NCBI RefSeq assembly: GCF_000381085.1
Contig: NZ_KB905899.1
Location: 744,001 to 808,000, forward strand
Direction: 5' to 3'
From: Thiomicrorhabdus arctica DSM 13458
GTDB lineage: Bacteria > Pseudomonadota > Gammaproteobacteria > Thiomicrospirales > Thiomicrospiraceae
DNA: 64,000 nucleotides
Part shown: one piece after another, positions 1 through 64,000 of the stretch
How the letters are laid out: every line of letters begins with the position of its first letter
Position numbering within the stretch: position 1 is the first letter of the stretch
Translations under genes and position numbers: made by a program
Notes under the pieces: model-generated
What the model was told of the DNA's origin: nothing
The model's database searches: none
Seen by the model: only the letters and a program-made list of their open reading frames with translations

Positions 1-1
1 A

Positions 2-1390
2 AAACATAAACTCTCACTGGCTAAAACACTGAGCCAAGACCTCTCTCGAAAAGACCAAAGCATGCTTAATGAATGGATAAAGGTTTATAAAAACCCCAGA
101 TTAATCTCAAAGCCTTTGCCAATAAACGTAACACCGCTTGTTAAGAAAGCAATATTCACACAGGGTGTTCGTAAATTAGCGGCTAAAGACCCTGCACTGG
201 CCCAAAAATCGCTCGATTTGTATTCTAAGCAATACGGTTTAAACCGTAATCAACACAATGTATTAGCACGTAAAATTGCTTTGCATACTGCATACCGCTC
301 TGATCCTCAAGCTAAGACGCTGTTACATCAGGTAAACAGGAATGGTTCTAAAAATGCAGATAGTTTGCGTTGGCAAGCTCAGATAGCCATTAAACAATCT
401 GATTGGCCAGGCCTACTAGAGACCATTGAATTAATGGAAACCGTTTCACAGCAATCTAAACAATGGCTATACTGGAAAGCTCGTGCGCTCGAAGCGACTC
501 AGCAATTTAAAGAGTCAAATGATTTGTACCGAATGCTCGCTAGACAGCGCAATTACTATGCTTTCATGGCCGCTGACCGATTAAATTTGGATTATCAGTT
601 TAATCCTAAGCCGATTAAAAAACTAAAGACTGATGAGTTGCTTAAAAAATATCCGGGGTTATTACGAATCCAAGAATTACTGGCAATTGATTGGCCTTTA
701 AGCACCCGACGTGAGTGGTATCATCTGCTCAAAAAAGCCGATAAAAATGAGCTGCAAGCCGTAGCCGTATTGGCAAGTCAATGGAAGCAACACGCGCAAG
801 CGATTCGCTCTTTAGCGAAAGCAAAGTCATGGGATGCCTTAAATTTAAGATTTCCAACTCCCTACAAACAACCCGTCATGCAGAATGCTAAGCGTAATGG
901 TATTGATGCCGCCTGGATATACGGCATTATGCGGCGTGAAAGTGCATTTTCGAAAGATATTAGGTCTCCAGTAGGTGCAACCGGTTTAATGCAACTCATG
1001 CCCAAGACGGCTAAATACATGAGCCAAAAAATCAGTTCGAAAAACATCTCTTACCAAAAACTCACTGAAGCGAAAAACAATATTGAATTAGGCAGCGCTT
1101 ACTTGAGTTATCTGAGCCAAAAATACAGTGCGAATAAGGTTTTAGCAACGGCTGCTTACAATGCTGGCCCTAACAGAGTTGACAGGTGGATTCCTTCTAA
1201 AGGAACCTTAGCGGCGGATCAGTGGATTGACTCAATCCCTTATACTGAAACTCGAGCTTATGTTAAAGCTGTATTAGAATACACCACTATTTTCAATTCG
1301 CTTTTGAATCAAAGATACACTCGACTAAAAGATGTTATGCCTGATATCGGTGACCAACCAATATTGCAATCCGATCCTAAACACCCTTAA
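2..1390 (+). CDS. slt: Soluble lytic murein transglycosylase (Slt70 type), 5'-truncated by the window edge
   Basis: The frame is open to the first base, so this is the C-terminal ~460 residues of a protein usually ~600-650 aa; the ATG at 62 is internal. The N-terminal part is helical and repeat-rich, like the Slt70 superhelical ring (motifs such as WLYWKARALEA). The catalytic domain runs from about base 890: the motif IMRRESAF carries the expected catalytic Glu near base 938, followed by GATGLMQLMP and AAYNAGPNRV, both typical of family-1 lytic transglycosylases. Family role: cleaves peptidoglycan between MurNAc and GlcNAc in the periplasm, forming 1,6-anhydro ends. The signal peptide would lie outside the window. 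Assignment is secure; symbol by similarity. Confidence 0.9.
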   Translation, partial: KHKLSLAKTLSQDLSRKDQSMLNEWIKVYKNPRLISKPLPINVTPLVKKAIFTQGVRKLAAKDPALAQKSLDLYSKQYGLNRNQHNVLARKIALHTAYRSDPQAKTLLHQVNRNGSKNADSLRWQAQIAIKQSDWPGLLETIELMETVSQQSKQWLYWKARALEATQQFKESNDLYRMLARQRNYYAFMAADRLNLDYQFNPKPIKKLKTDELLKKYPGLLRIQELLAIDWPLSTRREWYHLLKKADKNELQAVAVLASQWKQHAQAIRSLAKAKSWDALNLRFPTPYKQPVMQNAKRNGIDAAWIYGIMRRESAFSKDIRSPVGATGLMQLMPKTAKYMSQKISSKNISYQKLTEAKNNIELGSAYLSYLSQKYSANKVLATAAYNAGPNRVDRWIPSKGTLAADQWIDSIPYTETRAYVKAVLEYTTIFNSLLNQRYTRLKDVMPDIGDQPILQSDPKHP

Positions 1391-1446
1391 ACCCAAACCT
1401 AACTTGCCCTTTCTAAAGACTCAATATCATTTGATTTCTAACAGAC

Positions 1447-1478
1447 AAAAAAAAACCTTCGCTGGACAAGCGAAGGTT
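1447..1478 (-). terminator. Rho-independent terminator for cysS
   Basis: A perfect 10-bp stem (1454-1463 with 1469-1478) and 5-nt loop is flanked on the plus strand by a run of nine A, so the T tract follows the stem on the minus strand. It therefore most likely ends the cysS transcript, giving it a ~250-nt 3' untranslated region. On the plus strand no T tract follows, so it is a poor terminator for the transglycosylase gene. Confidence 0.75.
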
Positions 1479-1520
1479 CAAATAAATTATCTCAATTGAA
1501 ATAATCAGAGGAGGATACTC

Positions 1521-1577
1521 ATGAAGAAACATGAATGTAACAATTGTATTAGCGGTTACTTATTTTGTCAATCATAA
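1521..1577 (+). CDS. Possible 18-aa microprotein with three cysteines
   Basis: A short frame starts at an ATG preceded by an unusually strong ribosome-binding site (AGAGGAGG, about 5 nt before the ATG). The product would be 18 residues with a Cys-x-x-Cys pair and a third Cys near the end. It lies in the gap between slt and cysS, antisense to the presumed cysS 3' UTR. The Shine-Dalgarno match is the only support; chance is quite possible. The rest of this gap (1391-1734) shows only the terminator. Confidence 0.22.
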   Translation: MKKHECNNCISGYLFCQS

Positions 1578-1734
1578 AGACATTAATAAATCATTATATT
1601 TTCTTATAGCCGCATATAACGCACTGTTTTTAAAAGACTTATAAATAGCATGGAAATACATAAGGTAATGAGAGCAACCTAAAGCCATCCAAATCGACTC
1701 ATCATTTTATAACAATGTCTCGACTTGATTAAGG

Positions 1735-3102
1735 CTACACTCTACGCCAACTGGTTCCTTGTGGTGAGTCCAATAGTTCAACGCCCAAAGCACCTAACTC
1801 ATCTCTAATTTCATCTGAGCGTGCAAAGTTTTTATCCGCCCGTGCTTGTTTACGATCTTCTATAAGCTGCACGATCATCTCTTCCGTCAACTCCGAATCA
1901 CTTGGCTGAAACTTAAAAAATGTTTCAGGTGATTGCTCTAATAACCCTATTTGATTGCCAAGTTTGATCAACAATCCAGCCAAACCAGTGTCTTTGGTTT
2001 TATTGACTTCTTTTGCCAACTCAAATAACAGAGCCATGGCTTTTGGAGTATTGAAGTCATCATTCATTACCGTCATAAACTGGGCTTGATACTCTGTATT
2101 TTCAGACGGTTTGCCTGGAGTAATACTTTGCAAAGCCGAATATAATCGACCGACATTGGCTTTAGCAGATTCTAAGTTTTCTTGAGAATAATTTACTGGG
2201 CTACGGTAATGACTCGCCAATAAAAAGTAACGAATCACCTCGGGTTGAAAAACCTTTAAGACTTCTCGAATGGTAAAGAAGTTATTTAAAGATTTAGACA
2301 TCTTTTCATCATCAATACGCACAAAACCGCAATGCATCCAAGTATTGACATAATGATCACCTGTCGCGCATTCAGATTGAGCGATTTCATTTTCGTGATG
2401 TGGAAAAGACAGATCCATTCCACCACCGTGAATATCAAAATGATTGCCTAGACATTTAGTCGACATTGCTGAACACTCAATATGCCAACCTGGACGACCT
2501 TCGCCCCAATTAGACTCCCAAGCGGGCTCATCTGCTTTAGACGCTTTCCATAAAACGAAATCCAATGGATCTTGCTTCATTGCATTGACTTCAACACGCG
2601 CACCGGCTTCGAGGTCTTCTAGTTTCTTACCTGAAAGACGACCATATTCTGCAAATGAGTTGACCTTAAAATAGACATCACCGTTACTGGCAGGGTAAGC
2701 AAAACCTTTGTCTACTAAGACCTGAATCATGCCTTTAATTTCAGCCATATACTCTGTCGCTTTAGGTTCCATATCAGGACGTAATACATTCAAGGCTTGT
2801 TCATCGGCATGCATTTCACTGACCATACGTTCAGTGAGTGTTTGAATAGATTCACCGTTTTCTAAAGCACGCTTAATAATCTTATCATCAATATCTGTAA
2901 TATTACGCACGTAGTTCACATCATATCCTAATAGGCGTAGATGACGCACCACCGTATCAAAAACCACCATGACACGCGCATGACCGATATGACAAAGATC
3001 GTATACCGTCACGCCACAGACATACATACCAACTTTATTATCATGAATGGGTTTAAATAACTCTTTTTGGCGTGTTTCAGTGTTGAATATCTGTAAACTC
3101 AT
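1735..3102 (-). CDS. cysS: Cysteinyl-tRNA synthetase
   Basis: Class I aminoacyl-tRNA synthetase that charges tRNA-Cys in the cytoplasm. The HIGH signature is HIGHAR near residue 30 and the KMSKS loop is EKMSKSLNN near residue 265. The zinc-site residues are present (Cys in [10 protein letters not shown], Cys in HIECSAM, HHENE). Length 455 aa matches the usual ~460. The frame extends upstream to 3171, but the start at 3102 (MSLQIFNT) matches family N-termini and has AGGAAA upstream. Single gene, divergent from the cyclophilin pair. Confidence 0.97.
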
Positions 3103-3231
3103 AGTGTTTCCTGTCATCAAATAAGGTGCAAAGAGGTTCGACCCACTTGAAAAAGTGGCCTGACTCCCCAAAATATAATATATTCACAGACAATTTCTTG
3201 ATGTAATTCTAGAAAAGTCTTTATAAATATT

Positions 3232-3248
3232 TAGGTCTGAAAGACCTA
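3232..3248. promoter_or_regulatory. 7-bp inverted repeat upstream of the cyclophilin genes
   Basis: TAGGTCT-gaa-AGACCTA forms a perfect 7-bp inverted repeat with a 3-nt spacer, 56 nt before the first cyclophilin start. A possible -10 box (TAGAAT) follows at about 3254-3259. It could be an operator or an mRNA hairpin; there is no T tract, so not a terminator. Confidence 0.35.
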
Positions 3249-3303
3249 GGTGTTAGAATGCGTTTATTGTAACTCAAACTAATCAAAAACTTAGGAGTGA
3301 ATC

Positions 3304-3924
3304 ATGACAAAAGGACTATTTTTAGGCCTTAAAACGGCGACCATCGGCTTACTGTATTTAGCATTAAGCTCAAGCGCTTTCGCACAAACTGACCCTGCTT
3401 CTGTGCCGAAAAAAGGGGCTGTGGCGCCACAGGTTTTAATTGAGACCTCAGAAGGAAGTTTCGTATTAGAGCTTTATCCTGACAAAGCCCCTAAAACGGT
3501 TGAAAACTTTTTGCGGTATGTTAACGAAGGGTTTTATGACAATACGATATTTCATCGAGTGATCCCAAACTTCATGATCCAAGGTGGCGGTTTTACTGCT
3601 GACATGCAAAAAAAGCATACACATGCTGAAATACAAAATGAAGCTGACAATGGATTACGTAACCGTATTGGTACTGTCGCTATGGCGCGTACGAATGATC
3701 CGCATTCTGCAACCGCACAGTTTTTCATTAATGTTTCCCAAAACACCTTCTTAGACTTTCGTGAGAAACATGGCCGTGGTTGGGGATACACCGTATTTGG
3801 AAATGTGATCAAAGGCATGAAAACCGTTAATCAAATCCGCAATGAACGAACTGGTTTTAAAGACGGCTTTAAAGACGTCCCACTTAAAACTGTTTTGATC
3901 ATCAAAGCTAGACAGATCAAATAA
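3304..3924 (+). CDS. ppiA: Exported cyclophilin-type peptidyl-prolyl cis-trans isomerase
   Basis: Catalyses proline cis-trans isomerisation during protein folding; the leader points to the periplasm. Residues 1-28 form a signal peptide ending SSSAFA before QTDPAS. The cyclophilin domain (about 45-205) contains the usual FHRVIPNFMIQGG, MARTNDPHSATAQFFIN and WGYTVFG blocks. At 206 aa it is a normal length for a PpiA precursor. It is followed 48 nt later by a second, cytoplasmic cyclophilin and is probably co-transcribed with it. Strong ribosome-binding site (AGGAGTG) before the ATG. Confidence 0.93.
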   Translation: MTKGLFLGLKTATIGLLYLALSSSAFAQTDPASVPKKGAVAPQVLIETSEGSFVLELYPDKAPKTVENFLRYVNEGFYDNTIFHRVIPNFMIQGGGFTADMQKKHTHAEIQNEADNGLRNRIGTVAMARTNDPHSATAQFFINVSQNTFLDFREKHGRGWGYTVFGNVIKGMKTVNQIRNERTGFKDGFKDVPLKTVLIIKARQIK

Positions 3925-3972
3925 ATTTAAATAGCATTTATAACATTTAGAATAAAAAATAAAGGAATAGCG

Positions 3973-4476
3973 ATGACAGAAGTTAAAATCAGCACGACTA
4001 TGGGCGATATTACAATCGAATTAGATGATGAAAAAGCACCGATAGGCGCTGAGAACTTCACTCACTATGCCATGGATGGTTTTTTCAATGGCACAATTTT
4101 TCACCGCATCATCCCTAACTTTATGGTTCAAGGTGGTGGGATGTTACCAGGCATGGAAGAGAAATCCTCAGGTGCCGCAATTGAAAATGAAGCGGATAAT
4201 GGATTGAAAAATGATCGTGGTACATTGGCTTATGCACGTACTGGCGACCCACATTCAGCCACCACTCAGTTTTTCATTAACCTAAAAGATAATGACTTTT
4301 TAAACCATTCAGGGAAAAACCCACAAGGCTGGGGTTATGCCGTCTTTGGTAAAGTCACGAAAGGTATGGATATCGTTGATGAGATGGCCAAAGTTGAAAC
4401 CACAGCACGTTTGGGTCACCAGGATGTACCGCGTGAAGACATTGTCATCACTAAAGCCATTTTGCTTGAAGCGTAA
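3973..4476 (+). CDS. ppiB: Cytoplasmic cyclophilin-type peptidyl-prolyl isomerase
   Basis: 167-aa single-domain cyclophilin with no signal peptide, so cytoplasmic. Conserved blocks [31 protein letters not shown] and WGYAVFGKV are present; Arg in FHR is the catalytic residue in this family. It is clearly related to the upstream exported copy, suggesting duplication with split localisation. It ends just before a strong terminator, so ppiA-ppiB is probably a two-gene unit. Confidence 0.95.
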
Positions 4477-4520
4477 TTCAAAAGCCTTACCTCACGATTC
4501 ACTAGAAAGGTAATATCTAT

Positions 4521-4552
4521 AAAGCCGAAGCTCCTCTTCGGCTTTATTGTTT
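4521..4552 (+). terminator. Rho-independent terminator after ppiB
   Basis: A perfect 10-bp stem (4521-4530 with 4536-4545) with a 5-nt loop is followed by a T-rich stretch on the plus strand, 44 nt after the ppiB stop. Confidence 0.85.
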
Positions 4553-4632
4553 TAACGCCACTACAACGATTACCCCCTTTTAGGCTCAACCCCTCACTTT
4601 CCATTAACCTTTAAAGTTGTTAGAATCTCAGA

Positions 4633-5379
4633 ATGAATCCATACACCTTATTCGTTGCAGATATACATTTGCAACCCGAACCGAACCACCCTATCAATCA
4701 GGCATTTGAAAACTTCCTAATCGAAGAAGCCCCAAAAGCACAAGCGCTTTATATTTTAGGGGATTTGTTTGAAATGTGGGTCGGTGACGATATTGGTTTA
4801 GAGCAGTATGCCCCTATTATCAGCACACTCAAACTGCTGACGGATAATGGCCTTCTTATTTATGCCCAATATGGCAATCGTGATTTTCTTATGAGAGAAG
4901 ACTTTTGGCATGCCACAGGCATTCAATTTTTAGCAGAACCGACTCAAGTGACCTTGTATCAACACACCTATCTGATCATGCATGGTGATAACCTGTGTAC
5001 TGATGATAAGGGCTATCAAAGAATGCGTTCAATTCTACGAAACTCTCTAGTACAGTGGTTATTTTTGAACCTCGGTCGAAAACGACGCCTTGCGATTGGT
5101 CAGAAAATGCGCTGTGGATCTGCCCAACACAGTCAAAACAAATCTCAGGCCATTATGGACGTCAATAGCCAAGCAGTTTGTGATCTGTTTAAACAATATC
5201 CACATATCGAACACATTATCCATGGTCACACACACCGACCTCAGCACCATTTAATAGAAGTCGATCATATTACCCTGCATCGTTGGGTTCTAGGCGACTG
5301 GCAAGCAGTAATAGATGGTCCAAGTACACTACTCAGAGTCTCAGCATCAGGACCTGAACTGATTGATTACCCCTATTAA
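4633..5379 (+). CDS. lpxH: UDP-2,3-diacylglucosamine diphosphatase LpxH
   Basis: Calcineurin-like metallophosphoesterase that hydrolyses UDP-2,3-diacylglucosamine to lipid X and UMP in lipid A synthesis, at the inner face of the membrane. The two-metal motifs appear in order: ADIHL near residue 10, GDLFEMWVGDD near 45, YGNRDFLM near 80, HGDNLCTDD near 118 and HGHTHRP near 197. 248 aa is normal for the family. Flanked by terminators on both sides, so monocistronic. Confidence 0.95.
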   Translation: MNPYTLFVADIHLQPEPNHPINQAFENFLIEEAPKAQALYILGDLFEMWVGDDIGLEQYAPIISTLKLLTDNGLLIYAQYGNRDFLMREDFWHATGIQFLAEPTQVTLYQHTYLIMHGDNLCTDDKGYQRMRSILRNSLVQWLFLNLGRKRRLAIGQKMRCGSAQHSQNKSQAIMDVNSQAVCDLFKQYPHIEHIIHGHTHRPQHHLIEVDHITLHRWVLGDWQAVIDGPSTLLRVSASGPELIDYPY

Positions 5380-5497
5380 TTCTCTTTCGTTTATGACGTC
5401 TTTTAATCATAAATAAGCTTGGTGACGCTCTTGATTAAACACGACTCTATGAGCTAAATTTAGTATACGTGGTGTATGTAACTTTAATGTCGACACA

Positions 5498-5536
5498 AAA
5501 AAGCCCGCTTAAAAAGAATTCTTAAGCGGGCTTTTT
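5498..5536. terminator. Bidirectional terminator between lpxH and the symporter gene
   Basis: A 15-bp perfect stem (5498-5512 with 5522-5536) has an A-run on the left and a T-run on the right, so it can work for both convergent genes. Confidence 0.88.
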
Positions 5537-5561
5537 ATTGGATGAATTTATCTATAACCTT

Positions 5562-6824
5562 CTAAAAGGTCTTTTGCGTTAAGACCCCTTCCTCCCCTTC
5601 TGACTTTGCAATCACCACAGCGCCAACAGAGTCACTGAAAATATTTACAGCGGTGCGCATCATGTCTAATAATCTATCCACCACCAGGAGTAAGCCAATT
5701 GCTTCCGCAGGTAGACCCACCGCGACCAAAATGATACTAATAGCAACCAAACTGGCCGAGGGGATTCCTGCGACTCCAATAGAAGTGGTTAATGCAACCA
5801 CCACAATTAAAAATTGGGTTGCGAAATCTAACTGAAAGCCAAACAGTTGCGCAATAAATATCGCAGCAACACACTCATAGAGCGCCGTGCCATCCATATT
5901 CACGGTCGCGCCTAATGGGAGCACAAAACTGGCTACGCGGTTTGAGACACCCGCTCTATTTTCCAAGGAGTTCATTGAAATCGGCAAGGTAGCAGATGAA
6001 GAACTGGTTGAGAAGGCTGTCAGTAATGCTGGCGCCATCGCTTGATAATGTAACCATGGGTTTTTAACTCCGCCAACATACCGCAAAATGAGCGACATGA
6101 CGATGAGAAAGTGAATTGTTAAAGCGGCCACCACCGTCATAAAGAATAGTGCCAGATTTTCAAATTGATCAAACCCTGTTTTAGCAACGGATGCGGCAAC
6201 TAACCCAAAAACACCCAATGGTGCAAATTTCATAATCAGGCCAGTCAACAACATCATGATATCAAACACACCCTGCCAGAAGTTTTGCAAAGTCTTTTGT
6301 CCATCACCCTTGATTTGCGTCAGGAAAAAACCGAATAACAAACTAAAGAAGATCAAGCCAAGCATTTGTCCTTGGGCAGCTGCATCGACAATGTTGGTTG
6401 GAATCATGCGCAGGAAAACATCGACTACATCACCAGCAGATTTACCTTCAATCGCTTGAGTCACATCGGCATTAGCCTCAATCATCGGCGGCGGATTACC
6501 GGTCACACCTGGCTGAATAACATTCACCAGTACCAACCCAATCATAATCGCAATAAAACTCGTCGCGACGTAATATGTTAGGGTCTTAATTCCCATACGA
6601 CCGAAACCACCATTACCACCAATATTGGCTATGCCGGTGATAATGGCAGACATAACAAGAGGGACAACAATCATCTTTAGGGCATTTAAGAACAATGTCC
6701 CGATAAAAGTGTAGACGGATAACCAAGGGACCCCAAAAATAGTGCCCTCTATGCCGGAATAGCTTCCCATAATGGCGGCTAAAACCAGTGCGATAAGGAT
6801 TTGCCAATGTAGCGCTAATGTCAT
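5562..6824 (-). CDS. Dicarboxylate/amino-acid:cation symporter (DAACS family)
   Basis: 420-aa inner-membrane secondary transporter of the GltP/DctA family, which moves glutamate, aspartate or C4-dicarboxylates with Na+ or H+. Family signatures are clear: the serine-rich re-entrant loop STSSSSATLP, the substrate/cation motif GATVNMDGTALYE, and GIPSASLV in the second hairpin. Around eight hydrophobic segments. The substrate cannot be fixed from sequence, so no symbol. For an autotrophic sulfur oxidiser this is a plausible route for organic carbon or nitrogen uptake. Single gene with its own terminator. Confidence 0.92.
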   Translation of the reverse strand: MTLALHWQILIALVLAAIMGSYSGIEGTIFGVPWLSVYTFIGTLFLNALKMIVVPLVMSAIITGIANIGGNGGFGRMGIKTLTYYVATSFIAIMIGLVLVNVIQPGVTGNPPPMIEANADVTQAIEGKSAGDVVDVFLRMIPTNIVDAAAQGQMLGLIFFSLLFGFFLTQIKGDGQKTLQNFWQGVFDIMMLLTGLIMKFAPLGVFGLVAASVAKTGFDQFENLALFFMTVVAALTIHFLIVMSLILRYVGGVKNPWLHYQAMAPALLTAFSTSSSSATLPISMNSLENRAGVSNRVASFVLPLGATVNMDGTALYECVAAIFIAQLFGFQLDFATQFLIVVVALTTSIGVAGIPSASLVAISIILVAVGLPAEAIGLLLVVDRLLDMMRTAVNIFSDSVGAVVIAKSEGEEGVLTQKTF

Positions 6825-6870
6825 ATATCTGCCTTGTTATGTTGAGTTATTTGAGTTTTCTTGAGCTATA

Positions 6871-6909
6871 AAAAAAGCACTTAAAACGAATCTGCTTTAA
6901 GCGCTTTTT
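6871..6909 (-). terminator. Terminator after the rhodanese gene
   Basis: Stem 6871-6885 with 6896-6909. The one mismatch is A-C on the plus strand but a G-U pair on the minus strand, and A-runs on the plus strand become T-runs on the minus strand, so it fits the upstream minus-strand gene best. Confidence 0.7.
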
Positions 6910-6945
6910 CAGGTAAAAGTGCCGGGATCTATGAACCCCAGTTTT

Positions 6946-7242
6946 TTATAAATCAGGACATTGATCCCAAGCCATAAAAGAGCCTAAGTTATACACTTCA
7001 TCAAAACTTTGAGATAACAAAATCTGCATTGCCATATGTGAACGTTGTCCAGAACGACAAAAGACAATCACTGGAATATCTTTATCTAAGATGCTTTCAC
7101 CAACACGGTCAATATCTTGTAATGGAATATTAATAGCACCAGGCAACTTACTCATTGCAAACTCTTCTGGAGTTCGAACATCAACCAATTGTGCATTTTT
7201 TTCTTTGATTAAACGCTTTGCATCATCACATGGAATAAACAT
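6946..7242 (-). CDS. Single-domain rhodanese-like sulfurtransferase
   Basis: 98-aa stand-alone rhodanese domain. The active-site loop VFCRSGQRS carries the sulfur-accepting Cys at about residue 61, and VDVRTPEEF and GAINIPL are the CH2-type flanking motifs. The family moves sulfane sulfur as a protein persulfide. No signal peptide, so cytoplasmic. Small rhodaneses are frequent in sulfur oxidisers, but the partner here is unknown. Single gene between pgpA and a terminator. Confidence 0.9.
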   Translation of the reverse strand: MFIPCDDAKRLIKEKNAQLVDVRTPEEFAMSKLPGAINIPLQDIDRVGESILDKDIPVIVFCRSGQRSHMAMQILLSQSFDEVYNLGSFMAWDQCPDL

Positions 7243-7345
7243 CTTTTATCTTAACTCCCAAATATTTTAATATATTAATTTGATGCGTAATATACCTTAA
7301 AACGCTCAAGATGCCAAATTCAAACTTATTATATCTAACCAAATA

Positions 7346-7383
7346 AACCGATTGAAATTTTATTAAAAAGATTTCAATCGGTT
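7346..7383. terminator. 13-bp hairpin downstream of pgpA
   Basis: A perfect 13-bp stem (7346-7358 with 7371-7383) lies 26 nt past the pgpA stop. The minus strand continues with TTATTT, a weak T tract, so it probably terminates or protects the pgpA transcript. Confidence 0.5.
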
Positions 7384-7408
7384 ATAAGGAAAGTCATTCG
7401 CAAAGTTA

Positions 7409-7918
7409 TTAACTTATTTTAAACAGATGGTAACCCCAAATCACTGCAACAGCATATATGGCCGCCAAAATATCATCTAGCATAATGCCAAAACCGCCCT
7501 CTACCTTGTGATCCACCCAAAGAATTGGCCAGGGCTTCCAAATATCAAATAAACGAAACATGGCAAAAGCCAGCATCCAATACAGGAAACTTTGTTCAGG
7601 AAGTAATATCAGCACCAACCAAATGCCGACAAATTCATCCCACACAATACCACCATGGTCATGCACATCTAAATACTCTGATGACTTGCCACAGATAGTG
7701 CTACCAAACAACGTTCCTAATAACAAAACCGCCCAAGCCAACCATTCATTCCATAACAATAATGGTATAAACAACAGTAAACCTAATAAAGTTCCAGCCG
7801 TGCCTGGGCCCTTTGGAAGAAGGCCTGAACCAAACCCAAAACCAAGCATTAAAACAGGATTGGACCATAATTCGCTAAAACTTGGAGCAAGCACTTTAAT
7901 CGATTTATTTTTCATCAA
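7409..7918 (-). CDS. pgpA: Phosphatidylglycerophosphatase A
   Basis: 169-aa membrane protein that dephosphorylates phosphatidylglycerophosphate to phosphatidylglycerol. The family motifs are present: GFGSGLLPKGPGTAGTL near residue 27 and VWDEFVGIW near 91, the latter holding the presumed Asp/Glu metal ligands, plus HKVEGGFGIMLDD near the C-terminus. Several hydrophobic segments. In many gammaproteobacteria pgpA follows thiL-nusB; here thiL is about 42 kb away, so the usual linkage is broken. Confidence 0.93.
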   Translation of the reverse strand: MMKNKSIKVLAPSFSELWSNPVLMLGFGFGSGLLPKGPGTAGTLLGLLLFIPLLLWNEWLAWAVLLLGTLFGSTICGKSSEYLDVHDHGGIVWDEFVGIWLVLILLPEQSFLYWMLAFAMFRLFDIWKPWPILWVDHKVEGGFGIMLDDILAAIYAVAVIWGYHLFKIS

Positions 7919-7990
7919 TACCTCAGTATTAATCTAGTTTGAATAGCGCTTGAGTCCAATGTTTTCGAAACATTCGAATAAAGTCTACAT

Positions 7991-8022
7991 AAAAAAACAG
8001 CGCTGAAATCAACGCTGTTTTA
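7991..8022 (-). terminator. Rho-independent terminator after argG
   Basis: 9-bp stem (7994-8002 with 8013-8021), 10-nt loop, and a seven-A run on the plus strand that reads as a T tract on the minus strand, 16 nt past the argG stop. Confidence 0.82.
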
Positions 8023-8037
8023 TGCATTACTCGACCT

Positions 8038-9246
8038 TTATTTGCGTCGCTTAGCCGCTGTTTTAAGACGTAGAGCATTCAATTTAATAAAACCTTCAGC
8101 ATCCTTATGATCGTACGCACCACCATCTTCTTCAAAAGTGGCAATCGCTTCATCAAACAGGCTATATTCAGAGGTACGCCCTACTACGGTAATCGTACCT
8201 TTGTATAATTTAACACGGACATTACCCGTTACGAACTCTTGCGACTTATCAATCATGGCTTGTAACATTTCACGTTCTGGTGCAAACCAAAATCCGTTAT
8301 AAACCATCTCTGCATACTTCGGCATTAACTCATCTTTAAGGTGCGCAGCATTACGGTCTAGCGTTAATGATTCCATAGCACGATGGGCTTTAAGCATAAT
8401 GGTTCCAGCAGGCGTTTCATAACAACCACGCGCTTTCATACCCACAAAACGATTTTCAACAATATCATCACGACCAATACCGTTTGCGCCACCCACTTTA
8501 TTTAAGTATTCCATGACGGTTGCTGGAGACATGCTTTCACCATTGATCGCGTTGATATCACCTTTTACGAAACTAATATCTAAGTAGGTTGATTCATCAG
8601 GTGCATTCTCTGGTGAAACGGTCCATAACCACATATCTTCTTCTGGTTCATTCGCAGGATCTTCGATGATTCCGCCTTCGTAAGAGATATGTAATAAGTT
8701 TGCATCCATTGAGTAAGGAGATTTTTGACCTTTTTTCTTCTCTACCACAATGCCGTGTTTATCAGCATAAGCCATTAGCTTTTCTCGAGACAGTAAGTCC
8801 CACTCACGCCAAGGTGCAATGACTTTTACATCTGGCATTAAAGCGTACGCGTTGAGCTCAAATCGCACCTGATCATTACCCTTACCTGTGGCACCATGCG
8901 AAATAGCATCCGCACCAACGGCCTGTGCAATTTCAACTAAACGTTTAGAGATTAATGGTCGTGCAATTGAAGTACCTAAACGGTACTCACCTTCATAGAT
9001 CGCGTTAGCACGCATCATCGGAAAAACAAAATCTTTAGCGAATTCTTCACGTAAATCTTCAATATAAATTTCTTTAACGCCCATCGCCACGGCTTTAGCG
9101 CGCGCTGGTTCAACTTCTTCACCTTGGCCAATATCTGCGGTAAAAGTAACCACTTCGCACTGATACTCGTCTTGTAACCACTTAACGATAATTGAAGTAT
9201 CCAGGCCACCTGAATAAGCTAAAACGACTTTTTTTATACCCGACAT
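8038..9246 (-). CDS. argG: Argininosuccinate synthase
   Basis: 402-aa enzyme joining citrulline and aspartate with ATP in arginine biosynthesis. The N-terminal PP-loop YSGGLDTS (residues ~10-17) binds ATP, and [13 protein letters not shown] and [11 protein letters not shown] are family signatures. Start chosen at 9246, with AAGGAAAAAATT just upstream. Monocistronic, with a recognisable promoter and terminator. Gene order gives no argH neighbour in this window. Confidence 0.97.
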
Positions 9247-9281
9247 AATTTTTTCCTTACAGAATTCGATTATTTGCGCGA

Positions 9282-9315
9282 ATTATACATGAATTCAGGT
9301 TATTCAACATGAATT
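9282..9315 (-). promoter_or_regulatory. argG promoter with possible ArgR half-sites
   Basis: On the minus strand a perfect -10 hexamer TATAAT (9282-9287) lies 36 nt before the argG ATG. Around and upstream of it are repeated TGAAT/ATTCA elements (near 9289, 9301 and 9309), which resemble halves of the ArgR box. Half-site spacing is not the canonical one, so ArgR control is inference. Confidence 0.45.
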
Positions 9316-10309
9316 TAGACGAATCATTTTCTTATAAAATGGCTGATAGAAGGCAAGTTCAAGAAGTGAAAGAAGGTAATATTGTTGCAACAAAAGCAGA
9401 CTTTTTCTTCCTACAGAGCAGGTAAACCCACAAAGGAGATAACAGTAACGTCTTTGAATTAACTTCACTTTAAGTCCTCATAAAACCTTCCGAATTTAGG
9501 ATGTTTTTTAGATGAAAGCTAAAACTCAATTATTAAAATTTTAAGGAAAATCAAACTATTCGGATAGTTTCGCTTTATCCTGATAAACTCAATACTATTA
9601 TTGATGCAGACATTAAATGTTATCCACCTATATGGTTCGTCTAGAATAGAGATTGAACATTTTCTGGTTACTGGACGGCTCACTTATAACGATACGTCAA
9701 TGACTGTAGTGTGAGGCATGAATTAGAATATCTTTGTAACACTGTCTGGGATACCCCTAAATTTAATATTCCATAAGTGCTAAGGAATCAGAGCAAACCA
9801 TAGCAGCGAATTATGTCAATAACGAAATGCGCAAAAATTGATTTCAACTAAAAATGGGGTTAGACAGACATTGACGATTATTTTTTTAATGACATTATTC
9901 CAATCTAATTTCAGACTATCAGAAAATGCGCTATCACAATCAAATCACTCGTAAATTTCCTTAATAAATTGCTCGTTTTTGCATTACTTTCACCGCCACT
10001 TGGAGATACGATTTTCTTTTTTCCCCGGCCATTTAGAAGAAAAAACACTGCACTGATTCTAATTTCAGTTTCCAACAATATCATTTGTAAACAGTGCAAA
10101 AGTTTGTGATTTCACTCTGATAATAAATAAGTATAAATACTTGCGATAATCACACTCAGTGAGTAAAATTAAACTTAATCTATAAAAAATTACTTATTAC
10201 TATTCTACTAACTGAATATAGTGATTTTTGAATAGTAAAAATACATAATTTCATCAACGTACGATGAATTTATATTTGAAAAGCAACCTTAAATTAAGAG
10301 GATTAACCC
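9316..10309. other. About 1 kb with no recognisable gene
   Basis: Very AT-rich, with stops in all frames. A 38-codon plus-strand frame at 9309-9425 and a 62-codon minus-strand frame at 9911-10099 have no good ribosome-binding site or familiar motif and are probably noise. It may be a decayed region or a long regulatory leader for the following trio; nothing could be identified. Confidence 0.5.
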
Positions 10310-10663
10310 ATGGCAACACTAGATAACAGAAATAGCACAACACAAGACAACAAAGATAACACTAAAGGCAACGACAACGAATTACGTAAAGAATTCAATG
10401 AGCTTAAAAATCAGGTTAATAGCTTGGTAGGTCTCCTGAATGAACAAGCACATGAAAAATCATCAAGCATTAAACATAAACTTGGTGAAGATTTGGAGAA
10501 ATATCAGGAGAAAGCAAAAGAACAAATGCGACATGCTCTTGAGTTAGGTTCAGAAAATTTGGATAAGGTTGAAGAAAAAATTCAAAGCCATCCACTTGTG
10601 AGTCTGGCATTGGCATTTGGTGTTGGTTATGTACTTTCTAGAGCCATCAGTAAGGACAAGTAA
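10310..10663 (+). CDS. DUF883 (YqjD/ElaB-like) ribosome/membrane-associated stress protein
   Basis: 117 aa: a polar Asn/Asp/Lys-rich N-terminus, a long amphipathic helix (about 25-90, ELRKEFNELKNQVNSLVGLL onwards), then the signature C-terminal segment SHPLVSLALAFGVGYVLSR, a glycine-rich membrane anchor. YqjD/ElaB proteins in E. coli are stationary-phase inner-membrane proteins that bind ribosomes; that role is known for the family and only inferred here. Ribosome-binding site AAGAGGA. First gene of a tight three-gene unit matching the E. coli yqjD-yqjE-yqjK order. Confidence 0.85.
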   Translation: MATLDNRNSTTQDNKDNTKGNDNELRKEFNELKNQVNSLVGLLNEQAHEKSSSIKHKLGEDLEKYQEKAKEQMRHALELGSENLDKVEEKIQSHPLVSLALAFGVGYVLSRAISKDK

Positions 10664-10669
10664 CTTCAC

Positions 10670-10951
10670 ATGAAAATGTTATCTGAGGCCTTCATTAGTC
10701 TTTGTGATCTAGTCGAGGCTGAAGGCCGCTTACTAAAACACAAAACACTGAAAATGGTAGGTACCATACTGCTGATGATATTGGCATCACTGCTTTTTTT
10801 AATGACATTGATATTAGTGATGATTGCAATTTATCATGTATTGATTCTAAATTGGAGTGAGCCCATCGCTTATCTTGGTATTGCATCTTTAAGTTTACTT
10901 TTCACGGGAGGCATACTTTGGGTAGCCGTTTATCTGAACAAGAAGCCGTAG
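10670..10951 (+). CDS. YqjE-like two-helix membrane protein (phage holin superfamily III type)
   Basis: 93 aa, starting 6 nt after the preceding stop. Residues ~26-50 and ~60-85 are strong hydrophobic segments separated by a short polar turn, after an amphipathic helix (SLCDLVEAEGRLL), which is the layout of the YqjE/DUF1469 family. Function in other bacteria is poorly known; it is co-conserved with YqjD and YqjK. An alternative start at the second Met (codon 3) is possible. Confidence 0.75.
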   Translation: MKMLSEAFISLCDLVEAEGRLLKHKTLKMVGTILLMILASLLFLMTLILVMIAIYHVLILNWSEPIAYLGIASLSLLFTGGILWVAVYLNKKP

Positions 10952-11148
10952 TACTGGCTAAAAATAAACTAAGACTTGCGTCCGCGCAAGTCGATTATTT
11001 TGCAGCAATTACCAACCCTGTGAAACAACATCCACTAACAAGTGTTGGTGTTGCTTTCGCTGCAGGTATTGTAGCGAGTAGAGTCTCAAAAAAAGGTTCA
11101 TCAACGAGCCTAATAGGCCTACTTATAAGCACAATAATGAAGCTTTAA
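10918..11148 (+). CDS. YqjK-like small membrane-anchored protein with a TTG start
   Basis: 76 aa read from TTG at 10918, which has a strong Shine-Dalgarno (GGGAGG, 7 nt spacing) inside the end of the YqjE-like gene; the genes overlap by 34 nt in different frames. The N-terminal amphipathic helix is followed by VKQHPLTSVGVAFAAGIVASR, a Gly/Ala-rich segment closely resembling the C-terminus of the DUF883 protein two genes upstream. Position three in the trio matches yqjK. Identity as YqjK rests on position and layout rather than strong sequence similarity. Confidence 0.65.
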   Translation: MGSRLSEQEAVVLAKNKLRLASAQVDYFAAITNPVKQHPLTSVGVAFAAGIVASRVSKKGSSTSLIGLLISTIMKL

Positions 11149-12040
11149 TATTTAGGAATAACGGTTCAAAGACAGAACATAATTCACAAATACACCCTTC
11201 ACTTTCTGCCAATCCAGGGCTTACTCATATGCACTGTCATTGGCATTTACATCTCGTCCGCTCAAAATTACTTTAGGTGAGATGTGCAGTACCATTGAGG
11301 CTAGTTTTGAACATCTTTTACTTTCAACATAGACACTCATTCAACATATTTTTATGTTGAAATAACATGAACAGCCGAGTAAATATGATTTCAAGGATTG
11401 ATTTGCAAGTATTTATAAGAGGACAAAATCTATCACTTAATTTTACAAAAAAGATAAACATAAAATCTAAATACCGTTAATCTTATCGATATTGCTGAAG
11501 AATCTTATTGATTAAATACATCTAATTCTTCTTGCGAGGGCTTCAATAAAAATAAAAGATGCCTGCAAACTCTTCCTTTACAACTCTTTCTGTTTTTTTC
11601 AAGATGACACTTTCATATTCAATGGGTGATAGGCCTTGAACACGACCATAAAGCTCTCTAATACTGTAAAAAATCACCCTATAATTCGATGGGTTCGCAC
11701 AGATTGGAACTTTAATCTTTACAGACAGTTTATTTACTTTTGGATTTTAAATAGATATTTTTAAAGAGAGAGACCGCTTTATACAACGGCATTAAGATAA
11801 CACGAACATTACTGCTTCGACCCGCATGGGTTGGTTGCTAGAACATGCATGATATTCGAAAAAAATTGCCCACTGACACTCGAATATTGTATGTCAAATC
11901 TGGAGTAAACCAGTTCTCAATTGACCATTGCTTCAAAAGCCATAATCTGATCTAGGCTCACAGTGAAAGCGACATGAATAGTTAATTATCATGTCGCCAG
12001 CATAAACCATACTTATAAATCTTATCGTTTTATAAGTCGT
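11149..12040. other. Long AT-rich spacer, mostly without genes
   Basis: Apart from a possible transposase remnant (11543-11720) I see no gene. A 9-bp hairpin with a TTTT loop lies at 11340-11361 without a T tract. The abundance of stops and AT-richness suggests decayed DNA. Confidence 0.5.
11543..11720 (-). pseudogene. Possible C-terminal remnant of an IS3-family transposase
   Basis: Reading the minus strand gives about 55 codons ending at a TGA (11545-11543) that include FYSIRELYGRVQGLSPIEYE. This resembles the C-terminal end of IS3-type integrase-core transposases, where an FYN-R...LGYLSPVEYE pattern is typical. No start, catalytic DDE residues or terminal inverted repeats are seen, so only a fragment can remain. 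Moderate to low confidence; judged from pattern memory only. Confidence 0.35.
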
Positions 12041-12205
12041 CTATAAAGGAGGTCTTCTTCCTGTTATGAAGAAAATAATGGCTAATATTAAACCAACTAC
12101 AAATAATATCCACGCGATACTTGTGGCTGTACCTGCTATTCCAGAAAACCCTAATACACCGGCTATTATGGCGATAATTAAAAACGTAACTGCCCAACTA
12201 ATCAT
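12041..12205 (-). CDS. DUF1328 (YtjA family) small membrane protein
   Basis: 54-aa protein starting [20 protein letters not shown], then [20 protein letters not shown] and a basic end (GRRPPL). The two hydrophobic helices with the GVLGFxGIAGxA linker are the signature of DUF1328. The start has AAGGAG 6 nt upstream. Proteins of this family are often near CsbD, PRC and other stress genes, as here; their function is not known. A longer frame on the plus strand (12066-12335) is its antisense shadow. Confidence 0.85.
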
Positions 12206-12693
12206 GACGAACTCCTTGGTTATAAATTATTCTGTTAATAAATCATTCAGCCTAAAGTCAATTTTGATTTTTGATATTGCCAGAAGCGCTTTAATATTTT
12301 ACCGCTACTTTAAATATCACAACCAATGCCTCTAAAGATTAACAAGCCATTTCAAATGCTAAAACGACTATCTCAAGATTTTTCAATTTACTTTTCTCAC
12401 TAAAGCTATCGATACTTACGATATCAAGAGCATAACAAAGCCAACTAGGGCTCTACCTATCCACCTTTATCGTCCGTCGCCATCTGAGAAATCTCTATCC
12501 AAGAATCAAATGCACAATCTGATACCGGATATAGGCTCAATGACTCTGGCTTTTATAGACCCTTTTTCCGATGTCAAGCTATTGCACGCTATGTCATCAT
12601 GGATGCAACCAAGTTTTTAACTTAATTACCAGTGTGTCTAACTTGGATGATTAATTTTAGTCATACTCAATATCAAATAAATAGAGTCAGTGT
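12206..12693. other. Gene-free AT-rich spacer
   Basis: No convincing coding frame, RNA gene or repeat was seen between the DUF1328 gene and the end of the PRC-barrel gene; promoter elements for DUF1328 must lie at its left end but are not clear. Confidence 0.4.
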
Positions 12694-13023
12694 CTAAAAT
12701 CTATAGTAATCAGATATTGACTGCTGCCACGTTAAATCGGCTGTATTCGGCCAATTATCTTTGTCAAATCCAGGTGCATTTTCCAACCTCTCTTTGCTGA
12801 CATTCATGACAAAACATTTGTCACTGGCATCTAGGGTTAAAGCTTCAATTGGCACTGCAAACAATTTATTGCCCATTCCGAGAAAACCGCCAAACGTTAG
12901 GACAGCGTATTTTATATCGCCCCTGTCTGTGTCTATCATGAAATCTTCAATTTTACCTAAGCTTTCGCCTGAGGCATTTTTTATATCATCGCCGATGAGT
13001 GTAGTTGCTGATAAAAGCATCAT
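12694..13023 (-). CDS. Single PRC-barrel domain protein
   Basis: 109 aa, no signal peptide. The N-terminal ~75 residues form a PRC-barrel: SATTLIGDDIKNASGESLGKIEDFMI, then DIKYAVLTFGGFLGMGNKLFAVP, the most conserved part. PRC barrels occur in RimM and photosynthetic H subunits and as stand-alone stress proteins; the function of this type is not established. The GGFLGMG-KL-AVP block is nearly identical to each unit of the four-domain protein at 15.2-16.8 kb. Start at 13023 with AAGGAAGAT upstream; an in-frame ATG follows directly. Confidence 0.85.
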   Translation of the reverse strand: MMLLSATTLIGDDIKNASGESLGKIEDFMIDTDRGDIKYAVLTFGGFLGMGNKLFAVPIEALTLDASDKCFVMNVSKERLENAPGFDKDNWPNTADLTWQQSISDYYRF

Positions 13024-13031
13024 ATCTTCCT

Positions 13032-13097
13032 TTATAAAATAGTAAATAAAAGCCCTAACAATATAGTTAAACCTAAATTAGCAATATAACTAATCAT
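13032..13097 (-). CDS. Possible 21-aa membrane peptide upstream of the PRC gene
   Basis: ATG at 13097 opens a 21-codon frame encoding one hydrophobic helix (MISYIANLGLTILLGLLFTI), ending 8 nt before the PRC-barrel start. It could be a leader peptide or membrane microprotein. It lacks a clear ribosome-binding site, so support is only its position and hydrophobic pattern. Confidence 0.25.
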   Translation of the reverse strand: MISYIANLGLTILLGLLFTIL

Positions 13098-13153
13098 TTC
13101 AAATCAATATCCATATCCATATACTTGAAATAAAGGGCTACTTACAGTCACTA

Positions 13154-13166
13154 AACGACTGGTTAA
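13154..13166. promoter_or_regulatory. Shared 13-mer AACGACTGGTTAA, copy 1
   Basis: This exact 13-mer recurs at 14925-14937 before the CsbD gene. Here it sits between the divergent PRC-barrel and PLDc_N genes. In copy 2 the flanks make TTAAC-N5-GTTAA. Possible regulator site; role is inference. Confidence 0.4.
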
Positions 13167-13193
13167 GTTAAGTATAACTACTAGTTTTTAGGC

Positions 13194-13212
13194 TTGCTTT
13201 AAAGTAAAGCAA
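13194..13212. promoter_or_regulatory. Inverted repeat TTGCTTTA-N3-TAAAGCAA, copy 1
   Basis: A perfect 8-bp inverted repeat with 3-nt spacer between the divergent PRC-barrel and PLDc_N genes. A near-identical element lies at 14851-14869 between the Crp/Fnr and CsbD genes. Its size and symmetry fit a dimeric regulator such as the nearby Crp/Fnr protein, but that link is inference. Confidence 0.45.
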
Positions 13213-13374
13213 AGGAGATATTCTTTTTTCTGTTCTAAAATATTTTCTATTAAATCGTTAGTTTGAGACTAATAATCTAGCTTAACTACCTGATATATAA
13301 TACATTTAACTATACATATTAAACCTAATGCATTAGAACTTCTGCATTTTATATAAATTTTTTAGGATAAAATC

Positions 13375-13545
13375 ATGTTAACAACAACTTTAGGAATTCT
13401 TCATTTAATCATCGCTGTATGGGCCATTCTGAGTATTTTTAAATCGGGGGCATCCACTCTAAGTAAAATAATTTGGGCACTCATTGTGCTTATTTTCCCT
13501 ATCGTTGGTTTGATTATATGGTTTGTGGCGGGGCCAAAACCTTGA
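13375..13545 (+). CDS. PLDc_N domain miniprotein (two transmembrane helices)
   Basis: 56 aa: MLTTTLGILHLIIAVWAILS, a short polar loop, then KIIWALIVLIFPIVGLIIWF and VAGPKP. Two helices with a W-A-L-[IV]-x-x-FP-[IV]-[IV]-G-L-[IL]-[IL]-[WY] pattern are the hallmark of the phospholipase D-nuclease N-terminal (PLDc_N) domain, here without any nuclease part. AGGA lies 10 nt before the ATG. Such stand-alone miniproteins are common and of unknown function. It sits divergently from the PRC-barrel gene. Confidence 0.8.
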   Translation: MLTTTLGILHLIIAVWAILSIFKSGASTLSKIIWALIVLIFPIVGLIIWFVAGPKP

Positions 13546-13972
13546 TCTAAAAAATCAGTGAACATTAGAATCTGCTCATTCAACAAGTGAACACTCCCCT
13601 CTGATTTATCGCAATAAATTCCGATTATGGGGGGGGGTATCACTATAAATAATTCGGCTCGCCAATAAAAAAATTTAGTAACCATTTCCTTAATAACCCT
13701 TATCAAGGTGATTTAATGATTATCTAACGTGCACTTTTCACAGATTGACTCAATAAATATAGAGTCATACTGCACTGAGTATTAAGCTGAATAAAACAAG
13801 TATAAAAACTTACAGATCCAGAGGTTCCACCCTTAATTTTTTAAATAGAAAACAATCATCCTTCTGTTCAAGTAATAAAACCCTCGATGGTGCCCTTTCA
13901 CCCCTCCTTGGTTATTATTAGAATGGGTTCAACTTATAGTCATATGACTTTATGAAAAAACTATTGAACATC
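13546..13972. other. Gene-free spacer with a nine-G tract
   Basis: No gene seen. A run of nine G (13629-13637) stands out in very AT-rich DNA. The minus-strand frame over 13401-13706 is mostly antisense to the PLDc_N gene and is rejected. Confidence 0.5.
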
Positions 13973-14707
13973 TTAGTCACAAGGAAACCATGAAGTGTCC
14001 ATTTTCGTGTAACGATCTTCATAGTCACATAATTTCATCAAGCTCAGTTCGTCCAATAGTTTGATACTGGCATTCGTGCGTTTCACTAACTGCATCCCCA
14101 CCAAATAGCTAAACGCACGACTAACGGACACGTTTGTTAAACCAATCGAATCACCGATTTCCGTTTGAGTGAGTGGCAAATGAAATTCATTCGTCATACT
14201 TGAATTTGTTATTCTCAAACGAAAAATAAGATCAAGAAGAAAATACGCGAGTCTAGCCTGAGCCCCCATACGACTCACGGCCTTTAAGCGATCAGTCGCA
14301 ACAATTTGCTCACGCACAGAGATACTAAATAAAAGTGCCGACAACTTCGGCGAACACCTGAAAATTTCATCTAAATTCTGTTTGGAAAATGGACACAAAA
14401 CACCTGCTGTAGTGCTTTTAAGGTCAGCCGGCTGTTCATGATAAATGCCTTCAAATCCGATTATATCACCAGGGTGATGAGTTTTAATTACCATTCGTCG
14501 ACCGTCATATAAATCGGTATAACTTATAAACCAACCCTCTTTTACGACATATAAATTTTTTGATTCATCCCCAGAATAATGAACTACAGCATCCTCAGCG
14601 TAATATCTTTCATTTTTTTCCAGAATAGTCAGTAGTTTCTCCAGTCTATCGTCTATATCTATGTAATTATTAAGCATTATCACAAGACAACTTTTTTTAT
14701 TTACCAT
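13973..14707 (-). CDS. Crp/Fnr-family transcriptional regulator
   Basis: 244 aa. Residues ~30-130 form a cyclic-nucleotide-binding-like beta-roll (VVHYSGDESKNLYVVKEGWF, GRRMVIKTHHPGDIIGFEG). Residues ~165-230 are a Crp-type winged helix with LPLTQTEIGDSIGLTNVSVSRAF as the helix-turn-helix. The N-terminal Cys cluster of Fnr is absent, so it is not an iron-sulfur oxygen sensor of that kind; the ligand is unknown. Start at 14707 is supported by AGGAAT upstream. It sits in the middle of the stress-type small genes, divergent from csbD, and may control them. Confidence 0.9.
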   Translation of the reverse strand: MVNKKSCLVIMLNNYIDIDDRLEKLLTILEKNERYYAEDAVVHYSGDESKNLYVVKEGWFISYTDLYDGRRMVIKTHHPGDIIGFEGIYHEQPADLKSTTAGVLCPFSKQNLDEIFRCSPKLSALLFSISVREQIVATDRLKAVSRMGAQARLAYFLLDLIFRLRITNSSMTNEFHLPLTQTEIGDSIGLTNVSVSRAFSYLVGMQLVKRTNASIKLLDELSLMKLCDYEDRYTKMDTSWFPCD

Positions 14708-14766
14708 GAGTTTATTCCTAATTATCTGATTTTAATACTGAATTTTTACGATCACGTCCTCTTTAA

Positions 14767-14795
14767 ACAGTTGTATAACGGGTTTAAACAACTGT
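14767..14795. promoter_or_regulatory. Inverted repeat ACAGTTGT-N13-ACAACTGT upstream of the Crp/Fnr gene
   Basis: A perfect 8-bp inverted repeat with a 13-nt spacer, 60 nt before the regulator start. TTTAAACA also occurs twice in direct orientation here. A plausible operator, possibly autoregulatory; the binding protein is unknown. Confidence 0.45.
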
Positions 14796-14850
14796 AATTT
14801 GCTACGAAAACGGCCTTATTATACTACGCACTTTTAATTATTATATATTT

Positions 14851-14869
14851 TTGCTTTAGTTTAAAGCAC
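14851..14869. promoter_or_regulatory. Inverted repeat TTGCTTTA-N3-TAAAGCAC, copy 2
   Basis: Matches the element at 13194-13212 in 15 of 16 arm positions. It lies between the Crp/Fnr gene and csbD, 107 nt before the csbD start. Candidate shared operator. Confidence 0.45.
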
Positions 14870-14924
14870 GTCATTCTGTAGCGTGAGATTATGTCTTCAG
14901 TAGATATCGTCATATCTATTGTTT

Positions 14925-14937
14925 AACGACTGGTTAA
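14925..14937. promoter_or_regulatory. Shared 13-mer AACGACTGGTTAA, copy 2
   Basis: Second exact copy, 38 nt before the csbD start. With flanks it reads TTAAC-N5-GTTAA, and CTGGTT pairs with AACCAG a few bases on, so the site has overlapping dyad symmetry. Spacing suggests it overlaps the csbD promoter. Confidence 0.4.
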
Positions 14938-14975
14938 ATGACCAACCAGACAATTAATAATGCAAGGAGAAAAAA

Positions 14976-15176
14976 ATGAATACTGATATTTTAGAAGGTA
15001 AGTGGGATCAACTTAAAGGTAAGGTTCAACAACAGTGGGGCGAGCTAACCAATGATGATGTCGATGTGATTGATGGGAATGTACAAGAATTAGCAGGCAA
15101 AGTGCAGGAACGTTATGGCATTGAAAAAGACGAAGCTGAAAAACAGGTTGATGACTGGTGCAACAAGCACAAATAA
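14976..15176 (+). CDS. CsbD family stress protein
   Basis: 66 aa, hydrophilic, with the CsbD hallmark N-terminus NTDILEGKWDQLKGKVQQQW followed by ELTNDDVDVIDG and a helical hairpin. CsbD in Bacillus belongs to the sigma-B general stress regulon; YjbJ is its abundant E. coli relative. Molecular role is unknown. Strong ribosome-binding site AAGGAG. The next gene starts 67 nt later on the same strand and probably shares the transcript. Confidence 0.92.
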   Translation: MNTDILEGKWDQLKGKVQQQWGELTNDDVDVIDGNVQELAGKVQERYGIEKDEAEKQVDDWCNKHK

Positions 15177-15243
15177 GTTATTTAATACCCTAAAAAATAG
15201 CGCTCTACCCTTATTTATATACTCACTCTTAATGGAGAATACT

Positions 15244-16839
15244 ATGAAAATTAACAAACAGGCAATGGCTGTCACATTTCTTATCGGTAATGCAGCCTTA
15301 TCTAGCCAGGCATTTGCAGAATCACACTCTGAGATGAAGAGCAATTCATCGAGTGCCATTCATTCTAACACTATGAATTCAAATAAAAATTCTTTTAATT
15401 CCTCGGTTGAGTATGGAAAAAATCGAAATGCTCAGAGTCCATATCAGGTTAGAATCAGTGAGGTTCTTGGTGAAACGGTTGAAAAATCAAATGGTGATAA
15501 CATCGGCGAGATTGATGATATCGTTTATTCAGGTAAAGACCAAAAGCTCATGGCAATTATTTCGGTGGGTGGATTCTTAGGAATTGGTGAAAAGCTTGTG
15601 TCAGTGCCTTATAACGAACTGCGAGTGAGTGCAAATGGTGATGATGTTTATCTTGACTCGACTAAAGATGCATTAAAAGCGAAGCCTGAATTTAAATACA
15701 ATGATGGTGAAATGACAGGTCATGAAAGAAGAATGAACAGAATAAAATCCTCTGCAAACTCCCGTAAAAGCACTTATGCCAATTCAATTGAATATGGAAA
15801 AATGCGTGGCGATAAAAGCCTTTATCAAGTTCGTGCGAGTGAGCTTATTGGTGAAACCGTTGAAAAATCAAACGGTGATAACATAGGTGAAATTGATGAT
15901 TTAGTCTACTCTGCTACGGACCACAAATTGATGGCTATTATTGCGGTTGGTGGATTTTTAGGTATGGGTGAAAAGCTTGTTGCTGTGCCTTACGACGAGC
16001 TGCGTGTTAGTGCCGATGGTGATAATGTTTATCTTGATTCGACTAAAGACAAATTAAAGGCTAAGCCTGAGTTTAAATATAATAAAGGCGAAAAAACCGG
16101 TATGAAAATGAACAAAGAAAATTCATCCGTTAATTCGAATAGCCTTTATGCCAACTCTGTCGAGTACAATAAAATGCATGGTGCTAAAAGTGCCTATCAG
16201 GTACGTGCTAGTGAGCTTATTGGGGAAACTGTAGAGAGACCAAATGGGGATAACATCGGTGAAATTGATGATTTAATCTATTCTGGTAAGGACCAAAAGC
16301 TTACAGCCATTATCGCAGTAGGTGGATTTTTAGGAATGGGTGAAAAACTAGTTGCAGTACCTTACAATGAACTGCGTGTCAGTGCGGGTGGCGACAATGT
16401 GTATCTCGATTCGACCAAAGACGCGTTAAAAGCTCAGTCTGAATTTAAGTACAATGATGGTGAATTGTCAGGCATGAAAATAAGAGCCGATAGAGAGAAG
16501 TCATCCACGAGTTCTCACAAGAGTTCTTATGCTGATTCAGTAGAATATGGAAAAATGCGTGGTGCTAAAAGCCTCTATCAAGTTCGTGCGAGTGAGTTGA
16601 TTGGAGAGACCGTTGAACAATCAAACGGGGATAATATCGGTGAAGTCGATGATTTAGTCTACTCTGCTACAGATCATAAGCTGATGGCCATTATTTCGGT
16701 CGGTGGGTTTTTAGGGATGGGCGATAGACTGGTTGCAGTACCTTACAATGAGCTCCGTGTCAGTGCAAATGGAGACAATGTCTATCTTGATTCGACTAAG
16801 GATGCTTTAAAAGCTAAGCCTGAATTTAAATATAATTAA
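15244..16839 (+). CDS. Exported protein with four tandem PRC-barrel units
   Basis: 531 aa from the ATG at 15244 (GGAGAA upstream); the frame is open further back to 15115, but the signal peptide MKINKQAMAVTFLIGNAALS...AFA fixes this start. After a Ser/Asn-rich linker come four near-identical units beginning at bases 15403, 15784, 16156 and 16537 (periods 127, 124, 127 codons). Each has (V/I)EY-K--------YQVR-SE, GETVE--NGDNIGE(I/V)DD, then VGGFLG-G--LV-VPY-ELRVS and YLDSTKD. Likely periplasmic. PRC barrels mediate protein contacts, and the array may be a multivalent scaffold; function unknown. Units are joined by polar Ser/Lys-rich linkers. Confidence 0.9.
   Translation: MKINKQAMAVTFLIGNAALSSQAFAESHSEMKSNSSSAIHSNTMNSNKNSFNSSVEYGKNRNAQSPYQVRISEVLGETVEKSNGDNIGEIDDIVYSGKDQKLMAIISVGGFLGIGEKLVSVPYNELRVSANGDDVYLDSTKDALKAKPEFKYNDGEMTGHERRMNRIKSSANSRKSTYANSIEYGKMRGDKSLYQVRASELIGETVEKSNGDNIGEIDDLVYSATDHKLMAIIAVGGFLGMGEKLVAVPYDELRVSADGDNVYLDSTKDKLKAKPEFKYNKGEKTGMKMNKENSSVNSNSLYANSVEYNKMHGAKSAYQVRASELIGETVERPNGDNIGEIDDLIYSGKDQKLTAIIAVGGFLGMGEKLVAVPYNELRVSAGGDNVYLDSTKDALKAQSEFKYNDGELSGMKIRADREKSSTSSHKSSYADSVEYGKMRGAKSLYQVRASELIGETVEQSNGDNIGEVDDLVYSATDHKLMAIISVGGFLGMGDRLVAVPYNELRVSANGDNVYLDSTKDALKAKPEFKYN
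15403..16839 (+). repeat. Four tandem coding repeats (~375 bp period)
   Basis: The PRC-barrel units are also alike at DNA level, with starts at 15403, 15784, 16156 and 16537; the last is cut by the stop. The similarity invites copy-number change by recombination or slippage. Confidence 0.85.
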
Positions 16840-16928
16840 ATACAGACCACTGTACAAGCAATGAAAAACTAAATAAATTCAAGAATATTACACTATCTTG
16901 AAGCAATACCTATTTAGTTTGTAATCGA

Positions 16929-16957
16929 AGAGGCCCCATTTGGGGCCTCTTTTTTTA
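16929..16957 (+). terminator. Strong Rho-independent terminator after the PRC-repeat gene
   Basis: Stem AGAGGCCCCA with its complement (16929-16938 with 16941-16950) followed by a run of T on the plus strand; GC-rich in AT-rich surroundings. Confidence 0.92.
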
Positions 16958-17842
16958 TGAAACCTAAAAGCTTTAAAAGCGGTCCTATTTCACTACAGTC
17001 TTTACTGTCTTTTTTTGAATAGAATCATTTAAAGGGTATCTTTGCGCAGTTTAAACAGGTATTTTCAATCAAAGTATCTAAACAATTACGTACTTATGGC
17101 AAACTCATTTTGAAATCAACACCCTTTAAAATGCTCCGATAGCATAAAGACCTAGAGCAATACGGTGAATTTTCCCAATCTTATCGAAGTAAATCAATTA
17201 GAGCGCTTTTCTTCTGTCTTCATACTCGTTTAGCGAAAGCAAAAGTGATCAAAATAATGACTAAAGAGATAAACAATTGAGGCATTATCTCAATGGTACT
17301 TCGGGCCATATCTTTCAGTTGCAGAATTAGAATTTTAATGGGTTCCATCTATACTTCCTTTTTCAGGTAAATAATTTTTAAGAAATGCAAAAGACTGCAA
17401 GACTTTACTTAGTACTTTTAAGTATAATAAATCTATTGTAAGTAATACTACCGTCTAAGTTCTGAATGAATGGCTTACAAATAAGTGCTTAAGCACTTGC
17501 TGACAATATTACTTACGCGTACATTATTGCCAAAATAAAATGATCCATAAAAGCAGAGACAGTTATTGATGCCCTGCTATCTTGATAAGAAACAACACAC
17601 TAAGCCTTTTACCACTTTAGCACCGTTTATCACCTTAAAAAATCATAGATATTTTTAGATTAGTGGTTTTAGAATGTCTATTTTTTTGCTTAATAGCGAT
17701 TACATTATATTTATATGTAACGTTTTATGAGATTTCATAATGTGGTTAACATATTAAACAAAATCTATATGTGAACTCGCTAAATAAAATAGTTTAGAGT
17801 GAAGAATCCTAAATAATAATCTATGAAACAGTCAATCTATTT
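16958..17842. other. Spacer upstream of the MscS gene, holding a decayed frame
   Basis: Between the terminator and the MscS gene the only recognisable content is the minus-strand MscS-like remnant at about 17100-17348. The 490 nt before the MscS start are extremely AT-rich with no clear element. Confidence 0.5.
17100..17348 (-). pseudogene. Probable decayed MscS-like channel gene (N-terminal part)
   Basis: ATG at 17348 with AAAGGAAG upstream opens a 42-codon frame with one transmembrane helix (MPQLFISLVIILITFAFAKR), ending at TGA 17222-17220. Beyond the stop, the same frame reads RQKKSALIDLLR and, after a one-base shift, KIGKIHRIALGLYAIGAF. Together this resembles the first helices of MscS family proteins (A-R-V-R-R...S-A-L-x-D-L-L-R, then another helix), broken by a stop and a frameshift. 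It could instead be an intact 42-aa membrane protein (17220-17348). Confidence 0.4.
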
Positions 17843-19285
17843 ATGAAAAAATTTATAACCATCTTTTCAACAACAACTTTATCTGCACCCTCGTCAAGGA
17901 ACATAGTCTTTTTGTCTGTGATGTTTTTAGTGCTTGCAGTATCGCCATCTGTTTCTCATGCAGATGTTATCAATAATCTACTCGGCGGAACATCAGATAA
18001 AATAGAAAATACGCTCCCCGAAAAGGTAATAACAACTGAAAATACGCAACTGAGTGACCTTAAAATTCAGAAACGCTTAAGTGAAATTTTTGCAGAATTA
18101 GAGACTTTGAATAAATTAAAAATTGATGTTAATAAAGGAGTCGTCACTCTTAGAGGGAATGTCACATCATCCAATATAGTTAGTAAAGCAATTCGTTTAG
18201 CAAAACAAGTTGAAGGGGTTGTTGAGGTTGAAAACGAAATCGTTATTACACGAAGTGTTGAAAAAAGACTTGAATCTACCTGGAACAAAATATTAAAACT
18301 GGGTAACCAAATCATCACCTCCTTACCATTATTTATATTGGCCCTGATTGTGTTTTCACTTGCATGGTTTATCGGAGGCTGGATCTCCAACAAACAGGGT
18401 TTTTTTAGACACCTTACAAAAAATCCATTTATTGCAAATTTACTGGGGCAAATCACTCATCTGATGTTCATAGTCATAGGCTTGGTGCTAGCACTTTCAC
18501 TGCTCGATGCAACGGCCCTGATTGGGACGATCATAGGCGCAGCGGGTATTCTTGGACTCGCGATTGGTTTTGCGGTTAGAGATACCGTCGAAAACTATAT
18601 TGCAAGCATTCTACTCAGCTTACGTAATCCTTTCCAAGTAAATGAATATGTTGATATTGATGGACATTCAGGCAATGTAGCAAGGCTGACCTCACGTGCC
18701 ACGATTTTAATTTCGGCAGATGGCAACCACATTAGAATCCCAAACTCTCAGGTATTTAAAGCCGTTATAATAAATTACACTCGATTTTCTGAAAGGCGTT
18801 TTAGCTTCGATCTTGGTGTTGATGCGGCTCAAAATTTGAGTGATGCACAGCAAGTGGCCATAGAGACATTGAACTTAGTTGAAGGCGTGCTTAATGACCC
18901 TAGCCCACTTGCCCTGATCCAAGAGTTGGGGGAATTCAATGTCATTATCCGTGTTTTTGGATGGGTTGATCAAGATCGCTATAGTTTTGCAAAAGTCCGC
19001 AGTGAGGCAATTAAAAGATCAAAACAGGCGTTTGATGATATGGGTATTGTAATGCCTGAGCCAATCTATCAAATCAGAATATCAGATGATAATTTGGCTT
19101 CTGCAACCTCCGCCATTATGAACAAGCCCCAAACATCAACCAAGAACAAAGCTGTTAAAACGACTACAAGCACGAACCAAGAATTCAGTGATGTCAAACC
19201 TGATGAGACTGCAAAGGAACATATACAAGAAGAAACAACAGCTGATAATGAAAACCTCCTGAGTCAACAAGCACCAAATGAATAA
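17843..19285 (+). CDS. MscS-type mechanosensitive channel with periplasmic BON domain
   Basis: 480 aa. A leader with hydrophobic stretch ends SVSHA near residue 40. Residues ~70-140 are a BON domain (IDVNKGVVTLRGNVTSS, VEGVVEVENEIVI), which usually binds membrane surfaces or peptidoglycan. Three hydrophobic segments follow (~155-180, ~200-222, ~225-255), the last giving the glycine/alanine-rich pore helix GIIGAAGILGLAIGFAVRD. Then the MscS beta domain (NPFQVNEYVDIDGHSGNV) and an ~60-residue polar tail. Family role: opens under membrane tension to release osmolytes. BON plus MscS is a known but uncommon fusion. Confidence 0.9.
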   Translation: MKKFITIFSTTTLSAPSSRNIVFLSVMFLVLAVSPSVSHADVINNLLGGTSDKIENTLPEKVITTENTQLSDLKIQKRLSEIFAELETLNKLKIDVNKGVVTLRGNVTSSNIVSKAIRLAKQVEGVVEVENEIVITRSVEKRLESTWNKILKLGNQIITSLPLFILALIVFSLAWFIGGWISNKQGFFRHLTKNPFIANLLGQITHLMFIVIGLVLALSLLDATALIGTIIGAAGILGLAIGFAVRDTVENYIASILLSLRNPFQVNEYVDIDGHSGNVARLTSRATILISADGNHIRIPNSQVFKAVIINYTRFSERRFSFDLGVDAAQNLSDAQQVAIETLNLVEGVLNDPSPLALIQELGEFNVIIRVFGWVDQDRYSFAKVRSEAIKRSKQAFDDMGIVMPEPIYQIRISDDNLASATSAIMNKPQTSTKNKAVKTTTSTNQEFSDVKPDETAKEHIQEETTADNENLLSQQAPNE

Positions 19286-19804
19286 TCCGAACTATAGTCT
19301 CCCCATAGATTAGAGAAGTCCTGTCTAATTCACTTAGAAATTGCCTGTAAATATGACTTGGCACAGTTGAGCAATTTGAATTGCTCTATTTTGGCTTATT
19401 TGTCTGAAGACTAAATGAACTACCGGCAAGTAGCTCTGTACTACCTACCTACCTCACTCTACGCACGATGCTACAAAGATACAGACCATGATGCTGGCTG
19501 AATGAGTTAGCACGAGCGTTCTTTAAAAAGACCATCTCCCTATTTTTTATAAATGCATTTTATTTAAAGTTGAGCACTCTTAAAAATACTCAAAACTAGT
19601 GAGTGAACCCATGACAAACCACAAAATACCTCTTAGCCAAAAATAAAAAGTCTTTGCCATGTCCTTGCAATGAATAAATACCTTATTAATGCATTTTTAA
19701 AACCTCAGAGCTTTGCAAAGTGAATTAGATAGCCAGCTTGTAATATTTACTTTAAACTCCCATTTATTAATAATATGTCCCTCACTTTTAAGGAAACCTT
19801 TGCA
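19286..19804. other. Spacer before psd
   Basis: No gene recognised. It contains a CTACC direct repeat near 19439-19454 and a sigma-54-like element whose spacing is wrong (see rejected items). Confidence 0.4.
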
Positions 19805-20701
19805 ATGACAAAACTCATGGACTTTATCAAGGTCGCCCCTCAGTACTTCATTCCGAAACATCTATTATCATCAATTATGCACTGGTTTATGCAAGTTGAA
19901 ACGCCATGGATAAAGAATGGAATTATTAAATTACTGACCAAGACTTATGGCATTAATGTCAGCGAAGCTGCGGATGAAAACATTAATAACTACCCACACT
20001 TCAATGCTTTTTTTACACGAGCTTTGAAAGACAATGCACGTCCTGTTGATCAACGTGAAAGCTGTTGGGTCAGTCCTGTTGATGGTTTAATCAGCCAATC
20101 AACCCACATTGATGGTAATAAAATTATTCAAGCTAAGTGCCAGCATTATACTGTTGAAGCATTGGTAGGCGGAGACATCGAATACGCCAAGACCTTCCGT
20201 AATGGTGATGCAGCGGTTATCTACCTTTCTCCGAAAGATTATCACCGCATCCATATGCCTGTCACCGCAAAACTATTATCGATGACTTATGTACCAGGCG
20301 ACTTATTTGCAGTTAACCCAGCCACTGTACGAAATATTGAAGGGTTATTCGCGAGAAATGAGCGTTTAGTGATCCGCTTTGAAAACGATCATGGGGCTTT
20401 CTGCTTGATTATGGTCGGTGCCATTTTTGTCGGTAGCATGGAAACGGTTTGGGAAGGGAAAATCACCCCGGAGTATTCTCCCACGATTCAACACTGGGAT
20501 TACACAGAACAAAATCTAAGTTTTGAAAAAGCAGAAGAGATTGGTCGTTTTAATATGGGATCGACGGTTGTTTTATTAACTCCCGATAGACAATTGCCAC
20601 AATTAGGGAAAATAAATATTAACACCCCTATCCAAATGGGACAGCATCTGGCAGACTATCCAATAATAAATAGCCACTCCGAAGCAGATATTTTGGCTTA
20701 A
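19805..20701 (+). CDS. psd: Phosphatidylserine decarboxylase proenzyme
   Basis: 298 aa from the ATG at 19805, chosen over 19775 because AAGGAA lies before it and [19 protein letters not shown] matches family N-termini. Converts phosphatidylserine to phosphatidylethanolamine at the inner membrane. The proenzyme self-cleaves before Ser in NMGSTV (usual LGST) near residue 253, giving the pyruvoyl alpha chain; SPVDG and YHRIHMP carry other conserved active-site residues. Followed 33 nt later by glnB, an unusual pairing. Confidence 0.95.
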
Positions 20702-20725
20702 TCTACATTTAACTACTCGTTTTAA

Positions 20726-21073
<348 letters not shown>

Positions 21074-21108
21074 AACATGGGTTTATAACGTTTATTTTTT
21101 TCTTAAAT

Positions 21109-21149
21109 AAAAAACGCCGTTGAAATAAACTATTTTAACGGCGTTTTTA
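21109..21149. terminator. Bidirectional terminator between glnB and the methyltransferase-like gene
   Basis: 12-bp stem AAAAACGCCGTT with its complement ending at 21148, flanked by A-run and T-run, between two convergent genes. Confidence 0.85.
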
Positions 21150-21164
21150 TACTCAAATTTCAAA

Positions 21165-21935
21165 CTATAACGTAGAAACCCCTATTACGTTTTTTTGACT
21201 TTTGGAAGCACTACTTTCACCCAAAGGCATGACCTCCCATTCCCAATGGATATCCGCTTTAGGCTGCTCAACATCCCACCAGGGATCAAAACGATCCAGC
21301 TCTACACCTTGCGAATCTAATTCAATATCTACTCTATCAGCGATAAGACACACCTCGCCACTAAACTGTTTTAGATACCTAAGATGGGCAAAGATGAGTT
21401 GTTTACCAACAATATCTGCTTCAGATTCAGATAAATCAAATTCATTCATTAACCATCTAACCGGGATAAGTGGTAATTGGGTGATTAGGTTCAATGAAAT
21501 AACCAAGTCAATCGAACTATCATCTAACCACATGAATGGCGACTGTACTAAAGTTTGTCCCTGGCAGAGCCACTCCAGTGATTCTGTAACATCATGCTCT
21601 ATCAACTCAATATTGCTGTAATTGGACGCCATTCGACGCGCGGGTTTTAAAAAAACCAAATCAACTAAGACTACCTTAAAAAACTGCGATGATAAATAAC
21701 TTAATGGAATGTCATTTAACGAGCCAGCACCAAATATCAATACTGTACGTTTTTGAACGGCTCTTTGAGTCGCTGCAAAAATCGTTTGTTTACACCTTAA
21801 ATAATGAGCATCCCACTGTCGCTGACATCGTTTAGAACGAGCGCCCATCGCAATCGCTTCTTTCAAAAAACCCATCTGTTTGGCGACTGGCAGTTCCGTT
21901 GAACTTGCAACATATTGCCAAAGTTCTTTAATCAT
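21165..21935 (-). CDS. Rossmann-fold, methyltransferase-like protein of unknown function
   Basis: 256 aa. The middle part reads as a class I SAM-type fold: VLIFGAGSLNDIPL (motif I-like glycine loop, ~66-79), FKVVLVDLVFLKPARR (motif II, acidic end of strand 2), NIELIEHDVTE (motif III). Later SIDLVISLNLITQLPL resembles motif IV. The N-terminal helix is rich in basic and aromatic residues (KRCQRQWDAHYLRCKQT). Substrate unknown, not a family I can name. It stands alone between glnB and ntrC, in the ntrC direction but separated by ~200 nt. Confidence 0.65.
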   Translation of the reverse strand: MIKELWQYVASSTELPVAKQMGFLKEAIAMGARSKRCQRQWDAHYLRCKQTIFAATQRAVQKRTVLIFGAGSLNDIPLSYLSSQFFKVVLVDLVFLKPARRMASNYSNIELIEHDVTESLEWLCQGQTLVQSPFMWLDDSSIDLVISLNLITQLPLIPVRWLMNEFDLSESEADIVGKQLIFAHLRYLKQFSGEVCLIADRVDIELDSQGVELDRFDPWWDVEQPKADIHWEWEVMPLGESSASKSQKNVIGVSTL

Positions 21936-22140
21936 ATTAAGACGTCCTAATTTGGATCATATTGAATACTATTTGTTAAACCTGAATTGTCCTTAAATCA
22001 ATACTGAGCAGGCCAAGTCAACTTATCATGAAACTTACCCGAACTATTTAAACTTGTTTAAAGGTGATAAAAACTAACTTTAAACAGTTCTTAATATTGA
22101 AGTCATAAATAAGTCTCTAAGTTCGACACTATCACATATT

Positions 22141-23574
22141 TTAGTCTTCCAAACCTAATGACTGTATCTTACGGGTTAATGTATTACGTCCCCAGCCTAA
22201 TAAAACAGCGGCTTTTTGTCGGTGGTTTTGGCTTGCTTTCAATGCGGCTTCTATCAGGACTTTTTCGAACATCGCTTCAGCCGTGGTATGCAAACCTTGT
22301 TTGCCTGTCATCAAAAAAGCATCTGCCCACTGCTTTAATGGCATTTCCCATTGGTCACCTTCAACATCGGCAGGTGCTAAAGAGATAGGCGACTGTAATT
22401 CAAGCGGCAAATCTTCTATAAACACGGTCTTATCCGGAGCCATAATCGTCAGCCAAGTGCAAAGACTCTTAAGTTGTCTGACGTTTCCAGGCCAAAGCAA
22501 AGTAGATAAAAATTTCTCAACTTTCGGACTTAATGTTTTCTCTTCCAGGCCTAATGATTTTGCTTCTAGCTCCATATAAAAACGTAACAGTAAAGGTACA
22601 TCTTCACGGCGCTCACGTAAGGCTGGAACTTTAATGCGAATGACATTTAAGCGATAAAGTAAATCTTCACGGAAGCGCCCTTCTCGGACCAGTTCTTCCA
22701 TATTTTGATGCGTCGCTGCGACAATACGCACATTGGTCAAAACAGGATTTCTACCTCCCACTCGATAAAAGCTTCCATCATTTAAGACTCTTAAAAGACG
22801 GGTCTGTAAATCTACTGGCATATCCCCTATTTCATCTAAAAAAAGAGTGCCGCCATCTGCCTCTTCAAAGCGACCAATACGTCGTGAATGTGCTCCGGTA
22901 AAGGAGCCTTTTTCATGACCAAACAGCTCTGATTCCAAAAGTTCTCTTGGAATTGCGGCCGTATTTAAAGCCACAAAGGGGCCATCAGCTCGCGGACTAA
23001 GTTCGTGTAATGCTTGCGCTACCAGCTCCTTACCGGTACCCGTTTCACCATTAATTAATACCGTAACATCCAATTGAGAAATGCGCCCTAAAATACGGAA
23101 AACCTCCTGCATTGCGGGAGCTGCACCAATGATATTCAAAGGCTGCTTACTTGTTTTAGTGACTCGTTTTGGTTTAGAAACCCCACCTGATAAGCGACGT
23201 TTTACAGCACGGGCTATCAAGGAAGTGGCTTCATCTATATCAAAAGGCTTAGGAAGGTATTCAAAGGCTTTACTTTGGAAGGACTTCACTGCGGTATTCA
23301 AGTCAGAATGCGCCGTCATAATAATGACCGGAATTTTGGCATCCTTTTCATGAATCGCTTCCATAAATGTTAAGCCGTCCATTCCGGGCATTCTGATATC
23401 ACTGAGCACGGCCACTGGTGGAAATTCGTCAAAAACAGAGAGCGCGGTGAGGGGTGAGTCAAACACTTTCACAATATACGGCTTATCTTCGAGAGCGGCT
23501 TCTAATACCCAGCGAATTGAGGCATCATCATCGACAATCCAGACGATTGGATTTATTTCTTGTAGGTCACTCAT
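22141..23574 (-). CDS. ntrC: Nitrogen regulation response regulator NtrC
   Basis: 477-aa sigma-54 activator. Receiver domain (1-120) with VWIVDDD acidic pocket and phospho-Asp in [15 protein letters not shown]+ domain (~150-385) with Walker A GETGTGKE, sigma-54 contact loop [13 protein letters not shown] and Walker [13 protein letters not shown]-terminal Fis-type helix-turn-helix ([20 protein letters not shown]). The loop is GSFTGA instead of GAFTGA, a tolerated but less common variant. Five bases after ntrB, so co-transcribed. Activates nitrogen-assimilation promoters when phosphorylated by NtrB. Confidence 0.95.
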
Positions 23575-23579
23575 GTTCG

Positions 23580-24644
23580 TTATTCCTTTTGTTTCAATGG
23601 TAAATAAACATTGAATACTGTTAGTCCAAGTTGACTCTCAGCGACAATTAAACCGTCATGTTTACGCAAAACATTTTGCGACACTGGTAGACCTAATCCC
23701 GTACCCTGTTCTTTACTGGTCACCATTGGGTAGAAGATAGAATCAAATACAGCGTCTGGAATTCCCTCCCCTTCATCCATAATACTAATGACAGCCACTA
23801 ATGGATACGTTTGCGTGCCAAGCGTAAACTTGTGTTCAACACGGGTTTTAATGGTTAAAAAACCACCGTGTTTTTCCATTGCTTGGAGCGCGTTTTTAAT
23901 CAAGTTAAGTATGGCTTGAACCATCGCTTCAAAATCCATCAATATTTCTGGAATACTTGGATCATAGTCAAGTTTTATGTAAACATTAGGCGGTTTTTCT
24001 CCCTGAATGATCTGCAACACATAACGAATAAGCTCATGAATATTATGCAGTTCTTTTTTTTCACCGCTTTTAGGGCCTAACATACTATCGACAAGATTCG
24101 TTAGACGCAAAACCTCTTTAGAGATAATTTCTAGAAAGGCCAAGTCTCGATCACCTGGCTCATGGCGTTTCTGAAGTAGTTGAGTGGCTCCTAAAATACC
24201 TGCTAAGGGATTTTTAACCTCATGAGCAAGCGTCTTTATTAGAAGATTTCCTGCCTCGTACTGGTGCCACCGTTCATCTTCCTCGACAATCCGATGATGG
24301 CGTTCGGTATTGTATATTTCGAATAGCCAGCCTTTTTTACCTTTGAGTTCACAAGGTGAGACAGTACAACTGACACGGATTTTATACAGATCTGGTAAAT
24401 CAATTGAATACTCATGTATGGTGACTCTTTTTTCCGCGGCCAACTGAATATCACTGATCAGCCCGGGGAGTAAAGCAGACCATGGTTTACTTTGAACTCG
24501 GCTTTGACTCATCTGAAACAACTCACTTGCTGCCACATTAAGGTACTGTATCCTTTCAGCATCATCGATCCAAATAACGGATGTGACGAGCCCATCAAAG
24601 ATCTCTTCGCAGAATTCGACTGAGCTTTTGTTAACTGTGTTCAT
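23580..24644 (-). CDS. ntrB: Nitrogen regulation sensor histidine kinase NtrB
   Basis: 354 aa from the ATG at 24644; a GTG three codons earlier (24653) is less likely. PAS domain (~10-110) lacking transmembrane segments, so cytosolic. The H-box LAHEVKNPLAGILGATQLL has the phospho-His at about 135, and the ATPase part has N-box LNLIKNALQAM, GEGIPD and GTGLGLPVSQNV. PII-regulated kinase for NtrC. Its start overlaps the end of the DtxR-type gene by 14 nt, implying translational coupling to a metal regulator. Confidence 0.94.
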   Translation of the reverse strand: MNTVNKSSVEFCEEIFDGLVTSVIWIDDAERIQYLNVAASELFQMSQSRVQSKPWSALLPGLISDIQLAAEKRVTIHEYSIDLPDLYKIRVSCTVSPCELKGKKGWLFEIYNTERHHRIVEEDERWHQYEAGNLLIKTLAHEVKNPLAGILGATQLLQKRHEPGDRDLAFLEIISKEVLRLTNLVDSMLGPKSGEKKELHNIHELIRYVLQIIQGEKPPNVYIKLDYDPSIPEILMDFEAMVQAILNLIKNALQAMEKHGGFLTIKTRVEHKFTLGTQTYPLVAVISIMDEGEGIPDAVFDSIFYPMVTSKEQGTGLGLPVSQNVLRKHDGLIVAESQLGLTVFNVYLPLKQKE

Positions 24645-25308
24645 TTTCTTCACTCACCATTAATGCCATTGCCAATCGATAATCAATGGCATGTAGTTCA
24701 GTATCATTAACCGCTATCAATAAAGGACCGTTTAACGGTGCGCTATTTTTCACTTCGATCCATTTTCCGGTCGTTAAACCAATAGAAGATAAATACCTTA
24801 ACTCCTCAGGACTGCGATTTTTGATACGTTTAAGTTGAACCGACACACCTAATTCAATTTCATTTAAAGGTGTCCAATTTTGTGGGGTCATAATGCCTTC
24901 TACAGAAGGAATGGGTGCTCCGTGTGGGTCATGGGTTGGTTGTCCCAAATCATTCCACATACGGTTGGCTAGCATATTTGAAATTGAATGCTCTAGAACC
25001 TCGGCTTCCGCGTCCACTTCATCCCAAGAATACCCTAGACGTTCCACCAAATATTGCTCTAATATTCTGTGTTTACGAATCATATTTAAGGCTATTTTTC
25101 GCCCAGAAAACGTTAAGCTCACCCCATAATAAGGTGCATGCTCAATATGACCTTTTTCAGACAATTTCTTCAGCATATTTGAAACAGATGCTTGAGAGAT
25201 AGATAACCTTTCAGCAATCGCGGAGGTTTGCACACCCTTACCTGATGGCGCGTGATCCTCTAGCTTATAAATAATTTTTAGATAATCTTCTAAGGCTTTC
25301 GACACCAT
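24631..25308 (-). CDS. DtxR/MntR-family metal-dependent transcriptional regulator
   Basis: 225 aa from the ATG at 25308 (AAGGAAAACATT before it). Winged helix (MVSKALEDYLKIIYKLEDH, QTSAIAERLSISQASVSNMLKKL) near 1-65, then a helical dimerisation/metal domain (RKHRILEQYLVERLGYSWDEVDAEAEVLEH) with typical His/Glu ligands, then a C-terminal FeoA/SH3-like domain (~145-215). Members sense Fe2+ or Mn2+. It overlaps ntrB, so metal and nitrogen regulators share an operon; metal specificity is not clear from sequence. Confidence 0.9.
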   Translation of the reverse strand: MVSKALEDYLKIIYKLEDHAPSGKGVQTSAIAERLSISQASVSNMLKKLSEKGHIEHAPYYGVSLTFSGRKIALNMIRKHRILEQYLVERLGYSWDEVDAEAEVLEHSISNMLANRMWNDLGQPTHDPHGAPIPSVEGIMTPQNWTPLNEIELGVSVQLKRIKNRSPEELRYLSSIGLTTGKWIEVKNSAPLNGPLLIAVNDTELHAIDYRLAMALMVSEENEHS

Positions 25309-25345
25309 AATGTTTTCCTTAAATGTGAATCGAGGATGTAATGAT

Positions 25346-25600
25346 TTAATCAACACCCATCATCATTGCACGTACCACGTCCGCATCTGGAAATGAAAAC
25401 ACATACAAAATCACGAATGTAATCATAAAGAAAATTCGGGTAACCGTTTTAAGTGGAATACGAGGATGACTGATAATAACCAATGCAAGACCCGAAACAA
25501 TACCACCACTCGCGCCAAGCGTCGCCGCTAGCATGGCTAATAAAGCACCCAATGCCATGACATAATAATGCCAAGTAAACTTTGCTTTTTGTTCATTCAT
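25346..25600 (-). CDS. Small two-to-three-helix membrane protein, unknown
   Basis: 84 aa from the ATG at 25600 (GGAAT upstream; the frame runs back to 25618). Hydrophobic segments at ~10-28, ~33-46 and ~58-72, a basic loop (HPRIPLKTVTRI) between the last two, and an acidic tail FPDADVVRAMMMGVD. Not a family I recognise. It precedes the DtxR-type gene by 37 nt and is likely the first gene of the dtxR-ntrB-ntrC unit. Confidence 0.7.
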   Translation of the reverse strand: MNEQKAKFTWHYYVMALGALLAMLAATLGASGGIVSGLALVIISHPRIPLKTVTRIFFMITFVILYVFSFPDADVVRAMMMGVD

Positions 25601-25743
25601 TGCTAAGATTCCTATCATTCAAATTTAATCGCTATTTTACAAGAAAAGGCATCTCTAAAAACGCTATTTTCCATTTTAGGGTTCCATTTTGGTGCATTTT
25701 ATAATTTTCTGTAACAAAGACATAACTTAAAAAGAGGTTTGCT

Positions 25744-26517
25744 ATGAAAGATCCTATTATTGTCATCGGCTTAGGTGAATTAGGCAGTGTGTTTGCACGT
25801 GGCTTTTTACGCTTAGGCCATCCTGTTCAGGGAGTGACACGTCACATGGACAAACAAGCACTGGCGGATCAGATACCCAACCCCGCTGCAGTCTTGATTT
25901 CGGTGGGTGAAGCGGATATCAGTGACGTACTGACCACGTTGCCCAAACAATGGACAAACCAAACGATCCTCATTCAAAATGAGCTATTGCCTCGTGATTG
26001 GGTCGCCGCGAATATCTCAAATCCGACGGTAGTTTCTGTCTGGTTTGAAAAGAAAAAAGGCATAGATAGTAAAGTCGTTCTACCTTCTCCGGTGTATGGT
26101 CCAAATGCCAAGTTAGTATTTGAAGCGTTGGCACAACTTGATTTACCAAGTTTTATTCTCGATTCAAAAGAAGAACTCAATTATGAATTAGTGCGTAAGA
26201 ACCTATATATTCTTACGACTAATATAGCCGGTCTAGAGGTCGGTGGGAATGTTGAAGCCTTAACCAAACAACATCACGAGTTCATGACAGCGGTGGCCAA
26301 TGATGTGCTTGATATTCAAGATTGGCTAACTGGCCAAAGCAATGATCGAAGCCGTTTAATGGAAGGTTTACTTGAAGCGATTAGGGGTGATTTAGAACAT
26401 GGCTGCATGGGACGCTCTGCATCGGCACGATTAAAGCGCGCCATGAGGTTTGCCCGTCAGGCTGAACTTGAGGTCAAAACACTCAACTTAATAGCTCGCA
26501 AACACCTTAAAACATAA
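25744..26517 (+). CDS. NAD(P)-binding Rossmann protein, ketopantoate-reductase-like
   Basis: 257 aa. N-terminal dinucleotide-binding motif IVIGLGELGSVFARGFLRLG near residues 5-25, then VLISVGEADISDVL, like 6-phosphogluconate/ketopantoate reductase N-domains. The C-terminal half is helical (ELNYELVRKNLYILTTNIAG), as in the same superfamily, but the usual catalytic Lys/Glu signature of PanE is not obvious. No enzyme name can be given. Own promoter region, divergent from the 84-aa membrane protein, and followed by a palindromic terminator. Confidence 0.7.
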   Translation: MKDPIIVIGLGELGSVFARGFLRLGHPVQGVTRHMDKQALADQIPNPAAVLISVGEADISDVLTTLPKQWTNQTILIQNELLPRDWVAANISNPTVVSVWFEKKKGIDSKVVLPSPVYGPNAKLVFEALAQLDLPSFILDSKEELNYELVRKNLYILTTNIAGLEVGGNVEALTKQHHEFMTAVANDVLDIQDWLTGQSNDRSRLMEGLLEAIRGDLEHGCMGRSASARLKRAMRFARQAELEVKTLNLIARKHLKT

Positions 26518-26533
26518 CTCCTTGAAGACGTTA

Positions 26534-26559
26534 TAAAACCACCAGGCCTGGTGGTTTTA
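26534..26559. terminator. 26-nt perfect palindrome (terminator built on CCAGGCCTGG)
   Basis: Perfect dyad from TAAAACCACCAGG at 26534 through its complement ending 26559, 17 nt after the Rossmann gene stop. It ends in TTTTA, so can act as a terminator. Its core is the dispersed 10-mer CCAGGCCTGG (26542-26551). Confidence 0.7.
26542..26551. repeat. CCAGGCCTGG palindrome, copy within the 26-nt palindrome
   Basis: Core of the terminator-like palindrome after the Rossmann gene. Confidence 0.8.
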
Positions 26560-26804
26560 CTAGATCTCTATGATGCCTAAGTCTTTGACATACCTTTCCT
26601 ACTCAGCCTCATATGACATATTTATTGATTATTGTTTATCAGCAACACCGAATTAACGAACCATTATAGCCAACCGAATCATTTTATAAATACCTCTATA
26701 AAATGCATTTTATATACGTATACTCTCTCCACAGATTCTGTCTTCTAGAATGTTACTAACTCGTCAGCATTTGCTGTCAACAATATAATTTATGAAGGGC
26801 TTGT

Positions 26805-27257
26805 ATGACTAAAAGTTTTAACCGTTTTTCTCCGAAATTGATGTTTGCAAAAATGTTTTCTTTTATCTTCTTTGCACTTTCTGCATCGATTATATTTTTA
26901 CTGATCAAAACAGTCGTTATGGGCATTGTAAATAACACCGACATCATGCAAATATTTTTAAACAGTATTAATACCGGCATTATTGCTCTAGCGGTTTTCG
27001 AACTCGCTTTGGTTATAAATAAAGAATACGGTACTGAAAAAGAAGAGCATGATGCCATTAGCAGTTTAAGACAAACATTACCGCGATTCATTGGTACAGT
27101 TTGCGTGGCTTTGTCACTTGAAGGACTGATTATGGTTATTAAGTATAGCCAGTTAGATATGGCCGGAAATTTATATTATCCAGTAGCCATTATTACCAGC
27201 ACCGCTTTATTGTTAACAGCATTAGGTCTTTTTATACATTTAACGCGTGAGAGATAA
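26805..27257 (+). CDS. Four-helix inner-membrane protein, unknown
   Basis: 150 aa with hydrophobic segments at about 14-37, 46-66, 90-112 and 122-145 and a conserved-looking loop KEYGTEKEEHDAISSLRQTLPRF between helices 2 and 3. No signal peptide beyond helix 1. I do not recognise a named family. Preceded by ~290 nt carrying only the palindromic terminator; stands alone. Confidence 0.7.
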   Translation: MTKSFNRFSPKLMFAKMFSFIFFALSASIIFLLIKTVVMGIVNNTDIMQIFLNSINTGIIALAVFELALVINKEYGTEKEEHDAISSLRQTLPRFIGTVCVALSLEGLIMVIKYSQLDMAGNLYYPVAIITSTALLLTALGLFIHLTRER

Positions 27258-27461
27258 AACAGATAATGGTTCACTTGATCGCTGCATCCAAATTGAATCC
27301 GATGCTTAGAAGTGATCGCTTTGACAAGTAGATCGGGATGAAGGCAGTCAATGTCAGTACGTAAACTGTATTCATTTAATTCTGCTTTCATTAAAAAATG
27401 TTCTAAAAAGTACTCGTTACACCTTTCAAGAAGCTTGCGTATAACACGGATAAAAGGGAAT

Positions 27462-27496
27462 AAAAAACCGCCTACTTCTTTCCCAGAAGTAAGCCG
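27462..27496 (-). terminator. Rho-independent terminator after the YebC-like gene
   Basis: Arms 27468-27479 and 27485-27496 pair over 11 of 12 positions on the minus strand, with one G-U, and six A on the plus strand give a T tract after the stem on the minus strand. Confidence 0.75.
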
Positions 27497-27526
27497 TTGT
27501 TTTGAAAGAACCTTAAAAAGTTGTCT

Positions 27527-28243
27527 TTAAAATTCTGCATCGTAATAGAACTTTTGGACATCATCCAAATCATCCAATAAATCGAAGAACTTGTTTAATT
27601 GTTCCAAATTCTCTCCGCTCACCGGGTTGAGAATTTTAGGTAGAAATTGAATTTCATCAATTTCAAAGTCAAGTTCACCGAAGGCATCAATCAATGCATT
27701 TTTTGCTTTAGCGTATTCAGTATTAGGCGCATATACTGTAATAAAACCCTCTTCAGACTCAATATCAGTCACATCTACGTCGGCCATCATTAAGGCTTCT
27801 AAAGCGGCTTCTTCATCCTCTCCTTGAAAGGAGAGCACAGCTGAATGATCAAACATATGGCTCACGCTACCTTGGGTACCGATTTTACAATCAACCTTAG
27901 TAAAGCAGTGACGAACATCGCCAAAGGTGCGATTAGGGTTATCGGTTAAGCAGTCGATAATCATCATGGTATTTCCTGGACCATACCCTTCATAACGTGC
28001 CAAGGCAAAATCTTCACCACCACCACCTTGCGCTTTGGCAACTGCTTTTTCAATAACATGTGTTGGTACTTGGCTCTTTTTAGCGCGCTCAATCAAACCA
28101 CGTAATGCTAAGTTACCATCGGTATCTGCACCTCCGGTTTTAGCACAGACATAGATTTCGCGACCAAATTTACCGTAAACTTTTGTCTTCGCATCTGCCG
28201 TCTTAGCCATAGATGCTTTACGGTTCTGATAAGCTCTTCCCAT
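27527..28243 (-). CDS. YebC/PmpR-family protein (YeeN type)
   Basis: 238 aa. Starts [35 protein letters not shown], closer to E. coli YeeN than to YebC, and carries the family blocks [39 protein letters not shown] and [10 protein letters not shown]. The family is described as transcription regulators and, more recently, as ribosome-associated factors helping translation of proline stretches; which applies here is open. The classical yebC position between aspS and ruvC, ~10 kb away, is occupied by nadA. Confidence 0.92.
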
Positions 28244-28326
28244 TACGTTATTGCTCCTTTAATTTTTAACCCCAAATTTTACACGATTACACACTTGTTT
28301 AAACAGACTTTTAAGGAATATATCGG

Positions 28327-28336
28327 CCAGGCCTGG
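28327..28336. repeat. CCAGGCCTGG palindrome upstream of yaeQ/yeeN-like genes
   Basis: Intergenic copy between the divergent YebC-like and YaeQ genes; flanked GG and TT, with no longer dyad. Confidence 0.8.
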
Positions 28337-28454
28337 TTAAAAACAAAATTATTCATCTTTTTCATGTATTTCCCTGTAAAATCACTGCCCAAACTTCGTA
28401 TAAACTGCTCCTAAATGTTAGTGACGAATTTTCTACTAACCAAAGGTGTGTTCC

Positions 28455-28994
28455 GTGGCTTTAAAACCCAAAATTTTCAAACTAAAATTAACTCTGTCTG
28501 ATCTCAATCGAAATTATTATGACACGCTTAATTTAACACTCGCCCAACACCCTTCTGAAACCGCTGAACGTATGATGGTGCGAGTCGTGGCGTTTGCATT
28601 TAATGCTCGAGAATTCCTCAGTTTTACCAAAGGACTAAGCGCCATTGAAGAGCCAGATCTTTGGGCGAGAACCTTAGATGATCAAATCGCTTTATGGATT
28701 GACATTGGTGAGCCTGCGACAGAGAGAGTCAAAAAATCAACTCGATTGGCGCACGCCGTAAAAGTTTACAGTTTCAATACCAAATCAGATGTTTGGTGGA
28801 GTCAAAACCAAGTCGCCTTCAGTAAACTAGATGCCTCTCTTTACCGCTTAGAATGGCCTCAAATTCAAGGCCTTGCTAAACTCATACAAAGAAGCATGGA
28901 CTGGTCTGTCACCATTACAGGTGATTCAGCCTACTTTGCGACGGAGTCAGGGGAAGCCGAGATTACAGTACAAACCTTACAATTGGCTGAGTAA
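28455..28994 (+). CDS. YaeQ family protein
   Basis: 179 aa. GTG at 28455 preferred (AAAGG 8 nt upstream, and the product then begins MALKPKIFKLKLTLSDLNR like E. coli YaeQ), although the frame opens at GTG 28446. Family blocks: LAQHPSETAERMMVRVVAFAF, GLSAIEEPDLWARTLDDQIALWIDIGEP and WWSQNQ. YaeQ has a PD-(D/E)XK nuclease-like fold of unknown function; an old proposal links it to haemolysin expression. A short hairpin follows the stop. Confidence 0.92.
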   Translation: MALKPKIFKLKLTLSDLNRNYYDTLNLTLAQHPSETAERMMVRVVAFAFNAREFLSFTKGLSAIEEPDLWARTLDDQIALWIDIGEPATERVKKSTRLAHAVKVYSFNTKSDVWWSQNQVAFSKLDASLYRLEWPQIQGLAKLIQRSMDWSVTITGDSAYFATESGEAEITVQTLQLAE

Positions 28995-29107
28995 GCTCTT
29001 TACAAAGAGCATCCTTGGCTATCAATTATTTCGTAGTTAAGATAACGCTTGCTGTATAGTTAGAATTAAATCCTGAATTTTAAAAACAAATTAGATTAAG
29101 ACCTTTT

Positions 29108-29272
29108 ATGAATAGACGCAAAAAAATTATCCAAAAATTATCCAAAAATCATAAGCGGGCTCAGGCTAAAAAACAGCCTAACAAGAAACCTCCTTATATT
29201 GCCAAAGCGGATAGAGAAGAAATTGAAGCAAGTTCTTCAGAAAATCAGGCCGAGCAGTCTACAGGCGCTTAA
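29108..29272 (+). CDS. DUF2986 family small basic protein
   Basis: 54 aa, MNRRKKIIQKLSKNHKRAQA followed by KPPYIAKADREEIEA and an acidic/Ser tail. The start pattern MNR(R/K)KKII-KL with P-YI-KADR is the DUF2986 pattern known from marine gammaproteobacteria. Highly basic N-terminal half suggests nucleic-acid or ribosome contact, but no function is known. Lies between the yaeQ and DUF1456 genes on the same strand. Ribosome-binding site weak (AAGACC). Confidence 0.75.
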   Translation: MNRRKKIIQKLSKNHKRAQAKKQPNKKPPYIAKADREEIEASSSENQAEQSTGA

Positions 29273-29359
29273 ATTCTACCCAAACAATTCCACTCTCTTT
29301 ACAATCCATCCAACCCACTGCGCCGTTGCACAATAAGGGTTTTGACCAGGAAACACTAA

Positions 29360-29833
29360 ATGACACATAATGATATCTTACGCCGCCTTCGTTTCACCTT
29401 TGATTTAGACGACGCTAAAATGATTGCAATCTTTGCCTCTGCGGGTCAGGAAACAACGCGTGAACAGCTAAGTAATTGGTTAAAAAAAGAGGATGATGAA
29501 TCTTATGTCGAAATGGCTGAAGTTGAATTAGCGGCTTTTCTAAATGGATTCATCAATGAAAAACGCGGTAAAAAAGAAGGTGAACAACCTGTCGCAGAAA
29601 TGCATTTAACCCACAATATCATTTTCATGAAACTGAAAATTGCTTTAAATCTTAAAGCTGAAGACGTCTTAGAAATCTTAGCATTAGCAGACTTCCGTTT
29701 AAGTAAGCATGAACTGAGTGCTTTCTTCCGTAAGCCAGGCCATAAGCATTATCGTGAATGTAAAGATCAGATTTTACGCAACTTCTTAAATGGTCTCCAA
29801 AAAATGCATCGCCCCACACCCGAACAAGCTTAA
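29360..29833 (+). CDS. DUF1456 (YehS) family protein
   Basis: 157 aa made of two related ~65-residue halves: MTHNDILRRLRFTFDLDDAKMIAIFASAG and MHLTHNIIFMKLKIALNLKAEDVLEILALADF, each followed by (L)SxWLKK/LSAFFRK and an FLNG motif. This internal duplication is the YehS/DUF1456 signature. Function unknown. AGGAAAC precedes the ATG. Confidence 0.9.
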   Translation: MTHNDILRRLRFTFDLDDAKMIAIFASAGQETTREQLSNWLKKEDDESYVEMAEVELAAFLNGFINEKRGKKEGEQPVAEMHLTHNIIFMKLKIALNLKAEDVLEILALADFRLSKHELSAFFRKPGHKHYRECKDQILRNFLNGLQKMHRPTPEQA

Positions 29834-30123
29834 AACTTTCCCGGCTGACGGTACACACCCTTCTCAAACTCAAATAAATTCGGTTCCATACCAAAAGCCT
29901 AACTTTAACATTACATTGCTTAAATAGGCTTTCCAGTGTCTTTAATCCAACTTATTAACCTTCTTTGCTAAACACCTTGATCGACCCTCTTCTATTCATG
30001 TCATTAAAGCATTTTTAATGGCATAATTTAACCAGGTCTAATGACTCCTTATTAACAGGAGTGAACGGTTAGAAATTGGATTACATACCAGGAAGAAGAG
30101 TAAAGACATAAATTGTAGTCAAT
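29834..30123. other. Spacer between DUF1456 and the tRNA genes
   Basis: No gene, repeat or clear regulatory element seen in these 290 nt apart from AT-rich sequence; the tRNA terminator follows. Confidence 0.4.
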
Positions 30124-30160
30124 AAAAAAGCCCCGTACTTCACAAGAAATACGAGGCTTT
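30124..30160 (-). terminator. Terminator of the tRNA-Lys operon
   Basis: Arms AAAGCCTCGTATTT and its near-complement pair on the minus strand with one mismatch and one G-U; a run of A on the plus strand gives a T tract after the stem. Lies 6 nt beyond the tRNA 3' end. Confidence 0.8.
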
Positions 30161-30166
30161 AGAATA

Positions 30167-30242
30167 TGGTGGGCCGTGTGCGATTCGAACGCACGACCAA
30201 TTGGTTAAAAGCCAACTGCTCTACCAGCTGAGCTAACGGCCC
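30167..30242 (-). tRNA. tRNA-Lys (anticodon TTT), copy 2 of the transcript
   Basis: 76 nt including encoded CCA. All four arms fold: acceptor GGGCCGT/ACGGCCC, D-arm GCTC-AGCTGGTAGA-GAGC type, anticodon loop CTTTTAA with TTT, T-arm GTGCG-TTCGAAT-CGCAC. Second in transcription order on the minus strand. Confidence 0.97.
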
Positions 30243-30282
30243 TGATAGGAGGTATTCTGTAAGTGATTCCATTAAACATAAA

Positions 30283-30358
30283 TGGTGGGTCGTGCGCGAT
30301 TCGAACGCGCGACCAATTGGTTAAAAGCCAACTGCTCTACCAGCTGAGCTAACGACCC
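30283..30358 (-). tRNA. tRNA-Lys (anticodon TTT), copy 1 of the transcript
   Basis: 76 nt with CCA, 40 nt before the other copy. Differs from it at only four bases, which make two base-pair swaps: acceptor pair 4-69 is U-A here and C-G there, T-stem pair is C-G here and U-A there. Confidence 0.97.
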
Positions 30359-30625
30359 TCACTGGAATGCGCGTATTATACAAGCCTGAGAGAACTCTGC
30401 AAGCCTTTTTAGAAATAAATATCAGGTATTTTTCATCTGACTCTAAATCACTTCCCACTGCAAATTCGTACAAAAGGAAAACTTGCTTTAATCCCAATAC
30501 CTTAGAGAGCAAACGGGCTTTAAACGCTAAATTAAAGATAAAATATAAAAGTTCATATAAAGAGTCTAAGAAAGCGTTGGGAGGTTTTTTTTGATCTTAG
30601 TCTCGATTATTGAGACCATACATAA

Positions 30626-31339
30626 TTACGCTTGATAAAGTGTAGGGTCTACAACACCTACCTCTACGAATCCCTGTTTACGTAAACGACAGGAATCACA
30701 GACACCACAAGCTTCGCCTAATTCATTTGCTTGGTAACAAGAGACCGTTAAACTGTAATCAACCTCTAGTGCGAGGCCTGCTTGAATGATCTGCGCTTTT
30801 GTTAAGTCAATTAAGGGCGTTTGAATGTTTAAGACATGACCTTCGACACCGGCTTTGGTCGCTAAATTTGCCATGATCTCATACGCTTGAATATATTCAG
30901 GTCGACAGTCAGGATAACCAGAATAATCTACGGCATTTACACCAATGAAGATATCATTGGCATCAACGACTTCTGCCAGGGCTAATGCAAATGAAAGAAA
31001 GACCGTATTTCTAGCTGGAACATAGGTAACAGGTATATCCGATTTATCAACACCACCAACCGGTACATCAATACTGTTATCTGTTAAGGCTGAGCCACCA
31101 ATCTGACTCATATCCACATTCATCACTCGATGCGATGCAGCCCCCATCTGTTTCGAAATCTTTTCAGCCGCATAGAGTTCAGAACGTGTTCTCTGGCCAT
31201 AATCAAAACTAATAGTATGACACTCAAACCCTCGTGATATTGCCATTGCAAGCGTTGTCACGGAATCAAGACCGCCTGAAAGTAAAATGACTGCGGGAAC
31301 CGTTGCCTGTGATGATTTAGTCTTTTTGGGTAAAGCCAT
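30626..31339 (-). CDS. queC: 7-cyano-7-deazaguanine synthase
   Basis: 237 aa enzyme turning 7-carboxy-7-deazaguanine, ammonia and ATP into preQ0 for queuosine. PP-loop [13 protein letters not shown] near residue 21; zinc Cys set in [25 protein letters not shown] near the C-terminus. Its ATG overlaps the cpoB stop (TAATG), so it is the tail of the tol-pal transcript, a common proteobacterial linkage (cpoB-queE/queC). queD is at 46.0 kb. Confidence 0.96.
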
Positions 31340-32340
31340 TATTTCAAGCCGTTTAATCTTTTAGAGGCCGTTTGTGCTGCACCACTGTGAGGACGACCAT
31401 TTATAACATTTTGGTACATTTGTTTAGCATCATCAATTCGATTCAAATTTGCTAAGCTGTCGGCAGCTCTCAGTTGAGCATCAGCCACTTTAGGAGCGTC
31501 CGGATAACGATTAATGACGATCATAAAAGAGTCTAAAGCCACTTGGTTTTGTTTTTTTATCAGGTGGCCTTCCCCAGCCCAGTAAGCGGCATTGCTTGCC
31601 AATTCGCTTTGCGGGTAGACAGACAAAAACTGCTCAAAGGCCTTGGTTGCAGCTTCATATTGCGAGGCTTTCATCCGTGCAAAAGCCTTGTGATATTTAT
31701 CTTTTTCTACACCTGTCGCAGGAACCGTTTTGATTGGCGTCACAACTGTTTTATCCACTTGGCTTTTAGCAGGCTCAGGGTGTTCTTGTCGTTTAGAATG
31801 AAGATTACGAGCCTCATCGGCTGTGCTTTCTTGGAAGGTTGAGTGCGCTACAGCCCTACTGTCTTGTTGCCCAAGTACTCGCTTTTGAGTCGTCTCGCCT
31901 GAAGCGGTAAGGGAGGCATCATGAGTAGAAGACGATAAAGCATGACCCGTTTGAGCTGTCTTTTCAAGTTGGATTTTTGACGACTTAACAGGTAATTCAA
32001 GTGTAGGACTTACCATGGATGAATTTTGTCTATTAACGCCAGCACCAGACTCAAGAACACTTAAACGATCATCCGTCTCTTTATAGCGTTTATCCGACTC
32101 GTGACGGGCATTACGTAAATCACGTTTGAGCCGGTCTATAGCATCATGCAGCTCTTGAATTTCACGTTGTTGTTCACCCAAGCGACGGCTTAATTGTAGT
32201 AAAACAGGGTTTTCAGTCATGCGCTCTAAACGCTGTACTCTCTCTTCAATAGAGGTACCTGCAGCATTAACCGATGTAATAGGCATCCAAAGGGTCGCCG
32301 CGACTAACCCCAAAAGACTTACCGGAAATTTTTTTTTCAT
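31339..32340 (-). CDS. cpoB: Cell division coordinator CpoB (YbgF)
   Basis: 333 aa from the ATG at 32340, which begins a signal peptide ([20 protein letters not shown]...NA). A coiled coil spans ~30-95 ([35 protein letters not shown]), then a long Ser/Thr/Gln-rich linker (~110-215), longer than in E. coli, then TPR repeats (~220-333; [33 protein letters not shown]). CpoB binds TolA and PBP1B/LpoB partners to couple peptidoglycan synthesis with outer-membrane constriction. Terminates by overlapping queC. Confidence 0.93.
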
Positions 32341-32490
32341 AGGGAATGAACCTTTGACGAAACTTTTTATGAACGTTTCATTCTGAATTAAATGATAAGT
32401 CGCCAATGATTTTCATATACAAAGTGAGATGAATGACGACTCAAATTAGTGGTAGTTGACTAAATGGAACTCTAGCTGAGAAATCTACAA

Positions 32491-33072
32491 TTATTGAATA
32501 ATGAGCTCAACACGACGATTTTTTTGCCATGCATTTTCATTACTACCTGCCATAGCAGGCTGCTCTTCTCCATAGCTAACTATATCAATCCGTGATTCTG
32601 CAACCCCAAATAGCATCAATGCTTGAGCTACTATTTTTGCACGCTTCTCACCGAGCGCTAAATTATATTCTGGCGTACCACGCTCATCAGTATGGCCTTT
32701 AAGCACAATTTTTTGACTTGGGTTAGCCATCATTTCTTGTGCATAGAATTTTACAATTTCAGTGGTTTTATCATCTAGCTCATACTGGTCATAACCAAAG
32801 TAGATAATTGGCTCATGTAGCTCACCGATATCGACCATCTTCATCCCGTCTAAAGACTGCCCCACCGAGCTGCCATCAGTAGAAAGACCGCCATTAGCGG
32901 ATAAGACTTCAACACCCATCTTATCCCCATCAATGCCCGGAGCAGTATCCGAAATAACGTCTGCATCGGAAAGATCACCACCACTTCCAGAAGCACCTCT
33001 TTCAGGGGCACTACTACAAGCTGTTAATGTGGCTATGATAGCGAGCGTAAATAAACTTTTCAAATGATTCAT
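32491..33072 (-). CDS. pal: Peptidoglycan-associated lipoprotein Pal
   Basis: 193 aa. Lipoprotein signal with lipobox LTAC/S (Cys near residue 19), an acidic Gly/Ser-rich linker, and an OmpA-like peptidoglycan-binding domain from ~80: IYFGYDQYELDD, LKGHTDERGTPEYNLALGEKRA, VSYGEEQPA and NRRVELII. Anchored in the outer membrane; binds peptidoglycan or TolB. Starts 67 nt after tolB. Confidence 0.97.
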   Translation of the reverse strand: MNHLKSLFTLAIIATLTACSSAPERGASGSGGDLSDADVISDTAPGIDGDKMGVEVLSANGGLSTDGSSVGQSLDGMKMVDIGELHEPIIYFGYDQYELDDKTTEIVKFYAQEMMANPSQKIVLKGHTDERGTPEYNLALGEKRAKIVAQALMLFGVAESRIDIVSYGEEQPAMAGSNENAWQKNRRVELIIQ

Positions 33073-33139
33073 AACTAATTACCTTTGCAAAATATTCAAT
33101 TAACTTGTGAATGGTAAAACGATTAAATTATATTTAATA

Positions 33140-34528
33140 TTAAGGATTTAAATATGGCCCCCATGCAGGCTCTCTCACTTCACCATCTTTAACTTTAAGC
33201 GTTTGTGATGTTTTTCCATCAATCGCCACTACGGCTAACTGGCCTTTACCATCCTGATTCATTGCGTACAAAATCATCTCACCATTTGGGGAAAATGTAG
33301 GGGATTCGTCTAAAAACGTATCGGTTAAGACTCTGAATTCATTGGTGTACAAATCTAATAACCCAATATGAAATCCTCCCTCCCCGTGTACCACAGAGAG
33401 ATAACGTCCATCCGGTGATATTTCCGGATTTGCATTATAATTACCATTATAAGTCACACGATTGATTTCACCTGTATCCAGAAACACCTGAAAGACTTGG
33501 GGTTTACCACGACGGTCAGAGTTAAAGTATAGGGATTCTCCATTAGCCGCCCAAGCCGCTTCGGTCTCAATCGAAAACTTTCTCGTTAACTGTTGTAACT
33601 TGCCGGTTTCAAGTTCCATCACATAAATATCTGCACTACCGCCCTTTGATAGAGTCATTGCTAACTTAGTGCCATCTGGCGACCAAGCTGGCGCACCATT
33701 AATACCTTTAAACTTCGCTATATTTTTACGAAACTTACCATCTAAACTTTGTATAAAAATTTGAGAGCGACCATTTTCAAAAGAGACATAGGCAAGTTTT
33801 TTACCATCGGGAGACCAACTCGGTGACATGATAGGTTGGTTTGATTTTAAAATAGGTTGAGGATTAAAACCATCCGAATCGGCAACCTCAAGGGTATAGT
33901 GGCGCTTTCCTTCAATTTTTCTAAGGGTCACATAAGATATTTGGGTATTAAAGGCACCCCGCACGCCTGTTAACTCTTCATAAATTAAGTCACTCATTTG
34001 ATGGGCTATCTGACGAAGATTCGATTTAGGGATATGATTCCAGCGTTTACCGATCACTTGATTTTTACGCAACACATCTATAAAACGCATTTCAATTTGA
34101 TAGAAACCATTGCCTTCGGCTATTATTTTTCCCATCAATAGATTATCAAGATCAAGGTCTCGCCACTGCTCAAAATTAATCGTGTCAATATCAGTTGGTT
34201 GCGCAGGCAATTCCTCATTTGAAAGAGGACGAAAACGTCCACTGCGGCGTAAATCGGCAGCAATGATATAAGCTAAATTTTCAGGAGATTGGGAGTTTGA
34301 TGTTTGTGATGAAGTTGAAGCCACAGAGTTATTTGCTTCATAATGAAAAGGAACAATCGCAATAGGAATGGCATTATCATACCCTTCGCTGATTTCAATC
34401 GTCAGTTCAGCCATGGCTGACACTGCAAACAAAGACATTGAAAATGCTGTAATGGATAACAATAGCAGCTTTCTAATTTTGGCTATGCGTTGAAAGAAAG
34501 TGACGAACTTAGAATTTACAATAGTCAT
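33140..34528 (-). CDS. tolB: Tol-Pal system periplasmic protein TolB
   Basis: 462 aa. Signal peptide ending SAMA near residue 40, N-terminal domain (IPIAIVPFHYE) that contacts TolA, then a six-bladed beta-propeller with repeated W-PDG-KLAY/SPDGRYLS motifs from about 225 that binds Pal. Part of the energy-linked outer-membrane constriction machine. It lacks the ~30-residue shorter leader of E. coli; an internal Met gives no better signal peptide, so the first ATG is kept. Confidence 0.97.
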   Translation of the reverse strand: MTIVNSKFVTFFQRIAKIRKLLLLSITAFSMSLFAVSAMAELTIEISEGYDNAIPIAIVPFHYEANNSVASTSSQTSNSQSPENLAYIIAADLRRSGRFRPLSNEELPAQPTDIDTINFEQWRDLDLDNLLMGKIIAEGNGFYQIEMRFIDVLRKNQVIGKRWNHIPKSNLRQIAHQMSDLIYEELTGVRGAFNTQISYVTLRKIEGKRHYTLEVADSDGFNPQPILKSNQPIMSPSWSPDGKKLAYVSFENGRSQIFIQSLDGKFRKNIAKFKGINGAPAWSPDGTKLAMTLSKGGSADIYVMELETGKLQQLTRKFSIETEAAWAANGESLYFNSDRRGKPQVFQVFLDTGEINRVTYNGNYNANPEISPDGRYLSVVHGEGGFHIGLLDLYTNEFRVLTDTFLDESPTFSPNGEMILYAMNQDGKGQLAVVAIDGKTSQTLKVKDGEVREPAWGPYLNP

Positions 34529-34593
34529 TATCGGCCTCTTGTTATCTGAAATATTATGAATGTTACAGGCTATAAAACCTATGTATTAAATGA

Positions 34594-35634
34594 TTAAGGT
34601 TTAAACTCAAAAGTAATTACTCTTTCGAACAATTCTTTTACCGGTGGTGCGGGCAGTGGCTCTGATCGATAAACAGCCTTCTCGGCAGCATCTTTAAATT
34701 GTTTAGATGCATAACTATTACAATTTACAATCCTTACACTCGTCACACTGCCTGCAGGCGTCTGGGTAATTCGTAAATCACACTGAGCTTCTGGGGAGAT
34801 CCTTGCCGGAGTCCGCCAATTATCTTTCACCTTAGCAGAAATAGAAGAAATGTACGTTTGGCGTAATGACAATAACTGTTGTCGTTTTTGAATCGCTCGT
34901 TGGGCCGCAGACTCTTCGTCTAGTTGGCGCTGTAACGCCGCTGCCGCCACAGCCTCTGCTTGCGTTGCTTTCGCCTTTTCAGCCTCGAGCGCTAACGCTT
35001 TATTTTCTTTATCTTTACGTTCAATCTCTAAGACTAAAGCGTTCTTTTTTTCTTCCTCAACTTGGCGTTGTTTTTGAGCGAGAGCCATTTTTTCATTTGC
35101 TAATTGACGTTCTTTTTCAGCTAACAGGCTGGCTTTTTTAGCCTTCTCTGCTTTTGCGCGCTCATTGTCGGCCTTTTTCTTCTCTAGACTTGCTAAGCGT
35201 TTGGCTTCTTCAGTTTTTTTACGTTCTGCTTCTGTTTTAAGGATTTGATCTGCTGTTTCTTTAGCCGCTTTTTCAGCTTTTAATTGCTCTTCTTTTTGGC
35301 GTAGTTGTAACTCTTTAAGGTGCTGACGTTCTTTGTCTGTCTTAGCGGCCAACTGTTCTTGTTCCCGTTTTTTTGCTAATTCTACGGATTTAATTCTTTC
35401 GAGCTGTTGCTTTACTAAAGCTGAATCAACCGCAAAGGTTTTTAATGGTTCAATGTTAACAAACGGCTTATCTTGTCTATCTTGATGAAGAGCATTATCT
35501 GCTTCACCTTGAACAGATATTTTGATTGATTTAGTTGAATCATGCCATTCATAGGTGATTAACACACCTATAGCGATATGCAGAATTAACGCCAGAATTA
35601 CGGCTATTGGATGTCTTGTAATAAAACTAAGCAT
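34594..35634 (-). CDS. tolA: Tol-Pal inner-membrane protein TolA
   Basis: 346 aa. One N-terminal transmembrane helix (ITRHPIAVILALILHIAIGVL), a long charged Lys/Glu/Ala-rich helix (~70-250) spanning the periplasm, and a C-terminal TolA domain (~265-346; VKDNWRTPARISPEAQCDLRITQTPAGSVTSVRI, two Cys expected to pair). Transmits TolQR proton-motive energy to TolB-Pal. ATG overlaps the tolR stop as TAATG. Confidence 0.96.
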   Translation of the reverse strand: MLSFITRHPIAVILALILHIAIGVLITYEWHDSTKSIKISVQGEADNALHQDRQDKPFVNIEPLKTFAVDSALVKQQLERIKSVELAKKREQEQLAAKTDKERQHLKELQLRQKEEQLKAEKAAKETADQILKTEAERKKTEEAKRLASLEKKKADNERAKAEKAKKASLLAEKERQLANEKMALAQKQRQVEEEKKNALVLEIERKDKENKALALEAEKAKATQAEAVAAAALQRQLDEESAAQRAIQKRQQLLSLRQTYISSISAKVKDNWRTPARISPEAQCDLRITQTPAGSVTSVRIVNCNSYASKQFKDAAEKAVYRSEPLPAPPVKELFERVITFEFKP

Positions 35635-36095
35635 TAAGAATTACCACCTTCAGGCTCTGTGAGTAAAGAAACATTTTCAACTCCATTGGCTTTTAATAAT
35701 ACAAATATGTGTAGTACCTTGCCATAAGGAGCCTCCTTATCACCTTGAATATAAATTCTTTGCGTACGATTTAACTGTGAACGAGCAATCACCTCAGCGA
35801 CCAGACTCTCTAAATCCTTATTGCCCAATACAGTATCAGGTTGCTCAGACGTTTTATACCGTCCCTTTTCTGTCACGGTAATGACAAAAGGCGCCGTCTC
35901 GTCCTCCAGCTGTTGCTGTTTTTTATCAATTATTTCGGGTGTTTGTGGCAAATTTACCGTCACGGCTTGCTGCACAATGGGTGCGGTCACCATGAAGATA
36001 ATCAACAGCACCAAGGTGACATCAACATAAGGCACCACATTAATTTCCGCGATTAAACGTTTTTTTTGTCGTTGGTTTCGAAATCCAGTTTGCAT
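35634..36095 (-). CDS. tolR: Tol-Pal protein TolR
   Basis: 153 aa ExbD/TolR family. Single N-terminal helix with the proton-path Asp in EINVVPYVDVTLVLLIIFMV, then a periplasmic peptidoglycan-binding domain. Couples proton flow to TolA movement together with TolQ. Overlaps tolA by one base and starts 31 nt after tolQ. Confidence 0.96.
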   Translation of the reverse strand: MQTGFRNQRQKKRLIAEINVVPYVDVTLVLLIIFMVTAPIVQQAVTVNLPQTPEIIDKKQQQLEDETAPFVITVTEKGRYKTSEQPDTVLGNKDLESLVAEVIARSQLNRTQRIYIQGDKEAPYGKVLHIFVLLKANGVENVSLLTEPEGGNS

Positions 36096-36126
36096 CTTTA
36101 GTTCCAGTCAATGAACGGTAATGGGC

Positions 36127-36813
36127 TTAAGCTTGTTTATCTATGCTATGTGCCTGTCTTTGCAGGATAGTTAGAAGTCCATCCGCAAAGTTCTCGTATT
36201 CACCCAGTAGACGATCTACCTGAGTACTTAAACGGTTGTAATAAATAACTGCAGGAATTGCCGCAAAAAGACCAATGGCTGTCGCTATTAATGCTTCAGA
36301 AATTCCTGGTGCAACCGCCGCTAAAGTGGCATGTTGAACATCTCCAAGTGACTGAAACGCATGCATAACACCCCACACAGTGCCAAACAAACCAATATAA
36401 GGAGCCGAAGAACCCACTGTGGCTAGTAACGACAATCTATGCTCTAAACGATCTGCTTCCTTTGAAAAAGCAATTCGCATACTGCGCTGAGCTCCTGCAA
36501 TTAAATCCGATGCCTCATGTACACCTTGATGTTTAAGGTTATCAAACTCTTTAAACCCTTCAACGAAAATGTTCGATAGTCCACGTGGCTCATCGTGAAT
36601 CGTTGCCTCTTGGTGATAAAGCGTATGCAGATCCGGGGTTGCCCAAAAAGTTTTTTCAAACTGTTTTGCAGTACGTTTCGATTTACGAATCTGCGCGGAT
36701 TTAGCCAAAGCAACCGACCAGGATGCCAAAGACATTGCTGCTAATAAAATCATTGTAGCCTGCACAACAGGGCTGGCGTTCAATATAATTTCAATCAAAT
36801 TGCTATCGTTCAT
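36127..36813 (-). CDS. tolQ: Tol-Pal protein TolQ
   Basis: 228 aa ExbB/TolQ/MotA-like proton channel with three transmembrane helices (about 17-37, 130-152, 165-190); GLFGTVWGVMHAF and ALIATAIGLFAAIPAVIYYN are the signature pore helices. First tol gene here; the usual upstream acyl-CoA thioesterase ybgC is missing and ruvB takes its place 59 nt away. Confidence 0.96.
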   Translation of the reverse strand: MNDSNLIEIILNASPVVQATMILLAAMSLASWSVALAKSAQIRKSKRTAKQFEKTFWATPDLHTLYHQEATIHDEPRGLSNIFVEGFKEFDNLKHQGVHEASDLIAGAQRSMRIAFSKEADRLEHRLSLLATVGSSAPYIGLFGTVWGVMHAFQSLGDVQHATLAAVAPGISEALIATAIGLFAAIPAVIYYNRLSTQVDRLLGEYENFADGLLTILQRQAHSIDKQA

Positions 36814-36872
36814 GGAGCTTTCCTTAATCGTTAAACTTGGTTTTATAAATTATTTTAAAAGATTCTAATTGA

Positions 36873-37883
36873 TTAATTCACTTCTGGTTGAATAACCTTT
36901 AGATGTCTATAAGCATTAGGGGTTGCGACTCGTCCACGAGGGGTTCTTATTAAGAAGCCTTGCTGTACCAAAAAAGGTTCAATAACATCTTCGATGGTCC
37001 CTCTTTCTTCCCCTAATGCGGTCGCCATACTATCAATACCCACCGGGCCACCTTCAAACTTTTCAATCAATGTTTCAAGAAAACGTCTGTCCATTTTATC
37101 AAGTCCGAGTGGATCAACCTCTAATAAATTCAGCGCTAAATCTGCGATGGATGCTGTGATAATGCCATTTCCACGCACTTGAGCATAATCCCTAACACGT
37201 CTTAAAAGCCGATTGGCAATACGCGGTGTTCCACGAGAACGACGAGCAATTTCTTGTGCCCCTTCATGTTCCGAATGCATGCCTAAGATATTAGCAGATC
37301 GACTGACAATCTGTGTTAATTCTTCATGACTATAGAACTCAAGTCGCTGCACTAATCCAAAACGATCTCGTAAAGGGGATGTCAGTAATCCTGCACGTGT
37401 GGTAGCACCGACTAAAGTAAAAGGTGGAAGATCAATCTTAACACTCTGAGCAGCAGGTCCATCTCCAATGACAATGTCAATTTGGAAATCTTCCATCGCT
37501 GGATACAAAACCTCTTCTACGATTGGACTTAGCCGATGAATCTCGTCAATAAAGAGGACGTCATGGGGCTCTAGTCGGGTTAAAATAGCAGCTAAGTCAC
37601 CTGGCTTTTCAATCACCGGACCGGATGTTTGTCGCAAAGTAACGCCCATTTCCTGAGCAATAATATTTGAAAGCGTGGTTTTCCCCAGGCCTGGTGGTCC
37701 GTAAAGCAAAACGTGATCAAGTTGCTCATTACGCATTTTAGCAGCATCCATTGACAGTTGTAACTGCTCACGAACCGCTGTTTGGCCAATATATTCTTTA
37801 ATTTGTTGAGGTCGAACCGAAGGTGCAGTGTAGATGTCGTCAGCAACTTCTTGACTCGCAATAATACGATCTGTTTCAATCAT
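36873..37883 (-). CDS. ruvB: Holliday junction branch-migration helicase RuvB
   Basis: 336 aa AAA+ motor. Walker [10 protein letters not shown] near 62-70, Walker [11 protein letters not shown] near 115, sensor [18 protein letters not shown], and a C-terminal winged helix ([23 protein letters not shown]). Works with RuvA to drive branch migration. The codons of its Walker A loop contain one copy of the CCAGGCCTGG palindrome (37685-37694). Confidence 0.98.
37685..37694. repeat. CCAGGCCTGG palindrome inside ruvB
   Basis: Lies on the Walker A codons (P-G-L-G), so codon choice, not only protein constraint, makes the exact palindrome. Confidence 0.75.
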
Positions 37884-37937
37884 GTTGAACTACCTGAATA
37901 GACGCTTGATAGAAGTTCCTAGTAAAATAAAATACGC

Positions 37938-38576
37938 TCATAACTTTACGCCTTGTAGCGCGCGTTTAATAAGCTCTTCCAAAGAAAGGTCCTCATCAAA
38001 AACTGAAGCAATCATTTTTTCAGCTTGAATATTTTTATAACCTAATGAAATCAGTGCTTCGCCAGCAGAATGTTTAATCGTATTTGCAAAGGCGACGGGT
38101 TGAATATTTAAGTTACCTTGAGTATCGACAGCGACAGATGGTTTTTCATAACTTAATAAGCCTGATTCCACCACCACTTTAAGGCGGTCTCGCATCTCAA
38201 TCTGTAAGCGTTCGGCGGTTTTCTTACCGACACCTGGAATACGTGTTAACGCACTGATATCACCACTATCGATATAAGCGCAAAAATCATTGACAGACAT
38301 CGCTGATAGAATACCTAGTGCCATTTTCGCCCCAACACCATTTACCTTCAGCAACGTTTTGAAAAGCACTCTTTCGGACTCTGTAGCAAAGCCAAATAAC
38401 AGCATGGCATCTTCACGAACATGCATATGCGTCAGGATAGTGACATCTTCTAGCACTTTTTCCAACTGATAAAAAGTCGACATAGGCGCTTCTATTTCAT
38501 AACCCACCCCGTGAACATCTAAAACAAGCAAAGGGGGACGTTTGTGGACGAGTTGCCCGCGTAAAAAGCCAATCAT
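37938..38576 (-). CDS. ruvA: Holliday junction-binding protein RuvA
   Basis: 212 aa from the ATG at 38576; the frame runs back to 38633 but family N-termini are [17 protein letters not shown]-fold domain 1-63, helix-hairpin-helix pairs ([31 protein letters not shown]) at ~70-130, and C-terminal RuvB-contact domain ([21 protein letters not shown]). Tetramer binds four-way junctions. The original frame overlaps nothing; ruvC ends just upstream. Confidence 0.96.
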
Positions 38577-38638
38577 AAAGAGTACAGTTCCTAGTTTAAT
38601 GTCAAACCAAATAACAAAGCAAGTCAATAACATCCTGC

Positions 38639-39157
38639 TCAGAACTTAGTGCCTTTGGAGATCAATTCAGGATCAATGCCTAAAGACATATAACGATCAT
38701 GACACAATGCACAGGCTAATGCATCTGCCGCATCCTCTTGCGGTGGTTCGGATAATTTCAAAATATTCTGAACCATATATTGAATTTGGTCTTTCGTGGC
38801 GTGCCCCTTACCAACAATCGTACTTTTAATTTGGGTAGGGGTATATTCCATAATCGGCACATCTTTGATGGCCGCTGCACAGAGAATAACACCTCGTGCC
38901 TGGCCAAGAATAATGGCAGACTTAGGGTTTTTATGTACAAAGACCTTCTCTACAGCCATCACTTCTGGTTGGTATTGATCGATAATTTGACAAATGGATT
39001 CAAAAATATTTTTTAGACGTTGCGCACCTGAAAATTTCTCAACCCGAATCACACCACTGACCACATAGGTTGGATGGTAACGACCTGATTCAACCACACC
39101 AAATCCAGTCTTACGCGAGCCTGGATCAATCCCTAAAATTCGTTTTAATTTTGCCAA
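38639..39157 (-). CDS. ruvC: Holliday junction resolvase RuvC
   Basis: 172 aa RNase H-fold endonuclease. The four acidic residues are visible: Asp in [15 protein letters not shown], Glu in [14 protein letters not shown] and the [10 protein letters not shown] pair. Cuts junctions symmetrically as part of RuvABC. 62 nt before ruvA's start, in the same unit. Confidence 0.97.
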
Positions 39158-39225
39158 ACTTTTCTCTATTTAAAGTTTAAGAAACTATTGAAATACCAAA
39201 CGGATCAAGCTAAACAAGATGAACT

Positions 39226-40311
39226 TTACTTAACTAAACCTACTTTTCTTGAAAAGTTAAGCATTTTTTCAACTGAATTGAGCGCTTTGAGGCGAATGGA
39301 TTCTTCAATCAAAATCTCACCTGTTTGTTTCTCTAAACATTCAGCTAAATTCTGCAAACCATTCATCGCCATCCAGGGGCAGTGAGCACAACTTTGGCAC
39401 GTTGAGCCATGACCACTTGTCGGTGCAATCAACAATTTTTTATGCGGAGCTAACTGCTGCATCTTATAAAAAATACCGTCATCTGTAGCGACTATAAACT
39501 CTTCATCAGGCAGTGTTTGCACAGCCGTTAGCAAGACTTTGGTTGAACCGACGACATCTGCCAAATTCACTACCTCTGCTGGCGACTCAGGATGTACTAA
39601 TACCTTGGCTAACGGATGTTTTTCCATCAGTTCTTGTAATTCGAAAGCCTTAAACTCTTCATGCACCAGGCAGTAGCCTTGCCAACAAATCATATCGGCA
39701 CCCGTCTCTTGCTCAATCCAATGACCTAAATGACGATCAGGCGCCCAAATGATTTTTTTTCCCTGTTCTTTCAAATGAGTCACAATCTGCAATGCATTTC
39801 CAGAGGTGACAACCCAGTCGGCCAAAGCTTTGACCTCAACGCTAGTGTTAGCATAAACCACGACGGTATGATCAGGATATTGTGCGCAGAACTCAGCAAA
39901 CTCCTTGGCAGGACACCCTATATCTAGAGAACAATTTGCCTCTAAGTCTGGCATTAAAACCGTTTTTTTAGGGGCAAGCATTTTGGCCGTTTCACCCATA
40001 AAGCGTACGCCACACACCACTAACTCATCCGCAGTAGACTGTGCACCAAAGTTGGCCATCTCTAAGGAGTCTGCCACCACTCCGCCCGTCTCTTCCGCCA
40101 AGGCCTGGAGTTCAGCATCTACATAATAGTGAGCGATCAATTGTGCATTATGTTGCTTTAATAAGGCCTTAATTTTGGTTTTAAGGTGCTCTTTTTCAGT
40201 ATTATTCAACCAGGGTTGAGTTTTTGCTTCAACCGCAAGTTGCTGAATACGAGCTTCTAATTGTGCTGGAATTTCAACTATTTTCTCATTCATAGCATCT
40301 AAATCACTCAA
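39226..40311 (-). CDS. nadA: Quinolinate synthase A
   Basis: 361 aa. Condenses iminoaspartate with dihydroxyacetone phosphate to quinolinate for NAD synthesis. Three pseudo-repeated domains; the [4Fe-4S] Cys ligands are in [20 protein letters not shown] and the [14 protein letters not shown] cluster. Five nt after aspS, so co-transcribed with it. It occupies the slot where yebC commonly sits before ruvC. Confidence 0.96.
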
Positions 40312-40316
40312 TTTTA

Positions 40317-42101
40317 TTACTTCGACTGTTCGAGTACTGGTTTCTTATAACGTAACCCTAAATCATCAAGCTGGCTATTATCCACCAGGCCTGGTGCCGC
40401 CGTTAATAGGCACGCAGCCGACTGTGTTTTAGGAAAGGCAATCACGTCACGAATGGAATCAATTTTACCCAAGATCATAATGAGACGATCCAGACCAAAT
40501 GCCATACCTGCATGCGGTGGACAACCGTATTTCAATGCATCTAATAAGAAACCAAACTTCTCACGGGCTTCTTCATCGGAAATACCCAGCAACTTAAACA
40601 CAGCTGCTTGCATCTCAGAATTATGAATACGGACAGACCCTCCACCAACCTCAAGACCATTGATCACTAAATCGTAGGCTTTAGAGAGCATTTGCTCTGG
40701 TTCATCATGATTCAGAATTTCTTCAGTGGTCGCTTTTGGCTGGGTAAATGGATGGTGAATTGCTGTCATTCGCGCCGTTTTTTCATCTGCTTCAAACATT
40801 GGGAAATCAACGACCCACACAGGCTTCCATTCACCCTTAAGCATATTCAGATCTTCACCAATCTTAACGCGTAATGCGCCTAAGGCTTCATTTACGATCT
40901 TGGCCTTATCCGCACCAAAGAAAACGATATCGCCATCTTCAGCACCGACACGTCTCATTATTTCCATCACTTGATCAGGGAAGAATTTAACGATTGGTGA
41001 TTGTAGACCTTCAATGCCGGCCGCCAGGTCATTGACCTTAACATAGGCCAGACCTTTAGCACCATAGATAGAGACAAACTTAGTATAAGCATCAATCTCT
41101 TTACGAGAGATCTTGCCCCCACCCGGGACACGCAGTGCTGCAACACGCCCCTTAGGATCTTTAGCTGGTGCGGCGAATACTTTAAAGTCGATCTCTTGCA
41201 ATAAGTCGGCAACGTCGACCAACTCCATATCGATACGTAAATCAGGACGATCAATCCCGAAACGTTGAATCGCTTCAGAGTAGGCCATGCGAGGAAAATC
41301 ATAATCAAAATCGACGCCAATTGATTCCTTGAATATCGTTTTAGTCAGACCTTCCATCAGATTCATCACCGCATCTTCTTCCATAAAAGAGGTTTCGATA
41401 TCTAACTGCGTAAATTCAGGTTGGCGATCGGCACGCAAGTCTTCATCACGGAAACAGCGAGTAATTTGATAATAACGGTCGAAACCAGACATCATTAACA
41501 ACTGCTTAAACAACTGTGGAGACTGTGGCAATGCGAACGATTTATTCTGATGAGTTCGACTTGGCACTAAGTAATCACGAGCACCTTCTGGCGTTGACTT
41601 AGTCAACATCGGCGTTTCGATGTCCATGAAGTTCTGATCATCTAAATAACGACGCATGGTACGTGTCACTTTATAACGTAACATCATGGTTTTTTGCATC
41701 TCGTCACGGCGTAAATCGATGTAACGGTACTTTAAACGCACCTCTTCACTGATGTTTTTATCATCTAACTGAAAAGGAATCGGTTCAGCCATGCTCAATA
41801 CTTCAATATCAGTGGCCACAAGTTCAACTTTACCCGTCACCATGTTTGGATTAATGGTGCCTTCAGTGCGTGGAATGACTTTCCCAGTCACCTGTAGAAC
41901 GCATTCTGCGCGCAAACGCTCCGCTTTTTCAAATATGTCCGCGGTATCAGGGTTAACCACGATTTGAACCAAGCCTTCTCTATCTCTTAAATCGATAAAG
42001 ATAACCCCACCATGGTCACGTCGGCGATGAACCCAGCCAGCAACGGTAACGGTTTGATCAATAAATGACTCTGTGACTTGCCCACAATACTGCGTACGCA
42101 T
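40317..42101 (-). CDS. aspS: Aspartyl-tRNA synthetase
   Basis: 594 aa class IIb synthetase of the bacterial type. N-terminal OB anticodon-binding domain ([22 protein letters not shown]), motif 2 region ([22 protein letters not shown]), GAD insertion domain (~290-400) and motif 3 ([19 protein letters not shown]). Whether it is discriminating or also serves tRNA-Asn cannot be told with certainty here. First gene of the aspS-nadA-ruvCAB-tol series. Contains a CCAGGCCTGG copy near its 3' end. Confidence 0.97.
40385..40394. repeat. CCAGGCCTGG palindrome inside aspS
   Basis: Encodes part of AAPGLVDN near the C-terminus; flanked CCA on the left and TGC on the right. Confidence 0.75.
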
Positions 42102-42273
42102 ATTTTTTAACCCTTTTACAAATGTTTAGTGATGAGGCAGTGGTACGAGAGGCTAAAATTATCCTTAACAGATGAGTAACCTTAAATCTCTCTATTCCAA
42201 TACCCTGTACTTAAAATAGTTCTATCCGAATTGGATACATTAATTTTTTGGGTTTTAAAACCCTTTGAATTTA

Positions 42274-42981
42274 TTACTTTTTTCCTATACCCGAATCCGG
42301 TTTTATCGCCAGCGAACTTTCTTCATTAACCGCGGGATTAATGTCTAATTCAACTTGTGGGCTCATGGATTTAGATGCATTGGCATCAGGCACGATGACA
42401 CCACCAGAGATGACCATTTTCAAAGCATCATCGACATTCATCTCCAACTCGATGACTTCATTTTTTGAAGCCATAATAAAAAAACCAGAAGTTGGATTAG
42501 GGGTTGTCGGAACAAACAAGTTCACAACATTGTTCATACCCGTTTTCTTTTGTGCCTCTCCCTGCAATGCACCTGTTTGAAAGGCCAACGTCCACAGACC
42601 TGCACGAGGATATTGGATGAGGTAAGCCTTTTGAAAGGTTTGCTCTCCAGACCCTAAAACAGCTTCGGCAATCTGCTTCACCGCATGATAAATCGAGCGC
42701 ACTAGCGGAATACGTGATAATAACGATTCCCAGATAGCCACTAAACGACTTCCCAGAAAGTTAGCGACAACAACGCCTGTCACTAAAATGAGAGTGAGCG
42801 AGAGTAACACGCCAAATCCTGGAATATCAACGCCTAATAAAACATCAGGTCGATATTTATGCGGCAATAACAGGAGACTTTTATCAAACAAATCTACTAA
42901 GAATTTGACGACAGCCAACGTCACCCCTAAAGGCAACCAAACCAACAATCCTGCAATTAAATACCGTTTAAAATACGACAC
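42274..42981 (-). CDS. DUF502 family membrane protein
   Basis: 235 aa. Two transmembrane helices (~5-28 and ~52-80) and the family blocks RYLIAGLLVWLPLGVTL, IPLVRSIYHAVKQIAEAVLGSG, FQKAYLIQYPRAGLWTLAF and NLFVPTTPNPTSGFFIMASK. DUF502 proteins are near-universal partners of aspS in proteobacteria, as here, but have no proven function. The C-terminal ~45 residues are polar and variable. Confidence 0.93.
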   Translation of the reverse strand: MSYFKRYLIAGLLVWLPLGVTLAVVKFLVDLFDKSLLLLPHKYRPDVLLGVDIPGFGVLLSLTLILVTGVVVANFLGSRLVAIWESLLSRIPLVRSIYHAVKQIAEAVLGSGEQTFQKAYLIQYPRAGLWTLAFQTGALQGEAQKKTGMNNVVNLFVPTTPNPTSGFFIMASKNEVIELEMNVDDALKMVISGGVIVPDANASKSMSPQVELDINPAVNEESSLAIKPDSGIGKK

Positions 42982-43243
42982 AAGTTAAACCTAATGAATA
43001 AAGGGCGATCAAACGAATTATTATAAAGGATTACAAGGGATGTTTAATGGATATTTGAAAAGTAAACGCAAAGAAATGAAGTAAAGACAACAACACTCTA
43101 CAAGTGTATTAGAAGACCTGTAAAGGACAAGAAATTAATTTATAAGGTCTAGTCGCATAGCGGCAGTAGAAAATCTGCTGCTGATAATATTTCAACCACC
43201 TATCTACCTACCTATTTATTCTAGCATCCCCTCTAAACATTAT

Positions 43244-43882
43244 TTAGACATACAGTTCCACTGGCGGATCATTAGCCAATCGTTTAACCAAATCGCCTTC
43301 CGTAACTATTCCGACGACTTCATGAAACTCACTCATAATAACCAAAGCACCAATATCATAATCACTTAAAACCTGTGCAATGTGCCGAATATCTGTATCA
43401 CTACTGGTGGTCACTACTTGGGAATGCATAACCTCCGCAACGGTCTCTTGTTTTACCCCTTCTAACACCCCGTCTTTATTCACAATAACACGTCCTAGCA
43501 GATCAGCCTGAGAACACAACCCCACTAAGATGCCCGCTTTTATCACAGGCAAATATGAAACCTTATGCTCTTGCATTAATAGCCAAGCCTCCTCTAGACT
43601 ATTTTCATCTGAAACCAACACAACCGGAGCAGACATAATTTCTACCACTTTCACAATTACCCGACGACGCTTATCTTCTTGGGTCACTTCATAAGCATGC
43701 ACAGCCGACTCTGTTTTTTGATGAGTTTGCGCAGAAGAGGTTATCTCTGAGCTGGAATCCCTTCCATCAAGCACATCTTTTTCAATCGGATTAATGGGTA
43801 TCAAAGGATCGACTTTAAGGGGAGGTACTTTTGGTTTCCGTCCAATAAAGCTCCTTCCTTCAGGTGCATAAACAATGAACAT
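43244..43882 (-). CDS. CBS-domain pair protein
   Basis: 212 aa, with an N-terminal ~75 residues that are Pro/Lys/Ser-rich and probably disordered, followed by two CBS domains (~80-140: VVEIMSAPVVLVSDENSLEEAWLLM, ~145-205: VAEVMHSQVVTTSSDTDIRHIAQVL). Such Bateman modules sense adenine nucleotides; no enzymatic partner domain is present. The N-terminal PEGRSFIGRKPKVPP is unusual. Standing alone between DUF502 and the peroxiredoxin gene, opposite strand to the latter. Confidence 0.88.
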   Translation of the reverse strand: MFIVYAPEGRSFIGRKPKVPPLKVDPLIPINPIEKDVLDGRDSSSEITSSAQTHQKTESAVHAYEVTQEDKRRRVIVKVVEIMSAPVVLVSDENSLEEAWLLMQEHKVSYLPVIKAGILVGLCSQADLLGRVIVNKDGVLEGVKQETVAEVMHSQVVTTSSDTDIRHIAQVLSDYDIGALVIMSEFHEVVGIVTEGDLVKRLANDPPVELYV

Positions 43883-44117
43883 AATTCAACCTCAACTTAA
43901 ATGATTTGAAAAAAACCAGCCACTGCAATGGACAATCATAACTTGAATCCAAAAAATGGGTACCCTAATAATATCTTATCGACTATACAATCAAAATACT
44001 TTAATTTTTAAATTCAACTTGAGCATGCTTTAGCCCCAATCTTACTAGAAAATAACCTAGCAATTGACTATACTAATTGGGTTTTCTAACTCATTCTATT
44101 TATTAAGGATTTAAATT

Positions 44118-44720
44118 ATGTCAGTTCTTGTCACGAAACAAGCTCCAGATTTTACTTCAGCAGCCGTCCTTGCAGACGGGTCAATCGTCGATGACTTCAA
44201 CTTAAAAAGCCATATCACTGGTAAGTACGCGGTTGTATTTTTCTACCCGTTAGACTTCACTTTTGTATGCCCTTCTGAAATCTTAGCATTTGATCACCGT
44301 GTTGAAAAATTTAAATCCCTCAACACTGAAGTTATCGGTATTTCTGTTGACTCTCAATTCACCCATAATGCATGGCGTAATACGCCTGTTGATAAAGGTG
44401 GATTAGGACCGGTTAGATTCCCTCTAGTTGCAGATGTTGGCGGATCAATCATGCAAGCATATGGCATTGCTCATCCAGCTAACATCGCTTTACGTGGTGC
44501 CTTTTTAATCGATCTCAATGGAGTCGTTCGCCACCAAGTCGTTAACGACTTACCGCTTGGTCGTAATGTTGATGAGATGGTTCGCATGGTTGAAGCACTT
44601 CAGTTCCACGATGAAGTTGGTGAAGTTTGCCCTGCTGGTTGGAATAAAGGGGATGAAGGGATGCAGGATACACCAGATGGCGTTGCTGATTACCTAAGCA
44701 AGCACTCTGATAAACTGTAA
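44118..44720 (+). CDS. Typical 2-Cys peroxiredoxin (AhpC/Prx type)
   Basis: 200 aa thiol peroxidase reducing hydrogen peroxide and organic peroxides. Peroxidatic Cys in FYPLDFTFVCPSEI near residue 53; resolving Cys in GEVCPAGW near 175, plus the GGLGP and C-terminal helix features of Prx1-type enzymes. No ahpF next to it, so its reductant is probably thioredoxin. AAGGAT precedes the ATG. Own terminator, so monocistronic. Confidence 0.95.
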   Translation: MSVLVTKQAPDFTSAAVLADGSIVDDFNLKSHITGKYAVVFFYPLDFTFVCPSEILAFDHRVEKFKSLNTEVIGISVDSQFTHNAWRNTPVDKGGLGPVRFPLVADVGGSIMQAYGIAHPANIALRGAFLIDLNGVVRHQVVNDLPLGRNVDEMVRMVEALQFHDEVGEVCPAGWNKGDEGMQDTPDGVADYLSKHSDKL

Positions 44721-44794
44721 TCTCCGTCGTTTTTGAATGTCTGTTTATTTAATCCTCACAAACGGATAAAATAACACCATTCAATCAAACTGCT

Positions 44795-44826
44795 AAAAAG
44801 GCTGTCATTATTGATGGCCTTTTTTA
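44795..44826 (+). terminator. Terminator after the peroxiredoxin gene
   Basis: AAAAAGGC-tg-TCA pairs with TGA-tg-GCCTTTTT around a 4-nt loop, ending in a T run; it lies 17 nt before the ispA start. Confidence 0.75.
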
Positions 44827-44842
44827 TGGTTTATAACCAGCG

Positions 44843-45742
44843 ATGGAACCCCTCTTGCAAACTCAATTACAAACTTACCAAACCCGAGTCAATCGGGCAC
44901 TTGAAACGCTGTTTAAACAACTCAGCGAACAACAACCAAACACGTCTACAAGACTCATTGAAGCCACTCAATATGCGACCTTGAACAAGGGAAAGCGGCT
45001 CAGACCGGCCCTCGTTTATGCCATGGGTGAAGCGCTTCAAATCCCACTCTGTCAATTAGATACTGCAGCTTGCGCCATCGAACTCATTCACAGCTACTCA
45101 CTGGTGCATGACGATCTGCCCGCAATGGACAATGATGAATTGCGCAGGGGCCAACCTACCTGCCACATTCAATATGATGAAGCCACCGCTATTCTAGTCG
45201 GGGATGCTCAACAAACCTTGGCTTTTCAAATTCTCAGTGACGATCCATTTGTGAGCGATGCACATAAAATACAATTGATACAGAAACTCAGTCGAGCCAG
45301 CGGACTTGGAGGCATGATTGGTGGGCAAATGATTGATATGCAATCCGAAGGCTTATTACCAGATTTGTCGCATTTGAAAGCCATGCACCTTATGAAAACC
45401 GGCGCACTGATTAAAGCTGCTTTATTAATGGGCGCTTGTCAAAGTCAAGAGTACGCAAAATTGGCCAATCACATCACTACATTTGGTGACGCCATTGGGC
45501 TCGCGTTTCAAGTTCAAGATGATATTTTGGATATTGAGAGTGACACTCAAACCTTAGGAAAACCGCAAGGCAGCGACTTACAAGCTAATAAATCGACCTA
45601 TCCAAAACTCCTCGGATTAGACTCCGCTAAAAGATACCGTGATGAATTGATAGCAGAGGCATTGCAAACCCTACAAAAAATGGACTTAAATACGACTTTT
45701 TTAAAAGGTTTAACACGTTATATAGTACAAAGGAAACATTAA
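44843..45742 (+). CDS. ispA: Farnesyl diphosphate synthase (short-chain polyprenyl synthase)
   Basis: 299 aa. First Asp-rich motif in SLVHDDLPAMDNDELRRGQPT (DDxxxxD pattern of bacterial type II FPP synthases) near residue 92, second in FQVQDDILDIESDT near 228. Adds isopentenyl units to make farnesyl diphosphate. dxs, often the neighbour, is not here. The ATG lacks a strong ribosome-binding site, being only 17 nt past the terminator. Confidence 0.93.
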   Translation: MEPLLQTQLQTYQTRVNRALETLFKQLSEQQPNTSTRLIEATQYATLNKGKRLRPALVYAMGEALQIPLCQLDTAACAIELIHSYSLVHDDLPAMDNDELRRGQPTCHIQYDEATAILVGDAQQTLAFQILSDDPFVSDAHKIQLIQKLSRASGLGGMIGGQMIDMQSEGLLPDLSHLKAMHLMKTGALIKAALLMGACQSQEYAKLANHITTFGDAIGLAFQVQDDILDIESDTQTLGKPQGSDLQANKSTYPKLLGLDSAKRYRDELIAEALQTLQKMDLNTTFLKGLTRYIVQRKH

Positions 45743-46019
45743 CTGATCAGCCTGTCTAATTGACAAGTTAATGACACTCAATACCATCCTAAATAGATTG
45801 ACACGCAATGGCATCGATTGAACTTGGTAGGTTACACTGCTAAAGTCTCGTCAAAAATCAGCGTTAAGTAACTTCTACATAAATAATTTGTTAAATAACA
45901 GCATGATTTCAAAGGAAAATCACCTTCGATTAAAGTAATTCTTTCTAGCAGATTACTTTGAATAACACCTACTTTCCGTTATAATGTGTTCCTTTTAGAT
46001 TGGCATAGAATCAAACGTT

Positions 46020-46397
46020 ATGGCTCAAACATTTATTTTAAAAACCTTATTGGATTTTGCCTCCGCCCACAGTCTTCGTGGCTACCCTGGTGATTGTGCG
46101 AAACTGCATGGCCATAACTGGAAAATTGAAGTACAGGTCTCTGGCACTCAATTAAATGAAATCGGCATGGTGATTGATTTTAAAGAGATTAAACGTCACG
46201 CTAAAGTCGTTATTAAAGAGTTGGACCATAGCTACTTGAATGATCACCCACACTTTAAAGAAACCAATCCAACCGCAGAAAATATCGCCGTATATCTATT
46301 CCGTGAAATAGAATCGCGCATTTCGGCCCCTGGTGTTAAAATGCATAGCATTACCGTGTGGGAAAATGATCGGAATTGCGTCATTTACTCTGAATAA
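46020..46397 (+). CDS. queD: 6-carboxytetrahydropterin synthase
   Basis: 125 aa PTPS-fold enzyme of the queuosine/preQ0 pathway. Catalytic Cys and zinc His in CAKLHGHNW near residue 27, with other zinc ligands in FASAHSLRG; ELDHSYLND and TVWENDRNC are the other conserved parts. Acts upstream of QueE and QueC; queC lies at 30.6 kb. Monocistronic with ~275-nt AT-rich upstream region. Confidence 0.95.
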   Translation: MAQTFILKTLLDFASAHSLRGYPGDCAKLHGHNWKIEVQVSGTQLNEIGMVIDFKEIKRHAKVVIKELDHSYLNDHPHFKETNPTAENIAVYLFREIESRISAPGVKMHSITVWENDRNCVIYSE

Positions 46398-46542
46398 TGT
46401 TAGAGATCAATTGAATATTGACACTTTCTTTATAGAAATTTTGCGGCAAGATTATCAATATCTGTGCAAATAACATCGCCCTCCTTCAATGGCCTGCTAG
46501 AATTGTTTAAACAAAACTCTCTCGATTACCAACAGGCTTGCA

Positions 46543-47328
46543 ATGATCTCTCTCTCTCTCTATCAACTACTCTTCTTTAGCGGCCTTTTCGGCCTAATAA
46601 TTGGCAGCTTTATCTCAATGTTAAGCTGGCGCTTACCTCGAATCATGATGCTTGAAGGCGATGAACAATTCAAAGCCATTAGCATTGGGGGTTCCAAATG
46701 TCCTCACTGTGAGACTAACCTTCCCTGGTATCGACTTATCCCCTTATTCAGCTGGTTATCAACTCGAGGAAAATGCCATCACTGTCAAGTAAAAATCTCA
46801 TCACGCTATCCACTTATAGAACTCAGTTCAGCCCTTAGTACCGTAACGATTATGTGGTTCTTTGGGCTCACTTATGAAGGAGTTGCAGCGCTTATTTTCA
46901 CTTGGATACTGATCACGATTTGTGTCATTGATATTGAACACCATTTGATTTTAGACAACCTCAGCTTGCCCCTACTATGGCTTGGTTTACTGTTTAATAC
47001 GCAATCACTTTTTACATCCCCCATAGAAGCCATATGGGGCGCGGCAATCGGTTACCTGTTATTATGGCTTGTCTTCCACAGCTTTAAATTTTTTACGGGT
47101 AAAGAAGGCATGGGGTATGGTGATTTTAAGATGCTTGCTGCACTCGGTGCTTGGTTTGGATTTATTGCATTGCCGCAAATCATTCTGATTGCAGCCTTGA
47201 GCAGCATTTTGATCGGCTTAATTGGGATCGCGCTAAAATTAAGGAAAATGGATACACCTTTAGCTTTTGGTCCATTTCTCGCATTGGGAGGTTGGGTAAC
47301 ATTAATAGCTGGACCGAATCTATTTTAG
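46543..47328 (+). CDS. pilD: Type 4 prepilin peptidase / N-methyltransferase
   Basis: 261 aa inner-membrane aspartyl protease. The two CxxC zinc pairs in CPHCETNLPWYR and GKCHHCQVKIS mark the N-terminal methylase domain; ITICVIDIEHH and MGYGDFK hold the catalytic Asp residues. Processes type IV pilins and type II secretion pseudopilins. pilB and pilC are not in the window, unlike the usual pilBCD order. Confidence 0.95.
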   Translation: MISLSLYQLLFFSGLFGLIIGSFISMLSWRLPRIMMLEGDEQFKAISIGGSKCPHCETNLPWYRLIPLFSWLSTRGKCHHCQVKISSRYPLIELSSALSTVTIMWFFGLTYEGVAALIFTWILITICVIDIEHHLILDNLSLPLLWLGLLFNTQSLFTSPIEAIWGAAIGYLLLWLVFHSFKFFTGKEGMGYGDFKMLAALGAWFGFIALPQIILIAALSSILIGLIGIALKLRKMDTPLAFGPFLALGGWVTLIAGPNLF

Positions 47329-47376
47329 ATTTCAGGAAGAACGACTTTCAAAACCCTATCACCCCCCTTTAAACAT

Positions 47377-47407
47377 AAAAAAAGCGCTCTATATAGAGCG
47401 CTTTTTT
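47377..47407. terminator. Bidirectional terminator between pilD and DUF3579
   Basis: 18-nt perfect palindrome GCGCTCTATATAGAGCGC (47384-47401) with seven A before and six T after. Confidence 0.9.
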
Positions 47408-47476
47408 GTATTCAGATCTTTAGGAGATGTTTCTCCTTCTGAATTCAGTCAAAGCAAATTGCTTTGCGAAACCCAA

Positions 47477-47767
47477 CTAAGCGCCTAGTTTTTCCTCATC
47501 TATATCACAAACTTTGGACATTTTTAGACTATTGCTTTTAACGAAGTTCATCAAATACTGAAACATACACGGATTTTTTATCTCAAGTTCCGTATCGATA
47601 ATCAGACATTTTTGCCCTTCATACAGCTCAGGGTGCAACAAGTCAGAGTAAACCAATCGGTGCATATGATAGCTTGCGCCCATAGATGCAATCCGATCAA
47701 TCCAATCACTTGGTCTAAACTTGCGACCATCTTCGGTCACGCCTTCAATAATATATTTACAGTACAC
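47477..47767 (-). CDS. DUF3579 family protein
   Basis: 96 aa. YIIEGVTEDGRKFRPSDWIDRI near the start is the DUF3579 hallmark, followed by a small alpha/beta domain (CLIIDTELEIKNPCMFQYLMNFVK). Function unknown. Single gene, convergent with pilD. Confidence 0.88.
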   Translation of the reverse strand: MYCKYIIEGVTEDGRKFRPSDWIDRIASMGASYHMHRLVYSDLLHPELYEGQKCLIIDTELEIKNPCMFQYLMNFVKSNSLKMSKVCDIDEEKLGA

Positions 47768-48146
47768 TTTTGCTTTAGCCCATTAGAAAATTCAAAACCA
47801 CATGATTTTAGCATAACTTATTTACTAGGTCTGTTAAATAACGCTGTTATTCCTTTAAAAATCACGCCAAAACCCCATTAAATGTCACAATAAAAACCTT
47901 TAAAACATTCATTTTTCAGCCCTATTTAAGAATGGCCAGGCCTGGCCGTGATAGTAAACCCTTTTTTTAAATACTCAATACTCCAATGCCGTAGTATTGT
48001 GTGAATTCTTAAAGCATTCATGCTCGTAAAATGGCATAATATTGCGCTTACTTGAAGGTGAAATTCGATTTATCCCGACATTAAGACAAAGCCCCCTTTA
48101 CAAACAAAACATGCTTTAAGCAAATCAAGAGTATATAAGGTCGATT
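47768..48146. other. Spacer upstream of aroG
   Basis: Holds the CCAGGCCTGG element at 47936-47945 and presumably divergent promoters for DUF3579 and aroG; no small gene seen. Confidence 0.4.
47936..47945. repeat. CCAGGCCTGG palindrome upstream of aroG
   Basis: Extended to the 14-nt dyad GGCCAGGCCTGGCC (47934-47947), in the gap between DUF3579 and aroG. Confidence 0.8.
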
Positions 48147-49217
48147 ATGACGCAGTATCAAACGGATGATTTACGAATCAAAAACATCACAGAAGTTCAA
48201 TCGCCAAGTGAACTACATGAAAAATATCCTTTGACAGAAGCATCTGCTCAAACAGTTTATGATACTCGTCAACAAATTCATAATATTCTGGTCGGTCGTG
48301 ATGACCGCTTGCTTGTTGTTATTGGGCCCTGCTCTATTCATGACCCTGCAGCGGCGCGTGATTATGCCGCGCAACTTAAAACCCAAATTGAAAAATTTAA
48401 AGACACTCTATTGATTGTGATGCGCGTTTACTTTGAAAAGCCACGTACGACGGTAGGTTGGAAAGGCTTGATTAACGATCCCAACCTCAATGAATCCTTT
48501 GAAATCAACATAGGATTGGGACTTGCGCGCTCCTTACTTTCCGACATCAATAATATGGGCGTCCCTGCTGCTACAGAGTTCTTAGACCTCATCTCACCAC
48601 AATATGTTGCCGATTTAATCGCTTGGGGTGCCATTGGAGCACGCACAACAGAGAGCCAAGGTCATCGTGAATTAGCCTCAGGTTTATCTTGCCCAGTTGG
48701 TTTTAAAAATGGTACCGATGGTGGTTTTAAAGTCGCTGTAGATGCTATCCGCGCGGCTAACAACCCTCACATTTTTATGTCCTTGACCAAAAATGGCCAT
48801 TCTGCAATCTTTGAAACCAGTGGTAACGAAGATTGCCATGTGATTTTACGCGGTGGCAATGACGGGCCTAACTATGAGGAAAGTTTTGTTAAAGATGCGG
48901 TCTCTCAATTGCAAAAAGCAGGAGTAAACGATAAATTAATGATTGATTGTAGCCATGCAAACAGTAGTAAACAACATGAAAGGCAAATGGTGGTGGCTGA
49001 TTCCGTTGCTGATCAACTTGCGAAAGGAACGCCACATATTATGGGCGTTATGGTCGAAAGTCATTTAATCGGTGGCCGTCAAGATGTTGAACCTGGTAGG
49101 CCGCTCACCTACGGCCAGAGCATCACTGATGCTTGCATTGATTGGGATGACAGCCTAACGGTTTTAGAAACACTCGCCAAGGGTGTCAAAGCTCGCAGAG
49201 CCATGAATAAAGCTTAA
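48147..49217 (+). CDS. aroG: 3-deoxy-7-phosphoheptulonate synthase (DAHP synthase, class I)
   Basis: 356 aa, first step of the shikimate pathway from phosphoenolpyruvate and erythrose 4-phosphate. Class I-alpha motifs: VVIGPCSIHDPAAARDYA near 63, MRVYFEKPRTTVGWKG near 95, GARTTESQ near 165 and DCSHANSSKQ near 270. Which aromatic amino acid inhibits it cannot be told reliably; aroG is the closest symbol. Confidence 0.93.
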   Translation: MTQYQTDDLRIKNITEVQSPSELHEKYPLTEASAQTVYDTRQQIHNILVGRDDRLLVVIGPCSIHDPAAARDYAAQLKTQIEKFKDTLLIVMRVYFEKPRTTVGWKGLINDPNLNESFEINIGLGLARSLLSDINNMGVPAATEFLDLISPQYVADLIAWGAIGARTTESQGHRELASGLSCPVGFKNGTDGGFKVAVDAIRAANNPHIFMSLTKNGHSAIFETSGNEDCHVILRGGNDGPNYEESFVKDAVSQLQKAGVNDKLMIDCSHANSSKQHERQMVVADSVADQLAKGTPHIMGVMVESHLIGGRQDVEPGRPLTYGQSITDACIDWDDSLTVLETLAKGVKARRAMNKA

Positions 49218-49238
49218 AAAGAATAGTACTGATGATTT

Positions 49239-49268
49239 AAAGCGCTGGAAACAAGGCTAGCGCTTTTG
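49239..49268 (+). terminator. Possible weak terminator after aroG
   Basis: AAAGCGCT (49239-49246) pairs with AGCGCTTT (49259-49266) around a 12-nt loop; only a short T run. Confidence 0.45.
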
Positions 49269-49349
49269 AATGATTAACACTCACACCCTTCAAACACCCT
49301 CACGCTATTCAGCTTTTTTGACAACATATTAACCCAACTTCTTCATCTT

Positions 49350-50375
49350 CTAAAAATGACTATAACCGGTCGCTCTCACGAATTCGTCCGCAACAGGTTT
49401 ACCTGACATTAAACAATGAATGCCCTCTTGCTCAACCACCCGGCCGATCTGAGTAATCCTTACACCGTGTTGTTGTGCCATTTGCTGTAACTGCGGCCAG
49501 TTATTCTGGTTGAAAGTCATGCATAATTGATAGTCATCACCTCCCGATAAAACAGGTGACCAGTCATGTGTTTGAGCAATATATTTCTCAACAGCGGATG
49601 ACAGAGGCAGTTTTGTTAACTCAATTTCAGCACCTAATTCTAAAATTAACCCTGCACTCAACCTAGACTGCTTACCACTAGCTTGCTCTAATATATGACC
49701 TAAATCGGCCAGTAAACCATCCGAAATATCAATCGCACTATTCACCAGCCCGCGTAAATCAGCCGCAATGGCTAATTGAGGCACTGGATGATTTAGAGCC
49801 GACAGCAATGCCTGCTTTTCAATTTCATTCAGCCCAGAGGTGAACTCTTTATCCAACTGATGCAACGCTAATTTCAACCCCAAAGCACCATCACCGATGG
49901 TCTCGGTAACACAAATCAGGTCACCGACTTGTGCACCTGAACGCAAGATAGCTTGTTGATTAGGCACCCAGCCATGCGCCGTTACCGTCAGTGTTAAAGG
50001 TCCTTTGGTGGTATCTCCACCAATTAAAGGAATTTTGAATTGCTTTGTGATAGCCTCCAAACCACTGGAAAAGTCTTTTAACCAGGCCTGGTCATGATCA
50101 GGTAACGTTAAGCCTAATGAATACCCACCAGGACTTGCCCCCATGGCAGCTAAATCACTTAAATTAACCGCAACAGCCTTCCAAGCAATGTCATAAGCCG
50201 CGGTCTCTAGCGGAAAGTGCACACCTGAAACTAAAGTATCGGTTACCACTACCATTTGATGATTTTCCGGCACCGATAAGACTGCGCCATCGTCACCGAT
50301 ACCGACTTCTTCCCCGGACAAACTTTGAGATAAGGGCTTGAAATACGTTTCAATCAAATCAAATTCTAATGCCAT
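49350..50375 (-). CDS. thiL: Thiamine-monophosphate kinase
   Basis: 341 aa, phosphorylates thiamine monophosphate to the active diphosphate. PurM/ThiL-type Asp/Gly motifs GIGDDGAVL near residue 22, DTLVSGVHF near 46, GDTTKGPLTLTV near 118 and SDGLLADLGHIL near 220. It follows the rib-nusB unit but a terminator separates it. Contains a CCAGGCCTGG copy at 50082-50091. Confidence 0.95.
   Translation of the reverse strand: MALEFDLIETYFKPLSQSLSGEEVGIGDDGAVLSVPENHQMVVVTDTLVSGVHFPLETAAYDIAWKAVAVNLSDLAAMGASPGGYSLGLTLPDHDQAWLKDFSSGLEAITKQFKIPLIGGDTTKGPLTLTVTAHGWVPNQQAILRSGAQVGDLICVTETIGDGALGLKLALHQLDKEFTSGLNEIEKQALLSALNHPVPQLAIAADLRGLVNSAIDISDGLLADLGHILEQASGKQSRLSAGLILELGAEIELTKLPLSSAVEKYIAQTHDWSPVLSGGDDYQLCMTFNQNNWPQLQQMAQQHGVRITQIGRVVEQEGIHCLMSGKPVADEFVRATGYSHF
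50082..50091. repeat. CCAGGCCTGG palindrome inside thiL
   Basis: Reads ACCAGGCCTGGT (50081-50092); encodes part of HDQAWLKDF in thiL. Confidence 0.75.
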
Positions 50376-50435
50376 GAACCCTCTCGAACACCGATGAGCA
50401 TAAACCTAAAATTAGGTAAAATACTCTTAACAAAC

Positions 50436-50465
50436 AAAAAAAGCCCTGTAGAATTTCTACAGGGC
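50436..50465 (-). terminator. Terminator between nusB and thiL
   Basis: Perfect 10-bp stem GCCCTGTAGA with its complement (50443-50452, 50456-50465) and tight loop; A-run on the plus strand gives a T tract on the minus strand. It should reduce read-through from nusB into thiL. Confidence 0.82.
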
Positions 50466-50555
50466 CATTTCAAATAATACAGACAACTCAAGCATGCAAT
50501 GAAAAAGTAGCCGCTCACATTAAAATAAGGACTTCATTCTTATGCTCTGTGCAAT

Positions 50556-51041
50556 TTAGGATGCATTCAACTCAAGCGGACGTAATTTTTTAGCCACTTT
50601 ATCCAAAATACCGTTCACAAATTTATGACCTTCTTCTGCACCAAATCGCTTCGCAAGTTCGACGCATTCGTTAATGACGACCTTATATGGAATTTGCTGT
50701 TTTGACTGTAACTCATAAACCCCAATACGCATAATCGCGCGTTCAATCGGATCGATCATATTAACCGATCGGTCTAGCAGATCTGAATACAATGTATCCA
50801 AACCCGCGACATCTGTTATGACATTTGTTAGAAGCTCTTTAAATAGATCTAAATCCAAATCTATCAAAAGACCATCTTCACTAAAGTTTTTGATAATGAG
50901 ATTGATATCATTATTTGTCATTTCCCAAACATAAAGTGCTTGCACAGCAACACGACGCGACTGAGTACGAGGGGTAACTTGCCCTTCTACTTCAATAATT
51001 TCTTCACCTTGGCCAGGCTGAATATCTTTTAGAGTTCTCAT
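50556..51041 (-). CDS. nusB: Transcription antitermination factor NusB
   Basis: 161 aa all-helical protein; SRRVAVQALYVWEMT near residue 28, RAIMRIGVYELQ and PYKVVINECVELAKRFGAEEGHKFVNGILD are family signatures. Binds boxA RNA with NusE for rRNA antitermination. An extra ~25-residue acidic N-terminus precedes the domain. Its start codon overlaps the ribH stop by one base. Confidence 0.96.
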   Translation of the reverse strand: MRTLKDIQPGQGEEIIEVEGQVTPRTQSRRVAVQALYVWEMTNNDINLIIKNFSEDGLLIDLDLDLFKELLTNVITDVAGLDTLYSDLLDRSVNMIDPIERAIMRIGVYELQSKQQIPYKVVINECVELAKRFGAEEGHKFVNGILDKVAKKLRPLELNAS

Positions 51042-51502
51042 TAAAGTTGCTTCATTACGTTAACCATCTCAATGGCGGCTAAGGTACATTCTTCGCCTTT
51101 ATTGCCCGCTTTAGTGCCTGCTCGCTCAATCGCTTGTTCGATACTGTCCACCGTCAATACACCAAAAGCGACTGGAACACCCGTATTCAATTGAACCTGA
51201 CCAATTCCCTTAACACACTCTCCAGCAACATAATCAAAGTGTGGTGTACCGCCACGAATCACGGCACCTAATGCGATAATTGCATCATATTTACCTGATT
51301 GTGCCATTTTTTGAACGGCTAAAGGAATTTCGAAAGCACCCGGCACCATCACTTTAACGATATTATCGGCATCACCACCGTGACGCACAATTGTATCAAT
51401 CGCACCATTGACTAAATGATCCACAATAAAGCTATTAAAGCGCCCGACCACTAGACCAACCTTCATTCCTTGCGCGGTTAAGTTCCCTTCAACTGTATTC
51501 AT
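51041..51502 (-). CDS. ribH: 6,7-dimethyl-8-ribityllumazine synthase
   Basis: 153 aa; condenses ribityl-aminopyrimidine with dihydroxybutanone phosphate. [52 protein letters not shown] and PVAFGVLT are typical; His in TPHFD is the catalytic His. Penultimate gene of the riboflavin set. Confidence 0.96.
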
Positions 51503-51607
51503 TTTAGCGTTCTCTTTTATCTGGTTAAATTTTAATTTTGAATGTCGTTATTGTGCCATATTTTCAATTTCAAAGGAGAGTTGATTCTCGCCCTCGATAG
51601 ACTGAAA

Positions 51608-52723
51608 TCAATCTTTTTTAGGAATTATTTCTGAAATTTCTAGGCCAAACCCACTTAGAGCGTTCATTTTTAAAGACGAACCAATAACCTTCAATTTTTT
51701 CAAGCCGAGATCTGACAAGATTTGTGCGCCTAAACCATATGTCTTAGTATCATCGTCATATGCCGTATCCGGTACATGAACGCCTAAATCCTTCATTTGG
51801 AAAGCTTGAATCTTATCCAATAATTCGGAGGCCTCTTCACGTTTACGCAATACCACAATCACCCCAGAACCGGCTTCAGCAATCTGCTTCATCGCGGAAC
51901 GCAAAGGCCAACCGCACTCTGGGCGATTTGAACCGAATACATCGCATAATGTATCCAACATATGAACACGAACCACGGTCGGTGTTTCAGATTGTAGCGA
52001 CCCAAATACTAAGGCAAAATGTGCTTTATGCTCAAGGATATCTTGATAGCCCATTAATTTAAAATCGCCAAATTCTGTCGGCAACTTGCACTCTGATACA
52101 CGCTCAATGGTTTTCTCATTTTGTAAACGATACTCAATCAGATCAGCAATCGTCCCGATCTTTAACTTATGCAATTGCGCATATTCTTCTAAATCATCTC
52201 GGCGTGCCATTGAACCATCTTCATTCATGATTTCGACAATCACCGATGAGGCTTCCATTCCTGCTAAACGTGCCAAATCACAACCCGCTTCTGTATGTCC
52301 TGCTCGGGTTAAAACACCACCTGGCTGCGCCATTAATGGGAAAATATGACCTGGTGTGACAATATCAGCAGGCCCTGCGTTATCAGCCACTGCCGCTCTT
52401 ACGGTAACGGCACGATCTGCCGCAGAAATACCCGTGGTCACCCCTTCTGCGGCTTCAATAGAGACCGTAAAGGGTGTGCCATGAGGATCTGAGTTATCCT
52501 TGACCATTAAAGGTAAATGCAATTGATGACAACGCTCACGCGTCATGGTTAAGCAGATCAATCCACGGCCGTAACGCGCCATAAAATTAATGTCTGCTGC
52601 CGTCACCATTGAAGAAGGGATTAATAGGTCCCCTTCATTCTCACGGTCTTCATCATCCATCAAAATGACCATCTTGCCTTGCTTGTAATCTTCAATCAGT
52701 TCTTCAATTGTATTTAACTGCAT
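51608..52723 (-). CDS. ribB: 3,4-dihydroxy-2-butanone-4-phosphate synthase with degenerate GTP cyclohydrolase II domain (RibBX)
   Basis: 371 aa. The N-terminal RibB half (1-200) is intact: DDEDRENEGDLLIPS, RYGRGLICLTMTRERC, and HTEAGCDLARLAG. The C-terminal RibA-like half is decayed: where GTP cyclohydrolase II has SECLTGD and RCDCG zinc ligands, this protein has MLDTLCDVFG and RPECG, keeping at best one Cys, and the RQEGRGIGL loop is missing. So it should make the four-carbon unit only; a separate RibA is expected elsewhere. Such RibBX proteins are known in several gammaproteobacteria. Confidence 0.92.
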   Translation of the reverse strand: MQLNTIEELIEDYKQGKMVILMDDEDRENEGDLLIPSSMVTAADINFMARYGRGLICLTMTRERCHQLHLPLMVKDNSDPHGTPFTVSIEAAEGVTTGISAADRAVTVRAAVADNAGPADIVTPGHIFPLMAQPGGVLTRAGHTEAGCDLARLAGMEASSVIVEIMNEDGSMARRDDLEEYAQLHKLKIGTIADLIEYRLQNEKTIERVSECKLPTEFGDFKLMGYQDILEHKAHFALVFGSLQSETPTVVRVHMLDTLCDVFGSNRPECGWPLRSAMKQIAEAGSGVIVVLRKREEASELLDKIQAFQMKDLGVHVPDTAYDDDTKTYGLGAQILSDLGLKKLKVIGSSLKMNALSGFGLEISEIIPKKD

Positions 52724-52725
52724 TT

Positions 52726-53376
52726 TTATATAAATCCCTTTTGAGCGAGAAATTCAGGGGTAATGTTTGATTCCTCCTTGGTTTGCGGTGCCGACATCAT
52801 TCGCTCAAGATAACGTGCCAGCAAATCCACTTCAAGATTGACCTTACTCCCAACTTTTAATTCTTTAATTGTCGTTTCCTGACGCGTGTGTGGCACGATA
52901 TTAATGCCAAAAACAGCCCCATCAACCTGATTGACCGTTAAGCTAATACCATTGATACAAATAGACCCCTTAGCAGCAATATACTTACACAGCTCAAGTG
53001 GTGCTTCAACCTCATAACGCCATGAGCGTGCCTCTTGAGAAATTTGGCGAATCGTCCCCACACCATCCACATGTCCACTGACCAAATGGCCACCTAAACG
53101 ATCCTGTAACCGTAAGGCTTTCTCTAAGTTGACCCGCGTACCCACCTGCCAATCTGCAGCGGTGGTGACACGCATTGTTTCCCCCGAAACATCTGCGACA
53201 TAGCGGTTTTTCATGATTTCAATGGCCGTTAGACAAATTCCATTGGTGGCGATACTGTCACCAACTTTGACATCCGACATATCCAGCTTTCCAGTCTGAA
53301 TCGTAACTTTCCAGTCACCATTTTGAGAGGCTATTTCTTCAAGCACACCCTGTGATTCAATGATTCCAGTAAACAT
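52726..53376 (-). CDS. ribE: Riboflavin synthase alpha subunit
   Basis: 216 aa with two lumazine-binding halves, the first starting MFTGIIESQGVLEEI and the second at about 98 (HLVSGHVDGVGTI). SLTVNQVD-type strands present. Dismutates two lumazine molecules into riboflavin. Starts one base after ribD's stop. Confidence 0.96.
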   Translation of the reverse strand: MFTGIIESQGVLEEIASQNGDWKVTIQTGKLDMSDVKVGDSIATNGICLTAIEIMKNRYVADVSGETMRVTTAADWQVGTRVNLEKALRLQDRLGGHLVSGHVDGVGTIRQISQEARSWRYEVEAPLELCKYIAAKGSICINGISLTVNQVDGAVFGINIVPHTRQETTIKELKVGSKVNLEVDLLARYLERMMSAPQTKEESNITPEFLAQKGFI

Positions 53377-54534
53377 TTAATTCCTCACTACAATGGGTTT
53401 TGAAATGATACAAATATCTTCACCAAACGTTTCAACTGAGCCTATTTGTAATTGAATTTTATCTGCCATATGCTCAACACTTGGCAAAACAAACATTGGC
53501 TTTGCTAGATGACCTAATAAACTTGGGGCCACAAAGCAGTAAAGTTCATTGACGAGACCTGATTCTATAAAAGCGCCTGCAACAATCGCACCTGACTCAA
53601 CCATCACCTCATTAACGTTCTCTTCTTCTGCCAGATAATTTAAAATGGAACGAATGTCTAAACGCCCATCCTCAGCGGCCACGGCGACTAACTCAACCTT
53701 TTTAGCCTGAAACAGCTCCACTAATTCAGGGTTAGCCTTAACCGAATCTCTAGACGTCATGATAATGATGCGGCCCGAAAGGTCGAACATCTTGGATTCC
53801 AACGGCATGCTCAAATATGGATCTAATACCACACGAAGAGGTTGGCAACTTTCAGAGGTTAAATTCATTTCTGCCAAGGTTTCGGCAGGCAATCTAACCG
53901 TCAGGCTAGGATCATCAGCCAAAACCGTACCAATCCCTGTTAGCAAAGCACCACTACGAGCGCGCATCTTATGCACTTCAATGCGAGCCTCTTCACCGGT
54001 AATCCACTGACTCTCACCATCGGCCATTGCCGTACGACCATCCAAACTACTGGCCATTTTCAAACGAACAAACGGTAATTTATTTTGCATTTTTCTGATA
54101 AACCCTGGATTAAGTTGTTTTGCCTGATCTTCTAACAAACCAATTTTTACGATGATATTCGCTTGGGTCAATTTATAAATGCCTTTACCAGCCACCAAAG
54201 GATTCGGGTCCAACATGGCCACAAACACTTTGGCAACCCCCGCCTCAACTAAACCATCTGCACACGGTGGTGTGCGCCCAGTGTGCGAACAAGGTTCCAA
54301 AGTGACATAAGCCGTTGCGCCGGAAGCTAACTCACCCGCTTGAGCGAGCGCAATTCGTTCGGCATGAGGCAAGCCAGCTTGTTGGTGCCAACCCTCCCCA
54401 ACTACTTGGCCATCCTTGACTAACACACAGCCCACCGCAGGATTAGGCTTGGTCGAGTAGCGTCCTTTATCGGCCAATTCAATCGCTCTTTGCATATGCT
54501 CAACATCTACACCCGAAAAGTGTGAGGGGCGCAT
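53377..54534 (-). CDS. ribD: Bifunctional riboflavin biosynthesis deaminase/reductase RibD
   Basis: 385 aa. Deaminase domain (1-145) with HAERIAL and PCSHTGRTPPCAD zinc motifs; reductase domain (~150-385) with RLKMASSLDGRTAMADGESQWIT and a NADPH-binding GTVLADDP/LRVVLD region. Carries out two successive steps in the pyrimidine branch. First gene of the rib cluster, 50 nt after nrdR. Confidence 0.96.
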   Translation of the reverse strand: MRPSHFSGVDVEHMQRAIELADKGRYSTKPNPAVGCVLVKDGQVVGEGWHQQAGLPHAERIALAQAGELASGATAYVTLEPCSHTGRTPPCADGLVEAGVAKVFVAMLDPNPLVAGKGIYKLTQANIIVKIGLLEDQAKQLNPGFIRKMQNKLPFVRLKMASSLDGRTAMADGESQWITGEEARIEVHKMRARSGALLTGIGTVLADDPSLTVRLPAETLAEMNLTSESCQPLRVVLDPYLSMPLESKMFDLSGRIIIMTSRDSVKANPELVELFQAKKVELVAVAAEDGRLDIRSILNYLAEEENVNEVMVESGAIVAGAFIESGLVNELYCFVAPSLLGHLAKPMFVLPSVEHMADKIQLQIGSVETFGEDICIISKPIVVRN

Positions 54535-54584
54535 AGCCTGTTCGTTAGATAAACTAATTTTAATAGTTTTCGCCTAATTGAATA

Positions 54585-55049
54585 TTATTTAGAGGACGTT
54601 GCATGAACCAGCTTTTCGATCTCTTCTCGAAAGGCATTCACATCCTGGAAAGAACGATACACTGAAGCAAAACGTACGTAGGCGACTTGATCTAAATCAC
54701 GTAAGGCATCCATGACCCACTCCCCTAATTGATGGGAGGGTATTTCACGCACGCCTTCAGACATTAAACGTTTAGTGATCTGACTCGCGACAAAATCGAT
54801 CGATTCACTGGCCACTGGACGTTTTTCAAGAGCTTTAATCAATCCACGACGTATCTTATTTTCGTCAAAACGTTCACGATTTCCGTCACTTTTAACGACT
54901 CTTGGCAATGACAGTTCTGCTGATTCGTAGGTTGTGTAACGTTCACCGCATTGCATGCACTCACGACGACGCCTGACCTGAACACCTTCGGTCGCCAACC
55001 TTGAATCGACCACTTTCGTTTCAGGTGTATTACAAAATGGACAATGCAT
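54585..55049 (-). CDS. nrdR: Transcriptional repressor NrdR
   Basis: 154 aa. N-terminal zinc ribbon [15 protein letters not shown]...[12 protein letters not shown] followed by an ATP-cone ([24 protein letters not shown]). Represses ribonucleotide reductase genes according to ATP/dATP. Located before ribD as in many proteobacteria. ATG with GAGCTC just upstream. Confidence 0.97.
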
Positions 55050-55222
55050 GAATATAGAGCTCCGTTGTTATCTGAATCGTTTTTACGCTAAATAGTACAA
55101 TAATGCCCCTCTCAACCGGCCTGATTGTATTTAAAATCAGCTTGAGTGAACGCATTATAACGAATTATTTAAAGCATCAATTTTAGACGTTTTCTCTTAT
55201 AAATTAGCCAATTTTAAATACT

Positions 55223-55251
55223 AAAAAACCACCAGACCTGGTGGTTTTTTT
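55223..55251 (-). terminator. Terminator after glyA, variant of the dispersed palindrome
   Basis: AAAAAACCACCAG pairs with CTGGTGGTTTTTT (55223-55235, 55238-55250), 65 nt past the glyA stop. The core reads CCAGACCTGG, one base from the CCAGGCCTGG repeat. Confidence 0.85.
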
Positions 55252-55315
55252 AGCAACTACACGAACATTATATCATGCAAGAAGATAACTGACTGTTTTG
55301 CTCAGTTATTCAGCC

Positions 55316-56587
55316 TTATCTATAGACAGGCTTCTCTTCACATAACGCCGAAACTTTTGCACGAACGTCAGCTACAACGGCTTCGTCCCAAGAGGTTGTC
55401 TCTTGATCACAAGCATCGATAACATCACACATCCAAGTTGCCAGGTTGGTACAGTCTGTTACATTAAACCCTCGTGAAGTTGCCGCTGGCGTTCCGACAC
55501 GAATACCACTGGTTACAAATGGGGACATTGGATCATTAGGCACTGAATTTTTGTTGACCGTAATATGCGCTGAATCTAAAGCGGCATCGACCAACTTACC
55601 TGTTAGCCCTTTTTCAATGAGGCTTACAAGGAACAGATGGTTCTCTGTACCACCCGAAACCACATCACAACCACGAGACATAAAGACTTCAGCCATCGCT
55701 TTAGCATTGACAATCACATCCTTACAATAGGTGGTCCAAGAAGGCTCTAAACACTCTTTAAATGCAACCGCTTTTGCTGCGATCACATGAACTAAAGGCC
55801 CACCTTGTCCACCCGGAAAGATAGCAGAGTTTAATTTCTTTTCCAAATCAGGATTTGACTTACATAGGATTAAACCACCACGCGGGCCACGTAATGTTTT
55901 ATGCGTTGTGGTCGTAACAACGTGAGCATGCGGTAATGGGTTAGGATACTGTCCACCTGCAATTAAACCGGCAACATGAGCCATATCGACAAACAAATAT
56001 GCGCCGACAGAATCTGCAATTTCACGGAATTTAGCCCAGTCAATAACTTGTGAGTAGGCAGAGAAACCAGCAATAATCATTTTAGGCTGATGCTCATCAG
56101 CCATTGCTTGAACTTCTGCATAATCAATCTGCCCTGAAACAGGATCAATTCCGTACTGAACAGCATGATAGATTTTCCCAGAGAAACTCACGTGAGAACC
56201 GTGTGTTAAATGTCCACCATGTGCAAGACTCATTCCAAGAACCGTATCACCAGGGTTTAATAACGCCATGAAAACGGCGGCATTTGCTTGAGAACCAGAG
56301 TGTGGCTGAACATTTGCATAGTCCGCACCAAACAACTCTTTAGCACGGTCAATCGCTGCTTGTTCAACAACATCTGCAAACTCACATCCACCGTAATAAC
56401 GCTTTCCAGGATAACCTTCAGCATACTTATTCGTGAAGTAAGACCCCTGTGCTTCCATCACACGTGGGCTGGTGTAGTTTTCAGAAGCAATTAACTCAAT
56501 GTGAGATTCTTGACGCTTCTCTTCGTTCTTAATTGCATCTGCAATCAAATCATCATAGCCTGCAATAGTCATATCTTTAGTAAACAT
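55316..56587 (-). CDS. glyA: Serine hydroxymethyltransferase
   Basis: 423 aa PLP enzyme converting serine and tetrahydrofolate to glycine and methylene-THF. The PLP-lysine block [16 protein letters not shown] is near residue 230, with [20 protein letters not shown] and HGSHVS upstream. Precedes nrdR and the rib genes but has its own terminator. Confidence 0.97.
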
Positions 56588-56791
56588 TATTACGGTTCTC
56601 CGTCTTTGAATTAAGTAAATTTAATGTTCAGAATTCTACCTGCTTTCTAACTAAAAACCAATTAATTCGATTTTTTTATACTTCAAGCCTCATTAAACGG
56701 TTAATCAAGCCAGTTTCTTCTTTCACTGTTAGTGCTTTTTCGGTAAAGTGTCTCACATTATTATCTAGTTGCTTAATTAGGAGATCATTAC

Positions 56792-58462
56792 ATGGCTCAA
56801 TTTGTTTACACAATGAACCGCGTAGGTAAAGTCGTTCCACCCAACCGCCACATTTTAAAAGACATTTCACTCTCCTTTTTCCCAGGTGCAAAAATTGGTG
56901 TCTTAGGTTTAAATGGTTCAGGTAAATCCACTTTACTTAAAATCATGGCGGGTCTTGATACAGATATAGTCGGTGAAGCCCGTCCACAGCCCGGTACCAA
57001 AATAGGCTACCTTTCACAAGAACCGCAACTGGATGAAACCAAAGATGTACGTGGCAACATTGAAGAAGCTGTGTTTGAAGTAAAAAATGCTCTCGCTGAA
57101 CTAGATGGCGTGTACGCGGCCTACGCCGAACCTGATGCGGATTTTGATGCATTAGCTAAAAAACAGGCTGAAATCGAAGACATTATCCAAGCCAAAGATG
57201 GCCACAATATTGACCGTACTTTGGACATTGCCGCTGATGCACTACGTTTACCACCATGGGATGCAGATGTCAGCACCTTATCGGGGGGTGAGCGCCGCCG
57301 TGTTGCTTTGTGCAAACTGCTCTTAGAAAAGCCTGATATGCTGTTATTAGATGAGCCAACCAACCACTTAGATGCCGAATCTATCGCATGGTTGGAACGC
57401 TTTCTACTGGACTTTCCTGGAACCGTTGTGGCGATTACGCATGACCGTTATTTCTTAGATAATGCGGCTCAATGGATTTTAGAATTAGATCGGGGTGAAG
57501 GTATCCCTTATGAAGGCAATTACTCTTCGTGGCTAGAGCAGAAAGAAAAACGCCTAGAACAAGAAGGTAAGTCCGAAGCAGCACGCATGAAAACCATCAA
57601 AGGTGAGTTGGAATGGGTTCGATCCAACGCGAAGGGGCGACACGCTAAATCTAAAGCACGTATGTCACGATTTGAAGAATTGAGTAGCCAAGAGCATCAA
57701 AAACGGAATGAAACCAATGAAATTTTCATCCCTGTAGCAGAGCGTTTGGGTGAAAAAGTGATTGAAGTCAATCACGTCTCTAAAGCTTTCGGCGACCGTC
57801 TTTTGATAGATGATTTAAATTTTAGACTGCCGCAAGGTGGAATCGTCGGCATTATCGGTGCCAATGGTGCAGGTAAATCCACGCTCTTTAAAATGCTGAC
57901 AGGTCAAGAGCAACCGACATCAGGTACCATCGAATTTGGTGAAACGGTACAACTTTCTTATGTGGACCAAAGCCGTGATGCGCTGAACGATAATAACTCA
58001 GTGTGGCAAGAAATCTCTGGTGGAGATGAAAACTTCATGGTCGGAACCACTGAGGTTAACTCTCGAGCTTATTGCGGTCGTTTTAACTTTAGAGGCGCTG
58101 ACCAGCAGAAAAAAATTGGCACCCTTTCCGGTGGAGAGCGCAACCGAGTTCACCTCGCTAAGACCTTAAGAACGGGGGGTAACCTTCTACTGTTAGATGA
58201 GCCGACCAATGATTTAGATATTGAAACACTCCGTGCATTAGAAGAGGCCCTTCTGGAGTTTGCCGGTTGTGCCGTCGTCATTTCCCATGACCGTTGGTTC
58301 TTAGACAGAATCGCGACGCATATGCTCGCGTTTGAAGGCGATTCTCATGTGGAGTGGTTTGAAGGTAATTTCACTGACTATGAAACCGATTACAAAAAAC
58401 GCAAAGGGGCGGATGCAAATCAACCTCATAGAATTAAATATAAGCCGATTTCGAAGGACTAA
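56792..58462 (+). CDS. ettA: Energy-dependent translational throttle protein EttA
   Basis: 556 aa ABC-F protein with two ATPase domains: Walker A GLNGSGKST near 40 and GANGAGKST near 355, signature motifs LSGGERRRV and LSGGERNRV, Walker B LLLDEPTNHLD and LLLDEPTNDLD. The linker between domains and the arm (EEVRSNAK-type, LEWVRSNAKGRHAKSKARM) match EttA. Gates the 70S ribosome by nucleotide state. AGGAGA precedes the ATG; two bases later the PAS-GGDEF gene follows. Confidence 0.96.
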   Translation: MAQFVYTMNRVGKVVPPNRHILKDISLSFFPGAKIGVLGLNGSGKSTLLKIMAGLDTDIVGEARPQPGTKIGYLSQEPQLDETKDVRGNIEEAVFEVKNALAELDGVYAAYAEPDADFDALAKKQAEIEDIIQAKDGHNIDRTLDIAADALRLPPWDADVSTLSGGERRRVALCKLLLEKPDMLLLDEPTNHLDAESIAWLERFLLDFPGTVVAITHDRYFLDNAAQWILELDRGEGIPYEGNYSSWLEQKEKRLEQEGKSEAARMKTIKGELEWVRSNAKGRHAKSKARMSRFEELSSQEHQKRNETNEIFIPVAERLGEKVIEVNHVSKAFGDRLLIDDLNFRLPQGGIVGIIGANGAGKSTLFKMLTGQEQPTSGTIEFGETVQLSYVDQSRDALNDNNSVWQEISGGDENFMVGTTEVNSRAYCGRFNFRGADQQKKIGTLSGGERNRVHLAKTLRTGGNLLLLDEPTNDLDIETLRALEEALLEFAGCAVVISHDRWFLDRIATHMLAFEGDSHVEWFEGNFTDYETDYKKRKGADANQPHRIKYKPISKD

Positions 58463-58464
58463 AG

Positions 58465-59376
58465 ATGACTGAATCCAATACGACTTTATCGCATTTAGAA
58501 GCTATTGCTAACGCCATGCCCGATCCAATTTTTGTGATGGGGCAAGATGGCACCTATCTTGATATTATTGGTGGGCAAGAACGTAGCTTATATGCCGATG
58601 GCTCTGGCTTAATCGGTAAAACCTACCATGACGTTTTACCGGACGGCATGGCGAATCGGTTTTTAAAGGTAGTACAAAGGTCCATTGCCTCAAACCATCT
58701 TCAAGAAATTGAATATCAATTGGCTAACAATGAAGTCGATGGGGTCACTGAAGGTCCTATGGGCGGCCAGTGGTATGAAGCACGTGTCTACCCCGTGAAA
58801 GCGGGTACCTATGATCAACCAGCAGTAATTTGGCTGGCCATCAACATTAGTAGCCGCAAACATATGGAAGAACAGATCGAACACCTCTCTTCCACGGATC
58901 CACTCACACACCTATATAACCGTGACTTCTTTCTAGGTTTAGTTGACGAAGAGCTCAATAAAGCCCGCTTAAACAACCAAGCACTCTCAATGATTAAAAT
59001 CAATTTAGACTGCTTCAAACGAATCACTGATGCTTATGGACATGAGGCAGGCGACAAAGCGATTTTAACGGCGGCACACTCTATTACAAATGTCATCAAA
59101 GAGCTTGGCTATGTAGGCCGCTTGAGTTGTGACCAGTTTATGATCGTTCTGCCTGAGGTAAAAGCGGTCGATGCATTCCGTATCGCCAAGTTGGCTCAAG
59201 AAACCATCCGTTCACAAACGATTAAGCTGGAGGATGATGTCACTACCTGCTTAACCAGCCATGCTGGAATCACAGAACTACGTGATGCAGATAAAGACAG
59301 CCAGACCTTATTTATGCGAGCCAATGAGGCCATTAAAGCCCTTGAAGGCACTCGAGAAACTGCCCGTATATTGTAA
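58465..59376 (+). CDS. PAS-GGDEF protein with degenerate active site
   Basis: 303 aa, no transmembrane segment. PAS domain (~5-130, AIANAMPDPIFVMGQDGTYL) then GGDEF fold (~140-300, DPLTHLYNRDFFLGLVDEEL). At the catalytic loop GG(D/E)EF it has RLSCDQF, so it should not make cyclic-di-GMP; the usual RxxD product-binding motif was not evident. It may bind a nucleotide or partner instead. Starts 2 nt after ettA and is co-transcribed with it and with the DsrE-like gene. Confidence 0.87.
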   Translation: MTESNTTLSHLEAIANAMPDPIFVMGQDGTYLDIIGGQERSLYADGSGLIGKTYHDVLPDGMANRFLKVVQRSIASNHLQEIEYQLANNEVDGVTEGPMGGQWYEARVYPVKAGTYDQPAVIWLAINISSRKHMEEQIEHLSSTDPLTHLYNRDFFLGLVDEELNKARLNNQALSMIKINLDCFKRITDAYGHEAGDKAILTAAHSITNVIKELGYVGRLSCDQFMIVLPEVKAVDAFRIAKLAQETIRSQTIKLEDDVTTCLTSHAGITELRDADKDSQTLFMRANEAIKALEGTRETARIL

Positions 59377-59416
59377 AATCACCCACCGGATTACCAGTAA
59401 CTCTCAAGGAGTAAAT

Positions 59417-59908
59417 ATGAAAAACACACTACAGCGTTTTGCGACAGCACTCTGCATAACGGCATTTTGTTGGCTACCATTAAATGCGACGGCGGCCGAT
59501 GAAGGGGCTAAAGTGGTTTATCATGTTGATTTTAAAGACCCTACTCGTTATTCGGCAACCTTAACCTCCATCAATAATATTCTAGACTTCTATGATTCAC
59601 AATTGATGGAAGCCGAAGTACACCTAGTGTTTGTCGGTTACGGGTTACGCTTTACCACCAATGATGCGCTGAAAGACACGCCTTATGAAGCCGACCAACA
59701 ACTGATAGAACGCCGTAACGAACTTAAAGGTCGTCTACAGTCATTAATTGCAGTTCGTGGTGTCAAAGTAGAGTTATGTGATAAAACACGTAACGAGGTC
59801 GGTTTAGCGCAATCTAAAGTCTATAAAGGCATTCAGTTCGTCCCGTCTGGCGTGGCGAAGATTGCCATTCTGCAAAGTGAAGGTTTTGCTTATTTAAAAA
59901 TTCAATAA
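59417..59908 (+). CDS. Exported DsrE-like sulfur-relay family protein
   Basis: 163 aa from the ATG at 59417 (AAGGAGTAAAT upstream; the frame runs back to 59261 inside the preceding gene). Signal peptide ends LNATAA near residue 27, then a DsrE/YchN-like fold: VVYHVDFKDPTRYSATLTSINN, VHLVFVGYGLRFTT, VKVELCDKTRNEV, FVPSGVAKIAILQSEGFAYLKI. One Cys in VELCDK sits at the usual active Cys region. Many such periplasmic proteins sit near sox genes; function not proven. soxB lies on the opposite strand 0.8 kb downstream. Confidence 0.8.
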   Translation: MKNTLQRFATALCITAFCWLPLNATAADEGAKVVYHVDFKDPTRYSATLTSINNILDFYDSQLMEAEVHLVFVGYGLRFTTNDALKDTPYEADQQLIERRNELKGRLQSLIAVRGVKVELCDKTRNEVGLAQSKVYKGIQFVPSGVAKIAILQSEGFAYLKIQ

Positions 59909-60011
59909 CATTATAAACATCGCAACCAATACAGTAGCACTCTAATACTAGACACTGTCTTTATAAATTGTATGAGTCTAGTTGAAATTTATTGATAACT
60001 GATCGAGACTC

Positions 60012-60452
60012 ATGAAACAACTACTTAGAACAACTCTTTTAACAGCATTGTTAGTCCAAAGTCCGCTCAGTAGTGCAGACGATAGCGCGATACAACTATT
60101 AAATTACCTGAATACAAACTTAAAACATTATTTACTCGACAAAGATTCTGTCATTGATGATATTCAAAGGCTTTCGACCTTTCAAAGAAATAACCAAATC
60201 ATTGTACAAGTCACTCACAATCCTAAATCCAGCTATTCTCATCTAGTGGAAGAAATAGCCCAAAGGGGCGGACGAGTGAACGGCATTAATTTTCAAAATG
60301 TTTTCACTCTTTATGTGCTTGATAATTACTGTCAGGAGCAGGCCTTTAGCACGATTATCTCTTCAGGACTAAATGAAACTGTTTTAATCCAATATCAAGA
60401 CTTAAATGGCCGTTTCATTGTTACTCATACGATTAATAACAAAATGTGCTAA
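60012..60452 (+). CDS. Small exported protein of unknown function
   Basis: 146 aa. Signal peptide (MKQLLRTTLLTALLVQSPLSSA, cut after A22), then a mixed alpha/beta region with VIDDIQRLSTFQRNNQIIVQV and two Cys (DNYCQEQ, NKMC) that could form a disulfide. Not a family I recognise. It follows the DsrE-like gene by ~100 nt on the same strand. Confidence 0.6.
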   Translation: MKQLLRTTLLTALLVQSPLSSADDSAIQLLNYLNTNLKHYLLDKDSVIDDIQRLSTFQRNNQIIVQVTHNPKSSYSHLVEEIAQRGGRVNGINFQNVFTLYVLDNYCQEQAFSTIISSGLNETVLIQYQDLNGRFIVTHTINNKMC

Positions 60453-60558
60453 ATTTAAGTCGTTACTTTGCCTTACAACGTCCCAATAAATCCGTTCACC
60501 ACATCTGCAAAGCTTTATTAAAATCACTCCAAACTAGCAATAGATTCAATTAAACCTA

Positions 60559-60568
60559 CCAGGCCTGG
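60559..60568. repeat. CCAGGCCTGG palindrome, intergenic copy before soxB terminator
   Basis: One of seven exact copies in the window; flanked here as ACCAGGCCTGGT. Others: 26542, 28327, 37685, 40385, 47936 and 50082. Confidence 0.8.
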
Positions 60569-60633
60569 TCAAAATAAAACCAATCTTTTGATTTATACTA
60601 TCGGTAAAACGATCAGTACTTTCTAAAAGACAT

Positions 60634-60665
60634 AAAAAAACCCGGCATAAGCCGGGTTCTTTTTA
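60634..60665. terminator. Bidirectional terminator between the exported protein gene and soxB
   Basis: AACCCGGC pairs with GCCGGGTT (60639-60646, 60651-60658), with seven A before and a T-rich stretch after. Confidence 0.88.
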
Positions 60666-60685
60666 AAGGTCAAACTGACTTAAAA

Positions 60686-62599
60686 TTAAGCCATTTCACC
60701 AGGGTATGCTTCGATACCTGGGTTGTTTTTAACACCTTTAAGCTTAGGATGGTTAACCTTCTTAAGCTTCATATCGTTCTTGTTACGACGTAGGTAATCA
60801 GCGGCAACATCCCACATAAGACGACCATCACCCACTGATTCAACCTGTGCCCAACCTGCGACAGAGTAAGTTTTCTTGGCATCTAATGGCGTACCATCAT
60901 CAAGACGCATATCTGAAATACGGCTACCAAGCTTACCATTCGGCTCACAAGTATAGTCCATACCACCCAAACGCACCATATCACCACCAGACTGTAGGTA
61001 TGGATCTGCCTGGAATAAGTTCTCACAGATACCTTCTAGAATATCTTTCATTTGAGCACCCGTAATTTCAGACTTATACGTTTCACCATAAGTCATAGAG
61101 GTCTGATCCATAACATGTTCCATAGTGATTGTATCACCCGCTAGAGTCGAAGTACCCCAACGAACACCCGCAGACATAGCAATTTGCGAATCATGCTCTT
61201 CACGTAAAGAGTTTACTAGGATTTGATCCCATGTCCCCATGAAGTTACCACGACGATAAAGCGTATCTTCAGCAACCGATAGCTCTTCACCCATAATCTC
61301 ACCATACGATTTACCTAGACGCTCTTTATTATAGGCACGTGAAGGGTCACGAGACTCTACAATGTTAGTGTCATATTTCTTAGTGGACAGGTGCTTGATG
61401 AAGCTATCCATCTCAGCATCCGCCGCTAGGACGTTTGAGAATACTGGTAATAAACTGTAGTTAACACCTCTTAGCTTACCGTTTTGGATATCTAAATCCA
61501 TAACACCAACGAACTTACCGTTAGAACCAGCGTTCGTTACGTGACAAACGCCACCAGCAGGTGTTTTAATTGGAGTTGTTACAGCAACACCATCGTGGGT
61601 ATGACCACCGAAGATCGCATCGATACCACTGACACGAGATGCCATCTTAAGATCGACATCCATACCATTGTGAGAAATCATGACAACAGCAGCAACCTTC
61701 TCTTCTTCACGGATTTTATCAACGGTATCTTGAAGTGCACCTTCGCGCAAACCAAATGACCAATCAGGAAAGTTAGCTTGTGGGTTAGCATTCGCAGTAC
61801 GTGGGAATGCTTGACCCACAATAGCGATACGCTCACCATTAACAATTTTAATAGTATAAGGCTTGAAAGCACGCGCTTCATCTTCAGCATAAAGACCAAC
61901 ACCGTTGTTGCGAGCAACTAAGTCACGGTAATCATCACCGAATAAAGCATCTTCTTTAATACGAACGTTTTGTGCTAGGAATTCACCTTTAAACGCGTTC
62001 AAGTTCTTGAAAACTTCTTCTTCTTTATACGTGAACTCCCAATGACCTGTCATAACATCAACACCTAAGATATTAGATGCTTCAACCATGCACATACCAC
62101 GCGTAAATAACGCAGCACCTGAACCGTGCCATAAATCGCCACCATCCATAGTCAGGGTGTTGTCAGTTCCACCAGCTTGCTCACGCAACTTGTCTAATAG
62201 TGTTTTAATATGTGCGAAACCACCCACTTTACCGTACTGTTCTGCAGCATCTTGGAAGTTTAGGTAAGAAAATGCATGCGCTAAAGGCGTGTTTTCAGCA
62301 ACACCAATTTTCTTCAATAACTTATGACCAACAACGTGAGGTAACTGACCAAATGCTGGACCCGTTCCTAAATTTACGTTCGGCTCACGGAAATAGACAG
62401 GGTTTAACTGCGCGTGAGTATCTGTAATGTGTAGTAAACGAACCTTACCTTGCATTGGTTTATTATAGATTTCTGCAGATGCTTTTGCGGCAGCAGCTTT
62501 ATCCACTCCACCAGACATTGCATTCGCAGTACCAGGCAACATACCTGCAGCTGCTGCCATTGACATTACGTGAAGAAATTCGCGACGATTTAAAGACAT
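60686..62599 (-). CDS. soxB: Thiosulfohydrolase SoxB
   Basis: 637 aa periplasmic dimanganese enzyme that removes sulfate from the SoxYZ-bound thiosulfate intermediate. A Tat leader is present (NRREFLHVMSMAAAAG, cleavage near ANA). Metal motifs follow in order: HITDTHAQLNP, DGGDLWHG, GHWEFTY (SoxB-type instead of GNHE), SHNGMDVDL and FGGHTHDG; a 5'-nucleotidase-like C-terminal domain ends the protein. No other sox genes are in the window, matching the scattered sox genes of Thiomicrospira-like bacteria. Confidence 0.97.
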   Translation of the reverse strand: MSLNRREFLHVMSMAAAAGMLPGTANAMSGGVDKAAAAKASAEIYNKPMQGKVRLLHITDTHAQLNPVYFREPNVNLGTGPAFGQLPHVVGHKLLKKIGVAENTPLAHAFSYLNFQDAAEQYGKVGGFAHIKTLLDKLREQAGGTDNTLTMDGGDLWHGSGAALFTRGMCMVEASNILGVDVMTGHWEFTYKEEEVFKNLNAFKGEFLAQNVRIKEDALFGDDYRDLVARNNGVGLYAEDEARAFKPYTIKIVNGERIAIVGQAFPRTANANPQANFPDWSFGLREGALQDTVDKIREEEKVAAVVMISHNGMDVDLKMASRVSGIDAIFGGHTHDGVAVTTPIKTPAGGVCHVTNAGSNGKFVGVMDLDIQNGKLRGVNYSLLPVFSNVLAADAEMDSFIKHLSTKKYDTNIVESRDPSRAYNKERLGKSYGEIMGEELSVAEDTLYRRGNFMGTWDQILVNSLREEHDSQIAMSAGVRWGTSTLAGDTITMEHVMDQTSMTYGETYKSEITGAQMKDILEGICENLFQADPYLQSGGDMVRLGGMDYTCEPNGKLGSRISDMRLDDGTPLDAKKTYSVAGWAQVESVGDGRLMWDVAADYLRRNKNDMKLKKVNHPKLKGVKNNPGIEAYPGEMA

Positions 62600-62767
62600 A
62601 GGTCTCTCCGTTGTTGTTAAAAATTGCCTACAAAATCCATAGGCTTTTAAAAAAGTTGTATTAATTTAATGGGTAAATAGATTAAAGTCAAATAAAGAAA
62701 ACTTGTCTATTATTAGAATTTGCTTATAACCTGGCTTTCACCCAGTCATAATTTTTGGTATTTTATT

Positions 62768-64000
62768 TTATCCAACCCACTTACGAGCATTTCTAAAAAG
62801 GCGCATCCAGGGAGCATATTCTTGCCACTCGTCAGGATGCCATGAATTCTGAACCGTTCTAAAAACACGTTCAGGATGCGGCATCATAATCGTTACTCTT
62901 CCATCCGGTGTCGTTAGGCCAGTCATACCATTCTCAGTTCCGTTTGGATTAAATGGATAGCTTTCCGTTGGCTGCCCGACAGAATCAACATAAGTTAATC
63001 CTACTAAACCGCTTACATCAGCTGCTGACCCTTTGCCGAAGTCCATACGCCCCTCGCCATGAGAAACCGCAACAGGAATACGCGTACCTTCCATGCCTTT
63101 CAATAGAATGGAAGGTGATTTTTGAATTTCTACCTGAGAAAAACGCGCTTCAAACTGTTCTGACTCATTACGCACAAATGCAGGCCAGCTTTGGGCACCA
63201 GGAATAATTTCTTTTAGATTGGACAACATTTGGCAGCCGTTACAGACTCCTAATGTAAAGGTATCTTCTCGATTGAAGAACTGCTCAAACTCGGAACGTG
63301 CTATAGCGTTAAAGAGAATAGAATTGGCCCAACCACGGCCAGCACCTAAGACATCACCGTAAGAGAAACCACCACATGCAACAAGGCCTTTAAACCCTGC
63401 AAAAGAGACTTCACCAGACAAAACATCTGTCATGTGAACGTCAATTGCATCAAAACCAGCTTGATCAAATGCAGCCGCCATCTCTAACTGACCATTAACA
63501 CCTTGCTCACGTAAGATAGCCACTTTTGGCTTATTCTTGTTAGGGAAATGAGCAGTAATATCCTCATTGAGATCAAAAGTGACAAACGGTTCAATCTGAG
63601 TATGTTCATCGTTTTGTATTGAGTCGAACTCTTGCTGCGCGCAGTTTTCATTGTCACGTAAAGCTTGCATGCGATAAGACGTTTCAGCCCACCATGACTG
63701 TAGAGATTTACGATTTTTAGACAATAAAGTATTACCATGTGCGGTGATATTGATTTGATCATCGCTTAATGGGGAGCCGATCCAATGCGAAAGGGTCGAC
63801 AGTCCATGCTCGGCTAATAAAGCTTCAACCTTTACTTTGTCATCTGCTTTTACCTGAATGACCACCCCGATCTCTTCTGCACATAATGCAGCAATTGGCT
63901 CTGCACCCAACTTGGAGACATCAACATTCAATCCACAATGACCTGCAAACGCCATCTCTAACAATGTGACCAACAGGCCACCATCCGCTCTATCGTGATA
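62768..64000 (-). CDS. purL: Phosphoribosylformylglycinamidine synthase PurL, C-terminal part
   Basis: Frame open to the window edge (first visible codons [16 protein letters not shown], a PurM-like motif), so about 410 of the ~1290 residues of a large-type PurL. The C-terminal glutaminase is complete: [37 protein letters not shown], nucleophile Cys in LGVCNGCQM, and His/Glu in [10 protein letters not shown]. Converts FGAR to FGAM in purine synthesis. The apparent start at 63973 is only an internal TTG. Confidence 0.96.

Follow-up and report, generated by a model that had tools for sequence, protein, structure and literature searches.

The DNA analysed is a 64-kb stretch from the genome of a marine, sulfur-oxidising Thiomicrorhabdus, referred to below as the window, in which the 10-bp palindrome CCAGGCCTGG occurs seven times (Table 1). 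All seven exact copies listed in the first-pass annotation were found again at the same positions. Three copies are genic and four lie between ORFs, which agrees with the earlier placement in ruvB, aspS, thiL and intergenic DNA. Pfam searches support RuvB as the host of one genic copy; the hosts of the other two are a class II (D/K/N) tRNA synthetase, in keeping with AspS, and a protein of the AIR-synthase type, in keeping with ThiL. The copy in ruvB sits in codons reading G-P-P-G-L-G-K-T, indicating that part of this copy reflects coding constraint. Most copies had also been described as sharing their flanks; the extension to ACCAGGCCTGGT was present in four of the seven.

Table 1. Positions of the seven CCAGGCCTGG copies in the window, with loci carrying a corresponding site
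Copy	Position	Strand	Location	Corresponding site
1	26542..26551	.	intergenic, within ACCACCAGGCCTGGTGGT; ~25 bp past end of ORF 25744..26517 (+)	
2	28327..28336	.	intergenic; between divergent yebC-like (27527..28243, -) and yaeQ-like (28446..28994, +) genes, from Pfam	
3	37685..37694	.	inside ruvB (36873..37883, -), P-loop codons	same position in L035, L037
4	40385..40394	.	inside aspS-like gene (40317..42101, -), close to 3' end	same position in L031, L035, L036, L037
5	47936..47945	.	intergenic, upstream of DAHP synthase gene (48147..49217, +)	a site in the corresponding gap in L036
6	50082..50091	.	inside thiL-like gene (49350..50375, -)	same position in L036
7	60559..60568	.	intergenic, between convergent ORFs 60012..60452 (+) and 60686..62599 (-)	

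Abundance, unit and placement of the word

Over 100 dinucleotide shuffles of the window, CCAGGCCTGG occurred 0.02 times on average, and none of the shuffles reached seven copies. The whole genome (2.55 Mb) contained 397 copies, and the reversed control word was absent. In a 464-kb sample, made up of the window and 20 further 20-kb stretches and amounting to 18% of the genome, 61 copies were seen, whereas Markov models of order 3, 4 and 5 predicted 0.295, 0.48 and 2.65, respectively. The count is thus well above what a third-order model predicts, and the excess first noted in the window holds and is larger than was noted. The mismatch profile of the 464 kb peaked sharply at the exact word, with 53 exact words (0.0 in the simulation) and 25 with one mismatch (0.3 in the simulation). 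A short palindrome is therefore strongly over-represented, as in HIP-type repeats. Among the literature matches listed, no paper on this word in a bacterial genome was apparent from titles and the beginnings of abstracts.

The repeat unit is approximately 24 bp long and reads AAA-n3-ACCAGGCCTGGT-n3-TTT, the outer letters being weak. The flanks lose their conservation some 12 bp out from the centre and are near background beyond. The A/T tract is present in coding copies too, as seen in the T. chilensis group, where the AT content of coding copies, counting outwards from the centre, was 81% at position 10 and 80% at position 11, compared with a coding background of 51%. The word and its extensions are palindromic in their own genome and in most dialects, but not in T. 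cannonii.

The first 100 listed genomic sites, covering 627 kb, showed exponential spacing (mean 6.2 kb, CV 0.99, KS p 0.71) with a largest gap of 31 kb, and no regional gradient was visible across the 20-kb samples. The lack of copies in the first 26 kb of the window, pointed out earlier, is real; given random spacing, it is ordinary and carries no meaning. Ordinary housekeeping genes were found among the ten proteins scanned there with Pfam. In one relative (G036), the 86 listed sites were slightly clustered (CV 1.18). Chromosome signals of the matS, KOPS, Chi or parS type are recognised by regional clustering or strand polarity. Neither was detected in the chromosome samples, in which spacing over 627 kb was random and the T. 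cannonii strands were unbiased; these two results speak against polar or regional chromosome-organising systems.

Intergenic density in the own genome was 13 times the genic density, and genic copies also exist: 20 of the 61 sampled copies fell in coding DNA according to our crude longest-ORF caller, which set the gene boundaries in all scripts. Intergenic accumulation was observed in six of seven genomes tested. All 15 copies sampled from G035 were coding by the same crude calls. Genes with a close, a distant and no homologue in the relatives' samples had 8.0, 12.0 and 10.0 sites per 100 kb, respectively, and were not separated by site density.

Dialects and positional conservation in relatives

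High copy numbers of CAGGCCTG (236–1173 per genome) were seen in 18 of the 37 family genomes, with differing flanks. A sample of 370 Gammaproteobacteria was drawn, 365 of them outside the family, and none of the 365 exceeded 338 CAGGCCTG. One family genome (G024) carries ACCGGCCGGT in place of CAGGCCTG. The word of T. cannonii is strictly asymmetric, with 35 AACAGGCCGGGT versus no AACAGGCCTGTT and no ACCCGGCCGGGT in 157 kb. Its looser form gave 41 sites, 23 on the plus strand and 18 on the minus strand, of which 12 ran along and 11 against a gene and 18 were intergenic. Such asymmetry without strand bias is a poor fit to an obligate homodimer and to KOPS- or Chi-like polarity. A sister clade has no palindrome; it carries scattered words that combine a G-run and an A/T tract and are asymmetric, on both strands and with a few inverted pairs. 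A GGCC centre is common to the dialects, and the G-run word lacks it. The dialects are thus clade-specific with a conserved inner core, their spellings having been worked out from genomes other than G002, G006, G007 and G010, and the signal has been gained or lost repeatedly on the tree. CRISPR-like arrays in G019 and G020 produced false k-mer signals. Viral contigs yielded 39 stretches, each with one GACCAGGCCTGGTC site in the stretch returned, giving no sign of viral enrichment.

Orthologous sites were often kept, and some were respelled in the local dialect. At loci sharing a dialect, 21 of 31 aligned sites matched (0.08 expected), and at loci with different dialects 22 of 84 did (0.18 expected), the comparisons not being independent. 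The anticipated conservation at homologous positions in relatives is thus borne out, and the proposal of the first-pass annotation is supported to the extent that something acts on the word itself.

Candidate genes and competing explanations

Genes for competence and pili were searched across the family. ComEC was matched in 35 of 39 genomes, low-copy genomes included; the high-copy genome G006 (82% complete) gave no match, and the ComEC of T. cannonii is without its C-terminal part in the assembly. A PilT-family ATPase exceeded the cut-off in 25 of 26 genomes, again including low-copy ones, and nothing exceeded it in the high-copy genome G035 (840 CAGGCCTG, one contig, 100% complete). PilQ was above the cut-off in none of 29 genomes, with a model that reached it in only one of 14 controls, and PilY1 was found in none of 26 genomes, the controls being equally devoid of matches. 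PilQ-like matches of approximately 180 bits were rejected, since gene order and pilin-like ORFs point to the GspD gene of a type II secretion operon. Likewise, PF12019 matches were set aside as presumed GspH of that operon, and further secretins were assigned to a Tad-like and an MSHA-like locus; all of these assignments follow gene order and the typical layout of such operons rather than family models. Carriers and non-carriers of the word were not separated by the competence and pilus genes searched. No reader or receptor protein for the word was found, and nothing relevant on transformation in this group appeared among the literature matches listed.

A modification signal had also been suggested. 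PF00145 went unmatched in 10 of the 18 high-copy genomes, including the own genome, and an eleventh matched only below the cut-off. Nor did PF01555 match the own genome; it was missing from 12 of the 17 high-copy genomes searched, and seven of the 17 covered by both searches had neither family. Vsr (PF03852) occurred in three of 37 genomes, namely high-copy G002 and low-copy G003 and G025, and GGCC, AGGCCT and CCAGG were not enriched outside the sites (O/E 0.80–0.98). On the family searches and sub-word counts, a link to these cytosine methyltransferase families and Vsr is rejected, and the suggestion of a modification signal is not supported for the cytosine type. A HIP1-like iterated palindrome, produced or maintained by a matching DNA methyltransferase together with methyl-directed repair, is very unlikely. 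There is a resemblance: as Elhai (PMC4390886) describes them, HIP1 (GCGATCGC) and the alternate HIPs of cyanobacteria are GC-rich palindromes iterated in hundreds of copies with palindromic extensions, other palindromes substitute in some genomes, and there are HIP1-rich genomes lacking a CGATCG methyltransferase. Unlike HIP1, however, the present word combines several high-copy genomes devoid of PF00145 or PF01555 methyltransferases with a ~24-bp unit bearing A/T tracts and, in T. cannonii, strict asymmetry.

A role as transcription terminators, or an origin as a mobile repeat of the REP kind, would account for the 13-fold intergenic density, and one of the four intergenic window copies folds strongly as an RNA hairpin (copy 1; -16.3 kcal/mol, z -3.38, with none of 200 shuffles folding as well). 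But the other three fold no clearly better than shuffles (z 0.80, -0.83 and 0.25 for copies 2, 5 and 7), coding copies are numerous in the own genome and G035, and there is no conserved body past ~12 bp from the centre. As a general function this explanation is largely refuted and has scarcely any probability left, the mobile element proposed earlier included, although secondary terminator use of some copies is likely. A more serious, if still unlikely, explanation is that an abundant chromosomal protein (one that structures the nucleoid, or a loading or segregation factor; usually a dimer) binds the word, which selection keeps at many sites. Dimeric DNA-binding proteins have symmetric sites with A/T tracts, which the ~24-bp unit resembles; the sites are positionally conserved, and G035 is high-copy with no PilT match over the cut-off. 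The unpolarised asymmetry of T. cannonii misfits an obligate homodimer, however, spacing is random over 627 kb with no regional gradient visible in the 20-kb samples of the own genome, and no substitute word was seen in samples of G003, G020, G025, G027, G014, G031, G011 and G013. Some other sequence-specific drive, such as control of recombination or DNA degradation or tagging by a nuclease system, is improbable. The wholly different word of the sister clade favours it, suggesting that the force, not particular letters, may be what persists; yet no specific alternative has positive evidence, and the unpolarised asymmetric dialect speaks against Chi-like control.

A possible DNA-uptake signal

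The best reading, though not a proven one and held here tentatively, is that the word is a signal of the DNA-uptake type, maintained by biased recombination; it remains the best of the suggestions in the first-pass annotation. The 397 copies of CCAGGCCTGG, the abundance of CAGGCCTG in 18 of the 37 family genomes, the shared GGCC centre, the unpolarised asymmetry in T. cannonii, the A/T tract of coding copies, the random spacing, the intergenic accumulation, the sharp peak at the exact word, the orthologous sites and the G-run word of the sister clade favour it. The palindromic form, the failure of the searched competence genes to follow copy number, the all-coding copies of G035 and the slight clustering in G036 count against it. 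The palindrome would be a single dialect of a signal sequence dispersed through the genomes of Thiomicrorhabdus and its neighbouring genera. A trans-acting, sequence-specific reader would recognise the ~24-bp unit, comprising an 8–12 bp GGCC-centred core with an A/T tract lying roughly one helical turn out from its middle. We infer that such a reader exists and acts in DNA uptake, most likely as a DNA receptor for natural transformation on the cell surface or pilus. DNA that contains the word would be taken up and recombined more often, so that biased recombination, as the presumed amplifying force, would drive copy number up where harm is small (intergenic DNA, gene ends and tolerant codons). 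Copies would spread regardless of strand or chromosome position, with the same loci retained. A change in receptor specificity would respell the word, and loss of the receptor would let it decay.

According to PMC1939737, the uptake sequences published so far are not palindromic. The present word differs in being palindromic in its own genome, and it is asymmetric in T. cannonii and the G-run clade. It shares with uptake signals hundreds of copies, genic and intergenic, and lies on both strands in the asymmetric T. cannonii dialect, in which the strands can be told apart. The DUS of Neisseriaceae, read by the minor pilin ComP, similarly have hundreds to thousands of copies, a short conserved inner core and dialects following phylogeny, according to PMC3630211 and PMC12616744; DUS are not palindromic, unlike most dialects here, which belong to a different family. 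The USS of Pasteurellaceae also have a short core with A/T-rich tracts and dialects (PMC12616744), and a share lies inside genes (PMC1939737). USS are asymmetric with downstream tracts, whereas here tracts lie on both sides except in T. cannonii, and the letters differ.

Should the reader instead be a chromosomal protein, it would represent an abundant, fast-evolving system of a kind not described in the literature searched. Close species spell the same loci differently, making a co-variation search for the reader practical. It is possible, if rather doubtful, that the present group is the third family of bacteria to use uptake signals for self-DNA, the signal being ancestrally palindromic, asymmetric in T. 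cannonii and replaced outright by a homopolymer-based word (G-run plus A/T tract) in the sister clade, with signal and reader as a fast-evolving species-recognition pair. If true, clear dialects in a third and unrelated family would offer a natural experiment on the origin, drift and loss of such signals.

Abundance and structure of the palindrome in Thiomicrorhabdus arctica

The first-pass annotation had reported seven copies of the 10 bp palindrome in the window, and all seven were found exactly where it had placed them. The palindrome occurred 397 times in the whole genome (2.55 Mb, 6 contigs, 99.95% complete), and its reversed control not once. In 464 kb of this genome, the 10-mer was seen 61 times versus 0.3 expected under an order-3 model, and ACCAGGCCTGGT 53 times versus 0.03 expected. 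The annotation had also remarked on the site-free first 26 kb of the window; this gap is expected, because distances between neighbouring sites, over the first 100 listed, follow an exponential distribution.

Coordinates of features in the T. arctica genome
Feature	Location	Observation
Window	C1:744001-808000	
Four palindrome copies (L008-L011)	G000:C1:54610-55619	Spaced 323-351 bp apart; these steps suggest a gene with internal repeats
Prepilin peptidase (A24) gene	46543-47328 of the window	Palindrome copy 0.6 kb downstream

Across the 61 sites, the outward base adjoining the 10-mer was T in 93% of half-sites, followed by C (56%) and then A or G (95%); positions 5-7 outward were T-rich, and letters farther out were near background. 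The left and right flanks varied about independently, that is, symmetrically. The consensus per genome was AAA-n3-ACCAGGCCTGGT-n3-TTT, with weak outer letters. The exact 12-mer predominated (53 in 464 kb), and 12-mers with one, two, and three mismatches numbered 25, 31, and 119 versus 0.3, 13.7, and 133 in simulation, respectively, the most frequent single change being a transition, G to A at position 6. GGCC, AGGCCT, and CCAGG were not enriched outside the sites.

With ORFs called crudely, 41 of the 61 copies lay outside ORFs, at a density of 66 per 100 kb versus 5 in coding DNA. By the same split, intergenic versus coding densities per 100 kb were 131 and 12 in G033, 80 and 21 in G030, 76 and 37 in G019, 72 and 7 in G015, and, for a genome with its own word (G024), 179 and 19; all 15 sampled copies in G035 were coding. 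PGLV- and QAW-type readings were the most frequent among 121 coding copies, and one of the four intergenic window copies had a good hairpin fold. At positions 10-12, counted from the centre, T made up 61-64% of the bases in intergenic copies pooled from ten CC-dialect genomes. This tract was weaker in coding copies (38-45% versus about 28-31% farther out), and coding copies of the T. chilensis group were 81 and 80% AT at positions 10-11 against a coding background of 51%. Because coding copies have the tract too, a terminator U-tract alone does not explain it.

Distribution, dialects, and positions among relatives

Thiomicrorhabdus is placed under Piscirickettsiaceae in the NCBI taxonomy; in our counts, "family" denotes group f1 of the genome search. 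The 10-mer count was 106-856 in 9 of 31 other Thiomicrorhabdus genomes, 15-44 in 5, and 0-8 in 17. Three of five genomes from other family genera held 263-461 and two had none, and 21 genomes of other families held at most 35. The 8-mer CAGGCCTG resolves this picture: it occurred 236-1173 times in 18 of 37 family genomes (high-copy, T. arctica included) and at most 74 times in the other 19 (low-copy). It was very rare in G001, G012, G017, and G023 (4-5 per genome), which might reflect avoidance rather than mere absence. In a class-wide draw of 370 genomes at least 90% complete, the 5 family members held 522, 32, 840, 62, and 902 copies of CAGGCCTG, and the 365 others at most 338; the four non-family genomes above 300 were 4.1-5.7 Mb in size, and no other genome reached the density of the carriers. 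The 8-mer may be mildly enriched outside the family, where some genomes stood well above the reversed control (338 versus 20, 157 versus 4).

The word is spelled in dialects. Within the T. chilensis group, the flanks differed among genomes: over 22 kb of stretch L038, 9 of the 10 CAGGCCTG sites in the ZodW MAG read GCAGGCCTGC; T. chilensis and strains zzn3 and ZW0627 had A, G, and C mixed before CAGGCCTG. ACAGGCCTGT occurred four times in stretch L041 and three times in L040, and G035 mixed CCAGGCCTGG and CCAGGCCTGC. The word of G024 was ACCGGCCGGT, with 34 copies versus 0.07 expected in 100 kb. That of T. cannonii (G021) was AACTCAACAGGCCGGGT; in 157 kb, AACAGGCCGGGT occurred 35 times and both symmetric forms were absent. 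The 41 sites of its looser word were distributed over both strands (23 plus, 18 minus), with 12 along the gene, 11 against it, and 18 intergenic, and their close pairs comprised one inverted and one direct.

The window stretch was aligned with the 9 of 19 family loci that had clear sites. At same-dialect loci, 21 of 31 aligned sites matched a site within 3 bp (0.08 expected), and at different-dialect loci 22 of 84 did (0.18 expected), counts that are not independent, one ruvB site accounting for most cross-dialect matches. Sites of the window itself matched same-dialect loci only (0 of 10 across dialects). In the gap next to the DUF502 gene, four relatives carried CAGGCCTG with G/C or A/T flanks and T. 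cannonii carried CCCGGCCTGTTGA. Site positions are thus often kept while the spelling can change.

History and the G-run clade

In a GspD/E/F tree of 25 genomes, 7 of 8 low-copy genomes grouped in a single supported clade that also contained G024; the four genomes of other genera were three high and one low. A ComEC tree of 35 genomes, built by a quick method and with some long branches, required 6 or more transitions between carrying and lacking the signal when T. cannonii and G024 were scored as carriers and the G-run clade as lacking it. In this tree, T. arctica (G000) and G007 were sister to a low clade of G028, G017, G023, G012, and G001.

In small samples, G-runs of 7 or more reached 18-104 per 100 kb in the low clade and in G029 and L032-L034, which are mostly metagenome assemblies assigned to the G-run clade by content, not tree; T. 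arctica had 1.1 per 100 kb (5 in 464 kb). The 65 runs of length 7 to 11 in 137 kb (including L181, L183, L182, L207, and L032-L034) tended to be preceded by A and followed by A[GA]AAATTTT. They lay on both strands (38/27), with 27 along the gene, 21 against, and 17 intergenic, at times as inverted pairs, and one was common to L032-L034 at the same place in an aspS-like gene. We take the G-run word to be a further dispersed signal built on similar lines; that it and the palindrome share one putative reader is conjecture. No signal was found in samples of ~40-134 kb each, in which sparse signals could be missed, from G003, G020, G025, G027, G014, G031, G011, and G013; G004, G032, and G034 were hardly sampled for signals. 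CRISPR-like clustered repeat arrays were present in G020 (L130-L134, about 98 repeat copies) and G019 (L145-L148, about 38).

Candidate readers of the word

Cytosine methylation as the cause was rejected on the distribution of PF00145, PF01555, and Vsr: 10 of 18 high-copy genomes had no PF00145 match and one more had a match below the cut-off, G000, G010, G015, G018, G022, G026, and G033 had neither PF00145 nor PF01555 (among 17 high-copy genomes), and Vsr was found in 3 of 37 genomes. A regional or polar chromosome signal is opposed by the random spacing and strand neutrality. That a chromosomal DNA-binding protein reads the word is conceivable and rather unlikely. A DNA-uptake signal best fits the anatomy and evolution of the word, and we favour it tentatively, at somewhat short of even chances; the gene content falls short of proof. 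ComEC was present in 35 of 39 genomes (missing in G004, G006, G029, and G031). For the PilT family, 25 of 26 genomes scored above the cut-off, the exception being high-copy G035; G014 and G031 had only a single copy of 414.6 bits versus the usual pair at about 430-508. No PilQ exceeded the cut-off in 29 genomes. The T. cannonii ComEC frame (L269) ends early, at 592 aa versus 830-957 in most relatives, and matches residues 1-454 and 531-597 of an 865-residue relative. Gene order alone was the basis for labelling a Tad-like pilus locus in T. arctica, which has the signal, and in G020, in which none was seen, together with an MSHA-like locus in T. arctica (L274, L277, L105).

In published work, uptake motifs of this kind are described for two families only, Neisseriaceae and Pasteurellaceae (PMC12616744), the motifs are stated to be non-palindromic (PMC1939737), the DUS of Neisseriaceae has dialects (PMC3630211), and the nearest palindromic case is HIP1 of cyanobacteria (PMC4390886). 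No literature on the word itself in a bacterial genome was found among the matches listed. A trans-acting reader with evolving specificity would lead to concerted respelling of the sites, and such a reader is the simplest account of that respelling.
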